From Dermatophagoides farinae (lineage: Eukaryota; Arthropoda; Arachnida; Sarcoptiformes; Pyroglyphidae): DNA of 64,000 nt. Position numbers and translations under genes: made by a program. The DNA is taken from positions 8,308,001 through 8,372,000 of the forward strand of contig NC_134678.1 of NCBI RefSeq assembly GCF_024713945.1. Direction: 5' to 3'. The notes below the pieces were generated by a model, which searched no databases, was not told where the DNA came from, and saw only the letters and a list, made by a program, of their open reading frames with translations. Below are positions 1-64,000 of this stretch, piece by piece (within the stretch, counting starts at the first letter, position 1; each line of letters begins with the position of its first letter).

Positions 1-730
1 AGTTTTCATGAGAGCAGCTAATGAAACAAACGATGGCAAAGATGCCGATATGAGAAACTATGGTGGTGCTTATGCCCCGGCCCCAGTTTATGCTGCACCA
101 GCTGCACCAGCATATGCTCCACCACCACCCCCAGCATACGCCCCGCCACCACCACCAGCAGCATACGCCCCACCACCACCACCACCAGCATATGCTCCAG
201 CAGTAGCAGCACCAGCATACGCCCCACCAGCAGCACCAGCATACGCCCCACCAGCAGCACCGGCATACGCCCCACCGGCCGCACCTGCTTACGGTAATTA
301 ATGTCCATGATGATGATGTATACTTTTTTTTGCTAACTGAATTATTCGATTTTTAGATCCTGGAATTTGCATCTGTACATCTCCGGCACCAGCTGATTAC
401 GCAGCCCCACCACCACCACCAGCATACGCTCCACCACCACCACCGCCAGCATACGCCCCACCACCAGCAGCACCAGCATATGCTCCAGCAGCAGCACCAG
501 CATACGCCCCACCACCACCACCACCAGCATACGCCCCACCACCACCACCACCAGCATACGCTCCGCCACCACCACCAGCACCAGCATATGCTCCAGCAGC
601 AGCACCAGCATACGCCCCACCACCACCACCACCACCCCCGGCATACGCAGCACCAGCAGCACCAGCATACGCTCCAGCCCTACCACCACCACCACCCCCG
701 GCATACGCAGCACCAGCAGCATACAAATAA
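1..730 (+). CDS. Pro/Ala/Tyr-rich repeat protein, 5' partial
   Basis: The reading frame enters from the left edge, so the ATG at 8 may or may not be the real start. Exon 1 ends at 293, the intron is 294-356 (gtaatt...tttttag), and exon 2 runs 357-730 to a TAA. Splicing joins G+AT and keeps the frame. The protein is almost entirely AYAPP / PPPPPAYAP repeats, with one short non-repeat segment at the start of exon 2 (DPGICICTSPAPADY). Such Ala-Tyr-Pro arrays are typical of extracellular structural proteins (cuticle, eggshell or glue), but I recognise no named family. The long ORFs on the opposite strand are shadows of the repeat. The role is inferred from composition only. Confidence 0.75.
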
Positions 731-1219
731 ACTTGAAATGACTATAATTTGAAATCTGGAAACAAAAATTTCTAAAAATACAAAAACCCTATTTATAAAA
801 TAAATTTTTTCAATGATGATTTCAATAAAATCTTAAAATCTCTAATCTTTAATCTATATATTTATTCGAATCAAAATATGATGGCAATGTTGGCGTGAAA
901 GACATAGATGTGTAGAATGGATGAATGAATGAATGAATGTAGAATTCAAATATCATGTTTTTGTTTCATTACATTCATTTTCAACTCAGGACAGACTACA
1001 AAAATCCAGAAAGCATATAACTTGGTGGATTCAGTGGATCCACTGAATCCAGTGGTTTGAATTTTTTTTTGCAAATGTCTGCATGTTTTTGCCATTGATA
1101 TCAATCAATCAATGATCAGGGTATCAATCATCATTACTCGGGAGTTTTTTCAGCTAGACGACATATAGCGACGACCATAGCCAACGATCACAACACAACC
1201 AAGAGAGAAAAGAAAAGAA
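731..1219. other. Intergenic, 3' end of the first gene and upstream of the second
   Basis: AT-rich and without coding potential. An AATAAA-like signal lies near 797-803, about 70 bases after the stop, and may be the poly(A) signal of the upstream gene. A short GAATGAATGAAT microsatellite is near 921-940 and a small direct repeat (GGATTCAGTGGATCC / CTGAATCCAGTGG) is at 1,027-1,055. Confidence 0.5.
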
Positions 1220-2933
1220 ATGTCTACCAACAGTCCAATCCAGTCTTTGCACTTTGTTTGGTTCATCATATTAATATGGTTCGGTTTGGTTGGAAATTCC
1301 AGCCAAACGATGGCATCAATCTCGCAGATAATATGGCCCAATCAATCACCAAACGATACGATGCATCCGGCAATTCGATTAAATCTGATTGGACAGAATC
1401 AATCGGTGGCCAACGCTTTTGTAACAGCTGATTCGCCACAACAGGCCGATGAAGATTTAATCAATTCAGTGATGATAAATCCAGAAGATATTCAATTCAT
1501 TGTGCCCAACCAACCGGATCAGATTGGCGAGCGAGTTGTCGAACAAATTCGTGAGCAATTAGGATCGAGACCAATTTCGTTGGGTGAATTGAAAAATAAG
1601 AATATGAGTTTTACATTAGGTTTGCATAGAATTTATGATCTATACCGATTAATTACATTGAAATCAAATTGACAGAGATGCCCGGCATACAGATGAATCG
1701 CACGGTTCATACAAACATTTCCGATCAGACAATTGTACGACGACAACACGGCCAATATCAAATGCCTTTACCGATACCAGCGAAGCCATTTGTCATGCAA
1801 ACTTATATGAAAAAACCGAATAAAATGCCCGTCGAACATGTCTATGTGGTGGCAAACAGTCCGAAAGCAGCGACTTTTTCCAATTACACATCAGTTCCGG
1901 CTCCAGTGCCTGCATATCCACCTTCGGTAAACGCTCACGCTAGTTATGCTAGTTATCCATCTCCACCAATCAATTCATATCTAGCTCCATTACCTACCGC
2001 AAACTATTCAGCTGATCAATCATCATTGAACAGTAAACCTACCACCACCACCACCACCATCTACAGTTCATTGCCACCGGTTCATTCGAATACATCCCAT
2101 TCGAAAATTGTGAATCAAAAACCCAACGCTGGAGGACATGTTTATGTTGTAGCGAACAACAATCCACCACCACCACCACCACCACCACCGGCTTCATATA
2201 CAAATGCACAGGCTGCTCAATTGAATACATCATCATCCTACACTCAACAACAACCGGCAACACCGAAAATTTATACGACAAATCTACCACCATTGTTGAA
2301 ACCGAAAACAGATTATGCATCATACCTAAGTCAAACTGGATCGGCAAGCTATGTGAATCCTAATAATCAACCCAAAGTTATCTATCGATGTAAGTATGTT
2401 ATTGATGATTGATGAATTGATGGAATTCACATTTGTAACTTGTAACTGTTGTAATTGTTTGGTTTGTAGACATCGAAGTTTGCAATGGTAAACCACATAA
2501 TTACAATGTTCGTCAAGATTCTCAAGAATCAGCCGAAGCTCTGTACAATGGTTATTCGAAATTATCGGCAGTACAATCGCAATTGGAACATCTCAAACAA
2601 ATGGTACAATACTATCAGAGTTTGATACCGCAACTGAATTCCTATGCACAACAATATGCAACTGTTGGAGCTGCCGCAGTGATGAATCCATATGAAGCGA
2701 TTGGCCGATTGCCCCAATATCCGACCACTGTATCGATACCATCGACGAGATATGGAGTACCGCCGCAACAAGCAGCAGCCGCTTCATATTCCTCATCGTA
2801 TCCAGCAGCATATTCGACGCCTACAACGGAAACTCATGATGGTGGAAATGTAAAAATGAGCTACTATGCGGTGGAAGAAACATATAAAACTGATAATTCA
2901 AGTGCAATTCCGGCCGAAATGGCAATTTATTGA
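1220..2933 (+). CDS. Secreted Pro/Tyr/Ser-rich protein of unknown function
   Basis: Three exons: 1,220-1,619, 1,676-2,389 and 2,470-2,933. Introns have GT..AG ends and phases 1/1; the spliced length is 1,578 nt (525 aa). The N-terminus (MSTNSPIQSLHFVWFIILIWFGLVG) is a plausible signal peptide. The middle is rich in Pro, Tyr, Asn and Thr with a run of nine prolines, and contains the phrase HVYVVAN twice (near 1,838 and 2,140), so it is partly an internal duplication. The C-terminal exon is different: a roughly 60-residue stretch with heptad-like Leu/Gln spacing (LSAVQSQLEHLKQMVQYY) may form a short coiled coil. It lies between two other proline-rich secreted proteins on the same strand, suggesting a small cluster of structural genes. 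No named family recognised. Confidence 0.75.
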
Positions 2934-3370
2934 GCAATTGAAAAGTCCATTCATCAATGATGATATGATTCGATTGTAATTTTGAATTTTTGTCTATTTA
3001 GTGATTAAAGTTTGTGATGAATTTTGCGCTTAGTTCAGCAACCAAATTTTTCATTTTTCATTTTCTGCAATGTTTGATAAATTTTATCCATCCAGTGTCA
3101 GCAAATGCTGGTGTTTGCAAAAATTTCCTCGTTCATTTGTGTCCATCGAAGCAGATTTATTATCAATGATGATGATGATGATTTTTTGCTTAATGTTCAC
3201 AAAAAAAAGCAGAATGTGATACAAGAGAAATTTTTTTTTTCGTTACTTGTTAATCCATTCATTTTGCCTCTGATTTGTTGAGTCAATGTTTATGAATCAC
3301 TAATTCAGTCGTGTTGATCAACAGAAAAAAACGCAATTCTTTTGTTCTTTTGTTATTATTATAGATCGAG
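2934..3370. other. Intergenic spacer
   Basis: AT-rich spacer between two genes on the same strand. It holds a (GAT)n run near 3,166-3,181 and several A or T runs. Nothing coding is seen; it presumably contains the 3' UTR of the upstream gene and the promoter of the downstream one. Confidence 0.4.
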
Positions 3371-6275
3371 ATGTCGATTCTATTGTTTGGTCACAATCGA
3401 TTACTATCGATATCCATAGTGATCATTGTTCTAATATCGATATTCCGTTTACCTAATTGCTCATCTCTTCAAACACAACCACAACAATTGAAAGCATGGG
3501 GAGGCATACAGAATCCATTTGTGCGTGATTCAGATGATCACGATGCAAATAGTGCTGGATCGTCAACGACCGATGTGGATGACAACAGCAACAATACCTC
3601 ACAACCATTGATGTTGAATGGAACTGCGAATACATCGACAATAACAACGGGACCACATTTAGTTGTTTCGGGTCGTTTGGTTACACCTGCAGCACATCAT
3701 CGAATTGCTCAACCATTGGTTCATTCTTCATCATCATCGTCGGCATTGTTTCGTGCACCAATGAATGCCAGTAAGTAATAAGGTGTTTATTCAATAAAGA
3801 ATGAAATCATCATTGTTATCATTTTTAGCAACGCAGATGAGAGCACCAAGCGTTTATTACGGAACACCATTGGTCTTGAATCACAGTGAGTTTCATTTCG
3901 AATAATTTCAAATTGAATTCAAAGGATTCAATTGTCGATTCTAGCAATACCAATACCACATGTACCAAGCCATTGGCGTATGGCGTCATCATTGTATCGA
4001 CAACCAACGACGATTCCCGGCACCATTAATACTAAATCAAACCACTCAGCCATCCATTGAATCGACAACAACTGATGCGCTTGTAGATTCCAACACAGAT
4101 GATATTGCTGAACGTAAAGTGTCGAATGATTCGAATGAAACTGCTGTTGGAGAAATTAGCAACGACGATGATGGTGGTGATGGATCACATCGATCATTTT
4201 TCGGCGATTTTGGTTCATTTTTTGGTGGTGCTGGTAAAGGTAAACATTTACTGGCAAAAGAAGAAGAATATGAGGACGAATATGAAGAAGAAAAACCGCC
4301 GAAAAAACTTTTGGGAAAATTGGGCGGTAAAAAAGGTTCGAAATTGATGATTGAAATTTTAACAATCAATCAATTTAAACATATTGGATTTAGGTGAAGG
4401 AAAAAAAGTTTTGGCCCTACCAATCAAAGAACCGGAATATGAAGAGCCCGTTGTCCAAGTTAAACCGGTTAAAAAGTTGAAAATTAAAAAGCCCAAAGTA
4501 CAGCCAGTGGTCGTAGAGGAATATGCGGCACCAGCACCAGCCGCATTACCGGTAGCTACAGTGTTGGCCCCACCAGTTCCATTATCCGGTGGCTATGGTG
4601 GAGCAGCACCAGCAAAACCATTATTGAATTCCGGTTATGCTCCCGCTCCACCACCAGTTGCATATCCTGGTCATTATCGAATCGATTCACAACCAAAAGG
4701 CAAATTCAGTAAGTTACAAGTGAAGCAATTTTCAATCACCATTTGATCAATGAAATTAATTCCATTCAAAACAGTACCACATTTTCGACAAGATTTTACG
4801 GCCAATGTGGATAATTCAACCTCTCGTGATGGACAAACTTTTGATGATTCCAGTCTAAATTCTACCGTTATTGAGTCTAGAGGTAATGTGTGTTCATTGA
4901 TCGAGAATCATGGATTTAAAAAAATAATTTGTTGTCATGTCATCACAGCCACAATGACTGGAATACGTGCTGCACCATCGTATGGAAGCCAGGTGATTCC
5001 CGGATATTTAGCACAAGAAGTGACAAGTCATCTGAATCTAAGAAATAATTCAACATTGAATGCTACGAATGTAGATGACCGTAATAAATACAATGTAAAC
5101 TCTGGCGGTGTTACACATGCATCACTCAATCTGAATTCATATTCCGATCCATATGGTGGCCATGTTTATAATTTGAGTCCTGATTATGGTTATCCGGCAT
5201 ATGCTCATCCTCCACCACCGGCTGTTTATCCATCAACGTCGGCTGCTTATCCACCACCACCACCACCACCACCACCACCACCGGCTGTTTATCAACCACC
5301 ACCACCGGCTGCTTATTCATCTTCTGCATATGCAGTTCCTGCTCCAGCAGCATATCCAGCCCCAGCTTATTTACCACCACCACCACCACCACCATCGAAT
5401 GCTGCTGCACCTGCTTTGAGCTATACCAAAGTTCTTAGCAAAGTACTGGGTTATTACCCTGCCCAATCTAGTGCATATCTAGCAAATTATTCCACCCAAT
5501 ATGATTACACAATGCCGGTTGCCGTTGTCAATGTTTTCTGTTCAGATTCAAAATACCCGTGTTCATGTACCATATATTTGACTGAAATCAATTCATACAA
5601 CATGCTCATCTCCGGTGTTTGTTCTGGTAAGTGCATTCATATTGATTGATGATTATTTATGTAATGAATTTTGGGTCATGATTCTTTTCAGGTTTGCCTA
5701 AAAATTCGAAATTCATGATGAATTTATATCAATCTGGTGACATAACAGCTGGTTGTAATGCACTTGACCATGGTTCGCTTGGTTATCGTTATGCAGCCGC
5801 TGCTGCCATTGAATTGGGTGTAATCAAAAGTGATTATCATGGTGTGGCATTCGTAAACAAATTGAAACATGCATCGATTGGCGTTACATGTGATAAATAT
5901 GGATATAAAGATTCAATATTGGGTCGTGCAGTCGGCCTGGTCGAAATCGCCATGCCAGCAACATTAGCAATTCCAGTTCCAGTTGCAGCTATACCAACAG
6001 CTTATCCTGCATCCTCTTACCGACGTAATGCGGCCGGATATTCCACCGCTTCATTGTCAACTGGCTATAGTGGCGCACCATCGCTTGCCTTACCATCGCT
6101 TAACTTGGCTTTGACACCGAATAAAATTGCCGCTTGTGGTGTGATTGGTTTGGCCGGTAAAGATAATAGCTATGAAACACGTGAATTGAAATCCAAATTG
6201 ATTGCCAATGCTAAACACGAAGAAATGGTTGAATATCGCCGAAATCAAGACCAGCATAAACAGACAAAATTATAA
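3371..6275 (+). CDS. Secreted proline-rich protein with a C-terminal degenerate Cu/Zn-SOD-like domain
   Basis: Seven exons: 3,371-3,770, 3,829-3,885, about 3,945-4,335, 4,394-4,708, 4,775-4,882, 4,949-5,626 and 5,692-6,275. There is a signal peptide (LLSISIVIIVLISIFRLPNCSS). A lysine/glutamate block (EEEYEDEYEEEKPPKKLLGKLGGKKG) follows, then YPPPPP segments in exon 6. The last about 190 residues read like a copper-zinc superoxide dismutase: GL..., GDITAGC, GVAFVN, SILGRAV and ACGVIGLAG match GLxPGxH, GDxTxGC, GVA, SIIGRxV and ACGVIGIA. The two SOD disulphide cysteines are in place (AGC; AACG), but the HGFHIH copper ligands read SKFMMN, so it should be catalytically dead. Exons 2-3 do not join in frame with canonical sites: exon 3 from 3,945 hits a stop near 4,060, while the downstream frame is clearly coding. 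Either an odd acceptor at 3,968-3,969 or a one-base indel explains this. Confidence 0.7.
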
Positions 6276-6581
6276 AGTAACTATCTCCATCATGATTAGT
6301 GAATTTTGAATAATACAGATCATTGTTTGTGAGAGGCAAAAGAGAATTATATTATTATATATTTATATTTATTATTACATATATCAGTAATCAGTAAATT
6401 GGAAATAAATCAGTCAATCAGTTATCACATTCAATGCACACCACTATCAATGTCAAGAAAGACCTGCAGAATGGTGTAGCTCTGTGAATTGGCAATGACC
6501 CTCATGGCAATGGCGTAGTTATATATGAACCACTGTCATTGAGTTCGGTCAGTTCATTTCGAATATAGAAAGAATATAAAG

Positions 6582-8528
6582 ATGATGATGTTGCCGGCGA
6601 CAGCTTCGATGACTGTCATGTTATTGACGGTTGCCTATTATGCACTACGTCGTCAAACTGACCATAATTATTTTGTAAATGTCCCTATTCCAGTAAATGG
6701 ATCATATTTTGATTTCATAATTGTCGGTGGCGGAACAGCCGGTTGTATTCTGGCCCATCGTTTGTCCACAAGACTCAATGCATCGATTCTGATGTTGGAA
6801 GCTGGTGGTCCACAATCTGTAATTACCGATATGATTGGCAATACACAATACTTGATTGGCGGCGAATTTGATTGGAATTATCATGTTCAACAACAACATT
6901 ATGCTGGTTTAGCATATCCGAATTTCACCATTTCCAGAGGTTTGTCCTATTGTGTCTGTGAATTGAATATTGGATATCGTTGTAATGTTTTTTGTTTTAT
7001 TTTGCAGGCAAAGTTCTTGGTGGTACGTCAACAACTCAATGGGGCATCTATAATCGTGGCAATCCAAATGATTATGATAATTGGTCACAGCGTTATGGTT
7101 TGACAAACATGACTTGGGATATGGTTTTGCCATTCTTTTTGGCATATGAAAACAATACTGATAGTTCGTTACGATTCAATGGTTATCATCGTTCTGGTGG
7201 TTTGGTTTCAGTTTCCACAGAAACTGAACCCGATCCTGTGTTGTTGAATTTCCGCACACTAATGAATACTCTCGGTTTTTCAACAATCGATCTGAATGGT
7301 GGTACACAAAACGGCACGGCAATAGCACAAATGTTTTATAATGCCGATACTGGTATCAAGTCTACGACGGCCAATTCCTATATTGAATCAATCAATCAGA
7401 CGGCTAGAATTACAATCACAACTAGGGCATTTGTTGAACGTATTTTGTTCACCAATAACACACATGCATCCGGTGTTGTATTCACCAGGAACGGGACAGA
7501 ATATCACATGTTTGCCAATAATGAAGTCATATTGACAGCTGGTCCCATCAATACACCACAAGTGTTGATGTTATCCGGAATCGGACCAAGAATTCATTTG
7601 CAAGAACTAAACATACCGGTGGTCCGTAATTTACCGGTGGGCAATAATCTTCATGACCAGGTTTTCGTACCACTATATTATCGTGTCAATAATGAAACTT
7701 TGAGACAGGTGGATCCATATCCACGATTCGATGTGGCCAATTTGTATGGATATTTCCATAATGCATCTGGTCCACTTGCACATCATGCTGATGGTGTGAC
7801 TTATTATTCGTCGTCACAAAATTCCAATGCAACTAGCTGGCCAGATACAATGATTATTTCGGTGGTGGAATTTTTCAACAATCTGAATGCAACCGTTTCA
7901 CAGTACGCATCAAATACGTAAGTCCATTGCATTAGTTCTTTGGTTAATTGATTGTGATTAATGCCATGTTCACTACAACGACAGCGAACAATGGAGACGA
8001 TATTGGACACCATATGCAAATGATGGTTACTATTTGGCCATTGATCCTGTTCTCGCTCGGCCGACCAGTCGTGGAACCGTACGATTGAATGCTACGGATC
8101 CACGTTCAGCACCTTTGATTGATCCAAATTATCTGAGTAACCAAACAGATTTTGAGGCATTGCTAGATGTTACAATGTTTGTCGTACGTGCACTTCAACG
8201 TTATCCATTGCCCGGTGTGATGCAATTTCCTCCCATTCCTGGTTGTCCGATTGTTGGATGTTTAACAGAGACTTTATGTGAAATGTATCTGCGTTGTCAT
8301 ATTCGACAATTGGCCAGAAGTTATTATAATTTTGCGGGCACTGCACGCATGGGTTTGGCTAATGATACGGCAGCCGTTGTTGATCCACAATTTCGTGTCA
8401 TTGGCTTCGATAATCTACGTGTTGTTGATGCTTCGGTCGTTCCAGAAGTGCCAAATGGTCATATTATTGCCGCGACAATCATGTTGGGTGAAAAGGCTTC
8501 CAATCTCATTGGTCAAGATTATCAATGA
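6582..8528 (+). CDS. GMC-family FAD oxidoreductase (glucose dehydrogenase-like)
   Basis: Exons 6,582-6,939, 7,008-7,917 and 7,985-8,528; spliced length 1,812 nt, 603 aa, usual for arthropod GMC enzymes. An N-terminal hydrophobic segment precedes the FAD-binding motif DFIIVGGGTAGCILAHRLS and the distal acid in LMLEAGGP. GMC signature 1 is seen as GKVLGGTSTTQWGIYNRG, signature 2 as GPINTPQVLMLSGIGP, and the C-terminal block as GTARMG...VVDPQFRVIGFDNLRVVDASVVPEVPNGH. Family members oxidise alcohols, sugars or sterols; in arthropods they serve cuticle, immunity and detoxification. One oddity: the His of the usual YHxxGT catalytic motif is Asn here (YYNFAGT), although the later NGH histidine remains. 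Substrate unknown. A piggyBac-like insertion begins 22 bp after the stop. Confidence 0.92.
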
Positions 8529-8554
8529 ATTTGAATGAACGGAATTTATTTTAA

Positions 8555-9404
8555 CCCTAGAAAGGTAACCTTATCGATATTGCGGGAAAGGTAACCTACG
8601 TAAATTTTACGTAGTTGATATGCCTAACTTATTTCCGCTATAAAAATTATTCATCTGATTATTTATGTTAAATTTTAACGTTTATTCATTGAATCACACC
8701 TCTATTTTATATTAAAGAAAAAAAAATCATTTTTCAAAAGTGGAAAGTTCAAAAATATCAAATCAAAGATATGGTATAAATTTTGAATTTTTTTTTATTG
8801 TCAATTTTGAAATTATCACAGCGTCAAGAAAAAATGAAAAATGATCCTGTAAATATGATTAATCAATCGATGATTGTGTTTCGAAACATGATTGACAAAT
8901 TTTTATCTGATATTCGCCACGGGGGCGGTGCCACAACGTTTACATCCGGTCGTTGTTAAACGCTTTTTGCAAGCATTTTAATTTTGAATAAAGTGAAAAA
9001 CATAAACAAATGAACAGAAAAGACGTTTATTTCAAAAAATATTGCGAGAAAAAACGTTTTTGACAAGTGAAAAGATTAAAAAAAGAAAAAGATTAAAATT
9101 ATTTTTATTCATAAATGACGTTTTTTGGGAAAAATTTCCGAAACTATCGCTCTCAGCAAAATTTTCTAAGATTTTTCTATGCTGATTCAGGCAACTATAC
9201 GTAAATTTTACGTACAAGCTTTTACGCCTGAGCTTATAGATAACAGATAAAAGGCGAAAACTGGATCTTTTCTATTTCTAAAGGTGTAGAAATATATTCT
9301 TGAGGAATAGAAAGGGGTTCCAGCTGTCTTAACATCGTGAGTGTTTTTTTGGAACATTTTGAAGTGCAAAAAGCATAAATTTTACGTAGGTTACCTTTCT
9401 AGGG
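8555..9404. mobile_element. Non-autonomous piggyBac-like DNA transposon (850 bp)
   Basis: Perfect 16-bp terminal inverted repeats, CCCTAGAAAGGTAACC at 8,555-8,570 and its reverse complement at 9,389-9,404, are flanked on both sides by TTAA (8,551-8,554 and 9,405-9,408). TTAA duplication plus a CCCTAGAAAG start is the hallmark of the piggyBac superfamily. Subterminal palindromes are present: 8,596-8,614 (CTACGTAAATTTTACGTAG) and 9,198-9,214, with a half copy at 9,379-9,389, matching the internal repeats such elements carry. No transposase fragment is visible, so it would need one supplied in trans. It sits directly behind the GMC gene and could provide part of its 3' UTR. Confidence 0.9.
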
Positions 9405-9535
9405 TTAACGATTGAAATTGAAATAATAATAAAATAATACGGTAGTACCGATTTCGAACGAAAGAGGTCCTCGTCATCGTTGTTGGTTTGTTGGTTTGTG
9501 TTTGATTTTGTCATTGTTTCATTGGCACTTGAATG

Positions 9536-9631
9536 TTAGCACATTGGTTGTTTATCATCATCGCTTTCATTATCATCAACGCAGTGCTCATTCACCACAT
9601 TGTTCATGGTTGTTTGGCTGACAACATTGTT

Positions 9632-9663
<32 letters not shown>

Positions 9664-11188
9664 TTTGATGATGAGTTGGAAGATAGAAAGTGATAAACGT
9701 GGTGATAACAATGGGCAGCAATAGAATGAAGCAAGAAAATTGGAAAACGAAACCCGGATAAATGGAAATGGTTTGGTTGAATATTTGTGTGTAGATTGAA
9801 ACACCGAGCAATGGTGATATGGCTTCCATCATGGTCAACATTCCGAATAGCCGATATTGTTCGTTCGATGCGATTAGTTTAGACAATTTGGCCCTGATTG
9901 AAACCGATACCAGACTGGTAAGTGAACCGAATAAATATGAAAGACAGAATGCAGTCACATTGATGATTGTTCCTCTTATGAAATTCTGCGCCATAATTGA
10001 TAACAGTCCAATGACGAGGATGGATGAATCTGATAAACGAAGTAAATTGGTCAGTGTCGGTGTGGCCACCATCAATCCAAACACGTGTGTGGTGATGTAT
10101 AGTATGGCATTGAATGTTGAATAGAGACTGGCATCCCAATAGTATACTTTCTGTACGAATTGAAAGAGAATCGTTCCCAGACTGACTCTAGTCATTGTCA
10201 CCAATGTCATGGCGATCATCAGCATCCATATGAACAAGTGGCGTTGATTGCGTCGACGACGGTAACAAACCTGGAATGATTCGCTAATGTTTCTGATGAC
10301 AAAGATATCGCCAACACTTTGGACATATTTGCGTGCTCTATGTGTTGTGCTTTTCTTTTTCTTCATTTTCTTCTTTTCCTTATTGTTTGGTTTGTTTGTC
10401 ACAATCAATGGATCGGATTCGTGGGCCACATTTCTGTTGCATTTGGGACGTTTACGAAATTTGGTTAGTAGCACATAGATCAATGTGAATGCTTTGCAGA
10501 ATAATGCAACCAGTATGACGTAGTGATAATTGTGCAATTGACCATTGCGATGAGCCCATGCTGATGGTGGCAACAAATCTTCTCGGATCAATAGACCGCC
10601 TATCAATACTCCTAATGGTCCGGCCACAATGGCTATCAATTCGATAATGGCAAAACGTTTGATTCGTTGTTGACTGTCGCTTACGATGGTCAGGTAGGCT
10701 ATAACAGTCATGGCAACTACCTGTGTGCCGCCGACCATTGGTAGCAATGTGAATGATATCAACATGATGTATACGTTCCAATGGAAATTGATGACATTGA
10801 TCAATAGGAATAATGACTCCATAGTGCACATGAATGTTGTGATGCTAAGTAGAATTTTAGCCGATTTCCGATGACGATCTGCCCATGAACTGATGAATAA
10901 GGATGTGAATAATAACGGAATGGTTGCTATTATGGTCTGGTAGAAATTGAACATGGTCACCTGAACCAACACCTCATCTTTGATGATGAGAAGCACGTCA
11001 CTTGAATGCCATTGTTGATCGATAGACGATAGTTGTGAACAGATTCTCGTCGAGTTGAGACGGTGCATGCAGAATTTATCCTGGGCAGCCAATTGTACGG
11101 TCACATCTTCGATGGTACTGGCCAACGTAAAGATAAAGACGAATATTTCAATCTGAAATGTTTGGATGATATTTGTTCCTTGAAGCAT
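9536..11188 (-). CDS. SLC46-like MFS transporter, intronless
   Basis: A single uninterrupted ORF of 550 aa with about 12 hydrophobic segments. The start is an ATG at 11,188, with the first membrane helix (IEIFVFIFTLAST) close behind. After the second helix comes SSWADRHRKSAKIL, the MFS loop-2 signature as it appears in the proton-coupled folate transporter (SLC46) family. IAYLTIVSDSQQRIKRFAIIELIAIVAGPLGVLIGGLL matches the helix 4-5 region of that family. A long basic loop (KKKMKKKKSTTHRARK) separates the halves, and the C-terminus ends in a poly-Asp run encoded by the ATC repeat at 9,631-9,663. Family members move folates, antifolates or hydrophobic solutes across plasma or lysosomal membranes; the substrate cannot be told here. 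Lack of introns contrasts with its neighbours and hints at retroposition, though no poly(A) remnant was seen. Confidence 0.85.
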
Positions 11189-13734
11189 TGTGGCTGCTTG
11201 TCAATGCAGTGCTTATAATAATGAATTAATTGATGACTTTAAACATGACAGATTGATGTCTCTCCAGATTTATGCCATTTCAATGTCATCATCATCATCA
11301 ATCAATCAATCAATCAATCAAATCAATCGTAAGAAATCAATTGTAAGTAGCAAAAATGATAAGATTACGTAACTTGTTGCCAAGCTAATCGTGTCATTTT
11401 GAATCCATATCTATTCAACAGGTGTCACTGTGCGAGGGATCAATCATTTGAATTGAAGAGAAAAAGGAAATTGATCTGATTACAACTTGATTGAAGATGT
11501 GAATGTAATGCAAATCATCATTGTTGCAGAAAAACGAATGATTAATCATATGATATGTATTCTCAGCCAATGATGAGTTATTTACGTGATCTGAAAGTGT
11601 CGTTTTTTATTCGGAAAATCCATGTTGATGACGACGACGATGATGATGATGATGATTATTAGTGAGAATGAATATTTCTTGGTTGTGGAAATAAAAGACC
11701 GGAAGTCGAATGGACAAGAAATCGATTTTCATGATCCACAATAAATTACATGTTATTGTTGTGTGTGATATATTCAATCCCGAAAATGGAAAAATTTTCC
11801 CTTGTCCAAAATAGATGGGATACAATTTGAAGACAAACTTTTTCTTGGCATTTTCAATATATATCTGAATCTGAATTATGATTGATTCGATTTTTGTCTG
11901 TTGTTGTTGTTGTATTGTATTGTATCGCGCAATCATATATAGAAATAGATAATGTAATGACCCAATGTGTCTTTTATCCGTGTGAATTCGTTATTGATTG
12001 GATGAACATGATGTAGCATTATCATGTGCCATCCGATTGTTCTCGAGATTTACTTTCTCCTCTGCTCAAAGAATGTTGTGTGTGTATTCGGTTTGATGGA
12101 TGCATGATTGACAACAAGCAATGGTTATTTGTGAAATTGAATTTAATCTTCAAATGGCCCTTGTAGTATTGTGAATGTGACTGGTTGATTTTCTAAAAAT
12201 GGAGCATCGAATTATGATTGGATAAATTGTTTGATTCATCCATCAAGTGACAGGTTCAACGTTTGAAACATAAATCTCGACTGTCAGATTTGCGCGATGA
12301 TACATTTATTGATGACAGGATATTGTGTGTTGTGTGGTGAAACCTTGATTTTTCCAATTTGACACTTGAGTTTAAATTTTGTGTCATTTCACAATCGCAA
12401 TTGTCAAGATTAATTTGTACTTGAACAGCAACGTGTCTCACATTTGAATAACGAGACTTGCTGTTGATTAATTGATCTATATATATGTGTGTGAGTATGG
12501 CTAATTTGGATTGTAGCCATCCCGAAAGTTGTTTTGTTGTTTTATTTGCATTGTCCGTGTGTGTGTGTTTGATCAAAACACCACCAACGCTTAGGCCATG
12601 CCATGCCATAAATCAATCAATCAATCAATCAATTGATCGATCGATGGAAGAAAAACGTGCCACAACTACTACTATATACAACAATAGCCATAGCCGTTGT
12701 TGATTGAAGAAAGACCAGACGTATTCGGATGTATTCGGGCGTATTCAGGAAAAAGTGAATGAATGCTTTGACATGTCAACCAAACATGATTATGGATAGA
12801 TTGATTCACACACTTGGATGTTTGCACTGAATCTGGTGCATCATAATCTATTTCTATTTTTAAATTAAATTCACTCACTGGTAATCTAGGCTTTTTGCCC
12901 ATTATCACCTGAATACAATGTTTGATTAATTAATCTGATTATGATCCCACTGCATCAGATAAGATGACATTTTGTGTAGTCAAGATAATGATCATCATCA
13001 TCATAATAATGAGGATGAGGATGAAGCAAAAAAGAAAAGGTTGGAGGATGAATTGAAATTTTTCGCATGTCTAATTTGAATAATAATTGAATGGATTTGA
13101 ATTTTTGGAATAAATTCCAAGATGCTCCAATAAAAATGGGCTCACAAGGCGAGTAAACAAACCATATATTTCTTCTTTTTTCCTCCAATTTGTTTATTGT
13201 TTACATCAAAAATATACATGTTGATTTTGTCAGCTGCGCATGCCCGTGTTGTTGTTTGTTTCCTTTTCCTCCGAAATGTATTCTTCCTGTTGATGATATC
13301 ATTTTCAAATTTCTTGCTTGGTTGCTGATTGCTGATGACAATCCAAATGATCCACAAATATTCTGTTGAACTTGTATGGCAGTCATAATGGTCACATTGA
13401 TGATGATGATGATTGTAATGGAAAGGAAAAATGTTGTTGTCTGAACTCGAACCATACAATGGAATCAAATCAAGTCATTCGATAATCATCAATCATGCAT
13501 TGTAAGTGATAATGATTCACTCTAATTTTTTTCATTTAAATTCAAATTATTATTGAATGGTTGATCCATTCTTCCGCCCGTTTTTTTTCGAAAAAAATGA
13601 ATTAAACTTGGATCATAACATAAGGTGGTGTTTGGCTATTCAAGCTGGTTGTATGGACATCACACACACAAACACAAAAAAAGAGAAACGAATGATGACA
13701 AGATGAGAGAAAACAATGTTGAACGATCTTCATC
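11189..13734. other. Long intergenic stretch without a convincing gene
   Basis: About 2.5 kb of AT-rich DNA with simple repeats: CAATCAAT tracts (11,300-11,325 and 12,611-12,633), GATGAT tracts (11,631-11,655), TG runs near 12,560. Several short ORFs exist, the best being an 84-codon minus-strand ORF at 13,201-13,455 with a hydrophobic start, but none shows a domain or codon pattern I would defend. Confidence 0.4.
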
Positions 13735-13742
13735 TATAAAAG
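13735..13742 (+). promoter_or_regulatory. Candidate TATA box of the APMAP-like gene
   Basis: TATAAAAG lies 125 bp upstream of the ATG at 13,867 and is followed by a short 5' leader. The spacing suits a core promoter with a leader of about 95 nt. No initiator was identified with certainty. Confidence 0.45.
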
Positions 13743-13866
13743 AGGAACGTTCTGGCAACAAGGTATCTCACAAATAGATGGTGTGCAATCGTGAATTGTG
13801 CCAACAACAACAACAAATGCAACAAGTGTTCTGACTGTCATCACATCACATTGTATTATTGCAAAA

Positions 13867-14348
13867 ATGAATCGTCATCGTCCTTATTATTGTTGTTGGT
13901 CATTGATGGTCGTTTTGATCATAATGAACATGATGATAAGCACTGGCCAATGTACAGGAAGATCTCAGCATCTGTTGACATCATCACCATTATCATCGGC
14001 GACATCTCCTTTCATCGGTGTACAACGGCCATTCGGCGCCAATTCTGGACCGATATCACCGATTGTATTTCAGAAGTATAGCCTAACACCTGCATCATCG
14101 ATTGTGGGCACGAATGTGGCACCCACCGAACAGTTATATAATTATGTACCTGCACCGAAACCAAGTCATTCAATGTTGGATGCAACATCGACAGCTGCTG
14201 CATCGTTAACAGCATTGCCCATAATGACTGCATTCAAAAGTCTTTCACAACAGGCAGCACCAGCCACATTGATGGCCGCTGCATTGACGGCCAATTCCAA
14301 TGTTGCCGATATTCCTGTCACATACAAGTGAGTGCACAAATGTTGAAA

Positions 14349-14379
<31 letters not shown>

Positions 14380-17300
14380 TGTTGTTGTTGTTGTTTGTAG
14401 ATTTGATCTGCCCGATTCATTTAGCGGTGCGCTTGAACCAAACAACTTGTTGGCCGGTGCTACACGTATGTTTGAAGGACAAATTATCGGTCCAACATCG
14501 TTGGCTATTCACAAGGATTTCATCTATGCTGGAACGGCTGGTGGTGCCGTTTGGCGAGGAAATCTCCGCACAGGAAACGCAACTCGTATCGCCAAGATTA
14601 ATAATGACATGTGTGAGAAGAAATCGTGGGATTCATCATTATGTGGACGACCATTAGGCGTTCGTGTTGATGGCAATGGTGTCCTGTATTTTGTCGATGC
14701 CTATCTGGGTCTTCATTCCATTCACTTTGATCAGGATGATCGTGTACAACTGACACCATTATTGTCGGTGGAACAAGTTGGTGGCAAATACATGGGCCAT
14801 TTAGTGTTGGACGAAGGTGCAGGCACCAATGGCGGCCATATGGTCTATATTACAATCGCATCGGCTAAACGTGATCTCACACAATGGACAGCTATGGTCA
14901 TTGAACCGGATACGACCGGATTCGTCGTTCAGTATGATACCGGCAATGGGCAATATTCGATCATTTGGGATAAATTATGGTATCCAACTTCGATTGAAAT
15001 CACCGATGATCGAACCGCTTTGTTGGTTGCCGAATTTAGTTCGCGTAAAGTGCTCAAATATTACATCAAAGGTGAGTTTTTTCATTCATTCCAATGATTT
15101 GCCAAGAACCTAAAATGACTGACTGAGCGTTTAGATTTGTAGCTGCAATTCAAATTTTTCTTCACAAGATTAGTGAAGTGAACATGAATACATGAACAGA
15201 CCAAGCAAGAAGAGGGCCAAAACAATTGATGAGTTTCACTCATGCAATTATACATACACACACACACATTGATATATCCGGAAAAGATGGTGAAGATGAG
15301 AGCAACATTAGAATGATAATCGTTTTCGTTTTGAAAAACATATAATTGCCCATACATTTCTCACACAGGCTGGCCATCATGATCAAGTTATGCTGTAGAT
15401 TCATGACTTGCAAGTCTGACTGACTGGTGATGTAAACTTTATCAACAGTAGTGAACAGGGTGGTGGATTCCAGGCCAATGCAGTTTCAGTTGAATTTGGT
15501 CATCAGTGCATTGGCGATTCATTTCATTAATGATGATGGAGAGAAAGATTTGAGTGGATTTGAATAGAATAGAAATTGTTGATTCATCCATTCATTCATT
15601 GATTGTCGATACTTTATAGTTTATTATGACACAAGATGATGATGATGATGATGATGGGGTGATGATAATCGCGTTCATTTGAATCGAATTGTTGTCTGTT
15701 GAATGATGACAACAGTAGCCAGATGTGGACAATGCAGTGCATTGTTATTTGGTGAATGTAATCCAGGGATTATCTTTTCTTTCTTTTCTTTCAGTATCTG
15801 GTCATTGTGGATTCTAATAATAGCGCGCCATTCATTGAGTTTGTCATTTATGGATGGAAATTTAAATTGAAGAAAAAGTGTGTGCTTTTTCCATTGTCTC
15901 TTTGCTTTTCTTTTTTTTTCTGCGTTTGTTGTTGTTGCAATCAAATATTTTGAGATTTTGTTTAATGATGATTCATTATTGATCCGTTATAGACTAGTGA
16001 ATGCAAACGATCCATCAAAATTTGGTGCTCATAACAATAATAATCGTGTTGATCGTGTTGATGTTGATATAAACTACTACCATTGTTGTGTTGTTGTAAT
16101 ATTTCCGCCATCAATTTGTCGTCTATACAGCGACGATGAAAGATGAAAACAAAAGATAATGCTCCTTATGGTGATCAATCATGATTTTATCAATGTTCCG
16201 CTTTCGTTTAGTGTCAGTTTTGCATTTAATGTGCAGTGAATAGCAATGTGAATAAATCCATTTGGATTGAACAGAAACTTGATGATGAACTAAACACAAG
16301 AAATTGAAAAAAAAAATTCAAATCATACGCCAATGTGACAATGACTTTTGAGGACAATTGAATCTTAGCTAACCCATCAAATTGTCCTTTCATTGTGTTT
16401 TGTGTTTTGTGTGTGTGTGTATTGAGGATGAAACAAAATTGCATTTAAGGCTCGAACGAAATTAAAGATGTTTTTTGTTCAATTCTAGCATTGTGATCTA
16501 GTTTGACAATGATCGAATTCTTTTCAAAGTTTGAAATTGAATTTCTCTTCACATGAGAAACAATCAAATAAACAATTGAAGCGCGAAATGTTTGAAAAAA
16601 TGGAATGGCCTAGAAATTTCTATCATTTCATCATTATTTCGATTAATCGATTAACAGGTACGAAAAAAGGAGCATCGGAAATTTGGGTTGAAAATCTTCC
16701 CGGCGAATCGGATCACCTGATACGTTCGGCTGACAAGACAAAGGAAACATATTGGATGCCAATCGTGAATGCTCGCAATCAATCGAAACCCAATCTGTTG
16801 GATTTCATGTCCGACAAGCCATATCTACGCAAAGAGCTGTTGGACATTTATGCCAAAATGGGCAGTCGTATCGAACAACTTGGCCAGGAATATCAGAATG
16901 AACAGCTCGAACGTCTTGGTTTCCAGATGAAAACTAGTCTACAGTTTTATCAGCAAAACGTGGGTAACAATTATGGTTTGATTTTGGAATTGGATGCCAA
17001 TGGCAACATACTTGGCTCATTGCATTCGGTGGCCGGTGTCAATTCATTCATATCGGAAGCGTTGGAAGGCGAATCTGATTCGCCAAACGAACGTGTCCTG
17101 TACATTGGTTCATTCGGTTATCCCTACATACTCAAACTGGTCATACGAAAACCGGCCATCGATGTTGCATCACGGTTGGCGGTTGCAGCAGCTGCTCAGG
17201 CCCAGACCATCGTTTCGTTGAATGATCCGGCCGCTCTGCGAATGGTTCAGCGATCATCCGGGTATTCAGCCATTTCGAATGATAGTAGTCCCATGACTAA

Positions 17301-17409
17301 TATCGGCATGATTTCGCCATTATTGCTGCAATCATTAAACGGTACGGCGGCAGCATCGGCAGCAGCTATTCAAATGCCGCAATGGTCATCCATTCGTCAT
17401 CGTTATTGA
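13867..17409 (+). CDS. APMAP/strictosidine synthase-like beta-propeller protein
   Basis: Exons 13,867-14,327, 14,401-15,071 and 16,658-17,409; phases close (1,884 nt, 627 aa). The ATG at 13,867 was chosen because it gives a clean signal sequence (WSLMVVLIIMNMMISTGQC); the frame is open farther upstream but without ATG. After an Ala/Pro/Thr-rich segment the propeller begins: FEGQIIGPTSLAIHKDFIYAGTAGGAVWR, CGRPLGVRVDGNGVLYFVDAYLGL, then YYIKGTKKGASEIWVENLPGESDHLIRSADKTKETYWM. These are the strictosidine-synthase-like blocks of APMAP and insect hemomucin. Animal members are membrane or secreted glycoproteins with esterase-like folds and do not make alkaloids. The C-terminal Ala-rich tail is unusual. 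Intron 2 is 1.6 kb, the longest host intron in the window. Confidence 0.88.
15072..16657 (+). other. Large intron of the APMAP-like gene
   Basis: GGTGAG donor and TTAACAG acceptor; about 20 times longer than the other introns here. It contains a (GAT)n run at 15,638-15,655 and a TG run at 16,408-16,420, but no nested gene or recognisable transposon. Confidence 0.6.
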
Positions 17410-17694
17410 TTCATTGACCAGTGATTTGTTGATTTGTTCAAACCAAACAAAATTCTCATGCTTTTATCTTTATTTTCATTTTCATCTTCATCTTCATCTT
17501 CCTCATTCATTCACTTATTCAAACACTATGTATTCTGTTTCTTATTTGAAAGTCTGTATTATTGCAATAACCAAAGTGTCAACAACAAACGATCATTATC
17601 GAATATGAGTTTGATTAAATTACAATTAATCTTTTGTTGCCATTTAAACGCAAATAACGTTCGCAGTGTTGATTACAATATTGAATCGGCAGTT

Positions 17695-19009
17695 ATGAGT
17701 AAAGAAGTATCGAACAAAGTGTCTTCCATGCAGCTACAATCGGATTTGTTTAGCAAACCAAATTTAGCGGTCGTATTGCATGGCAAAAATGATTTACGAT
17801 TACAGGAATGGCCATTACCAGATAAACTTGGTCCATATGGTGAGTTTGATTTGTTTTGTTTTGCTTTGCTTTCATTCACTCATTCATGATGACTTTGTAA
17901 ATGTCAACAGAAGTGTTGTTGAAATCGCATAGTACTGGAATTTGTGGCACCGATCTTCATCTGTGGCGTTCCGCTCAGGTGGCCAGTTTCCAATTGAATC
18001 GTCCGTTCTGTTTGGGTCATGAACCATCGGCTGTGGTCATGCAATGTGGTCAGCAAGTACATCATCTAAAACCGGGTGATCGTGTTGCCATTGAACCGGC
18101 CATTCCATGTTTGAAATGTGATTTTTGTCGTTCAGGTCGCTACAATCTTTGTCCGGTATCGAATAGACAATCACATGGCCTGCCAAATTCTGACGGTTCA
18201 CTACGTCGTTATTACACACATCGTGCAGATTTCTGTTTCAAGTCAGTATTGGTGGTGTATATATTAATGATAATGAAATTGTGACATTGTTTCATTGTAT
18301 CATTACAGATTACCTGACTGCATTTCGCTGGAAGAAGGAGCTCTAGTCGAAGCATTGGCCGTGGTCATACACGCATGTCGTCGTGTCATAGTTAATGTTG
18401 GTGATTCGGTTCTCATTTGTGGTGCAGGACCGGTTGGTGTTATGGCCATGTTGGCTGCAAAAGCATACGGTTGTCATCAGGTTTGCATTACCGATATCAA
18501 ACGATCGCGGCTAGATTTGGCCAAAAAAATGGGCGCCGATCATGTTTATTGCATCGATACGACCAAAACAATGAGTGATAAACAATTGGCCACCGAAATT
18601 GCCGAAATGATGGGCCAGACAGCCGATATCTGCATCGAATGCTCAGGGTTCGAATCGTCACAATCGATGGCCATTCATGCTACACGTCCTGGTGGACGTA
18701 TTGCTATAGTTGGCTTGGGTGCACCGGCCAATCGTGTTCCGCTATCGACGGCGACAATGAAAGAAATTGATTTGATTGGAGTCTGCCGCATTAAAGATGA
18801 GTATGTACTTTAGATTGCCTATTAATCACTAATCTTTGATTTGATCAATTAGTTATCCACTAGCAATACGGTTGATTGAAACTGGTCGAATCAATGTGAA
18901 ACCATTGATAACACAGAAATATCCAATCGAAAAGGCTTTGGATGCTTTCCGATTGCTTCAAGCAGGCACCGAAGGTGTCATGAAAGTATTGATTCAATAT
19001 GACGACTGA
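17695..19009 (+). CDS. SORD: Sorbitol dehydrogenase-like zinc-dependent MDR enzyme
   Basis: Exons 17,695-17,839, 17,911-18,241, 18,309-18,800 and 18,853-19,009; 1,125 nt, 374 aa. The ATG at 17,695 gives a normal family N-terminus (LAVVLHGKNDLRLQEWPLP follows); an in-frame ATG at 17,605 would add 30 residues. Catalytic zinc ligands are visible: Cys in STGICGTD, His-Glu in LGHEP and the Glu in VEALAVV. The four structural-zinc cysteines (PCLKCDFCRSGRYNLC) are also present. The NAD-binding turn is GAGPVG, with TDIKRSRLDLAKKMGAD supplying the cofactor-selecting Asp. The enzyme oxidises sorbitol to fructose with NAD+ in the polyol pathway, in the cytosol. It follows the propeller gene by about 290 bp on the same strand and is convergent with the ABC gene. 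Confidence 0.95.
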
Positions 19010-19098
19010 ATTGATTACATACAAAATTGATTAAAATGTACGACAAGAATCTATCAATATCTAATTGTTGGTTTTATTTGATTTGATTCATTATTCAT

Positions 19099-22002
19099 TT
19101 ATTTATTAATATTAAACAAAATTGTCGCTATGAAAAGAAAGACCACTGTCCACGAGGCTGAAACGATGAAACCGATGGCAACATCCCAATGGTTGAATGG
19201 ATCCCATCCACGATATAGCATATGACGAACAGCATCGATTGCCTTGGCTTGCGATACGATCGTACTGACATAGATCAGGAACTGTGGCATTGTATCCACT
19301 GGCCATACGACACCTGTGTGTGTTGTGTGATATTGGATATATATCAAGCAACAAAAATCACAATTAATCAGTGAATGATGAACGAACCGCTTAGTAGGAA
19401 TTGTGGAAACATCGAGCCCATACAAGCTGCCAATGTAAAATTCTCTTCTTTGGCAATGGCCGATATCATAATACCGTAAGCCATTCCGGCCACACCTTGC
19501 ATGACAATGAGAACGGAAATCCAAAACACTGGTCCACGATTGGGAATGTGGAATATGAAGAATGCCATCAAGAGAACGAGAATTATCTGAAAGATGACTA
19601 CCACGGTTTGTGTGATGACGTGCGAAAGAATGTATTCATTGGGATACACTCCCGAAACTAAACTTCGTTGTAGTAGACCATCTTTGCGTTCCAGAACCAG
19701 TGTTAGTGAGGCCGTAGCTATCGAAGCGTAAAATGACAACGACATTATGAATGCTGGTGCCATGAATTCTGTCACAGTTGGATCCTGATTGCCCATCAAG
19801 GGTGGTGGAATCTATGGTGAACAACAAGTACATTACATTTTTGTATTAAAGTTGTCACTGGCAAATCACATCTTACTCGAATTGGCGAATCAGCCACATC
19901 TGGATTGTAACCATTCTCGGCCAGTAAATTGCGGGAAAATAGATGATATGCTTCAAATATTTTCTCTTTGATTTTCATTGCATGAAATTGGGCTATTATT
20001 CAAGCGATAAAAGAAATAGAGATAAAAGTAGTAGTACTGCCAGTACTAGTAATCACTTACAAGACATGTCCAGATAGAGATCTACGAACGATTCAGCCAC
20101 AGTTTCATTGTCCATCGACATGTAATCGATGGCTTTTTCGAAACTCGCCCGTGTGAAATTTGGTCCGAATCGAAGGAAAGCTTTCGCCTGGCCGGAACGA
20201 ACCGACTGGAAACCTTGTTCGACGGAAGCCACAGGCATCAGATGAATGCTATGATTGTCGATCGATTGAAGCACTTGCAAACTATACGGACTATTTGTTT
20301 TGGGCATCGGATTCAATAGTGGATCCAATTCACCATTGTAGTACGTTACGGCAATGTCGAATGGATCACGGCCCAAACAGAGAAAGAATAAGGTACATTG
20401 AAGGACGGGAATCAACGATGCAAACAACATGACGGGAAGATTTCGCCACATTCGTATAAAGTTTTTGGTCAACAATGCTGAACTTCGAGCAAAGTGATCG
20501 AGAATTTTATTCCGTTTCATCAACATACGTTGAGGTTGAGCTACTACATGTGGTGGTACTGGTGTGTGTCTGCTATTATCTTCTGGCTCACATTTGTTTG
20601 ATTGAGATTGAGTTTGTTCGTTTGATTGTCGCTGAGATTTGTCCGTAATTGTTGAAAAGGGTGATAGTGACGACGATCCTTGGCCTTCATCGTCCAGTTC
20701 TTCAGTTCCTGTTTTCGATTCTTCGTCAAATTGCTGTATGAAGTGCAAAATGTTGTTGTCAATCACAAAGATGGAGCTATCTGTCAATAATTGTCTGCTT
20801 ACCTTGTGATGATTTACAGTTAACAGTAGTGGTTTTTCAGAGATGCAGTGATTATTACCATACTGTTTTCGCTCTAATGATGCCACGTTATCGACATAGT
20901 GATTTTTTCCTCCGCCACGTGTGGCATTCACGTTATGGCAAAGTGCGAGAAACACTTGTTCCAGATTGTCCAAACGAAATCGTTGAATAAGTTTCTGTGG
21001 ATTGCCTTCTTCCAACAATGTCCCATGTCGCATGAATGCTACGGTCGATGCATACTGGGCTTCATCAATGTAATGTGTGGTGATTATAACGGTGATGCCT
21101 TCTTGCGATGATAACGAACGAAGATGACTCCAAATGGATTGCCGAAGCACTGGATCAATGCCAACGGTAGGTTCATCCAATACTAATAATGGTGGTTTGT
21201 GCACTAATGCTGCCGCTAATGATACACGACGTTTCTGGCCACCGCTCAATTTTGCCACGAAACGATCCTGTTCAGGCAATTCGAGGAATGAGATTAAGAA
21301 TGTTATCCGATCTCGGATTGTGTCGCTTGGTAGCCGATATAGGCGGCCAAAAAAGAATAGTGTTTCCTTTATGGTGAATTCTTCGAACAATCCAATTTCC
21401 TGTGGCATATAACCGATGCCAGGTCCAGGCACCAGTGACCGAGTAGATCCGGGAATTTCGCCGAAAACTTTGACATAACCGGATTTCGGTTTCAACAGGC
21501 CCACTAGCGAATGTACTAGCGTTGTTTTGCCGCAGCCACTCGGCCCCAAGATTGCATATCTATGAGAAACTGTTGGTTAAACACACTGTGATTGTAATAT
21601 ATACAGTAAATGTACTTACATTGTTCCCACTGGAACTTTGATGGTGATGTCGTTTAAGGCATTTCTCGCTTTCTTGCCTCGACCATAGGCAAATATCAGA
21701 TTAGTTGCCGTTGCAGCAAACATTTGTTTTGGAGGGTTGAGTTTTTTTGCTTCCGCTGCTGGATTCGATTGAATCCATTGGTTGAGTTTGTTTTGGAAAA
21801 ATTTCGGTCCAATTGAACTGAGAATGTTTGATCGACTGGTCGTGGTGGTGGTGGTGGTGTTGGTTATTTTATCATTTGCATTAAAGGACACTTGATTGTT
21901 GATCGTGGTCGAGAATGTGGTATCATTGTACACGGCTTGGTCATCATTGCCGTCATTGAATCGAACGTGCAAAGATGATGATGATGATGATGATTGCTCC
22001 AT
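19099..22002 (-). CDS. ABCH/ABCG-type half ABC transporter
   Basis: Exons (minus strand) 22,002-21,620, 21,559-20,061, 19,992-19,877, 19,811-19,388 and 19,313-19,099; 2,637 nt, 878 aa. The nucleotide-binding domain comes first: Walker A GPSGCGKTT, Q-loop GYMPQ, signature LSGGQKRRVSLAAALVH, Walker B LLVLDEPTVGIDP and H-loop TTHYIDEA. A Ser/Gln/Thr-rich linker (about residues 390-475) precedes a single six-helix membrane domain that includes MAPAFIMSLSFYASIATASLTLVLERKDGLLQRSLVSGV. TVGIDPVLR...IW and TTHYIDEA are typical of subfamily H, which is common in arthropods. ABCH members function as dimers; known ones export cuticular lipids, with suggested roles in xenobiotic transport. ABCG or ABCA-like bacterial-type exporters are the alternatives. 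The ABCC gene lies directly upstream on the same strand. Confidence 0.9.
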
Positions 22003-22965
22003 TTGATTGTCGTGTGATTGATTTGTTGTTGTTCATACGTTTTGTTCACCAGTTTTGATGAATTCTCCAGAACGAATGTGAATTGATCGAGACTGAGAAT
22101 ATGATTTATCTAATTAAGAATTGTCATTGTCATCGTTGTTGATGTGGATGACATTGTAAAATATTTTAAGCTTGAAACGTGATGACATTCTATTCGCATC
22201 TCATTCATTCATTCAATCATCACATGTAATGTTGGCCATGATTCGATTGAATAATGAACCAATGAACAAAACAACAAACTAGTGTAGATGAACGAATGAT
22301 TCAATGATTGAATGAATGAATGAATGAATGAATGAATGAATGAATGAATGAACGAATGAACGAATGATTGAATGAATGAACGACCGACTGACCAACCAAC
22401 AACAACTAAGCAAGGGCTATTTTTAATCTTTTTCGCATATAAAAGTAATGATGATGATGATTGAATGTTATGATTCAAGTGACGCCCAAGCAAACACCAA
22501 ATCGGATCATTGAAGCATAGTTTTCTCTCAAATTGTCAACAACATTTGAATATTTCATCATCCGAATAATGATGTGGTGGTCCAAAATAAACAGAGTCTG
22601 AGTCATACATACTAATGTTGGTCATATTGTTGTAATAACAGATCTACGACCACTGCTACAGTTTCGCTATATTGAATGCATCATTGCATCTTATAGAGAA
22701 CTGTGTGACTGTGTGTGCATGTGTCGTGTATTTTCACATTTCCTCTTTCTCTTTCGGTTGTAAAATATGTAGAGTTTCAGGAAACACTCACACAGATACT
22801 CAGATGTCCGAAGAGAGTATATAGCAAGACAGACTCTGATCGGACACAAATGAATCAAGTGTTGATAAACGAGTTGTGCATGGAAATATAATATAATATA
22901 TATGATGATATGATAATAATAATAATAATTGTATATTGAAATTGATTAGTGATCAACAGTGAGAT
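22003..22965. other. Spacer between the two ABC transporter genes
   Basis: Holds the promoter of the ABCH-like gene and the 3' UTR of the ABCC gene, both minus strand. AT-rich, with the AATG microsatellite listed separately and an ATAAT tract near 22,890-22,930 close to the ABCC stop. No ORF of note. Confidence 0.45.
22309..22385. repeat. (AATG)n microsatellite
   Basis: About 19 imperfect tetranucleotide units (AATG with some AACG) in the spacer between the ABC genes. The 94-codon ORF through it (…SFIHSFIHSF…) is just the translation of the repeat. Confidence 0.9.
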
Positions 22966-27937
<4,972 letters not shown>

Positions 27938-28440
27938 TTTCAGTGTTTGGTTTGTTGATTGATTTGAATCGAATGAACACCAGTTATTAACGTTTTTATA
28001 GTGGTGTGGTGCAATAATGCAAAACCTAGCCATGTGATAATTAATTTTTAGCCAATTATCTATCGTCTATCATCTATTATCCATTACTTATTACTTAATG
28101 AGGCAGAGTTGTAAAATGTCCATTTATGGCTACATTGTGCTGTCATAAATGGAATGGCAATTTAATGTCGTGCCTTACCCTGCTACACACATAACCACTG
28201 ATGTTGAATGATGATTGCTTTTTATTGATTAACCTCATCTCGACTATACTACCACTGGTGGCTGAAATTGCACTAAACTTGACCCATATTTTAAACCGAA
28301 ATCGAACTTTGGTATGTGTCTAATACGATTGATGTTTGATAAAAATGAAAATGAAAATGAAAACGATGGTTGTAAATTTGATCAAATTGGCGATTGCCAT
28401 AATTTATTATTAATTATTAATTACAACACAATGTGTGTGG
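27938..28440. other. Spacer between ABCC and DCST genes
   Basis: About 500 bp of AT-rich sequence with nothing coding; should contain the ABCC promoter and the DCST 3' UTR. A weak AAAATGAAAATG repeat lies at 28,342-28,362. Confidence 0.4.
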
Positions 28441-31054
28441 TTAGAAATCCAATTCATCGTTCATACTTGAATCTATGACTTCGGAAACATCTTCCAAGAA
28501 TTGTTCGTAAGCCGTGTCGCATTGTTTGCAGCGATAGTTTGGTTCCGTTGTAGCCGTTTTGTAGCATTGCCAACACAGTAGCAACTGGCAATTGTTTCCT
28601 GGACACTGAATCAATTCGTTTTGTTCGAATGATTTATTACAGATGGCACAATTGTTCAATGGAGACATGTTGGGCGCTCCTAATAACGTATCGACAAGAC
28701 CGGCAGCTCCTTGTTTTTGCTTTTCTCGTTTCAATCTTTGTCTCTCCAGCTTTCGAATGTTGTAATTTTGTTTGACGAATTGCCACACAATCCTGATTGC
28801 TTTCGTATAATCTTGGCTCATGACGGCCATTGTTCTGTTTTGAATTTCATTGAGTGAGTGAGTGAGTGAGTGGTGGTAAGTGATAACAAGTCATGATCAG
28901 TATAGTACAGATACGTACACATCCATTATCATTCGTTGGAACCAGATGTGGTTGTAGAGATAGACAACACGCGATTGAGCCAATTTCGGGTAGAGGTTGG
29001 TGCAAACGACACTTCTCGTGCGATTAATGTATGGCCGAATGGTTTTCCAAAGCATTAGCAAACCGAAATACGTTAGACATTTACGATATGGTGCCCAATC
29101 AATGTCCGATACAATGGGCAGACATTGACGAATATCCTGGCGAAACACCTGATAGTCTTGGACGAATGTATCGGCGTCGATCAAATTCTTCATCGGTGAT
29201 GATGCATCCGAAGATGTGTTGAGAATCTGAAGAAACTTGGGAAATTGTTCCGGCAACGCTAGTTCATAGACGAATTCGTAGATTTTGGCAAATTGTACGA
29301 CCACGTGGACCATTATGAAATCGACCAACATGAATGTGAGCACGTACGACAGCAGAAGGAAATCGACAATGAAGGACATGAGTGCACTTTGCAGCTCTTG
29401 GATGGTCAGTATGGGGTCGGTACGTCGGACATACATGAATAGTTCGACGAATCGTAACGGAAATATCGATTCCAAGCCGACTCCGGTGCCGCCGCTGGCC
29501 ACCATTTCTTCGTCGTAGGCAATCAGTTTATCGGTTATGTAGAAATTGTCGAAACTTGGACGACGTCTGAATTTGTAAATGTACAACAGGGGTCTATAAT
29601 GATGGTTTTGATTATTATTGGTTATTAATTATTAGTGGTCGATTGATTAGTGTTGTTGATAATTACGGAAAGAAAATCAATATGAACACGGTGAATACGT
29701 AAAAGTGGACCAGCTGTTCGACAAAGCTCATGACATATTGAATGTACGAATGCCTTTCGACCACTTCATTGAGCGAATCCGCAATGACCGATCCTATCGT
29801 TTGATTGGGTTGTGAACTCTTCCAATAAAAGTGATAGTTGGAGTGAAATTTAATTTCGAACCAACTAAGAATTTGTTTTCCAATGTTGTCGGTAATCTGG
29901 TTTACCTGGTTTCCTAGCGGTTCTATGTTTGGCAATGAGAAGTGATTTGTGCAGTGATGACGACTACATACTTGCTATGTTATCGACCAGGAATCCGGTG
30001 ATGCCGAAATCTATTGAAGGAAGCCAAGTGAATTTGTCTGCGATCCAATTGCCTACTGCATTCACTTTGTCCAGGTATGCTTGTGTTCCTAGCGAGTGTG
30101 CATGAATTGGTGTGATTTCTAGTATTTACACAGTGTCGCCCCCCTGACTTGATCAAACTTACGTTGGAAAAATTCAGAAATCGACAAGGCATAACTTTTG
30201 ACGGATTCCACAAACGGTTTGAACGGATTAACGAAATTGAAACGAAAACTCTTCTGCCCTCTGGTGTCGCCAAAACCAAATGACTTGGATTGTGACGCGA
30301 ATCGTTCAGTTTTCCTCACGTTGCATTGTATGCTGGTGACCAGAATTTTATAGTTTCTCTCAATATTGAAACGGGTGACGGTGTGTATCTGAAAAGCGAT
30401 TACGCTCAGTATGGCACCACGCAATACGATCATGACGCTGCGTGGCATGAGAATCAATGAAAACGATTGTGCCCAACGTGAGAATTGCGGCAGAATGATG
30501 GTCGTGATGGCCATCACTGTTACCAGCAGCAGTGTCAATGTTTGAAATTTCTCAAACACATAGACCTGAATGTAGAAGTATAGCAATGTGTAGCTGATTC
30601 CCATCCAGAATAGCAGAAAACGCCTTGATATGTCATTCTCTTTGGTGTCGCTTTTCATGAGAACAAACAAAAATCGTATCTAGGTTGTCATCAAAAAAGG
30701 ATGGCTTCAATCAAATTCATTGAATATCATGGAACCATGAAAATAAAGAAAACTACAAACTTGATTAACGTTGAATATCTGCCGCAAAAAGTTGACAAAA
30801 GTTTCCATCCGATTGCCGTCTGGTTTGGTGCTTTTCACAATTTTTTGCGGCTTTTCCATCACAAAATCGGGATACACGTCGTTCATTTGGTTTTCCTCTT
30901 CCTCTTGCTCTTGCTGCTTCTCGTATTGTTGTCGTAAACGTTCTTTTGCTTTGGCCATTTTGATGATCTTTAGGTTTCTCAAATCATACATTATGCTAAG
31001 GCGTCGAAAGATTCGCATCGGAACACGAAATATTGAACTGAATACTGCACCCAT
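28441..31054 (-). CDS. DCST1/2-like DC-STAMP-domain membrane protein with C-terminal RING
   Basis: Six exons (minus): 31,054-30,761, 30,679-30,163, 30,118-29,972, 29,922-29,667, 29,593-28,919 and 28,834-28,441; 2,283 nt, 760 aa, all phases closing. The start MGAVFSSIF was chosen as the first in-frame ATG and also fits an N-myristoylation site (Gly2, Ser6). Several membrane helices follow; the exon-5 block (PLRFVELFMYVRRTDPILTIQELQSAL…SYVLTFMLVDFIMVHVV) resembles the DC-STAMP domain. The C-terminus carries a RING-like cysteine set (CAICNKSFEQNELIQCPGNNCQLLLCWQCYK…CKQC). This is the layout of DCST1/DCST2, Drosophila sneaky and nematode SPE-42, which act in sperm at fertilisation. That role is inferred from family. 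It is the gene closest to the telomere in this window. Confidence 0.8.
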
Positions 31055-33253
31055 GATGAATTTGTTATTAGAATTGGACGTAGAATTGATCCGCTTTAAA
31101 AATTCTAACACATGAATTGTTGTTGATTGAATCAAATTAGTTGTTGAAAATTAAATTTACATCCACTCAACTCATTTGATTCTGTTGTTTATTTATTTTA
31201 ACACTAATCTACTGCATTGAAAAAAAGAAAGACGTTTGTCAAAGACAATAGTCACAAACAATGTTTATGATTAATATGTCGATGACTAAACTTTTAACAA
31301 ACAGATTTTGACCATTATTGTCATCATGTTTGGATTTGTATAACCACTTGGTCATCGATTAGCTAAAGCAAGCAATTTTGATCATTTGAATCGTAGATTA
31401 ATTTATCAAAATTCAATAGATGGCATCACTGAAAATGGATGTTTGTTGTCAACATTTTGTTCATGAAGTAATTTGTGCATGAGTAGATTCTCATTCGTGG
31501 TTGATGGTTTGATTGATTTAAAACCACGTGTTTTTTTTACAAATTGATCTGTTTTTTATTTTATTTAGGATAAATGCTGATTAATTTATTTTTTCAAACA
31601 CAATTTCGTGTTGTGCAGTGATTTATTGGTGTTTGCGAATTGGTTCATTGTTATTCAATTGGCCATCTTTATTCATTAGTGTATTGTTCAAGATATGAAT
31701 CAATTTCTTTTTCTTTTCAACAGAATTTCGTGTTGTGCTTAGTGCTGTGCAGTGATTTGTTTGTGTATGTGAAGTGTTTTTTTGTATTCTCAACTAGTCG
31801 CTAATTCAACACGTGGTTTGCTATCAACTTGATATTCATCATACAATGTATCAACAAGTGTCAAATTGATTTCTGTGTTAGGTTGGTTAGATTGTGATTA
31901 TTTTATTTGTGTTTTGTGTTGTGTTATGTGTTCATCTAGAATTCATCTTCATATCGTAAATTCAACTCAGCTATCGGCTCGACATTTAACATTGTCATCT
32001 CTGATCAACTTGATCGACTCGACGTTCCCGGACAACTGCATAGTAGGTGTCAATTTTATTTGCGCGATTTTTAAATGGGAGATATTTCAGTTTCAATTAC
32101 AAGTGAGATTCAAAGGTGATTGAGAGTTGCAATGGATGTAAATGTCAGATGATAAGTAAATTGTGCAGCCAAAATATCACGTTACGCTCTTTATCAATGT
32201 AACGACTAAACCGCGCTCTTCTCTCGCGCGAAAAATTGAAACTCCCGAGCTGAACACCAACTCGAGGACACACACACACACAGTCCAAGACACACTTCAA
32301 CACACACAACGTTCTTCACTCACCTTCAACACAGACTATCCATCACACACACACGAGTACAAAAACCACAACGGTCTTTTTTACTTTCATGCAATAAATA
32401 AATAATTCTTGTTTCAATCACATCGAGTACCATTATTCTTCCAAATTTCGTTCCAATTGTTTTTATTATTACATGTTGTCACTATTTTTACTATGTACAC
32501 TTGTGTCACAATAGTAATAACACACATATTGTTTATTGTTTACTTTATTGTTTTTGTGAATCCAAAATATTTTGTGATGAACTTAATGCCATTGTTTTGT
32601 ATTGTATGTTTTGTTGGTTGGCCATTTGCTGCGATCTGTATCGAATTATGATCTGTGTCTTTGATTTTTTAAAATGTGACTTGTTAATGATAATGGATTG
32701 TTTACGATTTATAAATTTTGAAAACTCGTGCGCATATTTCTATGTGAAGAAACTTTACTTATTTGAAATTATTTTGGCAAGCTTTTATGTTCACTGTTCT
32801 TCGTTGTCATTTTTCACTTGTTCTATTATTGAAGTATATATTCACCTGTTGATGATTGGATTGGTTTTTCTTCTGCATTTCTGATATTTGTAGTGTATCT
32901 TTTTTATTTTGTTTTGATATGTCATCGTTATCATTACTGGTTATGTTTTTTACTTATATGTTACTTTACAAATGTATAATAATAGGCTGATACATTTTAA
33001 ATTGATACAGTATTATTTTTTTTTTTGCTACTGTATCAATTTTTTTTGCTACTGTATCATTTTTTTTGCTACATTTGAGGTTCATTTAAACCTTACCAAC
33101 TGTCTTCCTAAATCTAAGGTTTATTTAAACCTCACTATAATATCCAGTTTTGCGGTATAACTATCAGTTATTGCCGGAATCGACTGTTTTGTGAATATTT
33201 ATTTGTTTTTTTGATATTAATGCAATGAACTGCTCGGATATTTACACAATGAT
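31055..33253. other. Subtelomeric transition region without a clear gene
   Basis: About 2.2 kb between the last host gene and the first telomere-associated hairpins. It holds two related segments (TTTCGTGTTGTGCAGTGATT near 31,604 and a split version near 31,725), a CA-rich tract at 32,269-32,360 followed by AATAAATAAATAA, and T-rich DNA after 32,900. A possible solo LTR is discussed in the findings. Low-complexity ORFs such as 32,409-32,884 are not believed. Confidence 0.4.
33008..33076 (+). repeat. Three tandem units of T-run plus GCTACTGTATCA
   Basis: T(8-11)GCTACTGTATCA occurs twice and a third T-run with GCTACAT follows, period about 20 bp. It could be the decayed tail of an old element, but no body could be assigned. 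Confidence 0.7.
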
Positions 33254-33396
33254 TATCGGTGGCCAAATTCCCGGGAGGACAATCGAGCAAAACCTCACGA
33301 GCGAAGCTCGTGACGGTTTTGCGATGTCCTGGAGGAGTGCCTTTCGAGCAAAACCTCACGAGCGAAGCGAGTGACGGTTTTGCGATGTCCCGGAGG
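33254..33396 (-). mobile_element. Remnant of a LINE 3' UTR with two tandem hairpins
   Basis: Two copies of the long hairpin found after ORF2 in elements E and I lie at 33,287-33,322 and 33,348-33,383, separated by GGAGGAGTGC as in element I, and ending in TCCCGGAGG directly before the first TTAGG. No ORF2 is attached, so this is the 3' part of a copy truncated at its 5' end. A weak version of the 3'-terminal hairpin (GG/CC stem with the U-G pair) lies at 33,254-33,266. The second hairpin has lost pairing in its upper stem. It marks the proximal border of the array. Confidence 0.6.
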
Positions 33397-33417
33397 TTAG
33401 GTTTAGGTTAGGTTAGG
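33397..33417 (+). repeat. First TTAGG telomere repeats (proximal border)
   Basis: TTAGG, one TTTAGG variant, then two more TTAGG units. The G-rich strand is the + strand, so the chromosome end lies to the right. TTAGG is the canonical arthropod telomere repeat. Confidence 0.9.
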
Positions 33418-33428
33418 TTTTTTTTAGG

Positions 33429-33451
33429 TTTTTTTTAAATTAAAATTAATT
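33429..33451 (-). mobile_element. Micro-copy: poly(T) plus about 15 bp of an E-type 3' end
   Basis: Eight T followed by AAATTAAAATTAATT, then TTAGG again. Element E begins, after its T-tract, with AATTAAAATTAATTT, so this is an E-type tail truncated after about 15 nt. It is preceded by another short T(8) interrupted by AGG at 33,418-33,428. Confidence 0.65.
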
Positions 33452-33478
33452 AGGTTGGTTAGGTTAGGTTAGGTTAGG
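33450..33478 (+). repeat. TTAGG repeats with one TTGG variant
   Basis: Five units between the micro-copy and fragment A, including one GGTTGG variant. Confidence 0.9.
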
Positions 33479-33959
33479 TTTTTTTTTTTTTTTTGAAAAA
33501 AGAAAACTTTTATTTTTTTTTCAATTCATTTTTTAAAAAAAGATCGGCAAATGGCCAATCCAGCATTCAATACATATCATAATAATAATAAATGACAACA
33601 AAACATGTAATGGATCAAGGAAAAAAAAAAGAAAAAATAAAATGAAAAATAAAATAAAAGAATAAAATGAGAAATGTTAATGTGTAATTTTGATGACGGA
33701 CATATTTCTGGTAAAAATTACTCGCTAATATATGAATTTGGTTGACATATGAAAATTGATTGATCATCTGGTTGTTTCATCATTGATAATTCCTTGATGT
33801 TGGTGTGTTATGATTTCACGGAATGGTGGCCATAACAAACGGTATTGTGGTTCAATCAATGATAGTGGCCGGCAATCCGAAAAAGATGGTTGGGCTGGTT
33901 GGCTGATTTTGTTTTTTTTTTTTTTTTTTTTTTTTAGTGGTACTGAAACTGGGGGGGGG
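33479..33959 (-). mobile_element. LINE fragment A, 5'-truncated 3' UTR (F-like)
   Basis: Begins with T(16) on the + strand (the element's A-tail), then the 3'-terminal hairpin, then about 350 bp that resemble the 3' UTR of element F: CATCTGGTTGTTT, AATTCCTTG and GGAATGGTGGCCA occur in the same order near 40,210-40,290. A second T(24) tract at 33,912-33,935 followed by 15 bp may be another micro-copy. It ends in G(9) joined to TTAGG. Confidence 0.75.
33542..33560 (-). other. 3'-terminal RNA hairpin, fragment A
   Basis: In the transcript sense: GAU-U-GGC stem, loop CAUUU, GCC-G-AUC; seven pairs including one U-G. Confidence 0.8.
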
Positions 33960-33969
33960 TTAGGTTAGG

Positions 33970-34180
33970 TTTTTTTTTTTTTTTTTTTTAAAAACTAATA
34001 TTTATTTTTATTCCTTTAAAAACAGACCGGCAATGGCCAGCCCAGAAAATCAATCAAATACATGGTTCGAAGATACAATGGATTCAATAATGTGGAAAAA
34101 GAAAAAGAAAACAAACATAAAATAAAATAAAAAAAAGAAAAGAACTAATAAATAATAATAAAAAGAATTTGAATAGGGGG
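33970..34180 (-). mobile_element. LINE fragment B, strongly 5'-truncated
   Basis: T(20) tail directly after TTAGGTTAGG, terminal hairpin, then about 130 bp of A-rich 3' UTR. It ends in G(5), and the next element's T-tail follows with no TTAGG between. Confidence 0.75.
34025..34042 (-). other. 3'-terminal RNA hairpin, fragment B
   Basis: Sense strand GGCUGGC-CAUU-GCCGGUC: fully paired only as RNA because it uses two wobbles (G-U and U-G), which on the DNA + strand are mismatches. Confidence 0.8.
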
Positions 34181-34603
34181 TTTTTTTTTTTTTTTTTTTT
34201 TTAAAAAAATTGAATTTATTTATTAACCAAATTAAATTTGATCGGCTATGGCCAATCATTAAAAACATGATATAAAAATGGAATCAAGAATTTGGGTTGA
34301 CATCATGAAGCCAGAATGAAAAAATAAAAAATTTAACAGAATAGAATGAAAGAAAAGAAAAATAAAAGAAATTTTATCTGGCGAAAAGAGAAATGAATTT
34401 TGGTGTTGTTGTCGGACGTTTTCAGCATTCCCATTACCAACAATTGATTCGACATTACCCAGGTTTAAATATCTTTGGGCGGCCATCATTTTAACAATAC
34501 GGGTGAGGACTTCTTGTTGAAAAGCCGAAACCGTTTGTAAGGCGGCAATCACACGTAGTTTGGTGGAATCCTTAATCGTGCCATTTACGTCCATGAATTC
34601 TGG
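34181..34603 (-). mobile_element. LINE fragment C: ORF1 piece joined to a 3' end
   Basis: T(22) tail, terminal hairpin, short 3' UTR, then coding sequence for the end of an ORF1 N-terminal region (NGTIKDS…MMAAQRYLNLGNVESIVGNGNAENV, about 34,395-34,594). The same stretch occurs at 47,255-47,440. ORF2 is absent, so this is an internally deleted or gag-only element. The 5' end is cut inside ORF1 and followed by TTAGG. Confidence 0.75.
34239..34258 (-). other. 3'-terminal RNA hairpin, fragment C
   Basis: Sense UGAU-U-GGC, loop CAUA, GCC-G-AUCA; eight pairs with the central U-G. Confidence 0.8.
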
Positions 34604-34605
34604 TT

Positions 34606-34608
<3 letters not shown>

Positions 34609-34647
<39 letters not shown>

Positions 34648-34954
34648 TAATAGTTTATTTCAATTCAATAAAAGATCGGCATATGGCCAATCTCGGCAAT
34701 CAGAAAAATACAATAATTCAATCGATCATAATAATTCAATGAAAATAATGAGAAAAGAAAAACTAACAATAATAATAAAAGAAAAGGAATAAAAAAAATA
34801 ACTAATAAAATAGAAATTTTTATAATGGACATCTTCCAAGGTTATGTTACTTGTCCTAGATGAAAATTGATGATTGCGAGAGGATAATTTATTGCCAAAA
34901 TGATTTGCTTTTACATTGATTTCTATTTGTAATGATGAGAATGATGGATATATC
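34609..34954 (-). mobile_element. LINE fragment D, 5'-truncated
   Basis: TTAGG, T(33), hairpin, then about 260 bp of A-rich 3' UTR and TTAGG again. No coding sequence. Family not assigned. Confidence 0.75.
34674..34692 (-). other. 3'-terminal RNA hairpin, fragment D
   Basis: Sense GAU-U-GGC, five-base loop CAUAU, GCC-G-AUC. Confidence 0.8.
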
Positions 34955-34971
34955 TTAGGTTAGGTTAGGTT

Positions 34972-34974
<3 letters not shown>
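34955..34974 (+). repeat. Four TTAGG units
   Basis: Perfect tetramer array between fragment D and element E. Confidence 0.95.
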
Positions 34975-35014
<40 letters not shown>

Positions 35015-35043
35015 AAAATTAATTTATTGGCTGCTTTAAAATA

Positions 35044-35059
35044 GGCGGCAATGGCCACC
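35044..35059 (-). other. 3'-terminal RNA hairpin, element E
   Basis: Sense GG-U-GGC, loop CAUU, GCC-G-CC: outer pairs changed to G-C relative to the GAU/AUC families while the U-G is retained. Confidence 0.82.
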
Positions 35060-35122
35060 AATCAAAACGATGAATGGATCTCAATACAATGAAGTGTGTC
35101 GATGGCAATGAGAATAAAATAA

Positions 35123-35153
<31 letters not shown>

Positions 35154-36396
35154 AAACAAACCCAACATGCATAGAATATAAAAATAAATAAATAAATAAA
35201 TAAATGAATAAATATGAATGAATAAATATGTGTCCTGTGGATGCATGTTGGGGTGTATGTCTGTAATATAATTGTGTGTGTGTGTATCTGCAGCGTGTCC
35301 TATGTGGATATCTGTGTGAATGTGCTTGCATGCATCTAAGCATCCTATTGTTCAGACGGACGGAGCAGACAGTAAGCGAAGCGATGCGCACGACTTCAAC
35401 TCCTGGCTATTTTTAGCATCCTCGTAAGCAGGTAAATCCTACGTTACGCCGCGTCCCAATATTCAGCTTCTGTGTCCTATGTGATGTGGTGTCTGTACAG
35501 CAATGTATGTGTGGCTGCAGGGAGTGCTGCCGGCCAGTCAACGGGAGACCCGGACTGGTGATCGGTAAGCACTGAACCGGTGTGTATGTGTGTGTGTAAA
35601 TGTTTGTGTGAATGTTGTGTGTTGGTGTGAATCACTTGAACAAGAAAAAATTTTAAAACAGCCTATCACGCACATTAGGCAAATAAAACTGGGCAACTAT
35701 GCTTGATTTGCTCTCAGCTTAAATAGCCAAATCTGTTGCTTGCCAGCTAATCCTACCGCATTGACTTGATCTTGACTGATCACTAATACTAAAGGCCTAA
35801 CTTGGCTTGCCAATGAATTCGCGCGCTTGACACTAAGTGTCATTCAAATTTAAAAACATGCGCGTGGTGGACTGCCTATACATGTATGTGCGTGTGTGTA
35901 GTCTGTTCATTGTGTGTGTGATTGACTGCAGTATACATCATTTGTGTGTATGTCTTGTGTGACTGCAGCCAACGTGTGATGTTGACAGCTGAGCAGCTGG
36001 CCAACATATGTTTACAAAGCAATGTAAACTTACATCTTGTTGATCCACAATTTATTGCCATTCGATTCGATCCATCCATTCGTTCATGCCCGTGCGTGTT
36101 TGATTCACCACCAATTGACCCGTTGTTGATACTGTTGTTGTTGTTGATACTGTTGTTGTTGTTGTTGATACTGTTGTTGTTGTTGCTAATGTTGTTGTTG
36201 TTGCTACTGTTGTTGTTTGGATTCACCACCAATTTGCCATCAATCAACCAGAATTTTTGCCAATCACCTCATCTGCCCTAGACCACCAGTTGAGTTGGAT
36301 TCAACTGTCGCCACCAACCTGCCGATTAAACCACCGATTGCCACCAACGTTTCCACCAGCAACTAGACCATCCAATGGATCCGATAAGCAATGGTT

Positions 36397-36413
36397 GTTT
36401 ACGGGAACCACCC
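36397..36413 (-). other. Conserved 3' UTR motif, E copy 1
   Basis: GTTTACGGGAACCACCC on the + strand; partner copy 211 bp to the right. Found in the same paired form in element I. Confidence 0.6.
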
Positions 36414-36607
36414 ACTGGATTGCTTAACCATGGTTCAACAGGTGCTGTGTCCTGTGTGTGTGTGTATAGGTGTAGGATGGTTGTTGTGTCCTATGTGTGT
36501 TGATCATGTAAAAACTGGTGTAAGTATGTGTGTGTGTTCACTCTGTTGAGCACGGTGGAACCATGTTCAGCATTCGGGACCAGATTGATGCATTACTGAT
36601 GCCAGCT

Positions 36608-36624
36608 GTTTAGGGGAGCCACCC
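36608..36624 (-). other. Conserved 3' UTR motif, E copy 2
   Basis: GTTTAGGGGAGCCACCC on the + strand. Confidence 0.6.
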
Positions 36625-36964
36625 AGGAGACACCAGTGTCTTCGTCAGCTAGCCGGTACGTGTAGATACAAATGTTGTGTTCTATGTTGTGTGTGTTGTG
36701 TACTACAGGTGTTATGTATGCTTATGGAAAAATAAAAACTTCAGGAATAAAACCATAATAAATACTGTTTCGTGTTGTATCTGTTGTGTGTGTGTTCATC
36801 GGCTGCCATAAAAGTTTCGTCTGTGAACCAAGTCCGGTGATGATGCCACAGTGACCGCCCTCCGGGACCCGACTACAACGTCGGCCAACTTATTGGATTT
36901 CATCTTCTGACTAAACTATCGCAAATCACAATAATTGTTGTAGTTTAGGTTAGGAATGTCATCA

Positions 36965-36999
36965 GTAAAACCTCACGAGCTATGCTCGTGAGGTTTTAC
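36965..36999 (-). other. Post-ORF2 long hairpin, element E
   Basis: Perfect 16-bp inverted repeat GTAAAACCTCACGAGC around the loop TAT, ending 89 bp beyond the ORF2 stop in the 3' UTR. It is followed on the + strand by GGTCCCGGAGGTTAGG. The stem base differs from that in element I and in the 33.3-kb remnant by compensating changes. Confidence 0.85.
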
Positions 37000-37088
37000 G
37001 GGGTCCCGGAGGTTAGGTGATACGGCCCATGCGAAGCCCTCAGTGTACCCGGCGTGCCATCAATATTCCTGCCGGTTAACCCCCGCCA

Positions 37089-39938
37089 TCATCTATGAAT
37101 ACCACCTCTCAGCTGGTTGGCCAACATTGCCAGCTGTTCATAGAGAACCGCCTCCATTCGTGTGTGCTCTTCGGGGGACATACACATGCTTTTTGCGGTA
37201 GCATAGTCACGTCGTAAAAAGGCCGCTAATGGGCACTCAAAACGTAGATGACGGACACTCTGCTCTTGATGACCGCATTGACAGCTTGCATCTGAGGCAA
37301 AACCAAATTCCTTCAGATATTGGCCGAACTGCCCGTGACCAGTGAGCCCCTGCGTAAGCCAAAAGCTTATATATGGACTAAATTTTCTCACCTGGTCAAC
37401 TGTCTGGAACAATGACTTGACGGTCCGGCCGAATTTGTCGTTCAGATATTCTTGGTTCCATGCCGCCAACATTATTTTCCTCTGGTCCTTTTTCACGTAT
37501 GTCATTGGAATTTTCCTGTAGCTGAACTCCAAGTTGCTGGTGGATGTTCGTTTGGCGATTTTCTTCGTCTTGATCATTTGTTGATCTCCATTGTCAATTT
37601 TAAGCCATGCGATGGTGATATTTGCTGTCAGCCTGTTGACAATTTCTCTGGCCAGGTTCGATATCTTTTTGCTTCTCCTCTTCAGATGTTTGATGGCACC
37701 GATGTTGTTGCTGGTAACTGTTATTGGGGTTTCTGCAAAGCAGTTCTCTTGTCCCCAGGTGATGGCTTGTAGCACAATAAAGTGGTCGGCTTGTAGCATT
37801 GAGCAATATGGCGGAAGCCTGAACCTCTGCACATCGACCATACACATGTCTCTCATCACCGTGAAGCAGCAACCAATACCACTATTCTTTTTGATGATCT
37901 TGGTGAAGATATGAAACCTCGATCGAACCAGTGGTTGGCCAGCAAATATGTTCAACGATTCCACGCTTTTTACTTCAATATCTTCGACAACATCGGTAGC
38001 AACGAATTGACCATCATACGGATAATTTCTTCCAATCTTGGCCAGGGTGACATTCGCTAGGCATTTCATCTGAAGATGCAGTGGTGGTGTGTCGGCAATG
38101 GCGGTGGTGGCAATGAAGGATGCGGTTCGGTACGATTTCGTTATCAAATGGGCCCAAGGCCTCTGGAATCTTCTCAACTCTTTTTCAATATATTTAAAGA
38201 TTATGGCATGACTCCATGCACTGACAGCATACGTCAAGGTTGGTACCAAAATCGTGTCATATAACATTTTTACTATTTTTGGTGCGAGGCCATATCTTGA
38301 TCGTGCCATCCCAACCACCTGTTTGAAGATTCGCACTGATTTTTCCATGGCATACCGGAGATGGGGACGAAAATCCAACTTTCGATCGATAATCACTCCT
38401 AAAATCTTCATTTGATCTACTGGTGGAATTACGTTACCGTTGACCATGATCTGGGGCAAAACCGGTGGCCTTATCTTCCTTGTTATCAGGCTAATTGACG
38501 TCTTTTCGGACGCCAGCGATAGTTTACTGCCAGAGCACCAGCTGCCGATTTTTTCAATCAAACCGGTGATATCTGTTGCCAGTGTGTCCAGCGATTTGTG
38601 CCAAACAACTGCCGTTACATCATCCGCAAAAGCTTGGATGTGTATATTTGGATTAAATTTCGTCTGCAACAGTTGGTCGATGATAATGTTCCAGAACAAC
38701 GGACCCATGACAGATCCTTGAACGGTGCCTCTGTTTGTGGCTTTGCTTCTGGTTACGCCGCCAAAACTGGTGATCACATGCCTGTCATTTATGTAGCTGC
38801 CAATAATCTTGACGATATACCCCGGGATGCCTATTTCAATCATACGCTTCATCAGACCGGGCAACCAGGCATGATTAAAAGCCCCCTTGATGTCGAGGGA
38901 TACCAATGCCACATGTTGTTTCATTTGGAGCCTCTCTTCGATAACACTTCGGATCTTGAATAATGCATGTTCAGTGGACTTATTCCTACGGAAGCCAAAT
39001 TGATTGATCGATAATGGATTGTTGTTGCACATGAACGAATAAATCCTTGTCGCGATGATACTCTCCAGTGTCTTGGCCAGGATAGAAATCAAACCAATCG
39101 GCCTGAAGCTGCTGGCGGTATCGTAGTTGCTCCGTCCTGGTTTTGGTAATATTTTTACAATCGATAATTTCCACAGGTACGGGAAATAAGCCAAACGCAG
39201 ACAGGCATTCATCGTTGCGACGATAATGGCCGGCATATAAGCAACGACCTTTTTACATATGATTGGTGACAAATGATCGAAACCAGGCGCTTTTTCGTTG
39301 CCAACTTTGCTCACGACGTTCAGTAATTCGTACGTTGTTATGGCAATAAAATTATTAGACTCACCGCTGTCTGCCATCCATTGATCGACAAAATTGCGTG
39401 TCGCTTGTTGCTCCACGGTGTCATCAGCAATATCATCATCCGGAAACAGCTGTTTCAGCAGTTCATCAACCGTATTAACGGGATCACCATGATTGGCCAT
39501 TGTTCTTGCCGGTAGGATGTTGTGATGTTTCAGCAATCTGCATACTCGGTTATAATGTTGGTCATCGTTATCGCCACCGATTTGTTTTTGAAGATGATCC
39601 TCTTTCAACTGAGCAACACGACCTCTGTAATCAGCTCGCAGTCGGTTGTATTCAGTAATCAAGGTTGCCATTCGATGTCGATCCATTGTTCGTCTGATTT
39701 TTCGATACATTGATTTTTGCTCTTTGGCCAGTCTCCTTAACTCGACGTCATTTTGCCAGGGCAGCTTCCGTTTACGATTGACGTTATACAGACTCATATG
39801 CTTGTCGCACGCTGCTTTTATGCTGGTGGTGATGCAGCAGATAACGTAATCTAAATCGTTTTTGTTGTTGATGGCATTGATCGTCTCTACGTTAAGGTTG
39901 TGATCGTCGATATTACCCTCTAATGTGGCTGCCCAACC
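37089..39938 (-). CDS. ORF2 of element E: reverse transcriptase, 5'-truncated
   Basis: The frame is open from the stop at 37,089 to the truncation at about 39,938; the first ATG is at 39,797, but the coding homology (GWAATLEGNIDDHN…) continues to the break, so the ATG is not the real start. The endonuclease is missing. RT blocks are intact: LPKPGRSNYDTASSFRPIGLIS, LVSLDIKGAFNHAW, NRGTVQGSVMGPLFWN, QAFADDVTAVV and MKILGVIIDRKLDFRPHL. An RNase H-like region lacking its acids follows (GIGCCFTV…QADHFIV…TSNNIGAI), then the terminal zinc motif CQCGHQEQSVRHLRFEC. It copies the element's RNA onto target DNA. R1-like clade by motif order and zinc ending. No stop codons interrupt it, so it is young. 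Confidence 0.9.
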   Translation of the reverse strand, partial: GWAATLEGNIDDHNLNVETINAINNKNDLDYVICCITTSIKAACDKHMSLYNVNRKRKLPWQNDVELRRLAKEQKSMYRKIRRTMDRHRMATLITEYNRLRADYRGRVAQLKEDHLQKQIGGDNDDQHYNRVCRLLKHHNILPARTMANHGDPVNTVDELLKQLFPDDDIADDTVEQQATRNFVDQWMADSGESNNFIAITTYELLNVVSKVGNEKAPGFDHLSPIICKKVVAYMPAIIVATMNACLRLAYFPYLWKLSIVKILPKPGRSNYDTASSFRPIGLISILAKTLESIIATRIYSFMCNNNPLSINQFGFRRNKSTEHALFKIRSVIEERLQMKQHVALVSLDIKGAFNHAWLPGLMKRMIEIGIPGYIVKIIGSYINDRHVITSFGGVTRSKATNRGTVQGSVMGPLFWNIIIDQLLQTKFNPNIHIQAFADDVTAVVWHKSLDTLATDITGLIEKIGSWCSGSKLSLASEKTSISLITRKIRPPVLPQIMVNGNVIPPVDQMKILGVIIDRKLDFRPHLRYAMEKSVRIFKQVVGMARSRYGLAPKIVKMLYDTILVPTLTYAVSAWSHAIIFKYIEKELRRFQRPWAHLITKSYRTASFIATTAIADTPPLHLQMKCLANVTLAKIGRNYPYDGQFVATDVVEDIEVKSVESLNIFAGQPLVRSRFHIFTKIIKKNSGIGCCFTVMRDMCMVDVQRFRLPPYCSMLQADHFIVLQAITWGQENCFAETPITVTSNNIGAIKHLKRRSKKISNLAREIVNRLTANITIAWLKIDNGDQQMIKTKKIAKRTSTSNLEFSYRKIPMTYVKKDQRKIMLAAWNQEYLNDKFGRTVKSLFQTVDQVRKFSPYISFWLTQGLTGHGQFGQYLKEFGFASDASCQCGHQEQSVRHLRFECPLAAFLRRDYATAKSMCMSPEEHTRMEAVLYEQLAMLANQLRGGIHR

Positions 39939-39950
39939 CTTTACTTTATT

Positions 39951-39968
39951 TGCCGGACATGGCCAGCA
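39951..39968 (-). other. 3'-terminal RNA hairpin, element F
   Basis: Sense UGC-U-GG…CC-G-GCA: outer pairs U-A, G-C, C-G differ from all other families, the U-G is kept, and the innermost pair is lost (C/U). Confidence 0.72.
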
Positions 39969-40336
39969 TGAATAATATCATAATAATAATAAAAAAAAAT
40001 ACAAAGAAAATGATAATAAAACAATCAAAATTTGGAAAAAAAAAACAAAAAGAAAAATACAAATGATAAATTAAAATGTGTTCGATGTTGATATGTGTAT
40101 TTGTTGGATTATGTGTATTGCGTGTATTCATTGAAACAGTATGATAATTGGTGGTGGTCGAATTTGGTAAGATCATATTTTTTTTTGTCTCCCATAGGCG
40201 ACAGTGCTGCCATCTGGTTGTTTGAAAAACGATTAATTCCTTGCCACTTGTTTTTGTTCATGATGTTGGATTTCAAGGAATGGTGGCCAGATACAAATAC
40301 GGTAGATGGCGATGACTGCAACTCAAAAATCAGCGA

Positions 40337-40625
40337 CCAATGATGAATACCACAAACGAATATGATTTCGGCCAGTGATGATGATGATTACGGCCAGAAA
40401 TGATAACGATGGAGCCAAGAATGAGAGAGCCAGGTGGATGGAATGATGAAAGAGCCAATGATGAGCGATCCGACTGGTGGATCGTATAGCCAATGATGAG
40501 GGGATGGGAAGTGGGATAATGAATGATGATATATTTGATGATATGGTTCGAGACCATGTAAGCACAATTTTTATCAAAAAAATCACTGAAATTTTCAATC
40601 ACCATGCACGAAGAAAATTTCGATT
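40337..40625 (-). repeat. 3' UTR copy of the 289-bp non-terminal repeat of element F
   Basis: Aligned without gaps to 46,930-47,218: three mismatches in the first about 25 bp, then identical to the last base as read. It lies about 700 bp from the element's 3' end and about 1 kb past the ORF2 stop. Confidence 0.93.
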
Positions 40626-41614
40626 CACAACTGAGCAAATGATTTCTTTGTTTATATATGCTGGCATTGATCACAGAAAATATTTCGATGGCCAGTCATA
40701 AGCATGGTACAAATGATAGTTGTGATGATGATGATGATCAATTTCTTGATGATTCAATGGTAAATTAATCGAACAAAAACAAAATTTTTCTTGTGTTGAG
40801 CAGCGCGTTCGATGAAAAGCACACATAAAGTGGTAGCACGCTGTTTTCAGGGAAGCACACAAGAAGGCTCGAAACTATGTTAACTCAAATAGTTAATTTG
40901 TGTATCTTTTGGTGAGCAAATCAATAAGCTGGACTGCAGCCTTTTCATGTAGATGTGTGTTCATGATTGCTCACTTGAACGAGCCACAATATGTTCATAT
41001 ATGATGTGTACAATATTGTTGATGTTTACATTCGAGCAATATGTTGATCATCATCATTTGAATTATTTTCAACTGGTTATTCCAGCGTATTCTTAAAACA
41101 GATAAGTATCACAGCCAATTTGATCAATTTGTTAATTTTTTCTTTTTCTTTTCCCAAAATATCACTGGTCCATCCGAATGTTGATTGTGGCTTCAATTAT
41201 GGCATCATAACAATAATTCATGTTGGCTATCATCAGAATTTCGTGACAGTACCGTTATCTGGATGGCACTATGATCAATCGTAATGATGATTATGATGAC
41301 TTTGAATAAATAAATAACAATTTGATAATCCTACATGTGTGCAATTCTTGTGTAGATGTATCCTATGTGTGTGTGTAATGTTGGATTATGTGTTGTGTTC
41401 TGTGTGTGGTGACAATGATAATAAATACAATTTGTTAATCCTAAGTCTGTAATTGTGTTGTGTCCGATGTAAGGTGAAGAATAAAAGTGTAACAGTAAAT
41501 AAAAAAAAGAAGAAAAAAAACAAATGATTAAAAGAATGTTGATGAAAATCACTTAAATTAATTGATGAATAATTGATGAATAAAAATCACTGAATCGAAA
41601 CATTCTTCGGCTGA

Positions 41615-44600
41615 TCAATGATTACTATTTTGATGAATTGAATTATGTAATCGATCAGCAAGCATGGCAATTTGTTCATATAGTATAACTTCCATTTTAA
41701 TTTTTTCGTCGATGGTGATACATGTTGATAATGCTACGATATAATCATGACGTAGACGATATGTTAGCGGGCAATCATTTCGTAAATGGTAGACGGATTG
41801 CAATTCGTATCCACATTGGCAAGATTGATCATTTGAAAATCCGAATCGATACAGGAACTGACCAAACTGGCCGTGTCCAGTTAAGCTTTGTGACAGCCAG
41901 AAGGATGCATATTTTGCAAAAATTCGTGCGTTGTTTAGATGAGGGCATAATGTTTTGATTGTTGTACCGGCAGAATCATTTTCATAGTATGACGACCAAT
42001 TGTTGAGCATAATAATTTTTTCTTGTCTTTTCACAAATTTCATTGGGCCATGTTGATATGATAATTGATGATAATGGTTGTTGGCCGTTGTTGCTGCTTT
42101 CTTTCTACTTTGTCGTTGGAATCGGTCACTTTTATCAATTTTGCGCCAGCAGATGATTATGTTTTCACTTGTTGATTCAATAATAGATTTGGCAATTTCC
42201 GATTTTTTCTTGTTGTTTTTCTTGATAATATGCATTATTGCCCCAATATTGTTGCTTATGATGGTGATTGCCGATGAGTGATAATTGTTCTCGATGATCC
42301 AATTGATTGCCATATAAATGATATACAAATCGGCCTGTAGAATTGAACAAAATGTTGGAAATCGGTGTGTTGCCGAATAAATCACTTGACCATCAAAAAT
42401 AACCAGGAAAGCCGAACCGATACCATTACTTCGTCGAATTGATTTCGTAAAAACTTGCCTGCTAGTAGTGACAGAGGGCTCACGAATGATTACATTTGGC
42501 AGCTGGAGAAATTCGTTAATATTTACGCAACATTTGTCAAGAATAATTTCATTGTCGTCATGTCGGTATTTTCCAGTGATTCTTGCCAAAGTTACATTTG
42601 CCACGTATTCAATATGTAATTCCAACGGCGGAGTATTGGTGATGGCCGATAAAGCGACAAATGATGCTGTTGAATACGATTTTGCGATTAATTGGATCAT
42701 CGGTTTCAACGTTCGACGTAATTCACGTTTCATGTATTGAAATTGTGTGATTCTTTTCCATACGTGGCAGCCATACGTGATTGTAGGCAAAAATACACAA
42801 TTCAGTAGTAAGTGCGCCGTTCGTGGTGTAAGGCCATAAACTTTTTTAACAATAAACATGATCTTCTTAAAAACACGAGCAGCTTTATCCAATGTTTTAT
42901 AAATATGCGGCCGGTAATCCAATTTTCTATCGTATGTTATGCCGAGAATTTTGACTTCATCCACCGGTTCAATGGTTAAATTATTCATGGTAACGACCGG
43001 ATAGGTCGGAGCACGGACACGTTTCGACAAATACATTAATTTCGTCTTGGATTCGGAAAACGTTAATTTCATATTTTGGCCCCAATGATAGGCACTTTTC
43101 ATTACGTCATTTATAATTATGTTAAAATAATTTTTCGAATCACATGAAACGATCATCGTTATATCGTCTGCGAAAGCTTGTGTGTGTACGTATTTGCCAA
43201 AATTGATTCGTAGAAATTGGTCAATAATTATGTTCCATAAGAGCGGCCCTAAAACTGATCCCTGCACGGTTCCACGATTCGTCTTTTTTGCCGCCGTTAT
43301 GCCACCGAATGTTGTCAATATATGTCGATCGTCCAGATAATCACGTAGAAGAAAGATCAAATACATGGGAACTTTCAGCAAAACCAGCCTTTTAATTAAA
43401 GCCGGGTGCCAGGCGTGATCGAAAGCGCCACGAATATCCAATGAGATTAGCGCCGTGTTTCCATTTTGTCGCATCGATTGTTCCAATGTATTATGGATTT
43501 CATATGTCGCATGATCCGTGGATTTGCCTGCCATAAATCCATATTGATGCTCGGAAATCAATCTGTTGGCCACTAAGTATCCACGCAAACGTCGTTCGAT
43601 TATTCGTTCCAGTGTGCGGGATAATACCGATATGAGACCAATGGGTCGATAACTATTTGGCACGGTATAGTCATCTTTTAGTGGCTTAGGCAAAATTCTG
43701 ATTACCGAGATTTTCCATAGATAGGGTACGTGTTTCAATTGAAGACACTGGTTATAAATGGCCACAGCTATATCAGGAAAATTCGCCACAAATTGTTTGC
43801 AAATGATCGGTGCTAATCCATCAAAACCCGGCGATGTATTATTGTTGAATTTATTTATTGCGTTGATCAGTTCATGACAAGTAACAGGGTGGAACGGCAT
43901 GTCATCATTGTGATGGATATTTACCCAGTTATTCACCTGGTCACGGATGTACATTTGTTGTTGTGTATCATCATCACTATTATCATCTGGAAATAAATAA
44001 TCAAGCAACATTTTTACGGTGCTGGTAGGATCAGGCTGGTTGGCCAATGTTCTCGCTGGCATTGTGTCGTGATGTTTGAGAAAATTGCACACATTATAAT
44101 AGTTGTCGATATCATTTTCACTTTTAAAACGTTTTTCAAGATGATCGTCTTTTAATTTTTGTAAATGTTCACGATATTGTTTACGTGTGGATTGATATTG
44201 TTCAATTAGAATGTTACGTTGATTTTCATTATAGCATCTCCTAAAGCGGCGATACAACGACTTTTGTGTTTGTAATAATTCACGGGTATGGCGATCATTA
44301 TGCCACGGATTCCGTTTTGTTCGTCGATTGTTGTATCGCCGCATAGTTTTTTCACATGCCTGTTGAATAGTGTTGGTGATGAGTGACACACAGTAATCAA
44401 GGTCGAATTTACTATTGATTTCGTTGATATAGTCACATGTTATATTGTTATTGTTGAATGAATCGTTGATAAAGGTTGACCATTGTTCCCAGTTGATGTT
44501 ATTTGTGTTCCATTTGATTGTTGTTGTTACTTCTGGTGTAGTGGGAACAGAAAAATTGACGTCATATGTTATTATGCGATGGTCACTGATTTCTAAACTT

Positions 44601-45193
44601 TCAATAACATTCCAATTGTGCACTTTTGTTGATAATGATGATGATGTCATGGTTAAGTCGATGTGTGATGTTAAATGCCGATTACGGCGGAATGTGTTAA
44701 ATGTGGGTGTGGCACAATTATTGATGACGACAAGATTGTTTTGAATTATGGTTGCGAGCAGAAGATCACCACGCATATCGTTAAAATTTGAATACCAAAA
44801 TCTATTTGATGAATTAAAGTCGCCGGCTATTAAAATGTTTGCCTGGTGAAATGATGTCATAAGATGATCGATGCAATGTAATGTATCACTAATATCATAA
44901 TTCGGGTTTGCATATACAGATGAAATGATGAGATCACCAATTTGGCATACAATAAAATCATTTGTTGAAAATTCACTTAAAATCATTGGACTAATCCTTT
45001 TGTTTAAAATACACACACATGTTCTGACGATCGAATCTGTGTTTTTATGATGAAAAATTGGCACAATTGATGATGGAAAATTTGGCAATCGTTTTTTAAT
45101 TGGCGGCTCACTGACAATCATAATGTCAACATGATGTTCGTTACAGTAATCGATGAAACTTGTTAATGATGATGGTGACTTGTGTGTGTTCAA
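41615..45193 (-). CDS. ORF2 of element F: APE endonuclease and reverse transcriptase
   Basis: About 1,192 codons, intact. The endonuclease opens with FAQLNTHKS (the conserved Asn), then VSEPP, IAGDFNSSNRFWYS, HIDLTM and SDHRIITYD. RT blocks include LPKPLKDDYTVPNSYRPIGLIS, LISLDIRGAFDHAW, GTVQGSVLGPLLWN and FADD (about residue 675). An RNase H-like fold (about 930-1,060) has no catalytic acids. The C-terminus has CQCGYELQSVYHLRNDC. The codon at 45,193 is TTG, and no ATG precedes the endonuclease core in this frame; the frame is open back into the end of ORF1, so translation probably starts by reinitiation or frameshift near the ORF1 stop at 45,237. It acts at the chromosome end, nicking or priming and copying the element RNA. 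Confidence 0.92.
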   Translation of the reverse strand: MNTHKSPSSLTSFIDYCNEHHVDIMIVSEPPIKKRLPNFPSSIVPIFHHKNTDSIVRTCVCILNKRISPMILSEFSTNDFIVCQIGDLIISSVYANPNYDISDTLHCIDHLMTSFHQANILIAGDFNSSNRFWYSNFNDMRGDLLLATIIQNNLVVINNCATPTFNTFRRNRHLTSHIDLTMTSSSLSTKVHNWNVIESLEISDHRIITYDVNFSVPTTPEVTTTIKWNTNNINWEQWSTFINDSFNNNNITCDYINEINSKFDLDYCVSLITNTIQQACEKTMRRYNNRRTKRNPWHNDRHTRELLQTQKSLYRRFRRCYNENQRNILIEQYQSTRKQYREHLQKLKDDHLEKRFKSENDIDNYYNVCNFLKHHDTMPARTLANQPDPTSTVKMLLDYLFPDDNSDDDTQQQMYIRDQVNNWVNIHHNDDMPFHPVTCHELINAINKFNNNTSPGFDGLAPIICKQFVANFPDIAVAIYNQCLQLKHVPYLWKISVIRILPKPLKDDYTVPNSYRPIGLISVLSRTLERIIERRLRGYLVANRLISEHQYGFMAGKSTDHATYEIHNTLEQSMRQNGNTALISLDIRGAFDHAWHPALIKRLVLLKVPMYLIFLLRDYLDDRHILTTFGGITAAKKTNRGTVQGSVLGPLLWNIIIDQFLRINFGKYVHTQAFADDITMIVSCDSKNYFNIIINDVMKSAYHWGQNMKLTFSESKTKLMYLSKRVRAPTYPVVTMNNLTIEPVDEVKILGITYDRKLDYRPHIYKTLDKAARVFKKIMFIVKKVYGLTPRTAHLLLNCVFLPTITYGCHVWKRITQFQYMKRELRRTLKPMIQLIAKSYSTASFVALSAITNTPPLELHIEYVANVTLARITGKYRHDDNEIILDKCCVNINEFLQLPNVIIREPSVTTSRQVFTKSIRRSNGIGSAFLVIFDGQVIYSATHRFPTFCSILQADLYIIYMAINWIIENNYHSSAITIISNNIGAIMHIIKKNNKKKSEIAKSIIESTSENIIICWRKIDKSDRFQRQSRKKAATTANNHYHQLSYQHGPMKFVKRQEKIIMLNNWSSYYENDSAGTTIKTLCPHLNNARIFAKYASFWLSQSLTGHGQFGQFLYRFGFSNDQSCQCGYELQSVYHLRNDCPLTYRLRHDYIVALSTCITIDEKIKMEVILYEQIAMLADRLHNSIHQNSNH

Positions 45194-45236
45194 TTGGGCG
45201 AATTTAAGATGATCGATTTGGTGAACTTGGTGATTG

Positions 45237-46763
45237 TCAGTATTGAATTTTATTGATCACTCGAGATAGCAGGCGGATGTGGACTGGACATTCCCGGTTA
45301 ACGCTGTTGTGTGATGTGGCATTGGTGATGTTCGAGCGAATGCAATTTAAACAGATTGCTGGTGACGATTTTCTTGGGCACTGGTTGAAGCTGTGGAAAT
45401 CACCACAGTGGAGACACATTTGGTCGGGTACTTGACATTCACTGATTTTATGATTATATCCGTAGCATTTATAACATTGCATAACCGGTGTCATATCTTC
45501 AATATGTGTTGTTTGATAATCAATGATTATTTTGTTATGCATTTTGTCCACGATAATGTCACGTAATTTTGGATTGACACGGATGGCAAAATTTCGAAGG
45601 CCAGGTTTGCGATTTTGACGAGCATATACTGGTTCAATTTCTTGTTCAATTTTCAGATTATTTTTGTTGATGAATTCAGATATCAAATGATTGAATGGTT
45701 TGATCATGTTCGGCAATTGTTCTTTTTCGATGCGAGCAGGTGCTCCTTTAATAATCATCATCGGATATAATATTCGCGGTGTTTCATGAACAAGTTCAGG
45801 TGTGGCTGCAACTTTATCTTCGAATTTCTGTTGGCTTTCCGGACTGGTGAAATCAATAGCTACTTTTCCTTTAGATAATTTTCGTGATTCAACAATATTT
45901 ATGCCTTCATTGACTGGGACTATTTTTGTGGTTAACATTTGTTGCGTCGCTTCGGAATTTTCGTTGCCAGGAATTGATACAATAGTTCGATGAATCGGTG
46001 TTTTGTTTGCTGAATGTTGTTTAATGACCTCGCTAAATGTTTTCTGCAATTGCTGTTGTGGTGCTGGTCGTTGTGGTGTAGTTGTCGCCAAATTGATGTT
46101 ATTTTGGACGAGCGCAGTTAATTTGTTGATTGCCAATTTCATTTCATTCATTTCCTCACGAATATTCGAGCCAGTTACGTCATTATCCATATTGCCAATG
46201 TCCATTATTTCGTCATCATCTTGATCGAGGACAGCACTTTTACGTTTGGTTGCAGTCATCAATCGTTTTCGTAATAATACAATTTCGCTGTACATGCTAT
46301 CAGCAATGGAAAGCGCTATCAACGTATCACGTTTGATTTCCCGTGTGATGTTGCCGGACAAGCCACCGACCGCTACATGAACACTTTTTATAAATTTGGC
46401 ATCGGCATCAGTAGTATATCTCGGTCGATCCAAATAATTCGTTAATGAATTGGTGACAGAAGGAGAATCGACAGTATTACGAGGTGTTCGTTTTGGCCGT
46501 GTTGATCGTGAAGATGATGCCGATAGTGGTACTTCCTGTTGCGTTGTGGTATCGTTACTGGTGTCGTCCATTTCTTCTTCACAATCACTTATGATAACTA
46601 CAGGTTGCTCACTCGATGGATTTGATGTTGATGGGTTTGATGTTGATGGATTTGATGTTGATGGATTATCATTTGGATTAGGTTGTGAATCATGAGGTGG
46701 AGACAAAATGTTCTCAGTGATATTTGCCCTCAACATTTTCTTGGATTTGGTCACAGTTGCCAT
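45237..46763 (-). CDS. ORF1 (Gag-like) of element F
   Basis: 508 codons from the ATG at 46,763 (MATVTKSKKMLRANITEN); the frame is open a little upstream without ATG. The N-terminal third is acidic and Ser/Thr/Pro-rich with three NPSTS repeats. A conserved helical segment follows (GNITREIKRDTLIALSIADSMYSEIVLLRKRL), then the RRM-like R1-type core (TIVSIPGNENSEATQQMLTTKI…). It ends in three zinc knuckles: CYKCYGYNHKISEC, CLHCGDFHSFNQC and CLNCIRSN…HNSVNREC. Such proteins package LINE RNA and, in telomere-specific LINEs of silkworm and fly, deliver it to telomeres. It precedes ORF2 by 43 nt in another frame. Confidence 0.9.
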   Translation of the reverse strand: MATVTKSKKMLRANITENILSPPHDSQPNPNDNPSTSNPSTSNPSTSNPSSEQPVVIISDCEEEMDDTSNDTTTQQEVPLSASSSRSTRPKRTPRNTVDSPSVTNSLTNYLDRPRYTTDADAKFIKSVHVAVGGLSGNITREIKRDTLIALSIADSMYSEIVLLRKRLMTATKRKSAVLDQDDDEIMDIGNMDNDVTGSNIREEMNEMKLAINKLTALVQNNINLATTTPQRPAPQQQLQKTFSEVIKQHSANKTPIHRTIVSIPGNENSEATQQMLTTKIVPVNEGINIVESRKLSKGKVAIDFTSPESQQKFEDKVAATPELVHETPRILYPMMIIKGAPARIEKEQLPNMIKPFNHLISEFINKNNLKIEQEIEPVYARQNRKPGLRNFAIRVNPKLRDIIVDKMHNKIIIDYQTTHIEDMTPVMQCYKCYGYNHKISECQVPDQMCLHCGDFHSFNQCPRKSSPAICLNCIRSNITNATSHNSVNRECPVHIRLLSRVINKIQY

Positions 46764-46858
46764 TGGCAAACTGGCCACGAACACGACTTGATGCTACGAG
46801 ACAAACAGCAAATGATTAATGTGAATAATACAAAAATAAATGATACTGATTGATTTGT

Positions 46859-46930
46859 CAATGATTAAAGATACGCCAATGATAAAAAATACGCCAATGA
46901 TTAAAAATACGCCAATGATTAAAAATACGC
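46859..46930 (-). repeat. Four 18-bp tandem units in the 5' UTR of element F
   Basis: CAATGATTAAAAATACGC repeated four times with one or two changes per unit, ending where the 289-bp repeat starts. It lies about 95-165 nt upstream of the ORF1 ATG. Confidence 0.9.
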
Positions 46931-47218
46931 CAATGATGAAAGCCACAAGCGAATATGATTTCGGCCAGTGATGATGATGATTACGGCCAGAAATGATAAC
47001 GATGGAGCCAAGAATGAGAGAGCCAGGTGGATGGAATGATGAAAGAGCCAATGATGAGCGATCCGACTGGTGGATCGTATAGCCAATGATGAGGGGATGG
47101 GAAGTGGGATAATGAATGATGATATATTTGATGATATGGTTCGAGACCATGTAAGCACAATTTTTATCAAAAAAATCACTGAAATTTTCAATCACCATGC
47201 ACGAAGAAAATTTCGATT
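46930..47218 (-). repeat. 5' UTR copy of the 289-bp non-terminal repeat of element F
   Basis: Forms the extreme 5' end of the element and runs straight into TTAGG repeats at 47,217. Partner of 40,337-40,625 (constant offset 6,593). Confidence 0.93.
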
Positions 47219-47254
47219 AGGTTAGGTTAGGTTAGGTTGGTTAGGTTAGGTTAG
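47217..47254 (+). repeat. TTAGG repeats distal to element F
   Basis: Seven units with one TTGG variant, ending in TTAGG-GACG where fragment G begins. Confidence 0.92.
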
Positions 47255-47723
47255 GGACGTTTTCAGCATTCCCATTACCAACAATTGATTCGATATTACC
47301 CAGATTTGAATATCTTTGGGCGGCCATCATTTTAACGATACAGGTGTGGACTTCTTGTTGAAGATCCGAAACCGTTTGTAAGGCGGCAATCACAAGTAGT
47401 TTGATGGAATCCTTAATCGTGCCATTTATGTCCATGAATTTTTTAAGGGCCAATTGAGCCGACTCGACATTCGTTATGGTGGTGGTGAGGATTTTTTTAT
47501 CGGCATTGGATTCAGGAATGGATGAGAATGTGGCAGCATCGTCGCCGGAATCAGAAGTGTCATCGATGGTGATGAGTGGTTCATTCGGCTGCTTGCTGGT
47601 TCCCTGTGTCGAAACTTTCCCGGAGGAAGTCGTTGTTTTCACATTTTCATGATCACGTGGTTGCTTCATTCCTCGCACCATATCGTCGTTAGGTGATCTG
47701 CCTTTTCTTTTGGTCTGGGCCAT
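47255..47723 (-). pseudogene. ORF1 N-terminal fragment (fragment G), 3'-truncated
   Basis: ATG at 47,723 (MAQTKRKGRSPNDD), acidic Ser/Thr-rich region, then the helical segment NGTIKDSIKLLVIAALQTVSDLQQEV shared with fragment C and reminiscent of the ORF1 proteins of F and I. The reading frame then runs into TTAGG repeats (ending NLT). The core and zinc knuckles are missing. Unusually, it is the 3' side that is lost, with no A-tail. The junction shares GG with the intact sequence in fragment C. Confidence 0.75.
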
Positions 47724-48882
47724 TTGCACCAGCCGACTCGAAGCACAAAACACAGGTGAAAGATCGACAAAATCACAATGTCAATGTTCAAAAGATCACA
47801 CAGTAAATGGGAAGGTGACAGGACACGAAAAACGTAGGTCACAGCCACACAATTCGACGAACACGATCACAGATTAAAATTTCAGCACAATTTAAAATTT
47901 GCAGGTCAAAATTCACGACGCACATAGACGAAAAGTATATGATGATGATCAGTGAAAATTTCGACAGCATGCCACACAAAAAAAAAAAGGCTGATTGATA
48001 ATGATGAACAATTTCAGCGTGGTTTTTATACACATTGTTGAGATGAGAATGCCATGCTCGATTTATCATGATGTGTGGTCGAAATTAATGTTCAAAACGT
48101 TTTTTGTACTGATGATGATCATGCGTGTTGTTTATCGCAACATGAGTCGAGCACTATGTTAAAAGCCTTGACAACAACATTATATTGAGCAATGCATCAG
48201 GACGATACCACGTTGTTTCGTTGCCAAGGGGGTGACTGCAGTTTACAATCGATTTGAATGGTACTGTGTATGCCGTAGCGCTTAACTGATAACACGAATA
48301 GGCAGTTTGATGGAAAATGATGATGAATGGCCGTAGCACTTAACTGATAACATGAATGGGCCAAATGATGATGGTGATGCAATTTACTGTCCATATTTTT
48401 GAAATTTTCACGTGGTTTCAACCGGAACGGGTAACAATCGATGGCTTTTTTACGGGTGCCTGCCCTACTCGTTGTACCCCGACCTCCCGATCTGTGTAGT
48501 GTGTTGCATGTGGTATCAAGATGAATAAATAAATAAATAAATAGTAAAATCAAGTATCCTGTGTCACATGTGCATATCGGGAGGCCAGTTGGACGTTCCG
48601 GGAATTCGATGCCATAAATGATGGTGACGATGGAATTGATGAAGCAATAATTTAAATCATACATCAAGCTAATAGACCATCGTTTGTATCTCCACTTCAT
48701 ATTCGACGATACGTTTGATTCATTGATATTGATGATGATATGTTAGCAGATTGATGAAAACAGAGGCCAGCTGTACATGTTATTATTATTATTTTTTTTT
48801 GTTTGTTTTTGTCGATAGTGCTGCCATCTGTTGTTTCATAAGGTAACTATGTTACCATTCATTGTTTACATTTGCCAGTAGA
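47724..48882 (-). other. 5' UTR of fragment G and 3' UTR of element H, boundary unresolved
   Basis: No ORF. A 33-bp direct repeat (GCCGTAGCRCTTAACTGATAACA) occurs at about 48,273 and 48,330, a TAAATAAA tract at 48,523-48,543, and near 48,815 the phrase GTGCTGCCATCTG shared with the 3' UTR of F (about 40,204) and, less fully, I (52,540). I could not find a terminal hairpin or A-tail that would separate G from H. Confidence 0.5.
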
Positions 48883-50078
48883 TCAATCATGTGTATCGTA
48901 GATCATTTGCCGGTGAAGATTGGATCGATACATGTCAACCATCATGGCCAGTTGTTCATAAAAAGTGGCGGTAATTTTTAGTCGTTCATTATCACTGATT
49001 GCCCTTCTTTTTGCCGCAATAAAATCACTTCGTAATCGATTGGCCAGGGAACAATCATTAATCATATGGAGCACACTTTGATTTGGATATCCACAAGGAC
49101 ATTTTGCATCATCAATAAAGCCAAAACGTTTTAAATGTTCACCAAATTGCCCATGGCCTGTCAACGTTTGTGATAACCAAAAGTTCGAAAATGGGGCAAA
49201 CTGCCTAGCATTACCAACAGTAGGGCAGATTGATTTCACAGTGGAGCCAAACTTATTCGTCCGATACATTTCGTCCCATTCTGAGAGGATGTTTGTATGT
49301 GTCATTCTCTTGACATTGGCCATTGGAATCAGTTTATAAACGAACGAGTGATTGGAGTTGGCTATTCGTTTGGCAATCTTTTTACTTTTCCGGTAAATAT
49401 CATCGGCACGGTCAGCTTTTCTCCATACGATTGCCACTTTGTTTGTACACGAGCTAAGAATTTTCTTCGCCAAGTTTTCAATTTTGTTGGCATCTTTTTT
49501 CATTAGATGGACCAGTGCACCAAGGTTGTTGTTCACCACGTAGGTCGGATTCCGATGCGGCCAGTTAGTGTTGACCCATCTTGTTGCTTGTAGTATGGCC
49601 AAATGATCCGCTTGCAACAAGGAACAATAGTTGGGCAGTCGGTATACCATCGTGTCAATAATTGATTGGCCATGGCAAAAAGCTATACTGCAGCCTATAC
49701 CTCGCCTGGTTTTCGTGGTTTTGGTAAAAACATAATACTCCGGCACCACCGTAGCATCACCAGTTAAAAACATTGGTCTAGATCCGGGATCAATTTCAGA
49801 TTCGTCAGGTGCATCCACTTCCAACCATTCGCCATGCGAAATTTGAAAGCTTCGACGAATTTTGGCCAGATTAATTATTCCACGCTCGAGAATTTGCAAA
49901 TGGAAAGGCATCATGTCAGTGATCGCGGTGGTTGAAATAAAAGCGGCAGTGCGATATGATTTACAAGCCAATTGAGCCATGGGACATTGGAGCCGACGGA
50001 TTTCATCTTGGATTGCTTTGAATTTCATGGCCCTCATAAAAACAGCACTACCGTACATTAAAATCGGCGCAATGACGG
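48883..50078 (-). pseudogene. ORF2 C-terminal part of element H, 5'-truncated
   Basis: About 398 codons without a stop, from VIAPILMYGSAV (just after the RT thumb region) through the RNase H-like domain (RRGIGCSIAF…QADHLAI…VNNNLGALVHL) to CPCGYPNQSVLHMINDC. It is a family distinct from E, F and I. The 5' break coincides exactly with the start of a 200-bp TTAGG array. No endonuclease or RT palm, hence non-functional. Confidence 0.88.
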
Positions 50079-50278
50079 TTAGGTTAGGTTAGGTTAGGTT
50101 AGGTTAGGTTGGTTAGGTTAGGTTAGGTTAGGTTAGGTTAGGTTAGGTTGGTTAGGTTAGGTTAGGTTGGTTAGGTTGGTTAGGTTGGTTAGGTTAGGTT
50201 AGGTTAGGTTGGTTAGGGGTTAGGTTAGGTTAGGTTAGGTTAGGTTAGGTTAGGTTAGGTTAGGTTAGGTTAGGTTGG
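50079..50278 (+). repeat. Longest TTAGG array in the window (about 200 bp)
   Basis: About 40 units, mostly TTAGG with interspersed TTGG and one TTAGGGG. It caps truncated element H and supports the T-tail of element I, so it was once a chromosome end. Confidence 0.95.
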
Positions 50279-50312
<34 letters not shown>

Positions 50313-50337
50313 ACTGAACTTTATTCTTTTAAAAACA

Positions 50338-50355
50338 GATCGGCGATGGCCAATC
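50338..50355 (-). other. 3'-terminal RNA hairpin, element I
   Basis: Sense GAU-U-GGC, loop CAUC, GCC-G-AUC; an AATAAA and a U(8) run follow before the A-tail. Confidence 0.83.
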
Positions 50356-51418
50356 AAGGCATTCAAAATGGCAATACAAATCGGCCAGGAAAAAATGGAA
50401 TCGATCAATGGAAATAAAGGAAAAAACAGACAATAAAATAAAGAATAAAAACTAACAAAGAATAAAAAATATAATAAAAAAAAAGTACATTTCAATTAAT
50501 TTAAATTGTGTCCAGTGTTTGTGTATGTGTCCAATGGAATAGAATGTATAAAATGGAATCTGGTGTGTTGGCTAAGCCAATATGTGTGTGTGTGTATGCG
50601 ATTTGAATGTGTGTGTGTCTGTTTGTGTTCGATCAAAGACAGAAAATTTGGTGTGTTTATGATCACAATAATGAAAATGGAATGAAATAAAAAATTGTGA
50701 TCGATGATTGATTTGTATTTGTTGTTGGTCGTCGATATATCTGACAGCATAACTCACTAGGCTGCGAGAACTGATGATCTGAAGATTTGTCGAGACTTAT
50801 ATACATTTGATAAATCAATTCCCTACACTGTTCGTAATGCTTTATCGGTTATTGAGGGGGAAAAAGAGGGGAAAAACTACGAGAAAGAAATCTATTGGTC
50901 GTTCATAATGTTCAAAATCTATCATTGTACAGTGGCAATGTAACTCAGTGATTGTCAAGTGTCGTATGTCGACCGGCGTTGTCTACATATTTCTATGCTA
51001 AAGATAATGGCGCCAAACGTAGTTTTTACGTCGGGTCGATTGATCTTTCTATTGTTGGCTCAAATTTGGCGGTATATTTTCTGTCAATTGTGCATGCGTG
51101 TGTTTGTTGACAGTGATGAAGACATCTGTTTGTGTTGTGTTTTGATTTTTGTTGTGATCGATTAATGTGCATGAATATGACTTACAATTTGTTCAATGAT
51201 GAGTTGGCGTCAATTTTCACACTGCTTGGCCACATTTTGTTTTCTGCTCATTTTTGACTTGTTGTTGTTTGTTGTTGATCGAAGATTGGCTCCAATTAGC
51301 CATCCAATTGAATTGTTCGAGATATGGTTCCAAAAGAATACGAGCACTGTGTTGATATACTGGTGGAATGTATCATGTTTAAAATTGTCGTTTTTATGTT
51401 GCTGGTTTTTATAATTTT

Positions 51419-51802
51419 CGTTTTTATTTCCCCAGGTCCGGAATATCGATTTTTATCAATCGTTGCTCTGATGATGATCGTCCAGTTGGAAATTCCCATG
51501 GCCAAAGTTTATTTGTGATATGTTGAATCGTGTTGTTGTTGATGATGATTTTTACTTCTTGTTTTTATGTTCTAGTCTGGTTTGGAATATCAATCATCGT
51601 TATTCGTTACTTTGGTGGTGATTGTCCGGACGGAAATTCCAGTGACCGGTGATTATCTGTGATATTTGATTTGTTGTTCGTTGATTTTAATTCTTGTTTT
51701 TATCATTCTAGTGCTGGTAAGAAATATCGACTGTCGTTATCCGTTGCTTCGATGGTGGTCGTCCTTGATGGAGATTTCGATGCCAGTTGTATCTGTGATA
51801 TA
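51419..51802 (-). repeat. Three diverged about 136-bp tandem repeats in the 3' UTR of element I
   Basis: Each unit (near 51,419, 51,559 and 51,692) contains a T-rich stretch ending in CAG or CTAG, then GGAATATC, TCGTT, a GTCC-containing stretch with GGAAATTCC, and ends in CTGTGATAT or similar. Roughly 60-70% alike by eye. Confidence 0.65.
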
Positions 51803-52283
51803 TTTATTCAATACATTATTATTCATTGATTGGTACTGGACTTTTGTTAAATATTTAATCGATGATCATGATGCCGATACTCTGGTGACGAATGGATGGT
51901 GGAAATTCAACTGTTGCTGTTTTGTTTGTCGATTCTGCCGATGTCAATTTTTGAAATTATTATTATGACTTTTATGTATATTTGAATCAAATTTTGTAAT
52001 GCCATTTTCGTTCACTTGTAGGGGAACCAACTGTTGGATGTGTGATGATTTCGTTCGTTGTTGGATGGATCGAAATTGATAATGACAGATCTGTGTTGAT
52101 GAATTCTTGTTGGGATGTTGTATCTGGTTTATATTTCTTGTTTGTCGTTGCTGATCGTGAACCGGCATAGTAGACCTGGTTTGAGCAGGGGATGGCGTTG
52201 TTGACATCTTGCATAAATTATTCTTGACATTTGACCAATTCAATATTCTTGTGATGACCCGACAACAGCACACGACAGTGGCT

Positions 52284-52300
52284 GTTTACGGGAGCCACCC
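52284..52300 (-). other. Conserved 3' UTR motif, I copy 1
   Basis: GTTTACGGGAGCCACCC on the + strand, followed by TGGGACTGTCGG. Confidence 0.6.
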
Positions 52301-52521
52301 TGGGACTGTCGGTGCACATGACCAACATGTATCCCTGTTGTTGTATTCTTGTGTGTGTAAGTGAACGTCTGTTACATTGTTGTAATTCTTGTTTGTGTTC
52401 CTATACAATGATTTAAATTACTGTGTGTGTTGTCTGGTTAATTGTTGTGTTGATGGTCATGTTGTTGCGGTGAACACGATTCTTGGCAAACGCACTCCTC
52501 CGTGGTTGATGGACAGTAGCT

Positions 52522-52538
52522 TTTTACGGGGGCCACCC
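52522..52538 (-). other. Conserved 3' UTR motif, I copy 2
   Basis: TTTTACGGGGGCCACCC on the + strand, 238 bp from copy 1. Confidence 0.6.
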
Positions 52539-52725
52539 TGACACTGCCATCTGGTAATGCATTTGTGTACTTTGTGTGAATGAACGTCTGTTGCATATGT
52601 TGTGTCCAGTGGATGTGTCTAACAATTAAAATCTAGTAGGTGTGTAACGTGTGTGGATGTGTTTGCAAGTACCGTACCTAGTTCCTTCCCTAGTAAGGCT
52701 AGGTTAGGTTAGGTAAAGACATCGA

Positions 52726-52761
52726 GCCAAACCTCACGAGCTATGCTCGTGACGGTTTGGC
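52726..52761 (-). other. Post-ORF2 hairpin 1, element I
   Basis: Arms GCCAAACCTCACGAGC and its complement with one bulged base, loop TAT. The base GCC/GGC replaces GTA/TAC of element E. Confidence 0.82.
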
Positions 52762-52786
52762 GATGTCCCGGAGGAGTGCGTTTCGA

Positions 52787-52822
52787 GCCAAACCTCACGA
52801 GCTACGCTCGTGACGGTTTGGC
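52787..52822 (-). other. Post-ORF2 hairpin 2, element I
   Basis: Tandem copy of hairpin 1 (loop TAC), 104 bp beyond the ORF2 stop. Confidence 0.82.
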
Positions 52823-52925
52823 GGAGTCCCGGAGATCTGCCATACGTTGCTGTGCATGATGAGCTCTAAGCGTTGCATTGTGATCAATACCGGGACAGTG
52901 GCCATAAGTTGAATCGATGAATTGA

Positions 52926-55900
52926 TCATGGTGGATGTCGCCGGTGAATCGATAATCTGTGTTCGTCGGCAAAAATGGCAATATTCTGGTAAAAGATGGC
53001 TGTTAGTCGTGTTCTTTCATTCGGGTTGGTTGTATTATTGATTGTGGATCGATAATCATTTCTTAGCCGGTTTAACAATTGGCAGTCGTTGATCAGATGT
53101 TGTACCGACTGATATCTGAAGCCACAGCAACATTTTTTATCGTTTGATATTCCAAATTTGGCCAGATACGCGCCGAATTGGCCGTGACCGGTGATAGTCT
53201 GTGTGACATGTTTGTTGATGAACGGTACAAATTTCCGGGCATCATGTACATTTGGACACAGCTGTTTGATGTTGGTGCCAAATCGGTTTCTGTGATACAT
53301 GGTATTCCAGTTGATCATCATTTTTGTTTGTTCGTACTTTTTGATATAACTTAACGGCATCCTTTGATAATCGTATTCTCTTGTTCTGTTGTTTGCTGTT
53401 CTTTTGGCATATTTTTTCAACTTTTGGTACCACTGCTCATTCTTGTCTATTTTATTCCAGGCGACTATTACATTGGTCAAAGCCATGTCAATAAGTTCAT
53501 TTGCCAGTCTTTGCCGATTTTTCCGGTCACGTCGCCCGATATGCTGAGCCGTACTGATGTTATTTGTGACGATATAAACAGTATGATGAATGTGATTTTC
53601 TTGTATCATGTTGAACACTTTTGAGATGGTGAAAAGGTCGGCTTGTTGGATCGTACAATATAACGGTAATCTGAAATGATTGATTCTGGTAATGTTTGTG
53701 CTGCTGAAAATCATATAAGCTGAGCCAATTCCTCTTGCTGTTTTGATTGATTTAATGATGATTCTTGTTGGTGGCAATACTGATGGTTCTCTGATGATTG
53801 TTGCTATTCTTTTTGATGGATCATCGTTGTGGTTGTCATTTATGTCCACTTGAACTTGTTGATCGTTGTGCAGGTACTTACCTGTTACTCTTGCTGTGGC
53901 AACTGTTGATCTAAAGTTGATGTACAATTCGATTGGTGGAAAATCTGCTAATGCAGTAACGGAAATGAATGACGAAGTTCTGTAGGCCTTGGTGGCTTGT
54001 TGAGCTATCGGTGTGACAAGTTGTCTGAATATTTTATGAATATGTTGGTATGTTGTTGCTTTGTTGGTGACGATCCCGCCATACGACAAGATCGGTTCGG
54101 TGATGCTGTGATAGATCATACGCAACACTGCAGGACTCAAACCATATGATTTCCTGGCAATACCAGTGATATTTTTGTTTATTCTTGTTGCTTTTGATAC
54201 AACGTGTTTGATGTGTGGACGATAATCGAGTTTGTGGTCAAATATTATGCCCAGAATTTTGATTTCTTTTACTGGATCGATGACTGAGCCGTTCATTCTC
54301 ACAGGTGAGTAGATGGGACGAGCAATCCTTTTTGATACGTACATAATTTTTGTTTTTGATTCTGAAAATGTTAATTTACATTTACGTCCCCAACAGGCTG
54401 CCATTTCCAGTATTTTGTTGATTTTAATTGACATATAGTTGATACAATCACACGCGACGACCATGGTAACATCATCAGCATATGCCTGTATTTTAACGTC
54501 GAAGCCGAAATTCTTGCACAAAAGGTCATTTACCACTAAATTCCACATCAACGGGCCGAGAATGGAGCCTTGAACCGTACCTCGATTAGTTGTTTTATTG
54601 CACGTAACACCGCCGTAACTGACCGTTATTCTTCTGTTGTTCTGGTACGCGTTGATCAATTGGACGAGATATTTTGGAGTGCGGTATTTGATCATTTGGT
54701 CGATGACGAAGGGATGCCATGTATGATCGAATGCACCTCTGATGTCTAATGATATTAAGCATACGTGTTTGAATTTTGATATTGCTGTATCGATGTCGTT
54801 ATGCAGATTCAATAATGCGTGATCGGTTGATTTTCCGGCCATGAATCCGTACTGGTGATGTGACATATGACCATTGTTGGTGAGATGATTGGTGATACGT
54901 ATAGACATGATTCGTTCGAGCACTTTACCTAGGACGGAGATCAAACCTATTGGTCGGTAGGCGTTGGTTTTACTGTAATCATCACGTCCAGGTTTAGGTA
55001 ATATTCGGATGATTGAGCTTTTCCACAGATATGGCACATAATTTAGACGAAGACACCCGTTGTAGATGGCAAGCATGATATCCGGAAAGAAGAGCCAAAA
55101 ACTTTTTACGATTTTTGGTGAGATGCCGTCGAAGCCTGGCGCTTTACCATCTTGAAATTTATGCACCACATTATTTAGCTCGAGGATTGATACAGGTGGT
55201 ATGCCATTACTGCTTTTATTTTTACTAAGCCACTTGTTGGTATGTTGGCGAATGACTTGTTGCTCATCGTTGTCGTTGAAATCATCATCTGGGAAAAGCG
55301 ATGCGACTAATTTGGTGGTTGAGTCGATTGGGTTGTAAGTACCTTCAATGGTACGTGCGACCATGTTGTCGTTATTTTTTAACAAGCGGCAGACCTTCTG
55401 GTAGCAGTTCTCTGGTCCATAGCCGTTGAGATATCTGTTAAATTCATCATCCTTAAGTGACTGTGCCAAGTCTCGATATTGTTGTCTGGCAATCAAATAT
55501 TCGTTTTTTAATCTTTCGATTGCAAATGGATTATGGCAACGACGAATTTTTCTGTATATTGATTTTTGTTTGTTGATGATGTCTTTTAACGACTGATTGT
55601 TGGTCCACTTGGCTGGTCTTGTTCTTTTGTTTCGGTATTTTCCACAATGTTGATCACAGGCATGTTGTATGAAATTCGTGATTCTTATGACAACAATGTC
55701 TAATTCGTTATGATCGTTGATGTTATTGATTATTGCTGGTGTGATGTTGTGATCGTCAAGTTGCTGTTCAATGTTGGTGCTCCAACTGTTCCAATCGATA
55801 TTTGACGTATTCCAACGTGTGGTTGATCTGTCGTATTGGTTGTTGATGTATTGATCGGTGATGATAAATGTGATTGGTCGGTGATCACTAAGATGGACAT

Positions 55901-56594
55901 TATCATGCACTTTCCAATCGTAAATATGGTCGATTATGTTGTTGTTCACTAATGAAAGATCGATGAATGAAAGAATACGTCGTTGACCACGTATAGTGTC
56001 GAACGTTGGTTTGTTGCCCTCATTTAGGATGTTGAGATTGAGATGTGCTATTGTTGACATGATTTCTTGACCACGATCGTCAGTGGTATCCGAGCCCCAG
56101 TATAAGGATTTGGCATTGAAGTCACCAGCAATTATACACTTTTTGTTGTTGGCGTGGTTGACTGTTTGTGTGATACAATTTAAGGTGTCGTTGATGCTGG
56201 TATTTGGCTCACAGTAAACTGAGGCGATGATAATGTCGTTGATGTTGGCAACAATGTAGTCGGTGTTTGACAGATGTGAAATGATTATCGATGGTAAGGC
56301 TGGGTTGAATGTGATGATGCAGGCACGAACAGGCTGTTGTTGATCACTGTTTGATTGTTGGCTGGTGGATGTCGATTGATTGATACGTGAACTTCGTCGT
56401 GTTACTCGCCGGTTGTTTGTTGTTGGTCGATTTGAATTGGTGGCGTACATTGGATTAAATTTCTTGTTAATTGATGGTAAATTGTTACGTAATGGTGGCT
56501 CACTGATTATGGCGATGTCGATATTTCTTTCGTCACAGAATTTGAGAAATTGTGTCAAAGCTGATGGTGATTTGTTACAATTGATTTGTGCCAC
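52926..56594 (-). CDS. ORF2 of element I: APE endonuclease and reverse transcriptase
   Basis: 1,222 codons, intact. The endonuclease starts VAQINCNKSPSAL and has ISEPPL, IAGDFNAKSLYWGS, FIDLSLV and LSDHRPITF. RT has LPKPGRDDYSKTNAYRPIGLIS, LISLDIRGAFDHTW, GTVQGSILGPLMWN and YADD (about residue 705). The RNase H-like segment (RGIGSAYMI…QADLFTI…TNNISTAQH) lacks the catalytic acids; the zinc ending is CCCGFRYQSVQHLINDC. The codon at 56,594 is GTG and the frame is open upstream through the ORF1 stop without any ATG. It supplies target cutting and first-strand synthesis. The RT core is closest in motif to E and F, but clearly a separate family. Confidence 0.92.
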   Translation of the reverse strand: MAQINCNKSPSALTQFLKFCDERNIDIAIISEPPLRNNLPSINKKFNPMYATNSNRPTTNNRRVTRRSSRINQSTSTSQQSNSDQQQPVRACIITFNPALPSIIISHLSNTDYIVANINDIIIASVYCEPNTSINDTLNCITQTVNHANNKKCIIAGDFNAKSLYWGSDTTDDRGQEIMSTIAHLNLNILNEGNKPTFDTIRGQRRILSFIDLSLVNNNIIDHIYDWKVHDNVHLSDHRPITFIITDQYINNQYDRSTTRWNTSNIDWNSWSTNIEQQLDDHNITPAIINNINDHNELDIVVIRITNFIQHACDQHCGKYRNKRTRPAKWTNNQSLKDIINKQKSIYRKIRRCHNPFAIERLKNEYLIARQQYRDLAQSLKDDEFNRYLNGYGPENCYQKVCRLLKNNDNMVARTIEGTYNPIDSTTKLVASLFPDDDFNDNDEQQVIRQHTNKWLSKNKSSNGIPPVSILELNNVVHKFQDGKAPGFDGISPKIVKSFWLFFPDIMLAIYNGCLRLNYVPYLWKSSIIRILPKPGRDDYSKTNAYRPIGLISVLGKVLERIMSIRITNHLTNNGHMSHHQYGFMAGKSTDHALLNLHNDIDTAISKFKHVCLISLDIRGAFDHTWHPFVIDQMIKYRTPKYLVQLINAYQNNRRITVSYGGVTCNKTTNRGTVQGSILGPLMWNLVVNDLLCKNFGFDVKIQAYADDVTMVVACDCINYMSIKINKILEMAACWGRKCKLTFSESKTKIMYVSKRIARPIYSPVRMNGSVIDPVKEIKILGIIFDHKLDYRPHIKHVVSKATRINKNITGIARKSYGLSPAVLRMIYHSITEPILSYGGIVTNKATTYQHIHKIFRQLVTPIAQQATKAYRTSSFISVTALADFPPIELYINFRSTVATARVTGKYLHNDQQVQVDINDNHNDDPSKRIATIIREPSVLPPTRIIIKSIKTARGIGSAYMIFSSTNITRINHFRLPLYCTIQQADLFTISKVFNMIQENHIHHTVYIVTNNISTAQHIGRRDRKNRQRLANELIDMALTNVIVAWNKIDKNEQWYQKLKKYAKRTANNRTREYDYQRMPLSYIKKYEQTKMMINWNTMYHRNRFGTNIKQLCPNVHDARKFVPFINKHVTQTITGHGQFGAYLAKFGISNDKKCCCGFRYQSVQHLINDCQLLNRLRNDYRSTINNTTNPNERTRLTAIFYQNIAIFADEHRLSIHRRHPP

Positions 56595-56625
56595 GCAGAT
56601 ACGGTCATTGTTGGATGTGGAATGA

Positions 56626-58515
56626 TTAATTAAATTGAATTTTATCGGCGATTCTCATTAACATTCTAGTATAGACTGGGCAGGATTTGCTGACACTATT
56701 GTGATTTATGTTGTCTCTGACCCCGGTTTTGATGCAATTGGCACATCGTGGTGCAAGATGTTGGTTTGGGCAGATGTTGTAGTTATGGCGACCACCGCAG
56801 TGGAAGCATAGCTGCTCTTCTGGTTTTAATTGACACTTTTCTGCTTTATGGTTGAATCCATAGCATCGATAGCATTGTCGTAGAGGAGACATATCCTCGA
56901 CATGAACCATTGAATAATCGAGAATTATTTTGCCACCCATGTCATTGATGATGATATCTCGAATTTTTGGATCTACGGTGATGCCATAGTTGATCAATCT
57001 ATCGCGGTTGCGAAAATTGGTACGTTCGTTTACAATTTGAACTGCTTTTTTGATATCGATATCGTTGCTTAAGACGTATATGTCTATTTGATGGTTAAAA
57101 CTAGCAAACATTTCTGGTATTTTGCTTTTGTCGATATCTTTTCTTACGCCTTTTAACATGATTGTTGGTGTCAATTTTCTTGGTGGTTCGGCAATGATGT
57201 TGGCGGTGGAGGCTGCGATGGTGTTGAATTTGTTTTTGCTGTCTTCATCACGGAAATCGAGGATCATTTTCCCATTGGAGAGACCTTGGGCATTTGTGAC
57301 ATCGATACCTTGTTTTGCCGGTTGAATTAATTCAGACAGCACTTTTCTTGTGGTGGTGGTATCGGTGTTGTCTCTGATGGATATCACTGTTTGGTGTTTG
57401 GGTGTTGCTGTGGTTTTGTTTTCTTTTAATATATCAGCAAATGAGATCGGCTTTGTTGTTGTATTGACGATATTATTGCTGGATTGTTTGTTCATTACAA
57501 TATCTGTAAGATTTTTTACACTATGCTTTAGATCAAGCAGGCACGTTTTCATTTCTGTGATGGTGTTTTGGCCATATTCGTTATCGTTGAAGACACTTTC
57601 TTCTTCCTCATCGCCCATATATAATTTACGTTTTGTGCTGGCCGACAGTTGTTCTTTGAGAGCTTGATTTTCGGTATACAGATTTATGGCGATTTTTAAT
57701 GCCGTAATTGTCTTGGCTTTGCTGGCACTGTTAATGTTGCCCTTTAGGCTCATGGCCATAGCCAGTGTTTCGTTGAGATATTGAAGTTCGTCTTCGTATG
57801 CATCCAGTGCTTGATCCGACGAGCTCGATGGCTTGTGTCTTGTGATTCTGGTTGTCAATGGTGATGGTATGGCTGTGTGTATGTGTGATGATGTTGTGTT
57901 CAATGGTGTGGATGGTCTGGATATTAATGGTATTTGAACACTTATTGGATTGGCATTTGTGTTGCCGGAAGTCAGTGAGAGTGCGTTTGTGTATGGTGGC
58001 GCTTGATACTGTTGATATGTGTATGGCTGTGACAAAAACTGTGTTTGTGGTGGTGGCATGAAGACAGTTGTTGGTGGCATATTCGGTTGTGTGTATGGTG
58101 GATATGTGTATTGTGCTGATGTGAATGGTGGAATACTGATTGGTGGTTGTGCATGACTTGTTGCAGCAGTACTTCTTGTTGTGTGTCGTTGTGGCATTGT
58201 GGTGTTCACTGTTGTTACAGTATGATTTGATGATGTATCTGGTTGTGTGACAGATATATATTGTGGATATGTGTATTGTGCTGATGTTGATGGTACAGTG
58301 CTAATTGGTGGCTGTGCATGACTTGTTGCAGCAGTACTTCTTGTTGTGTGTCGTTGTGGCATTGTGGTGTTTACTGTTGTTACAATATAATTGGAAGATG
58401 TAGCTGGTTGTGATGTTGTGTTGTGTCTTGTGTTTTTTGGTTGTGTAACTTCTTCGTAAGACATTGGGTGGTCTTCATTGCCGTCATCCATTCGATCATC
58501 AGGTGGATTCTCCAT
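56626..58515 (-). CDS. ORF1 (Gag-like) of element I
   Basis: 629 codons from the ATG at 58,515 (MENPPDDRMDDGNEDHP); upstream in-frame codons lack ATG. The N-terminal half is Pro/Thr/Ser/Gln/Tyr-rich and contains a duplicated block of about 55 residues (TTVNTTMPQRHTTRSTAATS occurs twice). Then comes a helical segment (GNINSASKAKTITALKIAINLYTENQALKEQL), the R1-type core (TVISIRDNTDTTTTRKVLSELI) and three knuckles: CYRCYGFNHKAEKC, CFHCGGRHNYNIC and CANCIKTG…HNSVSKSC. RNA-binding structural protein of the LINE particle. It ends 31 nt before the ORF2 GTG. Confidence 0.9.
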   Translation of the reverse strand: MENPPDDRMDDGNEDHPMSYEEVTQPKNTRHNTTSQPATSSNYIVTTVNTTMPQRHTTRSTAATSHAQPPISTVPSTSAQYTYPQYISVTQPDTSSNHTVTTVNTTMPQRHTTRSTAATSHAQPPISIPPFTSAQYTYPPYTQPNMPPTTVFMPPPQTQFLSQPYTYQQYQAPPYTNALSLTSGNTNANPISVQIPLISRPSTPLNTTSSHIHTAIPSPLTTRITRHKPSSSSDQALDAYEDELQYLNETLAMAMSLKGNINSASKAKTITALKIAINLYTENQALKEQLSASTKRKLYMGDEEEESVFNDNEYGQNTITEMKTCLLDLKHSVKNLTDIVMNKQSSNNIVNTTTKPISFADILKENKTTATPKHQTVISIRDNTDTTTTRKVLSELIQPAKQGIDVTNAQGLSNGKMILDFRDEDSKNKFNTIAASTANIIAEPPRKLTPTIMLKGVRKDIDKSKIPEMFASFNHQIDIYVLSNDIDIKKAVQIVNERTNFRNRDRLINYGITVDPKIRDIIINDMGGKIILDYSMVHVEDMSPLRQCYRCYGFNHKAEKCQLKPEEQLCFHCGGRHNYNICPNQHLAPRCANCIKTGVRDNINHNSVSKSCPVYTRMLMRIADKIQFN

Positions 58516-59256
58516 TGGTGATGATGTGTTTGACCGACTAAGTGTCGATTGGAGGGTTGATGTGTGAGTAACTTTCACGACTTTTTTAGCCAGTGTTGTG
58601 TGTTTGTTTTTTTTTTTTCACGTAAGATGATTAAATGAATGTAATGATTATGGTGAAATAGTTGTTTATTAAATTGAAAAATAATGATTGAGATTATGTA
58701 ATTTGAAAAATTTTGTTTTGTTTGTTTATTGAAATATTTATTGTAAGACAGACACCAATGTGTTTAAAAAGATTGTTTTAGACAAATGATATTGATAAAT
58801 TTATTGATGAAGAAATGTAATGAACTGATGGGTTATGAAAAAGATGTGTGAAAGAGAAAAAATTGTATTGAAAGCTAATTGACTATTTGTTATGGTGTTG
58901 ATCGTATGTGCTTAATGAAAATGATGTGTTGTATTGATAGCAATGAAACAGATCAACTGTGCAATAAGATGTGAAATTTTGACACCAAATTGATCAATGA
59001 TATGAAAATATCGGTACAATGATTGTATTTACCAAAGGATTAATTGTTTTATCGATGAATGGCTGATGTGTGGGCACTTGATGATAATGATGGTGTCAGT
59101 GATCTTGTATTAATGTAAACAATAATATGATGATGGAATGTAAACAAGGTCAGTGTAATCAATTGAATTGTGATGTGTGTAATAAACAATGGATAATGTG
59201 ATTATAATGACATACGATTGTTGGTTGAAGAAGTTTGAGCCAGATGATTTCAAATG
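58516..59256 (-). other. 5' UTR / promoter region of element I
   Basis: AT-rich, no ORF, bounded distally by TTAGG. A T(10) run lies at 58,609-58,618. No copy of it was noticed in the 3' UTR. Confidence 0.5.
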
Positions 59257-59266
59257 TTAGGTTAGG
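59257..59266 (+). repeat. Two TTAGG units
   Basis: Cap of element I and landing site of fragment J. Confidence 0.9.
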
Positions 59267-59394
59267 TTTTTTTTTTTTTTTTTTTAAAAAACTTTATTAA
59301 GGCGGCAATGGCCACCGAAAATCAATATAAAAAATAATCATAATTATGATTACAATTGTAGAAAAATAAAAATATAAAATTAACAATAATAAAA
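59267..59394 (-). mobile_element. LINE fragment J (about 130 bp)
   Basis: T(19), an E-like terminal hairpin (59,301-59,316, GG/CC outer pairs), about 80 bp of A-rich sequence, then GGTTAGGTTGG. Confidence 0.75.
59301..59316 (-). other. 3'-terminal RNA hairpin, fragment J
   Basis: Same 16 bases as in element E, although the flanks differ. Confidence 0.8.
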
Positions 59395-59404
59395 GGTTAG
59401 GTTG

Positions 59405-59436
<32 letters not shown>

Positions 59437-59462
59437 GAAAATAATTTATTATCAATCATAAA

Positions 59463-59483
59463 TGATCGGCAACTGGCCAATCA
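59463..59483 (-). other. 3'-terminal RNA hairpin, fragment K
   Basis: Sense UGAU-U-GGC, five-base loop CAGUU, GCC-G-AUCA. Confidence 0.8.
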
Positions 59484-59639
59484 AGGCAATCCAGAAAAAT
59501 AATAATACAATAATTCAATAATGAAAACAATTCTGTGAAGAGAAGAGAAAAGAAAACATAAAAATAGAATAATAAAGTAAAAATAATAACAATAAAAGAG
59601 GAATTTTTGAAACTCATCATATTCGTATAAATTATTTGT

Positions 59640-60115
59640 TGTGAAGAAAAATGATGGCACAAGGATGATTGGATTCCACGATATTTAGCGTTTGCGTCAT
59701 TTATTTCTGTTACCGGTGGCAATGATGATTGATATGTGAAAAAGTCAAGATTCGACAGCGATGATGGTGGTGGCAATTGGTAATGGTCCTGTAGTATCGA
59801 AAATAATAACTGGCACCAAGAATTGTATGTCTGCTGGTACTGTGAAACGCCAGGATTGAAGTTTGGCGGAATTTGATACGATGACATTTGAAAGTCGCCA
59901 TTTGTTGTTGTTGGTTGTTGTTGCTTGGTTTGATTGGACATGATCGGTTGTGCCGATGTTGTTGGTATTTCGATATGCGAAATTGGTTGTTCCATGTCTT
60001 CGTCGTTCGAGGTTCGACTCATGGTTGGCGATGGGATGGTTGATCGATCGTCGTCAGTGTCGTTGATGATTTTGAATGGCTTTCGGCTGCTGATGGTTTT
60101 TTTCCCGGTACCCAT
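59640..60115 (-). pseudogene. ORF1 N-terminal fragment of element K
   Basis: Starts MGTGKKTISSRKPFKIINDTDDD and is Ser/Thr/Pro/Gln-rich (TTSAQPIMSNQTKQQQPTTTNG), like the N-termini of the other ORF1 proteins. The similarity in style ends around NDANAKYRG; beyond that the frame runs into A-rich 3' UTR. The left limit is approximate. Confidence 0.55.
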
Positions 60116-60762
60116 CTATACCCGACGACCGAGCGTCCTAAATCACAAAAATCGATAAATAGATGGAGGATTGCCGCAGATTGTTTTGAAGCAATGGTAA
60201 TGAACACAAAGCACGAAGAAAATCATAAAGGTTGAAGAAAGAAAAGTGTGTCCTATGTTTCAACGTGTTGTGTTATTGATATGTTGTGTGTATCGATGAA
60301 GCCTTTCTTTCCAACTATGGCAACGATTCACTTGATGCAAATGTTGATTATTGATGATGATAAACCAAATGTTGTTCATAAGCTGACAGCATAACATTAG
60401 GTTTCGGGACGCGATTGATTGGTGGCTTTGGTGGCTTTATATATTGAAAATTTTTCTTGTCTCGAAACTTCATCAAGTTGTCCTAGCATTTTAATACATG
60501 GCTGGTGGTTGATATCGATGTTGTTGCTGTTGCTGACAGACTAAGATTCAATGGATTGATCGTGCTCAGATGATCATTATTGCTATCAGGCGTGATGACT
60601 ATTTGTATCAATTGATGATGGTGCTGCTGTTGCTGCTCACTTGATTCGGTGTTGTTGACAATTTTACTTTAGCCACGACATTACATTGATTTTGATGGAT
60701 TTGTTTTGATCATCAAATTATTTGAAGCTAAGTATTTTTGAATTATTTTGGAATTATTTCAT

Positions 60763-60769
60763 GGGGGTT

Positions 60770-60772
<3 letters not shown>
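60763..60772 (+). repeat. G(5) run and one TTAGG at the K/E2 junction
   Basis: GGGGG-TTAGG between the 5' end of fragment K and the T-tail of element E2. Confidence 0.85.
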
Positions 60773-60817
<45 letters not shown>

Positions 60818-60841
60818 TAATTTATTGGCTGCTTTAAAATA

Positions 60842-60857
60842 GGCGGCAATGGCCACC
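60842..60857 (-). other. 3'-terminal RNA hairpin, element E2
   Basis: Identical to that of E. Confidence 0.8.
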
Positions 60858-62167
60858 AATCAAAACGATGAATGACTCTCAATACAATGAAGTGTGTCGA
60901 TGGCAATGAGAATAAAATAATAAAAAATAAATAAATAAATAAACAAACCCAACATGCATAGAATATAAAAATAAATAAATAAATAAATAAATGAATAAAT
61001 ATGAATGAATAAAAATGTGTCCTGTGGATGCATGTTGGGGTGTATGTCTGTAATATAATTGTGTGTGTGTGTGTATCTGCAGCGTGTCCTATGTGGATAT
61101 CTGTGTGAATGTGCTTGCATGCATCTAAGCATCCTATTGTTCAGACGGACGGAGCAGACAGTAAGCGAAGCGATGCGCACGACTTCAACTCCTGGCTATT
61201 TTTAGCATCCTCGTAAGCAGGTAAATCCTACGTTACGCCGCGTCCCAATATTCAGCTTCTGTGTCCTATGTGATGTGGTGTCTGTACAGCAATGTATGTG
61301 TGGCTGCAGGGAGTGCTACCGGCCAGTCAACGGGAGACCCGGACTGGTGATCGGTAAGCACTGAACCGGTGTGTATGTGTGTGTGTAAATGTTTGTGTGA
61401 ATGTTGTGTGTTGGTGTGAATCACTTGAACAAGAAAAAATTTTAAAACAGCCTATCACGCACATTAGGCAAATAAAACTGGGCAACTATGCTTGATTTGC
61501 TCTCAGCTTAAATAGCCAAATCTGTTGCTTGCCAGCTAATCCTACCACATTGACTTGATCTTGACTGATCACTAATACTAAAGGCCTAACTTGGCTTGCC
61601 AATGAATTCGCGCGCTTGACACTAAGTGTCATTCAAATTTAAAATATGCGCGTGGTGGACTGCCTATACATGTACGTGTGTGTAGTCTGTTCATTGTGTA
61701 TGTGTGATTGACTGCAGTATACATCATTTGTGTGTATGTCTTGTGTGACTGCAGCCAACGTGTGATGTTGACAGCTGAGCAGCTGGCCAACATATGTTTA
61801 CAAGCAATGTAAACTTACATCTTGTTGATCCACAAATTATTGCCATTCGATTCGATCCATCCATTCATTTGTGCCCGTGCGTGTTTGATTCACCACCAAT
61901 TGACCCGTTGTTGATACTATTGTTGTTGTTGATACTGCTGTTGTTGTTGTTGCAACCGTTGTTGTTGGATTCACCACCAATTTGTCGTCAATCAATCAGA
62001 AAATTTGCCATCAATCAACCAGAAAATTTGCCAATCACCTCATCTGCCATGGACCACCAGTTGAGTTGAATTCAGCTGTCGCCACCATCCTGCCGATTAA
62101 ACCACCGATTGCCACCAACATTTCCACCAGCAACTAGACCATCCAATGGATCCGATAAGCAATGGTT

Positions 62168-62184
62168 GTTTATGGGAACCACCC
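62168..62184 (-). other. Conserved 3' UTR motif, E2 copy 1
   Basis: GTTTATGGGAACCACCC on the + strand; one base differs from E. Confidence 0.55.
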
Positions 62185-62380
62185 ACTGGATTGCTTAACC
62201 ATGGTTCAACAGGTGCTGTGTCCTATGTGTGTGTGTGTAGGTGTAAGGCGAATGTTGTATCTTGTGTGTGTTGAACATGTAAAAACTGGTGTAAGTATGT
62301 GTGTGTGTGTTCACTCTGTTGAGCACGGTGGATCCATGTTCAGCATTCGGGACCAGATTGATACACCACTGATGCCGGCT

Positions 62381-62397
62381 GTTTAGGGGAGCCACCC
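62381..62397 (-). other. Conserved 3' UTR motif, E2 copy 2
   Basis: GTTTAGGGGAGCCACCC on the + strand. Confidence 0.55.
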
Positions 62398-62737
62398 AGG
62401 AGACACCAGTGTCTTCGTCAGCTAGCCGGTACGTGTAAATACAAATGTTGTGTTCTATGTTGTGTGTGTTGTGTACTACAGGTGTTATGTATGCTTATGG
62501 AAAAATAAAAACTTCAGGAATAAAACCATAATAAATACTGTTTCGTGTTGTATCTGTTGTGTGTGTGTTCATCGGCTGCCATAAAAGTTTCGTCTGTGAA
62601 CCAAGTCCGGTGATGATGCCACAGTGACCGCCCTCCGGGACCCGACTACAACGTCGGCCAACTTATTGGATTTCATCTTCTGACTAAACTATCGCAAATC
62701 ACAATAATTGTTGTAGTTTAGGTTAGGAATGTCATCA

Positions 62738-62772
62738 GTAAAACCTCACGAGCTATGCTCGTGAGGTTTTAC
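62738..62772 (-). other. Post-ORF2 long hairpin, element E2
   Basis: Identical to the 16-bp-arm hairpin of E, 89 bp beyond the ORF2 stop. Confidence 0.85.
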
Positions 62773-62861
62773 GGGGTCCCGGAGGTTAGGTGATACGGCC
62801 CATGCGAAGCCCTCAGTGTACCCGGCGTGCCATCAATATTCCTGCCGGTTAACCCCCGCCA

Positions 62862-64000
62862 TCATCTATGAATACCACCTCTCAGCTGGTTGGCCAACAT
62901 TGCCAGCTGTTCATAGAGAACCGCCTCCATTCGTGTGTGCTCTTCGGGGGACATACACATGCTTTTTGCGGTAGCATAGTCACGTCGTAAAAAGGCCGCT
63001 AATGGGCACTCAAAACGTAGATGACGGACACTCTGCTCTTGATGACCGCATTGACAGCTTGCATCTGAGGCAAAACCAAATTCCTTCAGATATTGGCCGA
63101 ACTGCCCGTGACCAGTGAGCCCCTGCGTAAGCCAAAAGCTTATATATGGACTAAATTTTCTCACCTGGTCAACTGTCTGGAACAATGACTTGACGGTCCG
63201 GCCGAATTTGTCGTTCAGATATTCTTGGTTCCATGCCGCCAACATTATTTTCCTCTGGTCCTTTTTCACGTATGTCATTGGAATTTTCCTGTAGCTGAAC
63301 TCCAAGTTGCTGGTGGATGTTCGTTTGGCGATTTTCTTCGTCTTGATCATTTGTTGATCTCCATTGTCAATTTTAAGCCATGCGATGGTGATATTTGCTG
63401 TCAGCCTGTTGACAATTTCTCTGGCCAGGTTCGATATCTTTTTGCTTCTCCTCTTCAGATGTTTGATGGCACCGATGTTGTTGCTGGTAACTGTTATTGG
63501 GGTTTCTGCAAAGCAGTTCTCTTGTCCCCAGGTGATGGCTTGTAGCACAATAAAGTGGTCGGCTTGTAGCATTGAGCAATATGGCGGAAGCCTGAACCTC
63601 TGCACATCGACCATACACATGTCTCTCATCACCGTGAAGCAGCAACCAATACCACTATTCTTTTTGATGATCTTGGTGAAGATATGAAACCTCGATCGAA
63701 CCAGTGGTTGGCCAGCAAATATGTTCAACGATTCCACGCTTTTTACTTCAATATCTTCGACAACATCGGTAGCAACGAATTGACCATCATACGGATAATT
63801 TCTTCCAATCTTGGCCAGGGTGACATTCGCTAGGCATTTCATCTGAAGATGCAGTGGTGGTGTGTCGGCAATGGCGGTGGTGGCAATGAAGGATGCGGTT
63901 CGGTACGATTTCGTTATCAAATGGGCCCAAGGCCTCTGGAATCTTCTCAACTCTTTTTCAATATATTTAAAGATTATGGCATGACTCCATGCACTGACAG
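62862..64000 (-). CDS. ORF2 of element E2, C-terminal part (cut by the window edge)
   Basis: At least 379 codons, open to the right edge. Covers FQRPWAHLITKSYRTASF, the RNase H-like region and CQCGHQEQSVRHLRFEC, with the same sequence as the end of ORF2 in element E. Whether the endonuclease is present lies beyond the window. Confidence 0.9.
   Translation of the reverse strand, partial: VSAWSHAIIFKYIEKELRRFQRPWAHLITKSYRTASFIATTAIADTPPLHLQMKCLANVTLAKIGRNYPYDGQFVATDVVEDIEVKSVESLNIFAGQPLVRSRFHIFTKIIKKNSGIGCCFTVMRDMCMVDVQRFRLPPYCSMLQADHFIVLQAITWGQENCFAETPITVTSNNIGAIKHLKRRSKKISNLAREIVNRLTANITIAWLKIDNGDQQMIKTKKIAKRTSTSNLEFSYRKIPMTYVKKDQRKIMLAAWNQEYLNDKFGRTVKSLFQTVDQVRKFSPYISFWLTQGLTGHGQFGQYLKEFGFASDASCQCGHQEQSVRHLRFECPLAAFLRRDYATAKSMCMSPEEHTRMEAVLYEQLAMLANQLRGGIHR

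Follow-up and report, generated by a model that had tools for sequence, protein, structure and literature searches.

In Drosophila, the telomeric LINEs HeT-A, TART and TAHRE form a head-to-tail array with the 3' end toward the centromere, while Athena-type Penelope elements, which carry a TERT-like reverse transcriptase (RT) and no APE endonuclease, are situated at rotifer telomeric repeats. Two R1-clade LINEs are specific for TTAGG, namely TRAS of Bombyx mori and other insects, whose ORF1 carries CCHC zinc knuckles, and SART of the silkworm and Tribolium. In one account (PMC7265360), the insertion point of TRAS on the CCTAA strand falls between C and T, with a nick at TT^AGG and in the orientation opposite to SART; the poly(A) of SART is joined to the AGG of the TTAGG strand, reverse transcription of SART1 can start internally in the 3'UTR, and Drosophila has lost both telomerase and the short telomeric repeats. 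For Bombyx telomeres, a review reports only full-length elements (PMC4700185). Literature searches gave no report of telomere-targeting LINEs in mites.

Here, we examined a 64-kb stretch (the window) near the right end of contig C2 of the mite Dermatophagoides farinae. We consider it probable (roughly 0.75) that this end, like most other chromosome ends of the assembly, is a telomere of TTAGG-targeting APE-endonuclease LINEs, which would form one R1-like, TRAS-type lineage split into families and interleaved with TTAGG. Eleven LINE copies or fragments (E1–E11) were counted between 33,479 and 64,000. In every one, the poly(T) or 3' end is the left-hand one, which places them all on the minus strand and agrees with an earlier note on this DNA that had reported at least ten R1-like copies, all on the minus strand. 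They belong to several related families, and Pfam recognised the RT in three frames and an APE-type endonuclease in two of those three. Short plus-strand TTAGG tracts lie between most copies. Across the whole window, all 15 tracts of (TTAGG)≥2 are on the plus strand, at or after 33,403; the minus strand has no such tract, and the first 33.4 kb are free of them. The string TTAGGTTAGG occurs 44 times, overlapping matches included, against none in 100 dinucleotide shuffles, and TTAGG accounts for only 1.2% of the array. The earlier note had described these tracts as separating the copies, which holds for their strand and for most boundaries, but the E2/E3 junction consists of GGGGG, nothing lies between E5 and E6, and TTAGGTTAGG at 36,945, 52,704 and 62,718 falls within LINE 3'UTRs rather than between elements.

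The last ORF recognised by Pfam before the array is a DC-STAMP-like host ORF on the minus strand (28897–29628; PF07782, 3.2e-23), ending 3.8 kb from the array start, a greater distance than the 2 kb or so estimated earlier. Subtelomeric sequence with two hairpins (32994–33396) precedes a degenerate first TTAGG tract on the plus strand (33397–33478); a relative of this region is found at the left end of C6 (86% identity over 32994–33451), and similar words occur on C9 at 3.578 Mb. The window does not include the chromosome tip: past it, C2 continues for another 22.9 kb to its right end, through further LINEs, 7.5 kb of N and finally a C/T-rich stretch.

The array opens with four LINE 3' fragments: E1 (33479–33950), with poly(T) on the left and followed by nine Gs (33951–33959), E2 (33970–34175), which ends in a non-homologous GGGGG (34176–34180) without TTAGG, E3 (34181–34601), 93% identical to a copy at the left end of C6, and E4 (34609–34954). 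A plus-strand (TTAGG)4 tract (34955–34974) adjoins the 3' end of E5, a 5'-truncated LINE (34975–39940) with an RT frame at 37089–39977 (RVT_1, 1.3e-32) and 98% identity to 60766–65713. E5 and E11 (60773–64000, running past the window to C2:8374048), which are of the same family, are not independent, because both belong to a ~98% identical duplication (34,968–45,276 versus 60,766–71,429) whose second copy extends beyond the window. E6 (39941–47216) has both ORFs and lacks the extreme 3' end; its ORF2 (41615–45256) encodes an APE endonuclease and an RT (Exo_endo_phos_2, 5.1e-17; RVT_1, 6.3e-35), and its ORF1 (45237–46793) a CCHC zinc knuckle. A 289-bp direct repeat links its 3' and 5' regions (40337–40625 and 46930–47218), and we rejected this repeat as a TART-like family trait, since a related copy at the right end of C1 has it only in 3'UTRs. 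Plus-strand TTAGG tracts lie between E6 and E7 (47217–47255) and between E7 and E8 (50077–50278, about 40 units, the longest in the window). E7 (47256–50076) lacks both the 3' end, with no poly(A), and the 5' part; its C-terminal ORF2 frame (48883–50088) appeared as a 43% match in the genome ORF2 search. E8 (50279–59255, its probable 5' limit taken from the next TTAGG) also has both ORFs, ORF2 with APE endonuclease and RT by Pfam (52926–56654) and ORF1 with a CCHC zinc knuckle (56626–58617). The fragments E9 (59267–59393, a 3' end) and E10 (59406–60762, followed by GGGGG at 60763–60767) complete the series before E11.

Among solved proteins, the endonucleases match TRAS1 (1wdu) best, at 3e-26 for E8, 4.7e-15 for E6 and 2.9e-26 for a third, with R1Bm lower (2e-6 for E8). 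Since TRAS1 is also the best endonuclease match of internal LINEs with RNase H, this similarity is not sufficient by itself to place the family; the three weaker internal relatives examined have RNase H and branch separately in a tree made only of sequences from the D. farinae genome. The motifs GDFN and SDH, as well as Y/FADD, are conserved in 9/9 telomeric ORF2s, and QxN...SEPP is visible in 7/9. Each of the two ORF1s examined carries one strict CX2CX4HX4C, at residue 440 in E6 and residue 582 in E8. The presence of Exo_endo_phos_2 and RVT_1 in both E6 and E8, that is, an APE endonuclease with a LINE RT, separates the mite elements from Athena-type Penelope elements, with which they share the position of retroelements at telomeric repeats.

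Genome-wide, 38 ORF2 matches reached at least 35% identity; 36 of them are no further than 50 kb from a scaffold end, in zones that make up 1.7% of the ten large contigs, and the other two form a single palindromic locus inside C5 that is probably a misjoin. At this threshold, the dispersal through internal euchromatin that the earlier note had named as contradicting its reading is not seen. Weaker RT matches are internal in nine of ten cases, and LINEs in general are therefore not confined to the ends. The 3' end points inward in 34 of the 36 near-end matches and outward in the remaining two. Junctions of TTAGG with T19 number 43, of which 39 are within 50 kb of an end, 42 within 60 kb and one inside C5; they are found at 15 of the 20 chromosome ends, and arrays of this kind, which the earlier note had suggested looking for at other ends, are thus present at many of them. 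At 39 of the 42 near-end sites the TTAGG strand reads with poly(T) outward, and at three in the opposite direction. Against the reading, the reversed control of the pattern gave a total of 31 occurrences compared with 43. A role of interstitial (TTAGG)≥4 tracts as targets of the LINEs was also considered and rejected: on C1–C3 outside the arrays, none of at least 11 loci is a TTAGG-T19 junction, and the four of them that were read all belong to a single element, ~0.95 kb long and bounded by inverted terminal repeats, which is not a LINE.

In 17 stretches, 25 of the 31 runs of at least 14 Ts directly follow TTAGG or TTGG, whereas runs of at least 10 Ts in five control loci follow TTAGG in 0/29 cases and TTGG in 1/29. 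All TTAGG junctions read GG and then T, and the Ts mask the exact base, leaving GG^, GGT^ and GGTT^ indistinguishable. We propose that the LINE RNA is brought to the telomere and inserted as follows. After an endonuclease cut at GGTT^AGG in the TTAGG strand, the poly(A) tail would pair with the released GGTT 3' end, which would prime reverse transcription. Joining of the other strand, at CC^TAA or close to it, would in many cases use microhomology of a few bases and in many cases take place before the 5' end is copied; such insertions may lengthen the chromosome. Telomerase, if active, would supply fresh TTAGG landing sites. A TERT gene is present as an 850-aa open frame (Telomerase_RBD, 3.8e-16; RVT_1, 1.8e-13), and four of the 18 tips read carry TTAGG in the correct orientation (right ends of C3, C4 and C7, left end of C6), which together bear out the earlier statement that the organism still has TTAGG repeats. 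The further view of that note, in which telomerase-type repeats and LINEs would both extend this chromosome end, is supported by the overall picture.

Of the known systems that the earlier note had invoked, the silkworm provides the better parallel. Like TRAS, the mite LINEs have TTAGG as target and the CCTAA strand as sense strand, their junctions are compatible with a TT^AGG nick, and their endonuclease is nearest to that of TRAS1 among solved proteins. They differ in their mite host, in comprising several families in only one orientation, and in the many truncated telomeric copies, in contrast to the full-length elements alone that the review gives for Bombyx (PMC4700185). SART shares the TTAGG specificity, and its internal 3'UTR start, as reported in PMC7265360, is comparable to E7, but its orientation, with poly(A) joined to AGG, is opposite to that seen in the mite. 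The Drosophila parallel fits only in the inward 3' end and in LINEs making up most of the array; the mite, unlike Drosophila, keeps TTAGG and TERT, and its poly(T) usually sits on TTAGG.

An alternative, as in Drosophila, is end attachment. Here the 3' overhang at the chromosome end would directly prime copying of the LINE RNA, with no endonuclease cut, and telomerase would then repair the fresh LINE end by adding TTAGG. The nearly universal inward 3' end, the numerous 5'-truncated copies and the very short inter-LINE TTAGG tracts are consistent with it, and the TTAGG microhomology at 5' boundaries, together with the non-templated G runs at E2/E3 and the right end of C4, resembles chromosome healing. 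We nevertheless regard it as unlikely to be the main route, given that the endonuclease motifs, which it would not need, are conserved in the families examined, that 25/31 poly(T) runs lie on TTAGG or TTGG, and that GG precedes poly(T) even at three boundaries without TTAGG; both models may coexist. LINE/LINE boundaries with only Gs or nothing, which count against the preferred reading, occur at E2/E3, E5/E6, E11/E12, E12/E13 and the right end of C4. Apart from E12/E13, which has neither TTAGG nor poly(T), we rejected them as proof of end attachment, because E5/E6 is a deletion relative to E11/E12, and E11/E12, E2/E3 and the C4 boundary keep non-homologous Gs before poly(T). The 5' boundaries, which were hand-picked, start at GGTTAGG in 11 of 23 cases (null 0.157, p 3e-4), or in 8 of 20 without G-run flanks (p 0.008). 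A fixed second-strand cut is suggested by this phase, but the test is confounded, since 6/8 boundaries with a homologue show 1–5 nt of microhomology.

It is much less probable that ordinary LINEs have piled up in gene-poor subtelomeres and been copied between ends by recombination, with no TTAGG targeting. Exchange or very recent copying does occur, as seen in the ~10 kb duplication at ~98% identity, in 2,076 identical bp shared by two copies at the right end of C1 and in ORF2 copies 99–100% identical at different ends, but neither the direct TTAGG-poly(T) junctions nor the single orientation would be expected, and the weaker RT matches are mostly internal. Least probable of all is an assembly artefact of telomeric or repeat reads stacked wrongly at scaffold ends. 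In its favour, the scaffolds show imperfections, namely head-to-head arrays (internal in C5, close to the end in C9), wrong-direction TTAGG pieces at the left end of C4 and the right end of C6, an inverted array at the left end of C8, N blocks and (TTAGG)2 words scattered through a copy at the right end of C7. Against it, the junction type recurs at many ends with different flanks, the copies vary in sequence and truncation point, and the window contains no N.

Within the preferred reading of TTAGG-targeting LINEs, the 3'UTRs deserve attention. In E5, a minus-strand module (36945–37011) immediately 3' of the ORF2 stop combines a hairpin (36968–36996) with CCTAACCTAA (36945–36954), and the E8 module (52702–52835, minus strand) has two hairpins and CCTAACCTAACC; a hairpin with CCTAACCTAA after ORF2 was seen in three families, another difference from TRAS. 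No Rfam match at E≤1 was obtained in 32,000–64,000, and the hairpins therefore correspond to no described family. Conceivably, though we hold it to be doubtful and less probable even than end attachment, the telomerase-template-like CCUAACCUAA beside the hairpin in the LINE RNA of the three families anneals to the primer strand of TTAGG and guides the RNA to the ends of chromosomes, with telomerase reduced to short landing pads and one LINE lineage of several families making nearly all telomeric DNA. If true, such a LINE would bring its own guide to the telomere, and the system would stand half-way between the telomeres of silkworm and those of Drosophila. If the preferred reading holds, the module offers a concrete candidate for how LINE RNAs find telomeres.

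New with respect to the known systems are the mite host, the small TTAGG share of the array, the many truncated copies and the 3'UTR module of hairpin and CCUAACCUAA. If the preferred reading is true, telomere-targeting LINEs together with a retained telomerase extend beyond insects and shape the chromosome ends of a medically relevant arachnid, and, with an array so rich in LINEs, the transition from telomerase-made to LINE-made telomeres becomes testable inside one small genome.

From position 33,397 of the window, 11 LINE copies or fragments (E1 to E11) lie head-to-tail, all on the minus strand, in keeping with the earlier note's claim of at least ten such copies. The plus-strand TTAGG separators that it described are indeed on that strand and stand at most LINE boundaries, though not at every one, and TTAGG makes up 360 of the 30,604 bases of the array (1.2%, in tracts of at least two TTAGG/TTGG units). 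The genome sequence comprises 62,435,336 bases and 22 contigs, including ten large ones, in agreement with the 62.43 Mb and ten pseudochromosomes of the published Dermatophagoides farinae assembly (PMC11074847). The window occupies C2:8308001–8372000; contig C2 measures 8,394,931 bases, of which 22.9 kb remain to the right of the window; there the array continues (E11 to E13), followed by 7.5 kb of N and a terminal C/T-rich stretch without TTAGG.

Among the minus-strand copies, E1 to E4, E9 and E10 are short fragments of the LINE 3' end. E6 and E8 have both ORFs, with an APE endonuclease and a reverse transcriptase in each ORF2 and a CCHC knuckle in each ORF1; E8 is about 9.0 kb long if its 5' end is placed at the next TTAGG. 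E5 and E11 are parts of a 10-kb block duplicated at ~98% identity. E7 is without a 3' end and begins directly on TTAGG, as if its reverse transcription had started within the 3'UTR, and internal starts have been described for SART1, a TTAGG-inserting LINE of silkworm (PMC7265360). E6 and its relative E12, farther along C2, are ~98% identical across the 3'UTR and ORF2 up to a break at 45276 (C2:8379429), upstream of which they are unrelated by blastn, a difference that indicates a chimeric 5' part. E6 also carries a direct repeat of 289 bp (99%; 40337–40625 and 46930–47218) near both element ends, reminiscent of the non-terminal repeats of the Drosophila telomeric LINE TART; the relative at the right end of C1 did not show this repeat in its 5' region.

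The ORF2 of E5 gave at least 48 matches genome-wide, a lower bound since 47 of 114 first-look candidates were scored. Among the 38 listed at 35% identity or more, 36 fall in the terminal 50 kb of a scaffold, at 11 different ends, and in 34 of these 36 the LINE 3' end faces inward; the exceptions among the matches are C4:35754, C4:7087764 and two palindrome halves at C5:2.83 Mb, the latter being the only two away from ends. Weaker matches were internal in nine of the ten listed, the tenth being a short fragment at the left end of C7. The E8 query gave 46 matches, distributed by eye like those of E5 and including additional internal matches at 28–29%. The junction of TTAGG with the LINE poly(T) (TTAGG-T19) occurs at 43 sites. 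Of these, 39 fall in the terminal 50 kb at 15 ends; the others are three at 52–53 kb from the right end of C2 and one at C5:2.83 Mb. Orientation is outward in 39 of the 42 near-end sites (exceptions: two at the left end of C8, one on C9). The reversed pattern also matches 31 times, so only the location of these sites, not their raw number, is informative. The pattern search found no junction near the left ends of C1, C2 and C9 or either end of C5. The proposal that the array belongs to a chromosome end is supported by similar arrays at many other ends and by the near absence of close internal copies among the matches scored.

The 17 fetched stretches contain 31 runs of at least 14 T, 25 of which directly follow TTAGG or TTGG. 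One of the other six lies within E1, two are away from LINE ends and three (E2|E3, E11|E12 and the right end of C4) follow extra Gs missing from homologous copies. Among control runs of at least ten T at five other left-end loci, 0/29 follow TTAGG and 1/29 TTGG. On the 5' side, 11 of 23 hand-picked boundaries start with GGTTAGG (null 0.157, p 3e-4), or 8 of 20 without G-run flanks (p 0.008). Insertion at the TRAS site as published, between the C and the T of CCTAA, would produce this phase; given microhomology of 1–5 nt in six of the eight 5' boundaries having a homologue, it is no proof of a fixed cut. G runs stand at 5' truncation points at 33951–33959, 34176–34180, 60763–60767 and near 2060–2066 of stretch L027; at 34176 and in L027, the two with a homologue for comparison, the Gs are missing from it.

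Just past the ORF2 stop, E5, E8, E11 and copies at the right end of C3 and the left end of C4 carry a module of one or more hairpins (AAACC..CACGAGC/GCTCGTGAGGTTT) plus CCTAACCTAA(CC). Hairpin and CCTAACCTAA are both missing from the 450 nt after ORF2 in E6, E7, E12 and the C5 locus, and the module from shorter stretches of C7L_39255 (230 nt), C7L_10169 (184 nt) and the copy at the right end of C10 (62 nt), while C4L_15211 has a hairpin within 164 nt. With exact arms and one mismatch allowed, the hairpin occurs at 11 genome sites, ten of them close to ends and the other beside the C5 array. As RNA, the module would read CCUAACCUAA. This is the complement of the TTAGG primer strand, and we infer that it may guide the LINE RNA to the telomere. 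A dispersed element of ~0.95 kb with inverted terminal repeats has (TTAGG)4–5 adjoining a AACCTCACC-TTCG-type hairpin (L001, L002, L007, L008); all 14 exact copies of this hairpin are internal, and it is similar to the module of hairpin and CCTAACCTAA in the telomeric LINEs.

When 15 ORF2 proteins are placed in a tree, the 12 from arrays, including the C5 locus, separate from three internal ones at a branch supported at 100/100. RNase H is present in all three internal proteins and was detected in none of the seven array proteins scanned (E<=0.001). ORF2 pairs from separate chromosome ends reach 99–100% identity, which indicates recent copying or exchange.

Telomerase is probably also encoded: Telomerase_RBD matches a single locus, C1:166455, where an open frame of 850 aa matches RVT_1 and a solved telomerase reverse transcriptase. 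We examined 18 tips (10 left, 8 right). Four terminate in correctly oriented TTAGG (C3R, C4R, C7R, C6L), as does C7L behind 2.5 kb of N; the repeat is degenerate at C10R and in the wrong direction at C4L and C6R, C3L starts with N, and the other nine tips carry none. Wrong-direction terminal pieces or arrays at the right end of C6 (L028) and the left ends of C4 (L015) and C8 (L019) suggest that these end contigs are misoriented.

The window contains 0 N, and its array agrees with arrays elsewhere in the genome. L025 (C5:2827501–2835500), about midway along a 5.4 Mb scaffold, is a palindrome of array sequence (arms 99.6% identical over 1,004 bp, 94.9% over 3,280 bp); as neither C5 end has a junction, the C5 halves may be joined telomere-to-telomere, through a misjoin or a real fusion. 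L031 (C9:3577901–3580900), some 12 kb short of the scaffold end, reads head-to-head as subtelomere-TTAGG-LINE-CCTAA-subtelomere. Given these two head-to-head arrangements, scaffold ends are partly misordered. In L029 (C7:4929501–4932500), (TTAGG)2 words are scattered over ten or so positions within a LINE 3'UTR; at the one position compared by eye the window copy reads GTTGTTGG, and the words are probably a polishing artefact near a contig end.

The silkworm elements TRAS and SART insert into TTAGG in opposite orientations, and the repeats persist in Bombyx with weak telomerase (PMC7265360, PMC4700185). The mite elements take the TRAS direction only, barring the two C8L junctions, the one on C9, C4:35754, C4:7087764 and the C5 locus. 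For the scabies mite, TTAGG is reported on at least sixteen contigs, in a passage that does not mention LINEs alongside (PMC4641413); the main text of the russet mite paper nowhere mentions telomeres (PMC7738191), and the relevant passage of an ostracod study states that a link of telomeres with such LINEs was looked for and not found (PMC7998251). Searches of the open PMC literature, as distinct from subscription papers, preprints and repeat databases, yielded no report of telomeric LINEs in a mite. Since the silkworm precedents are known and no mite report was found there, we file the mite array as a new host case of the known TTAGG-LINE type, probably TRAS-like in its working and a candidate for membership of the TRAS family.
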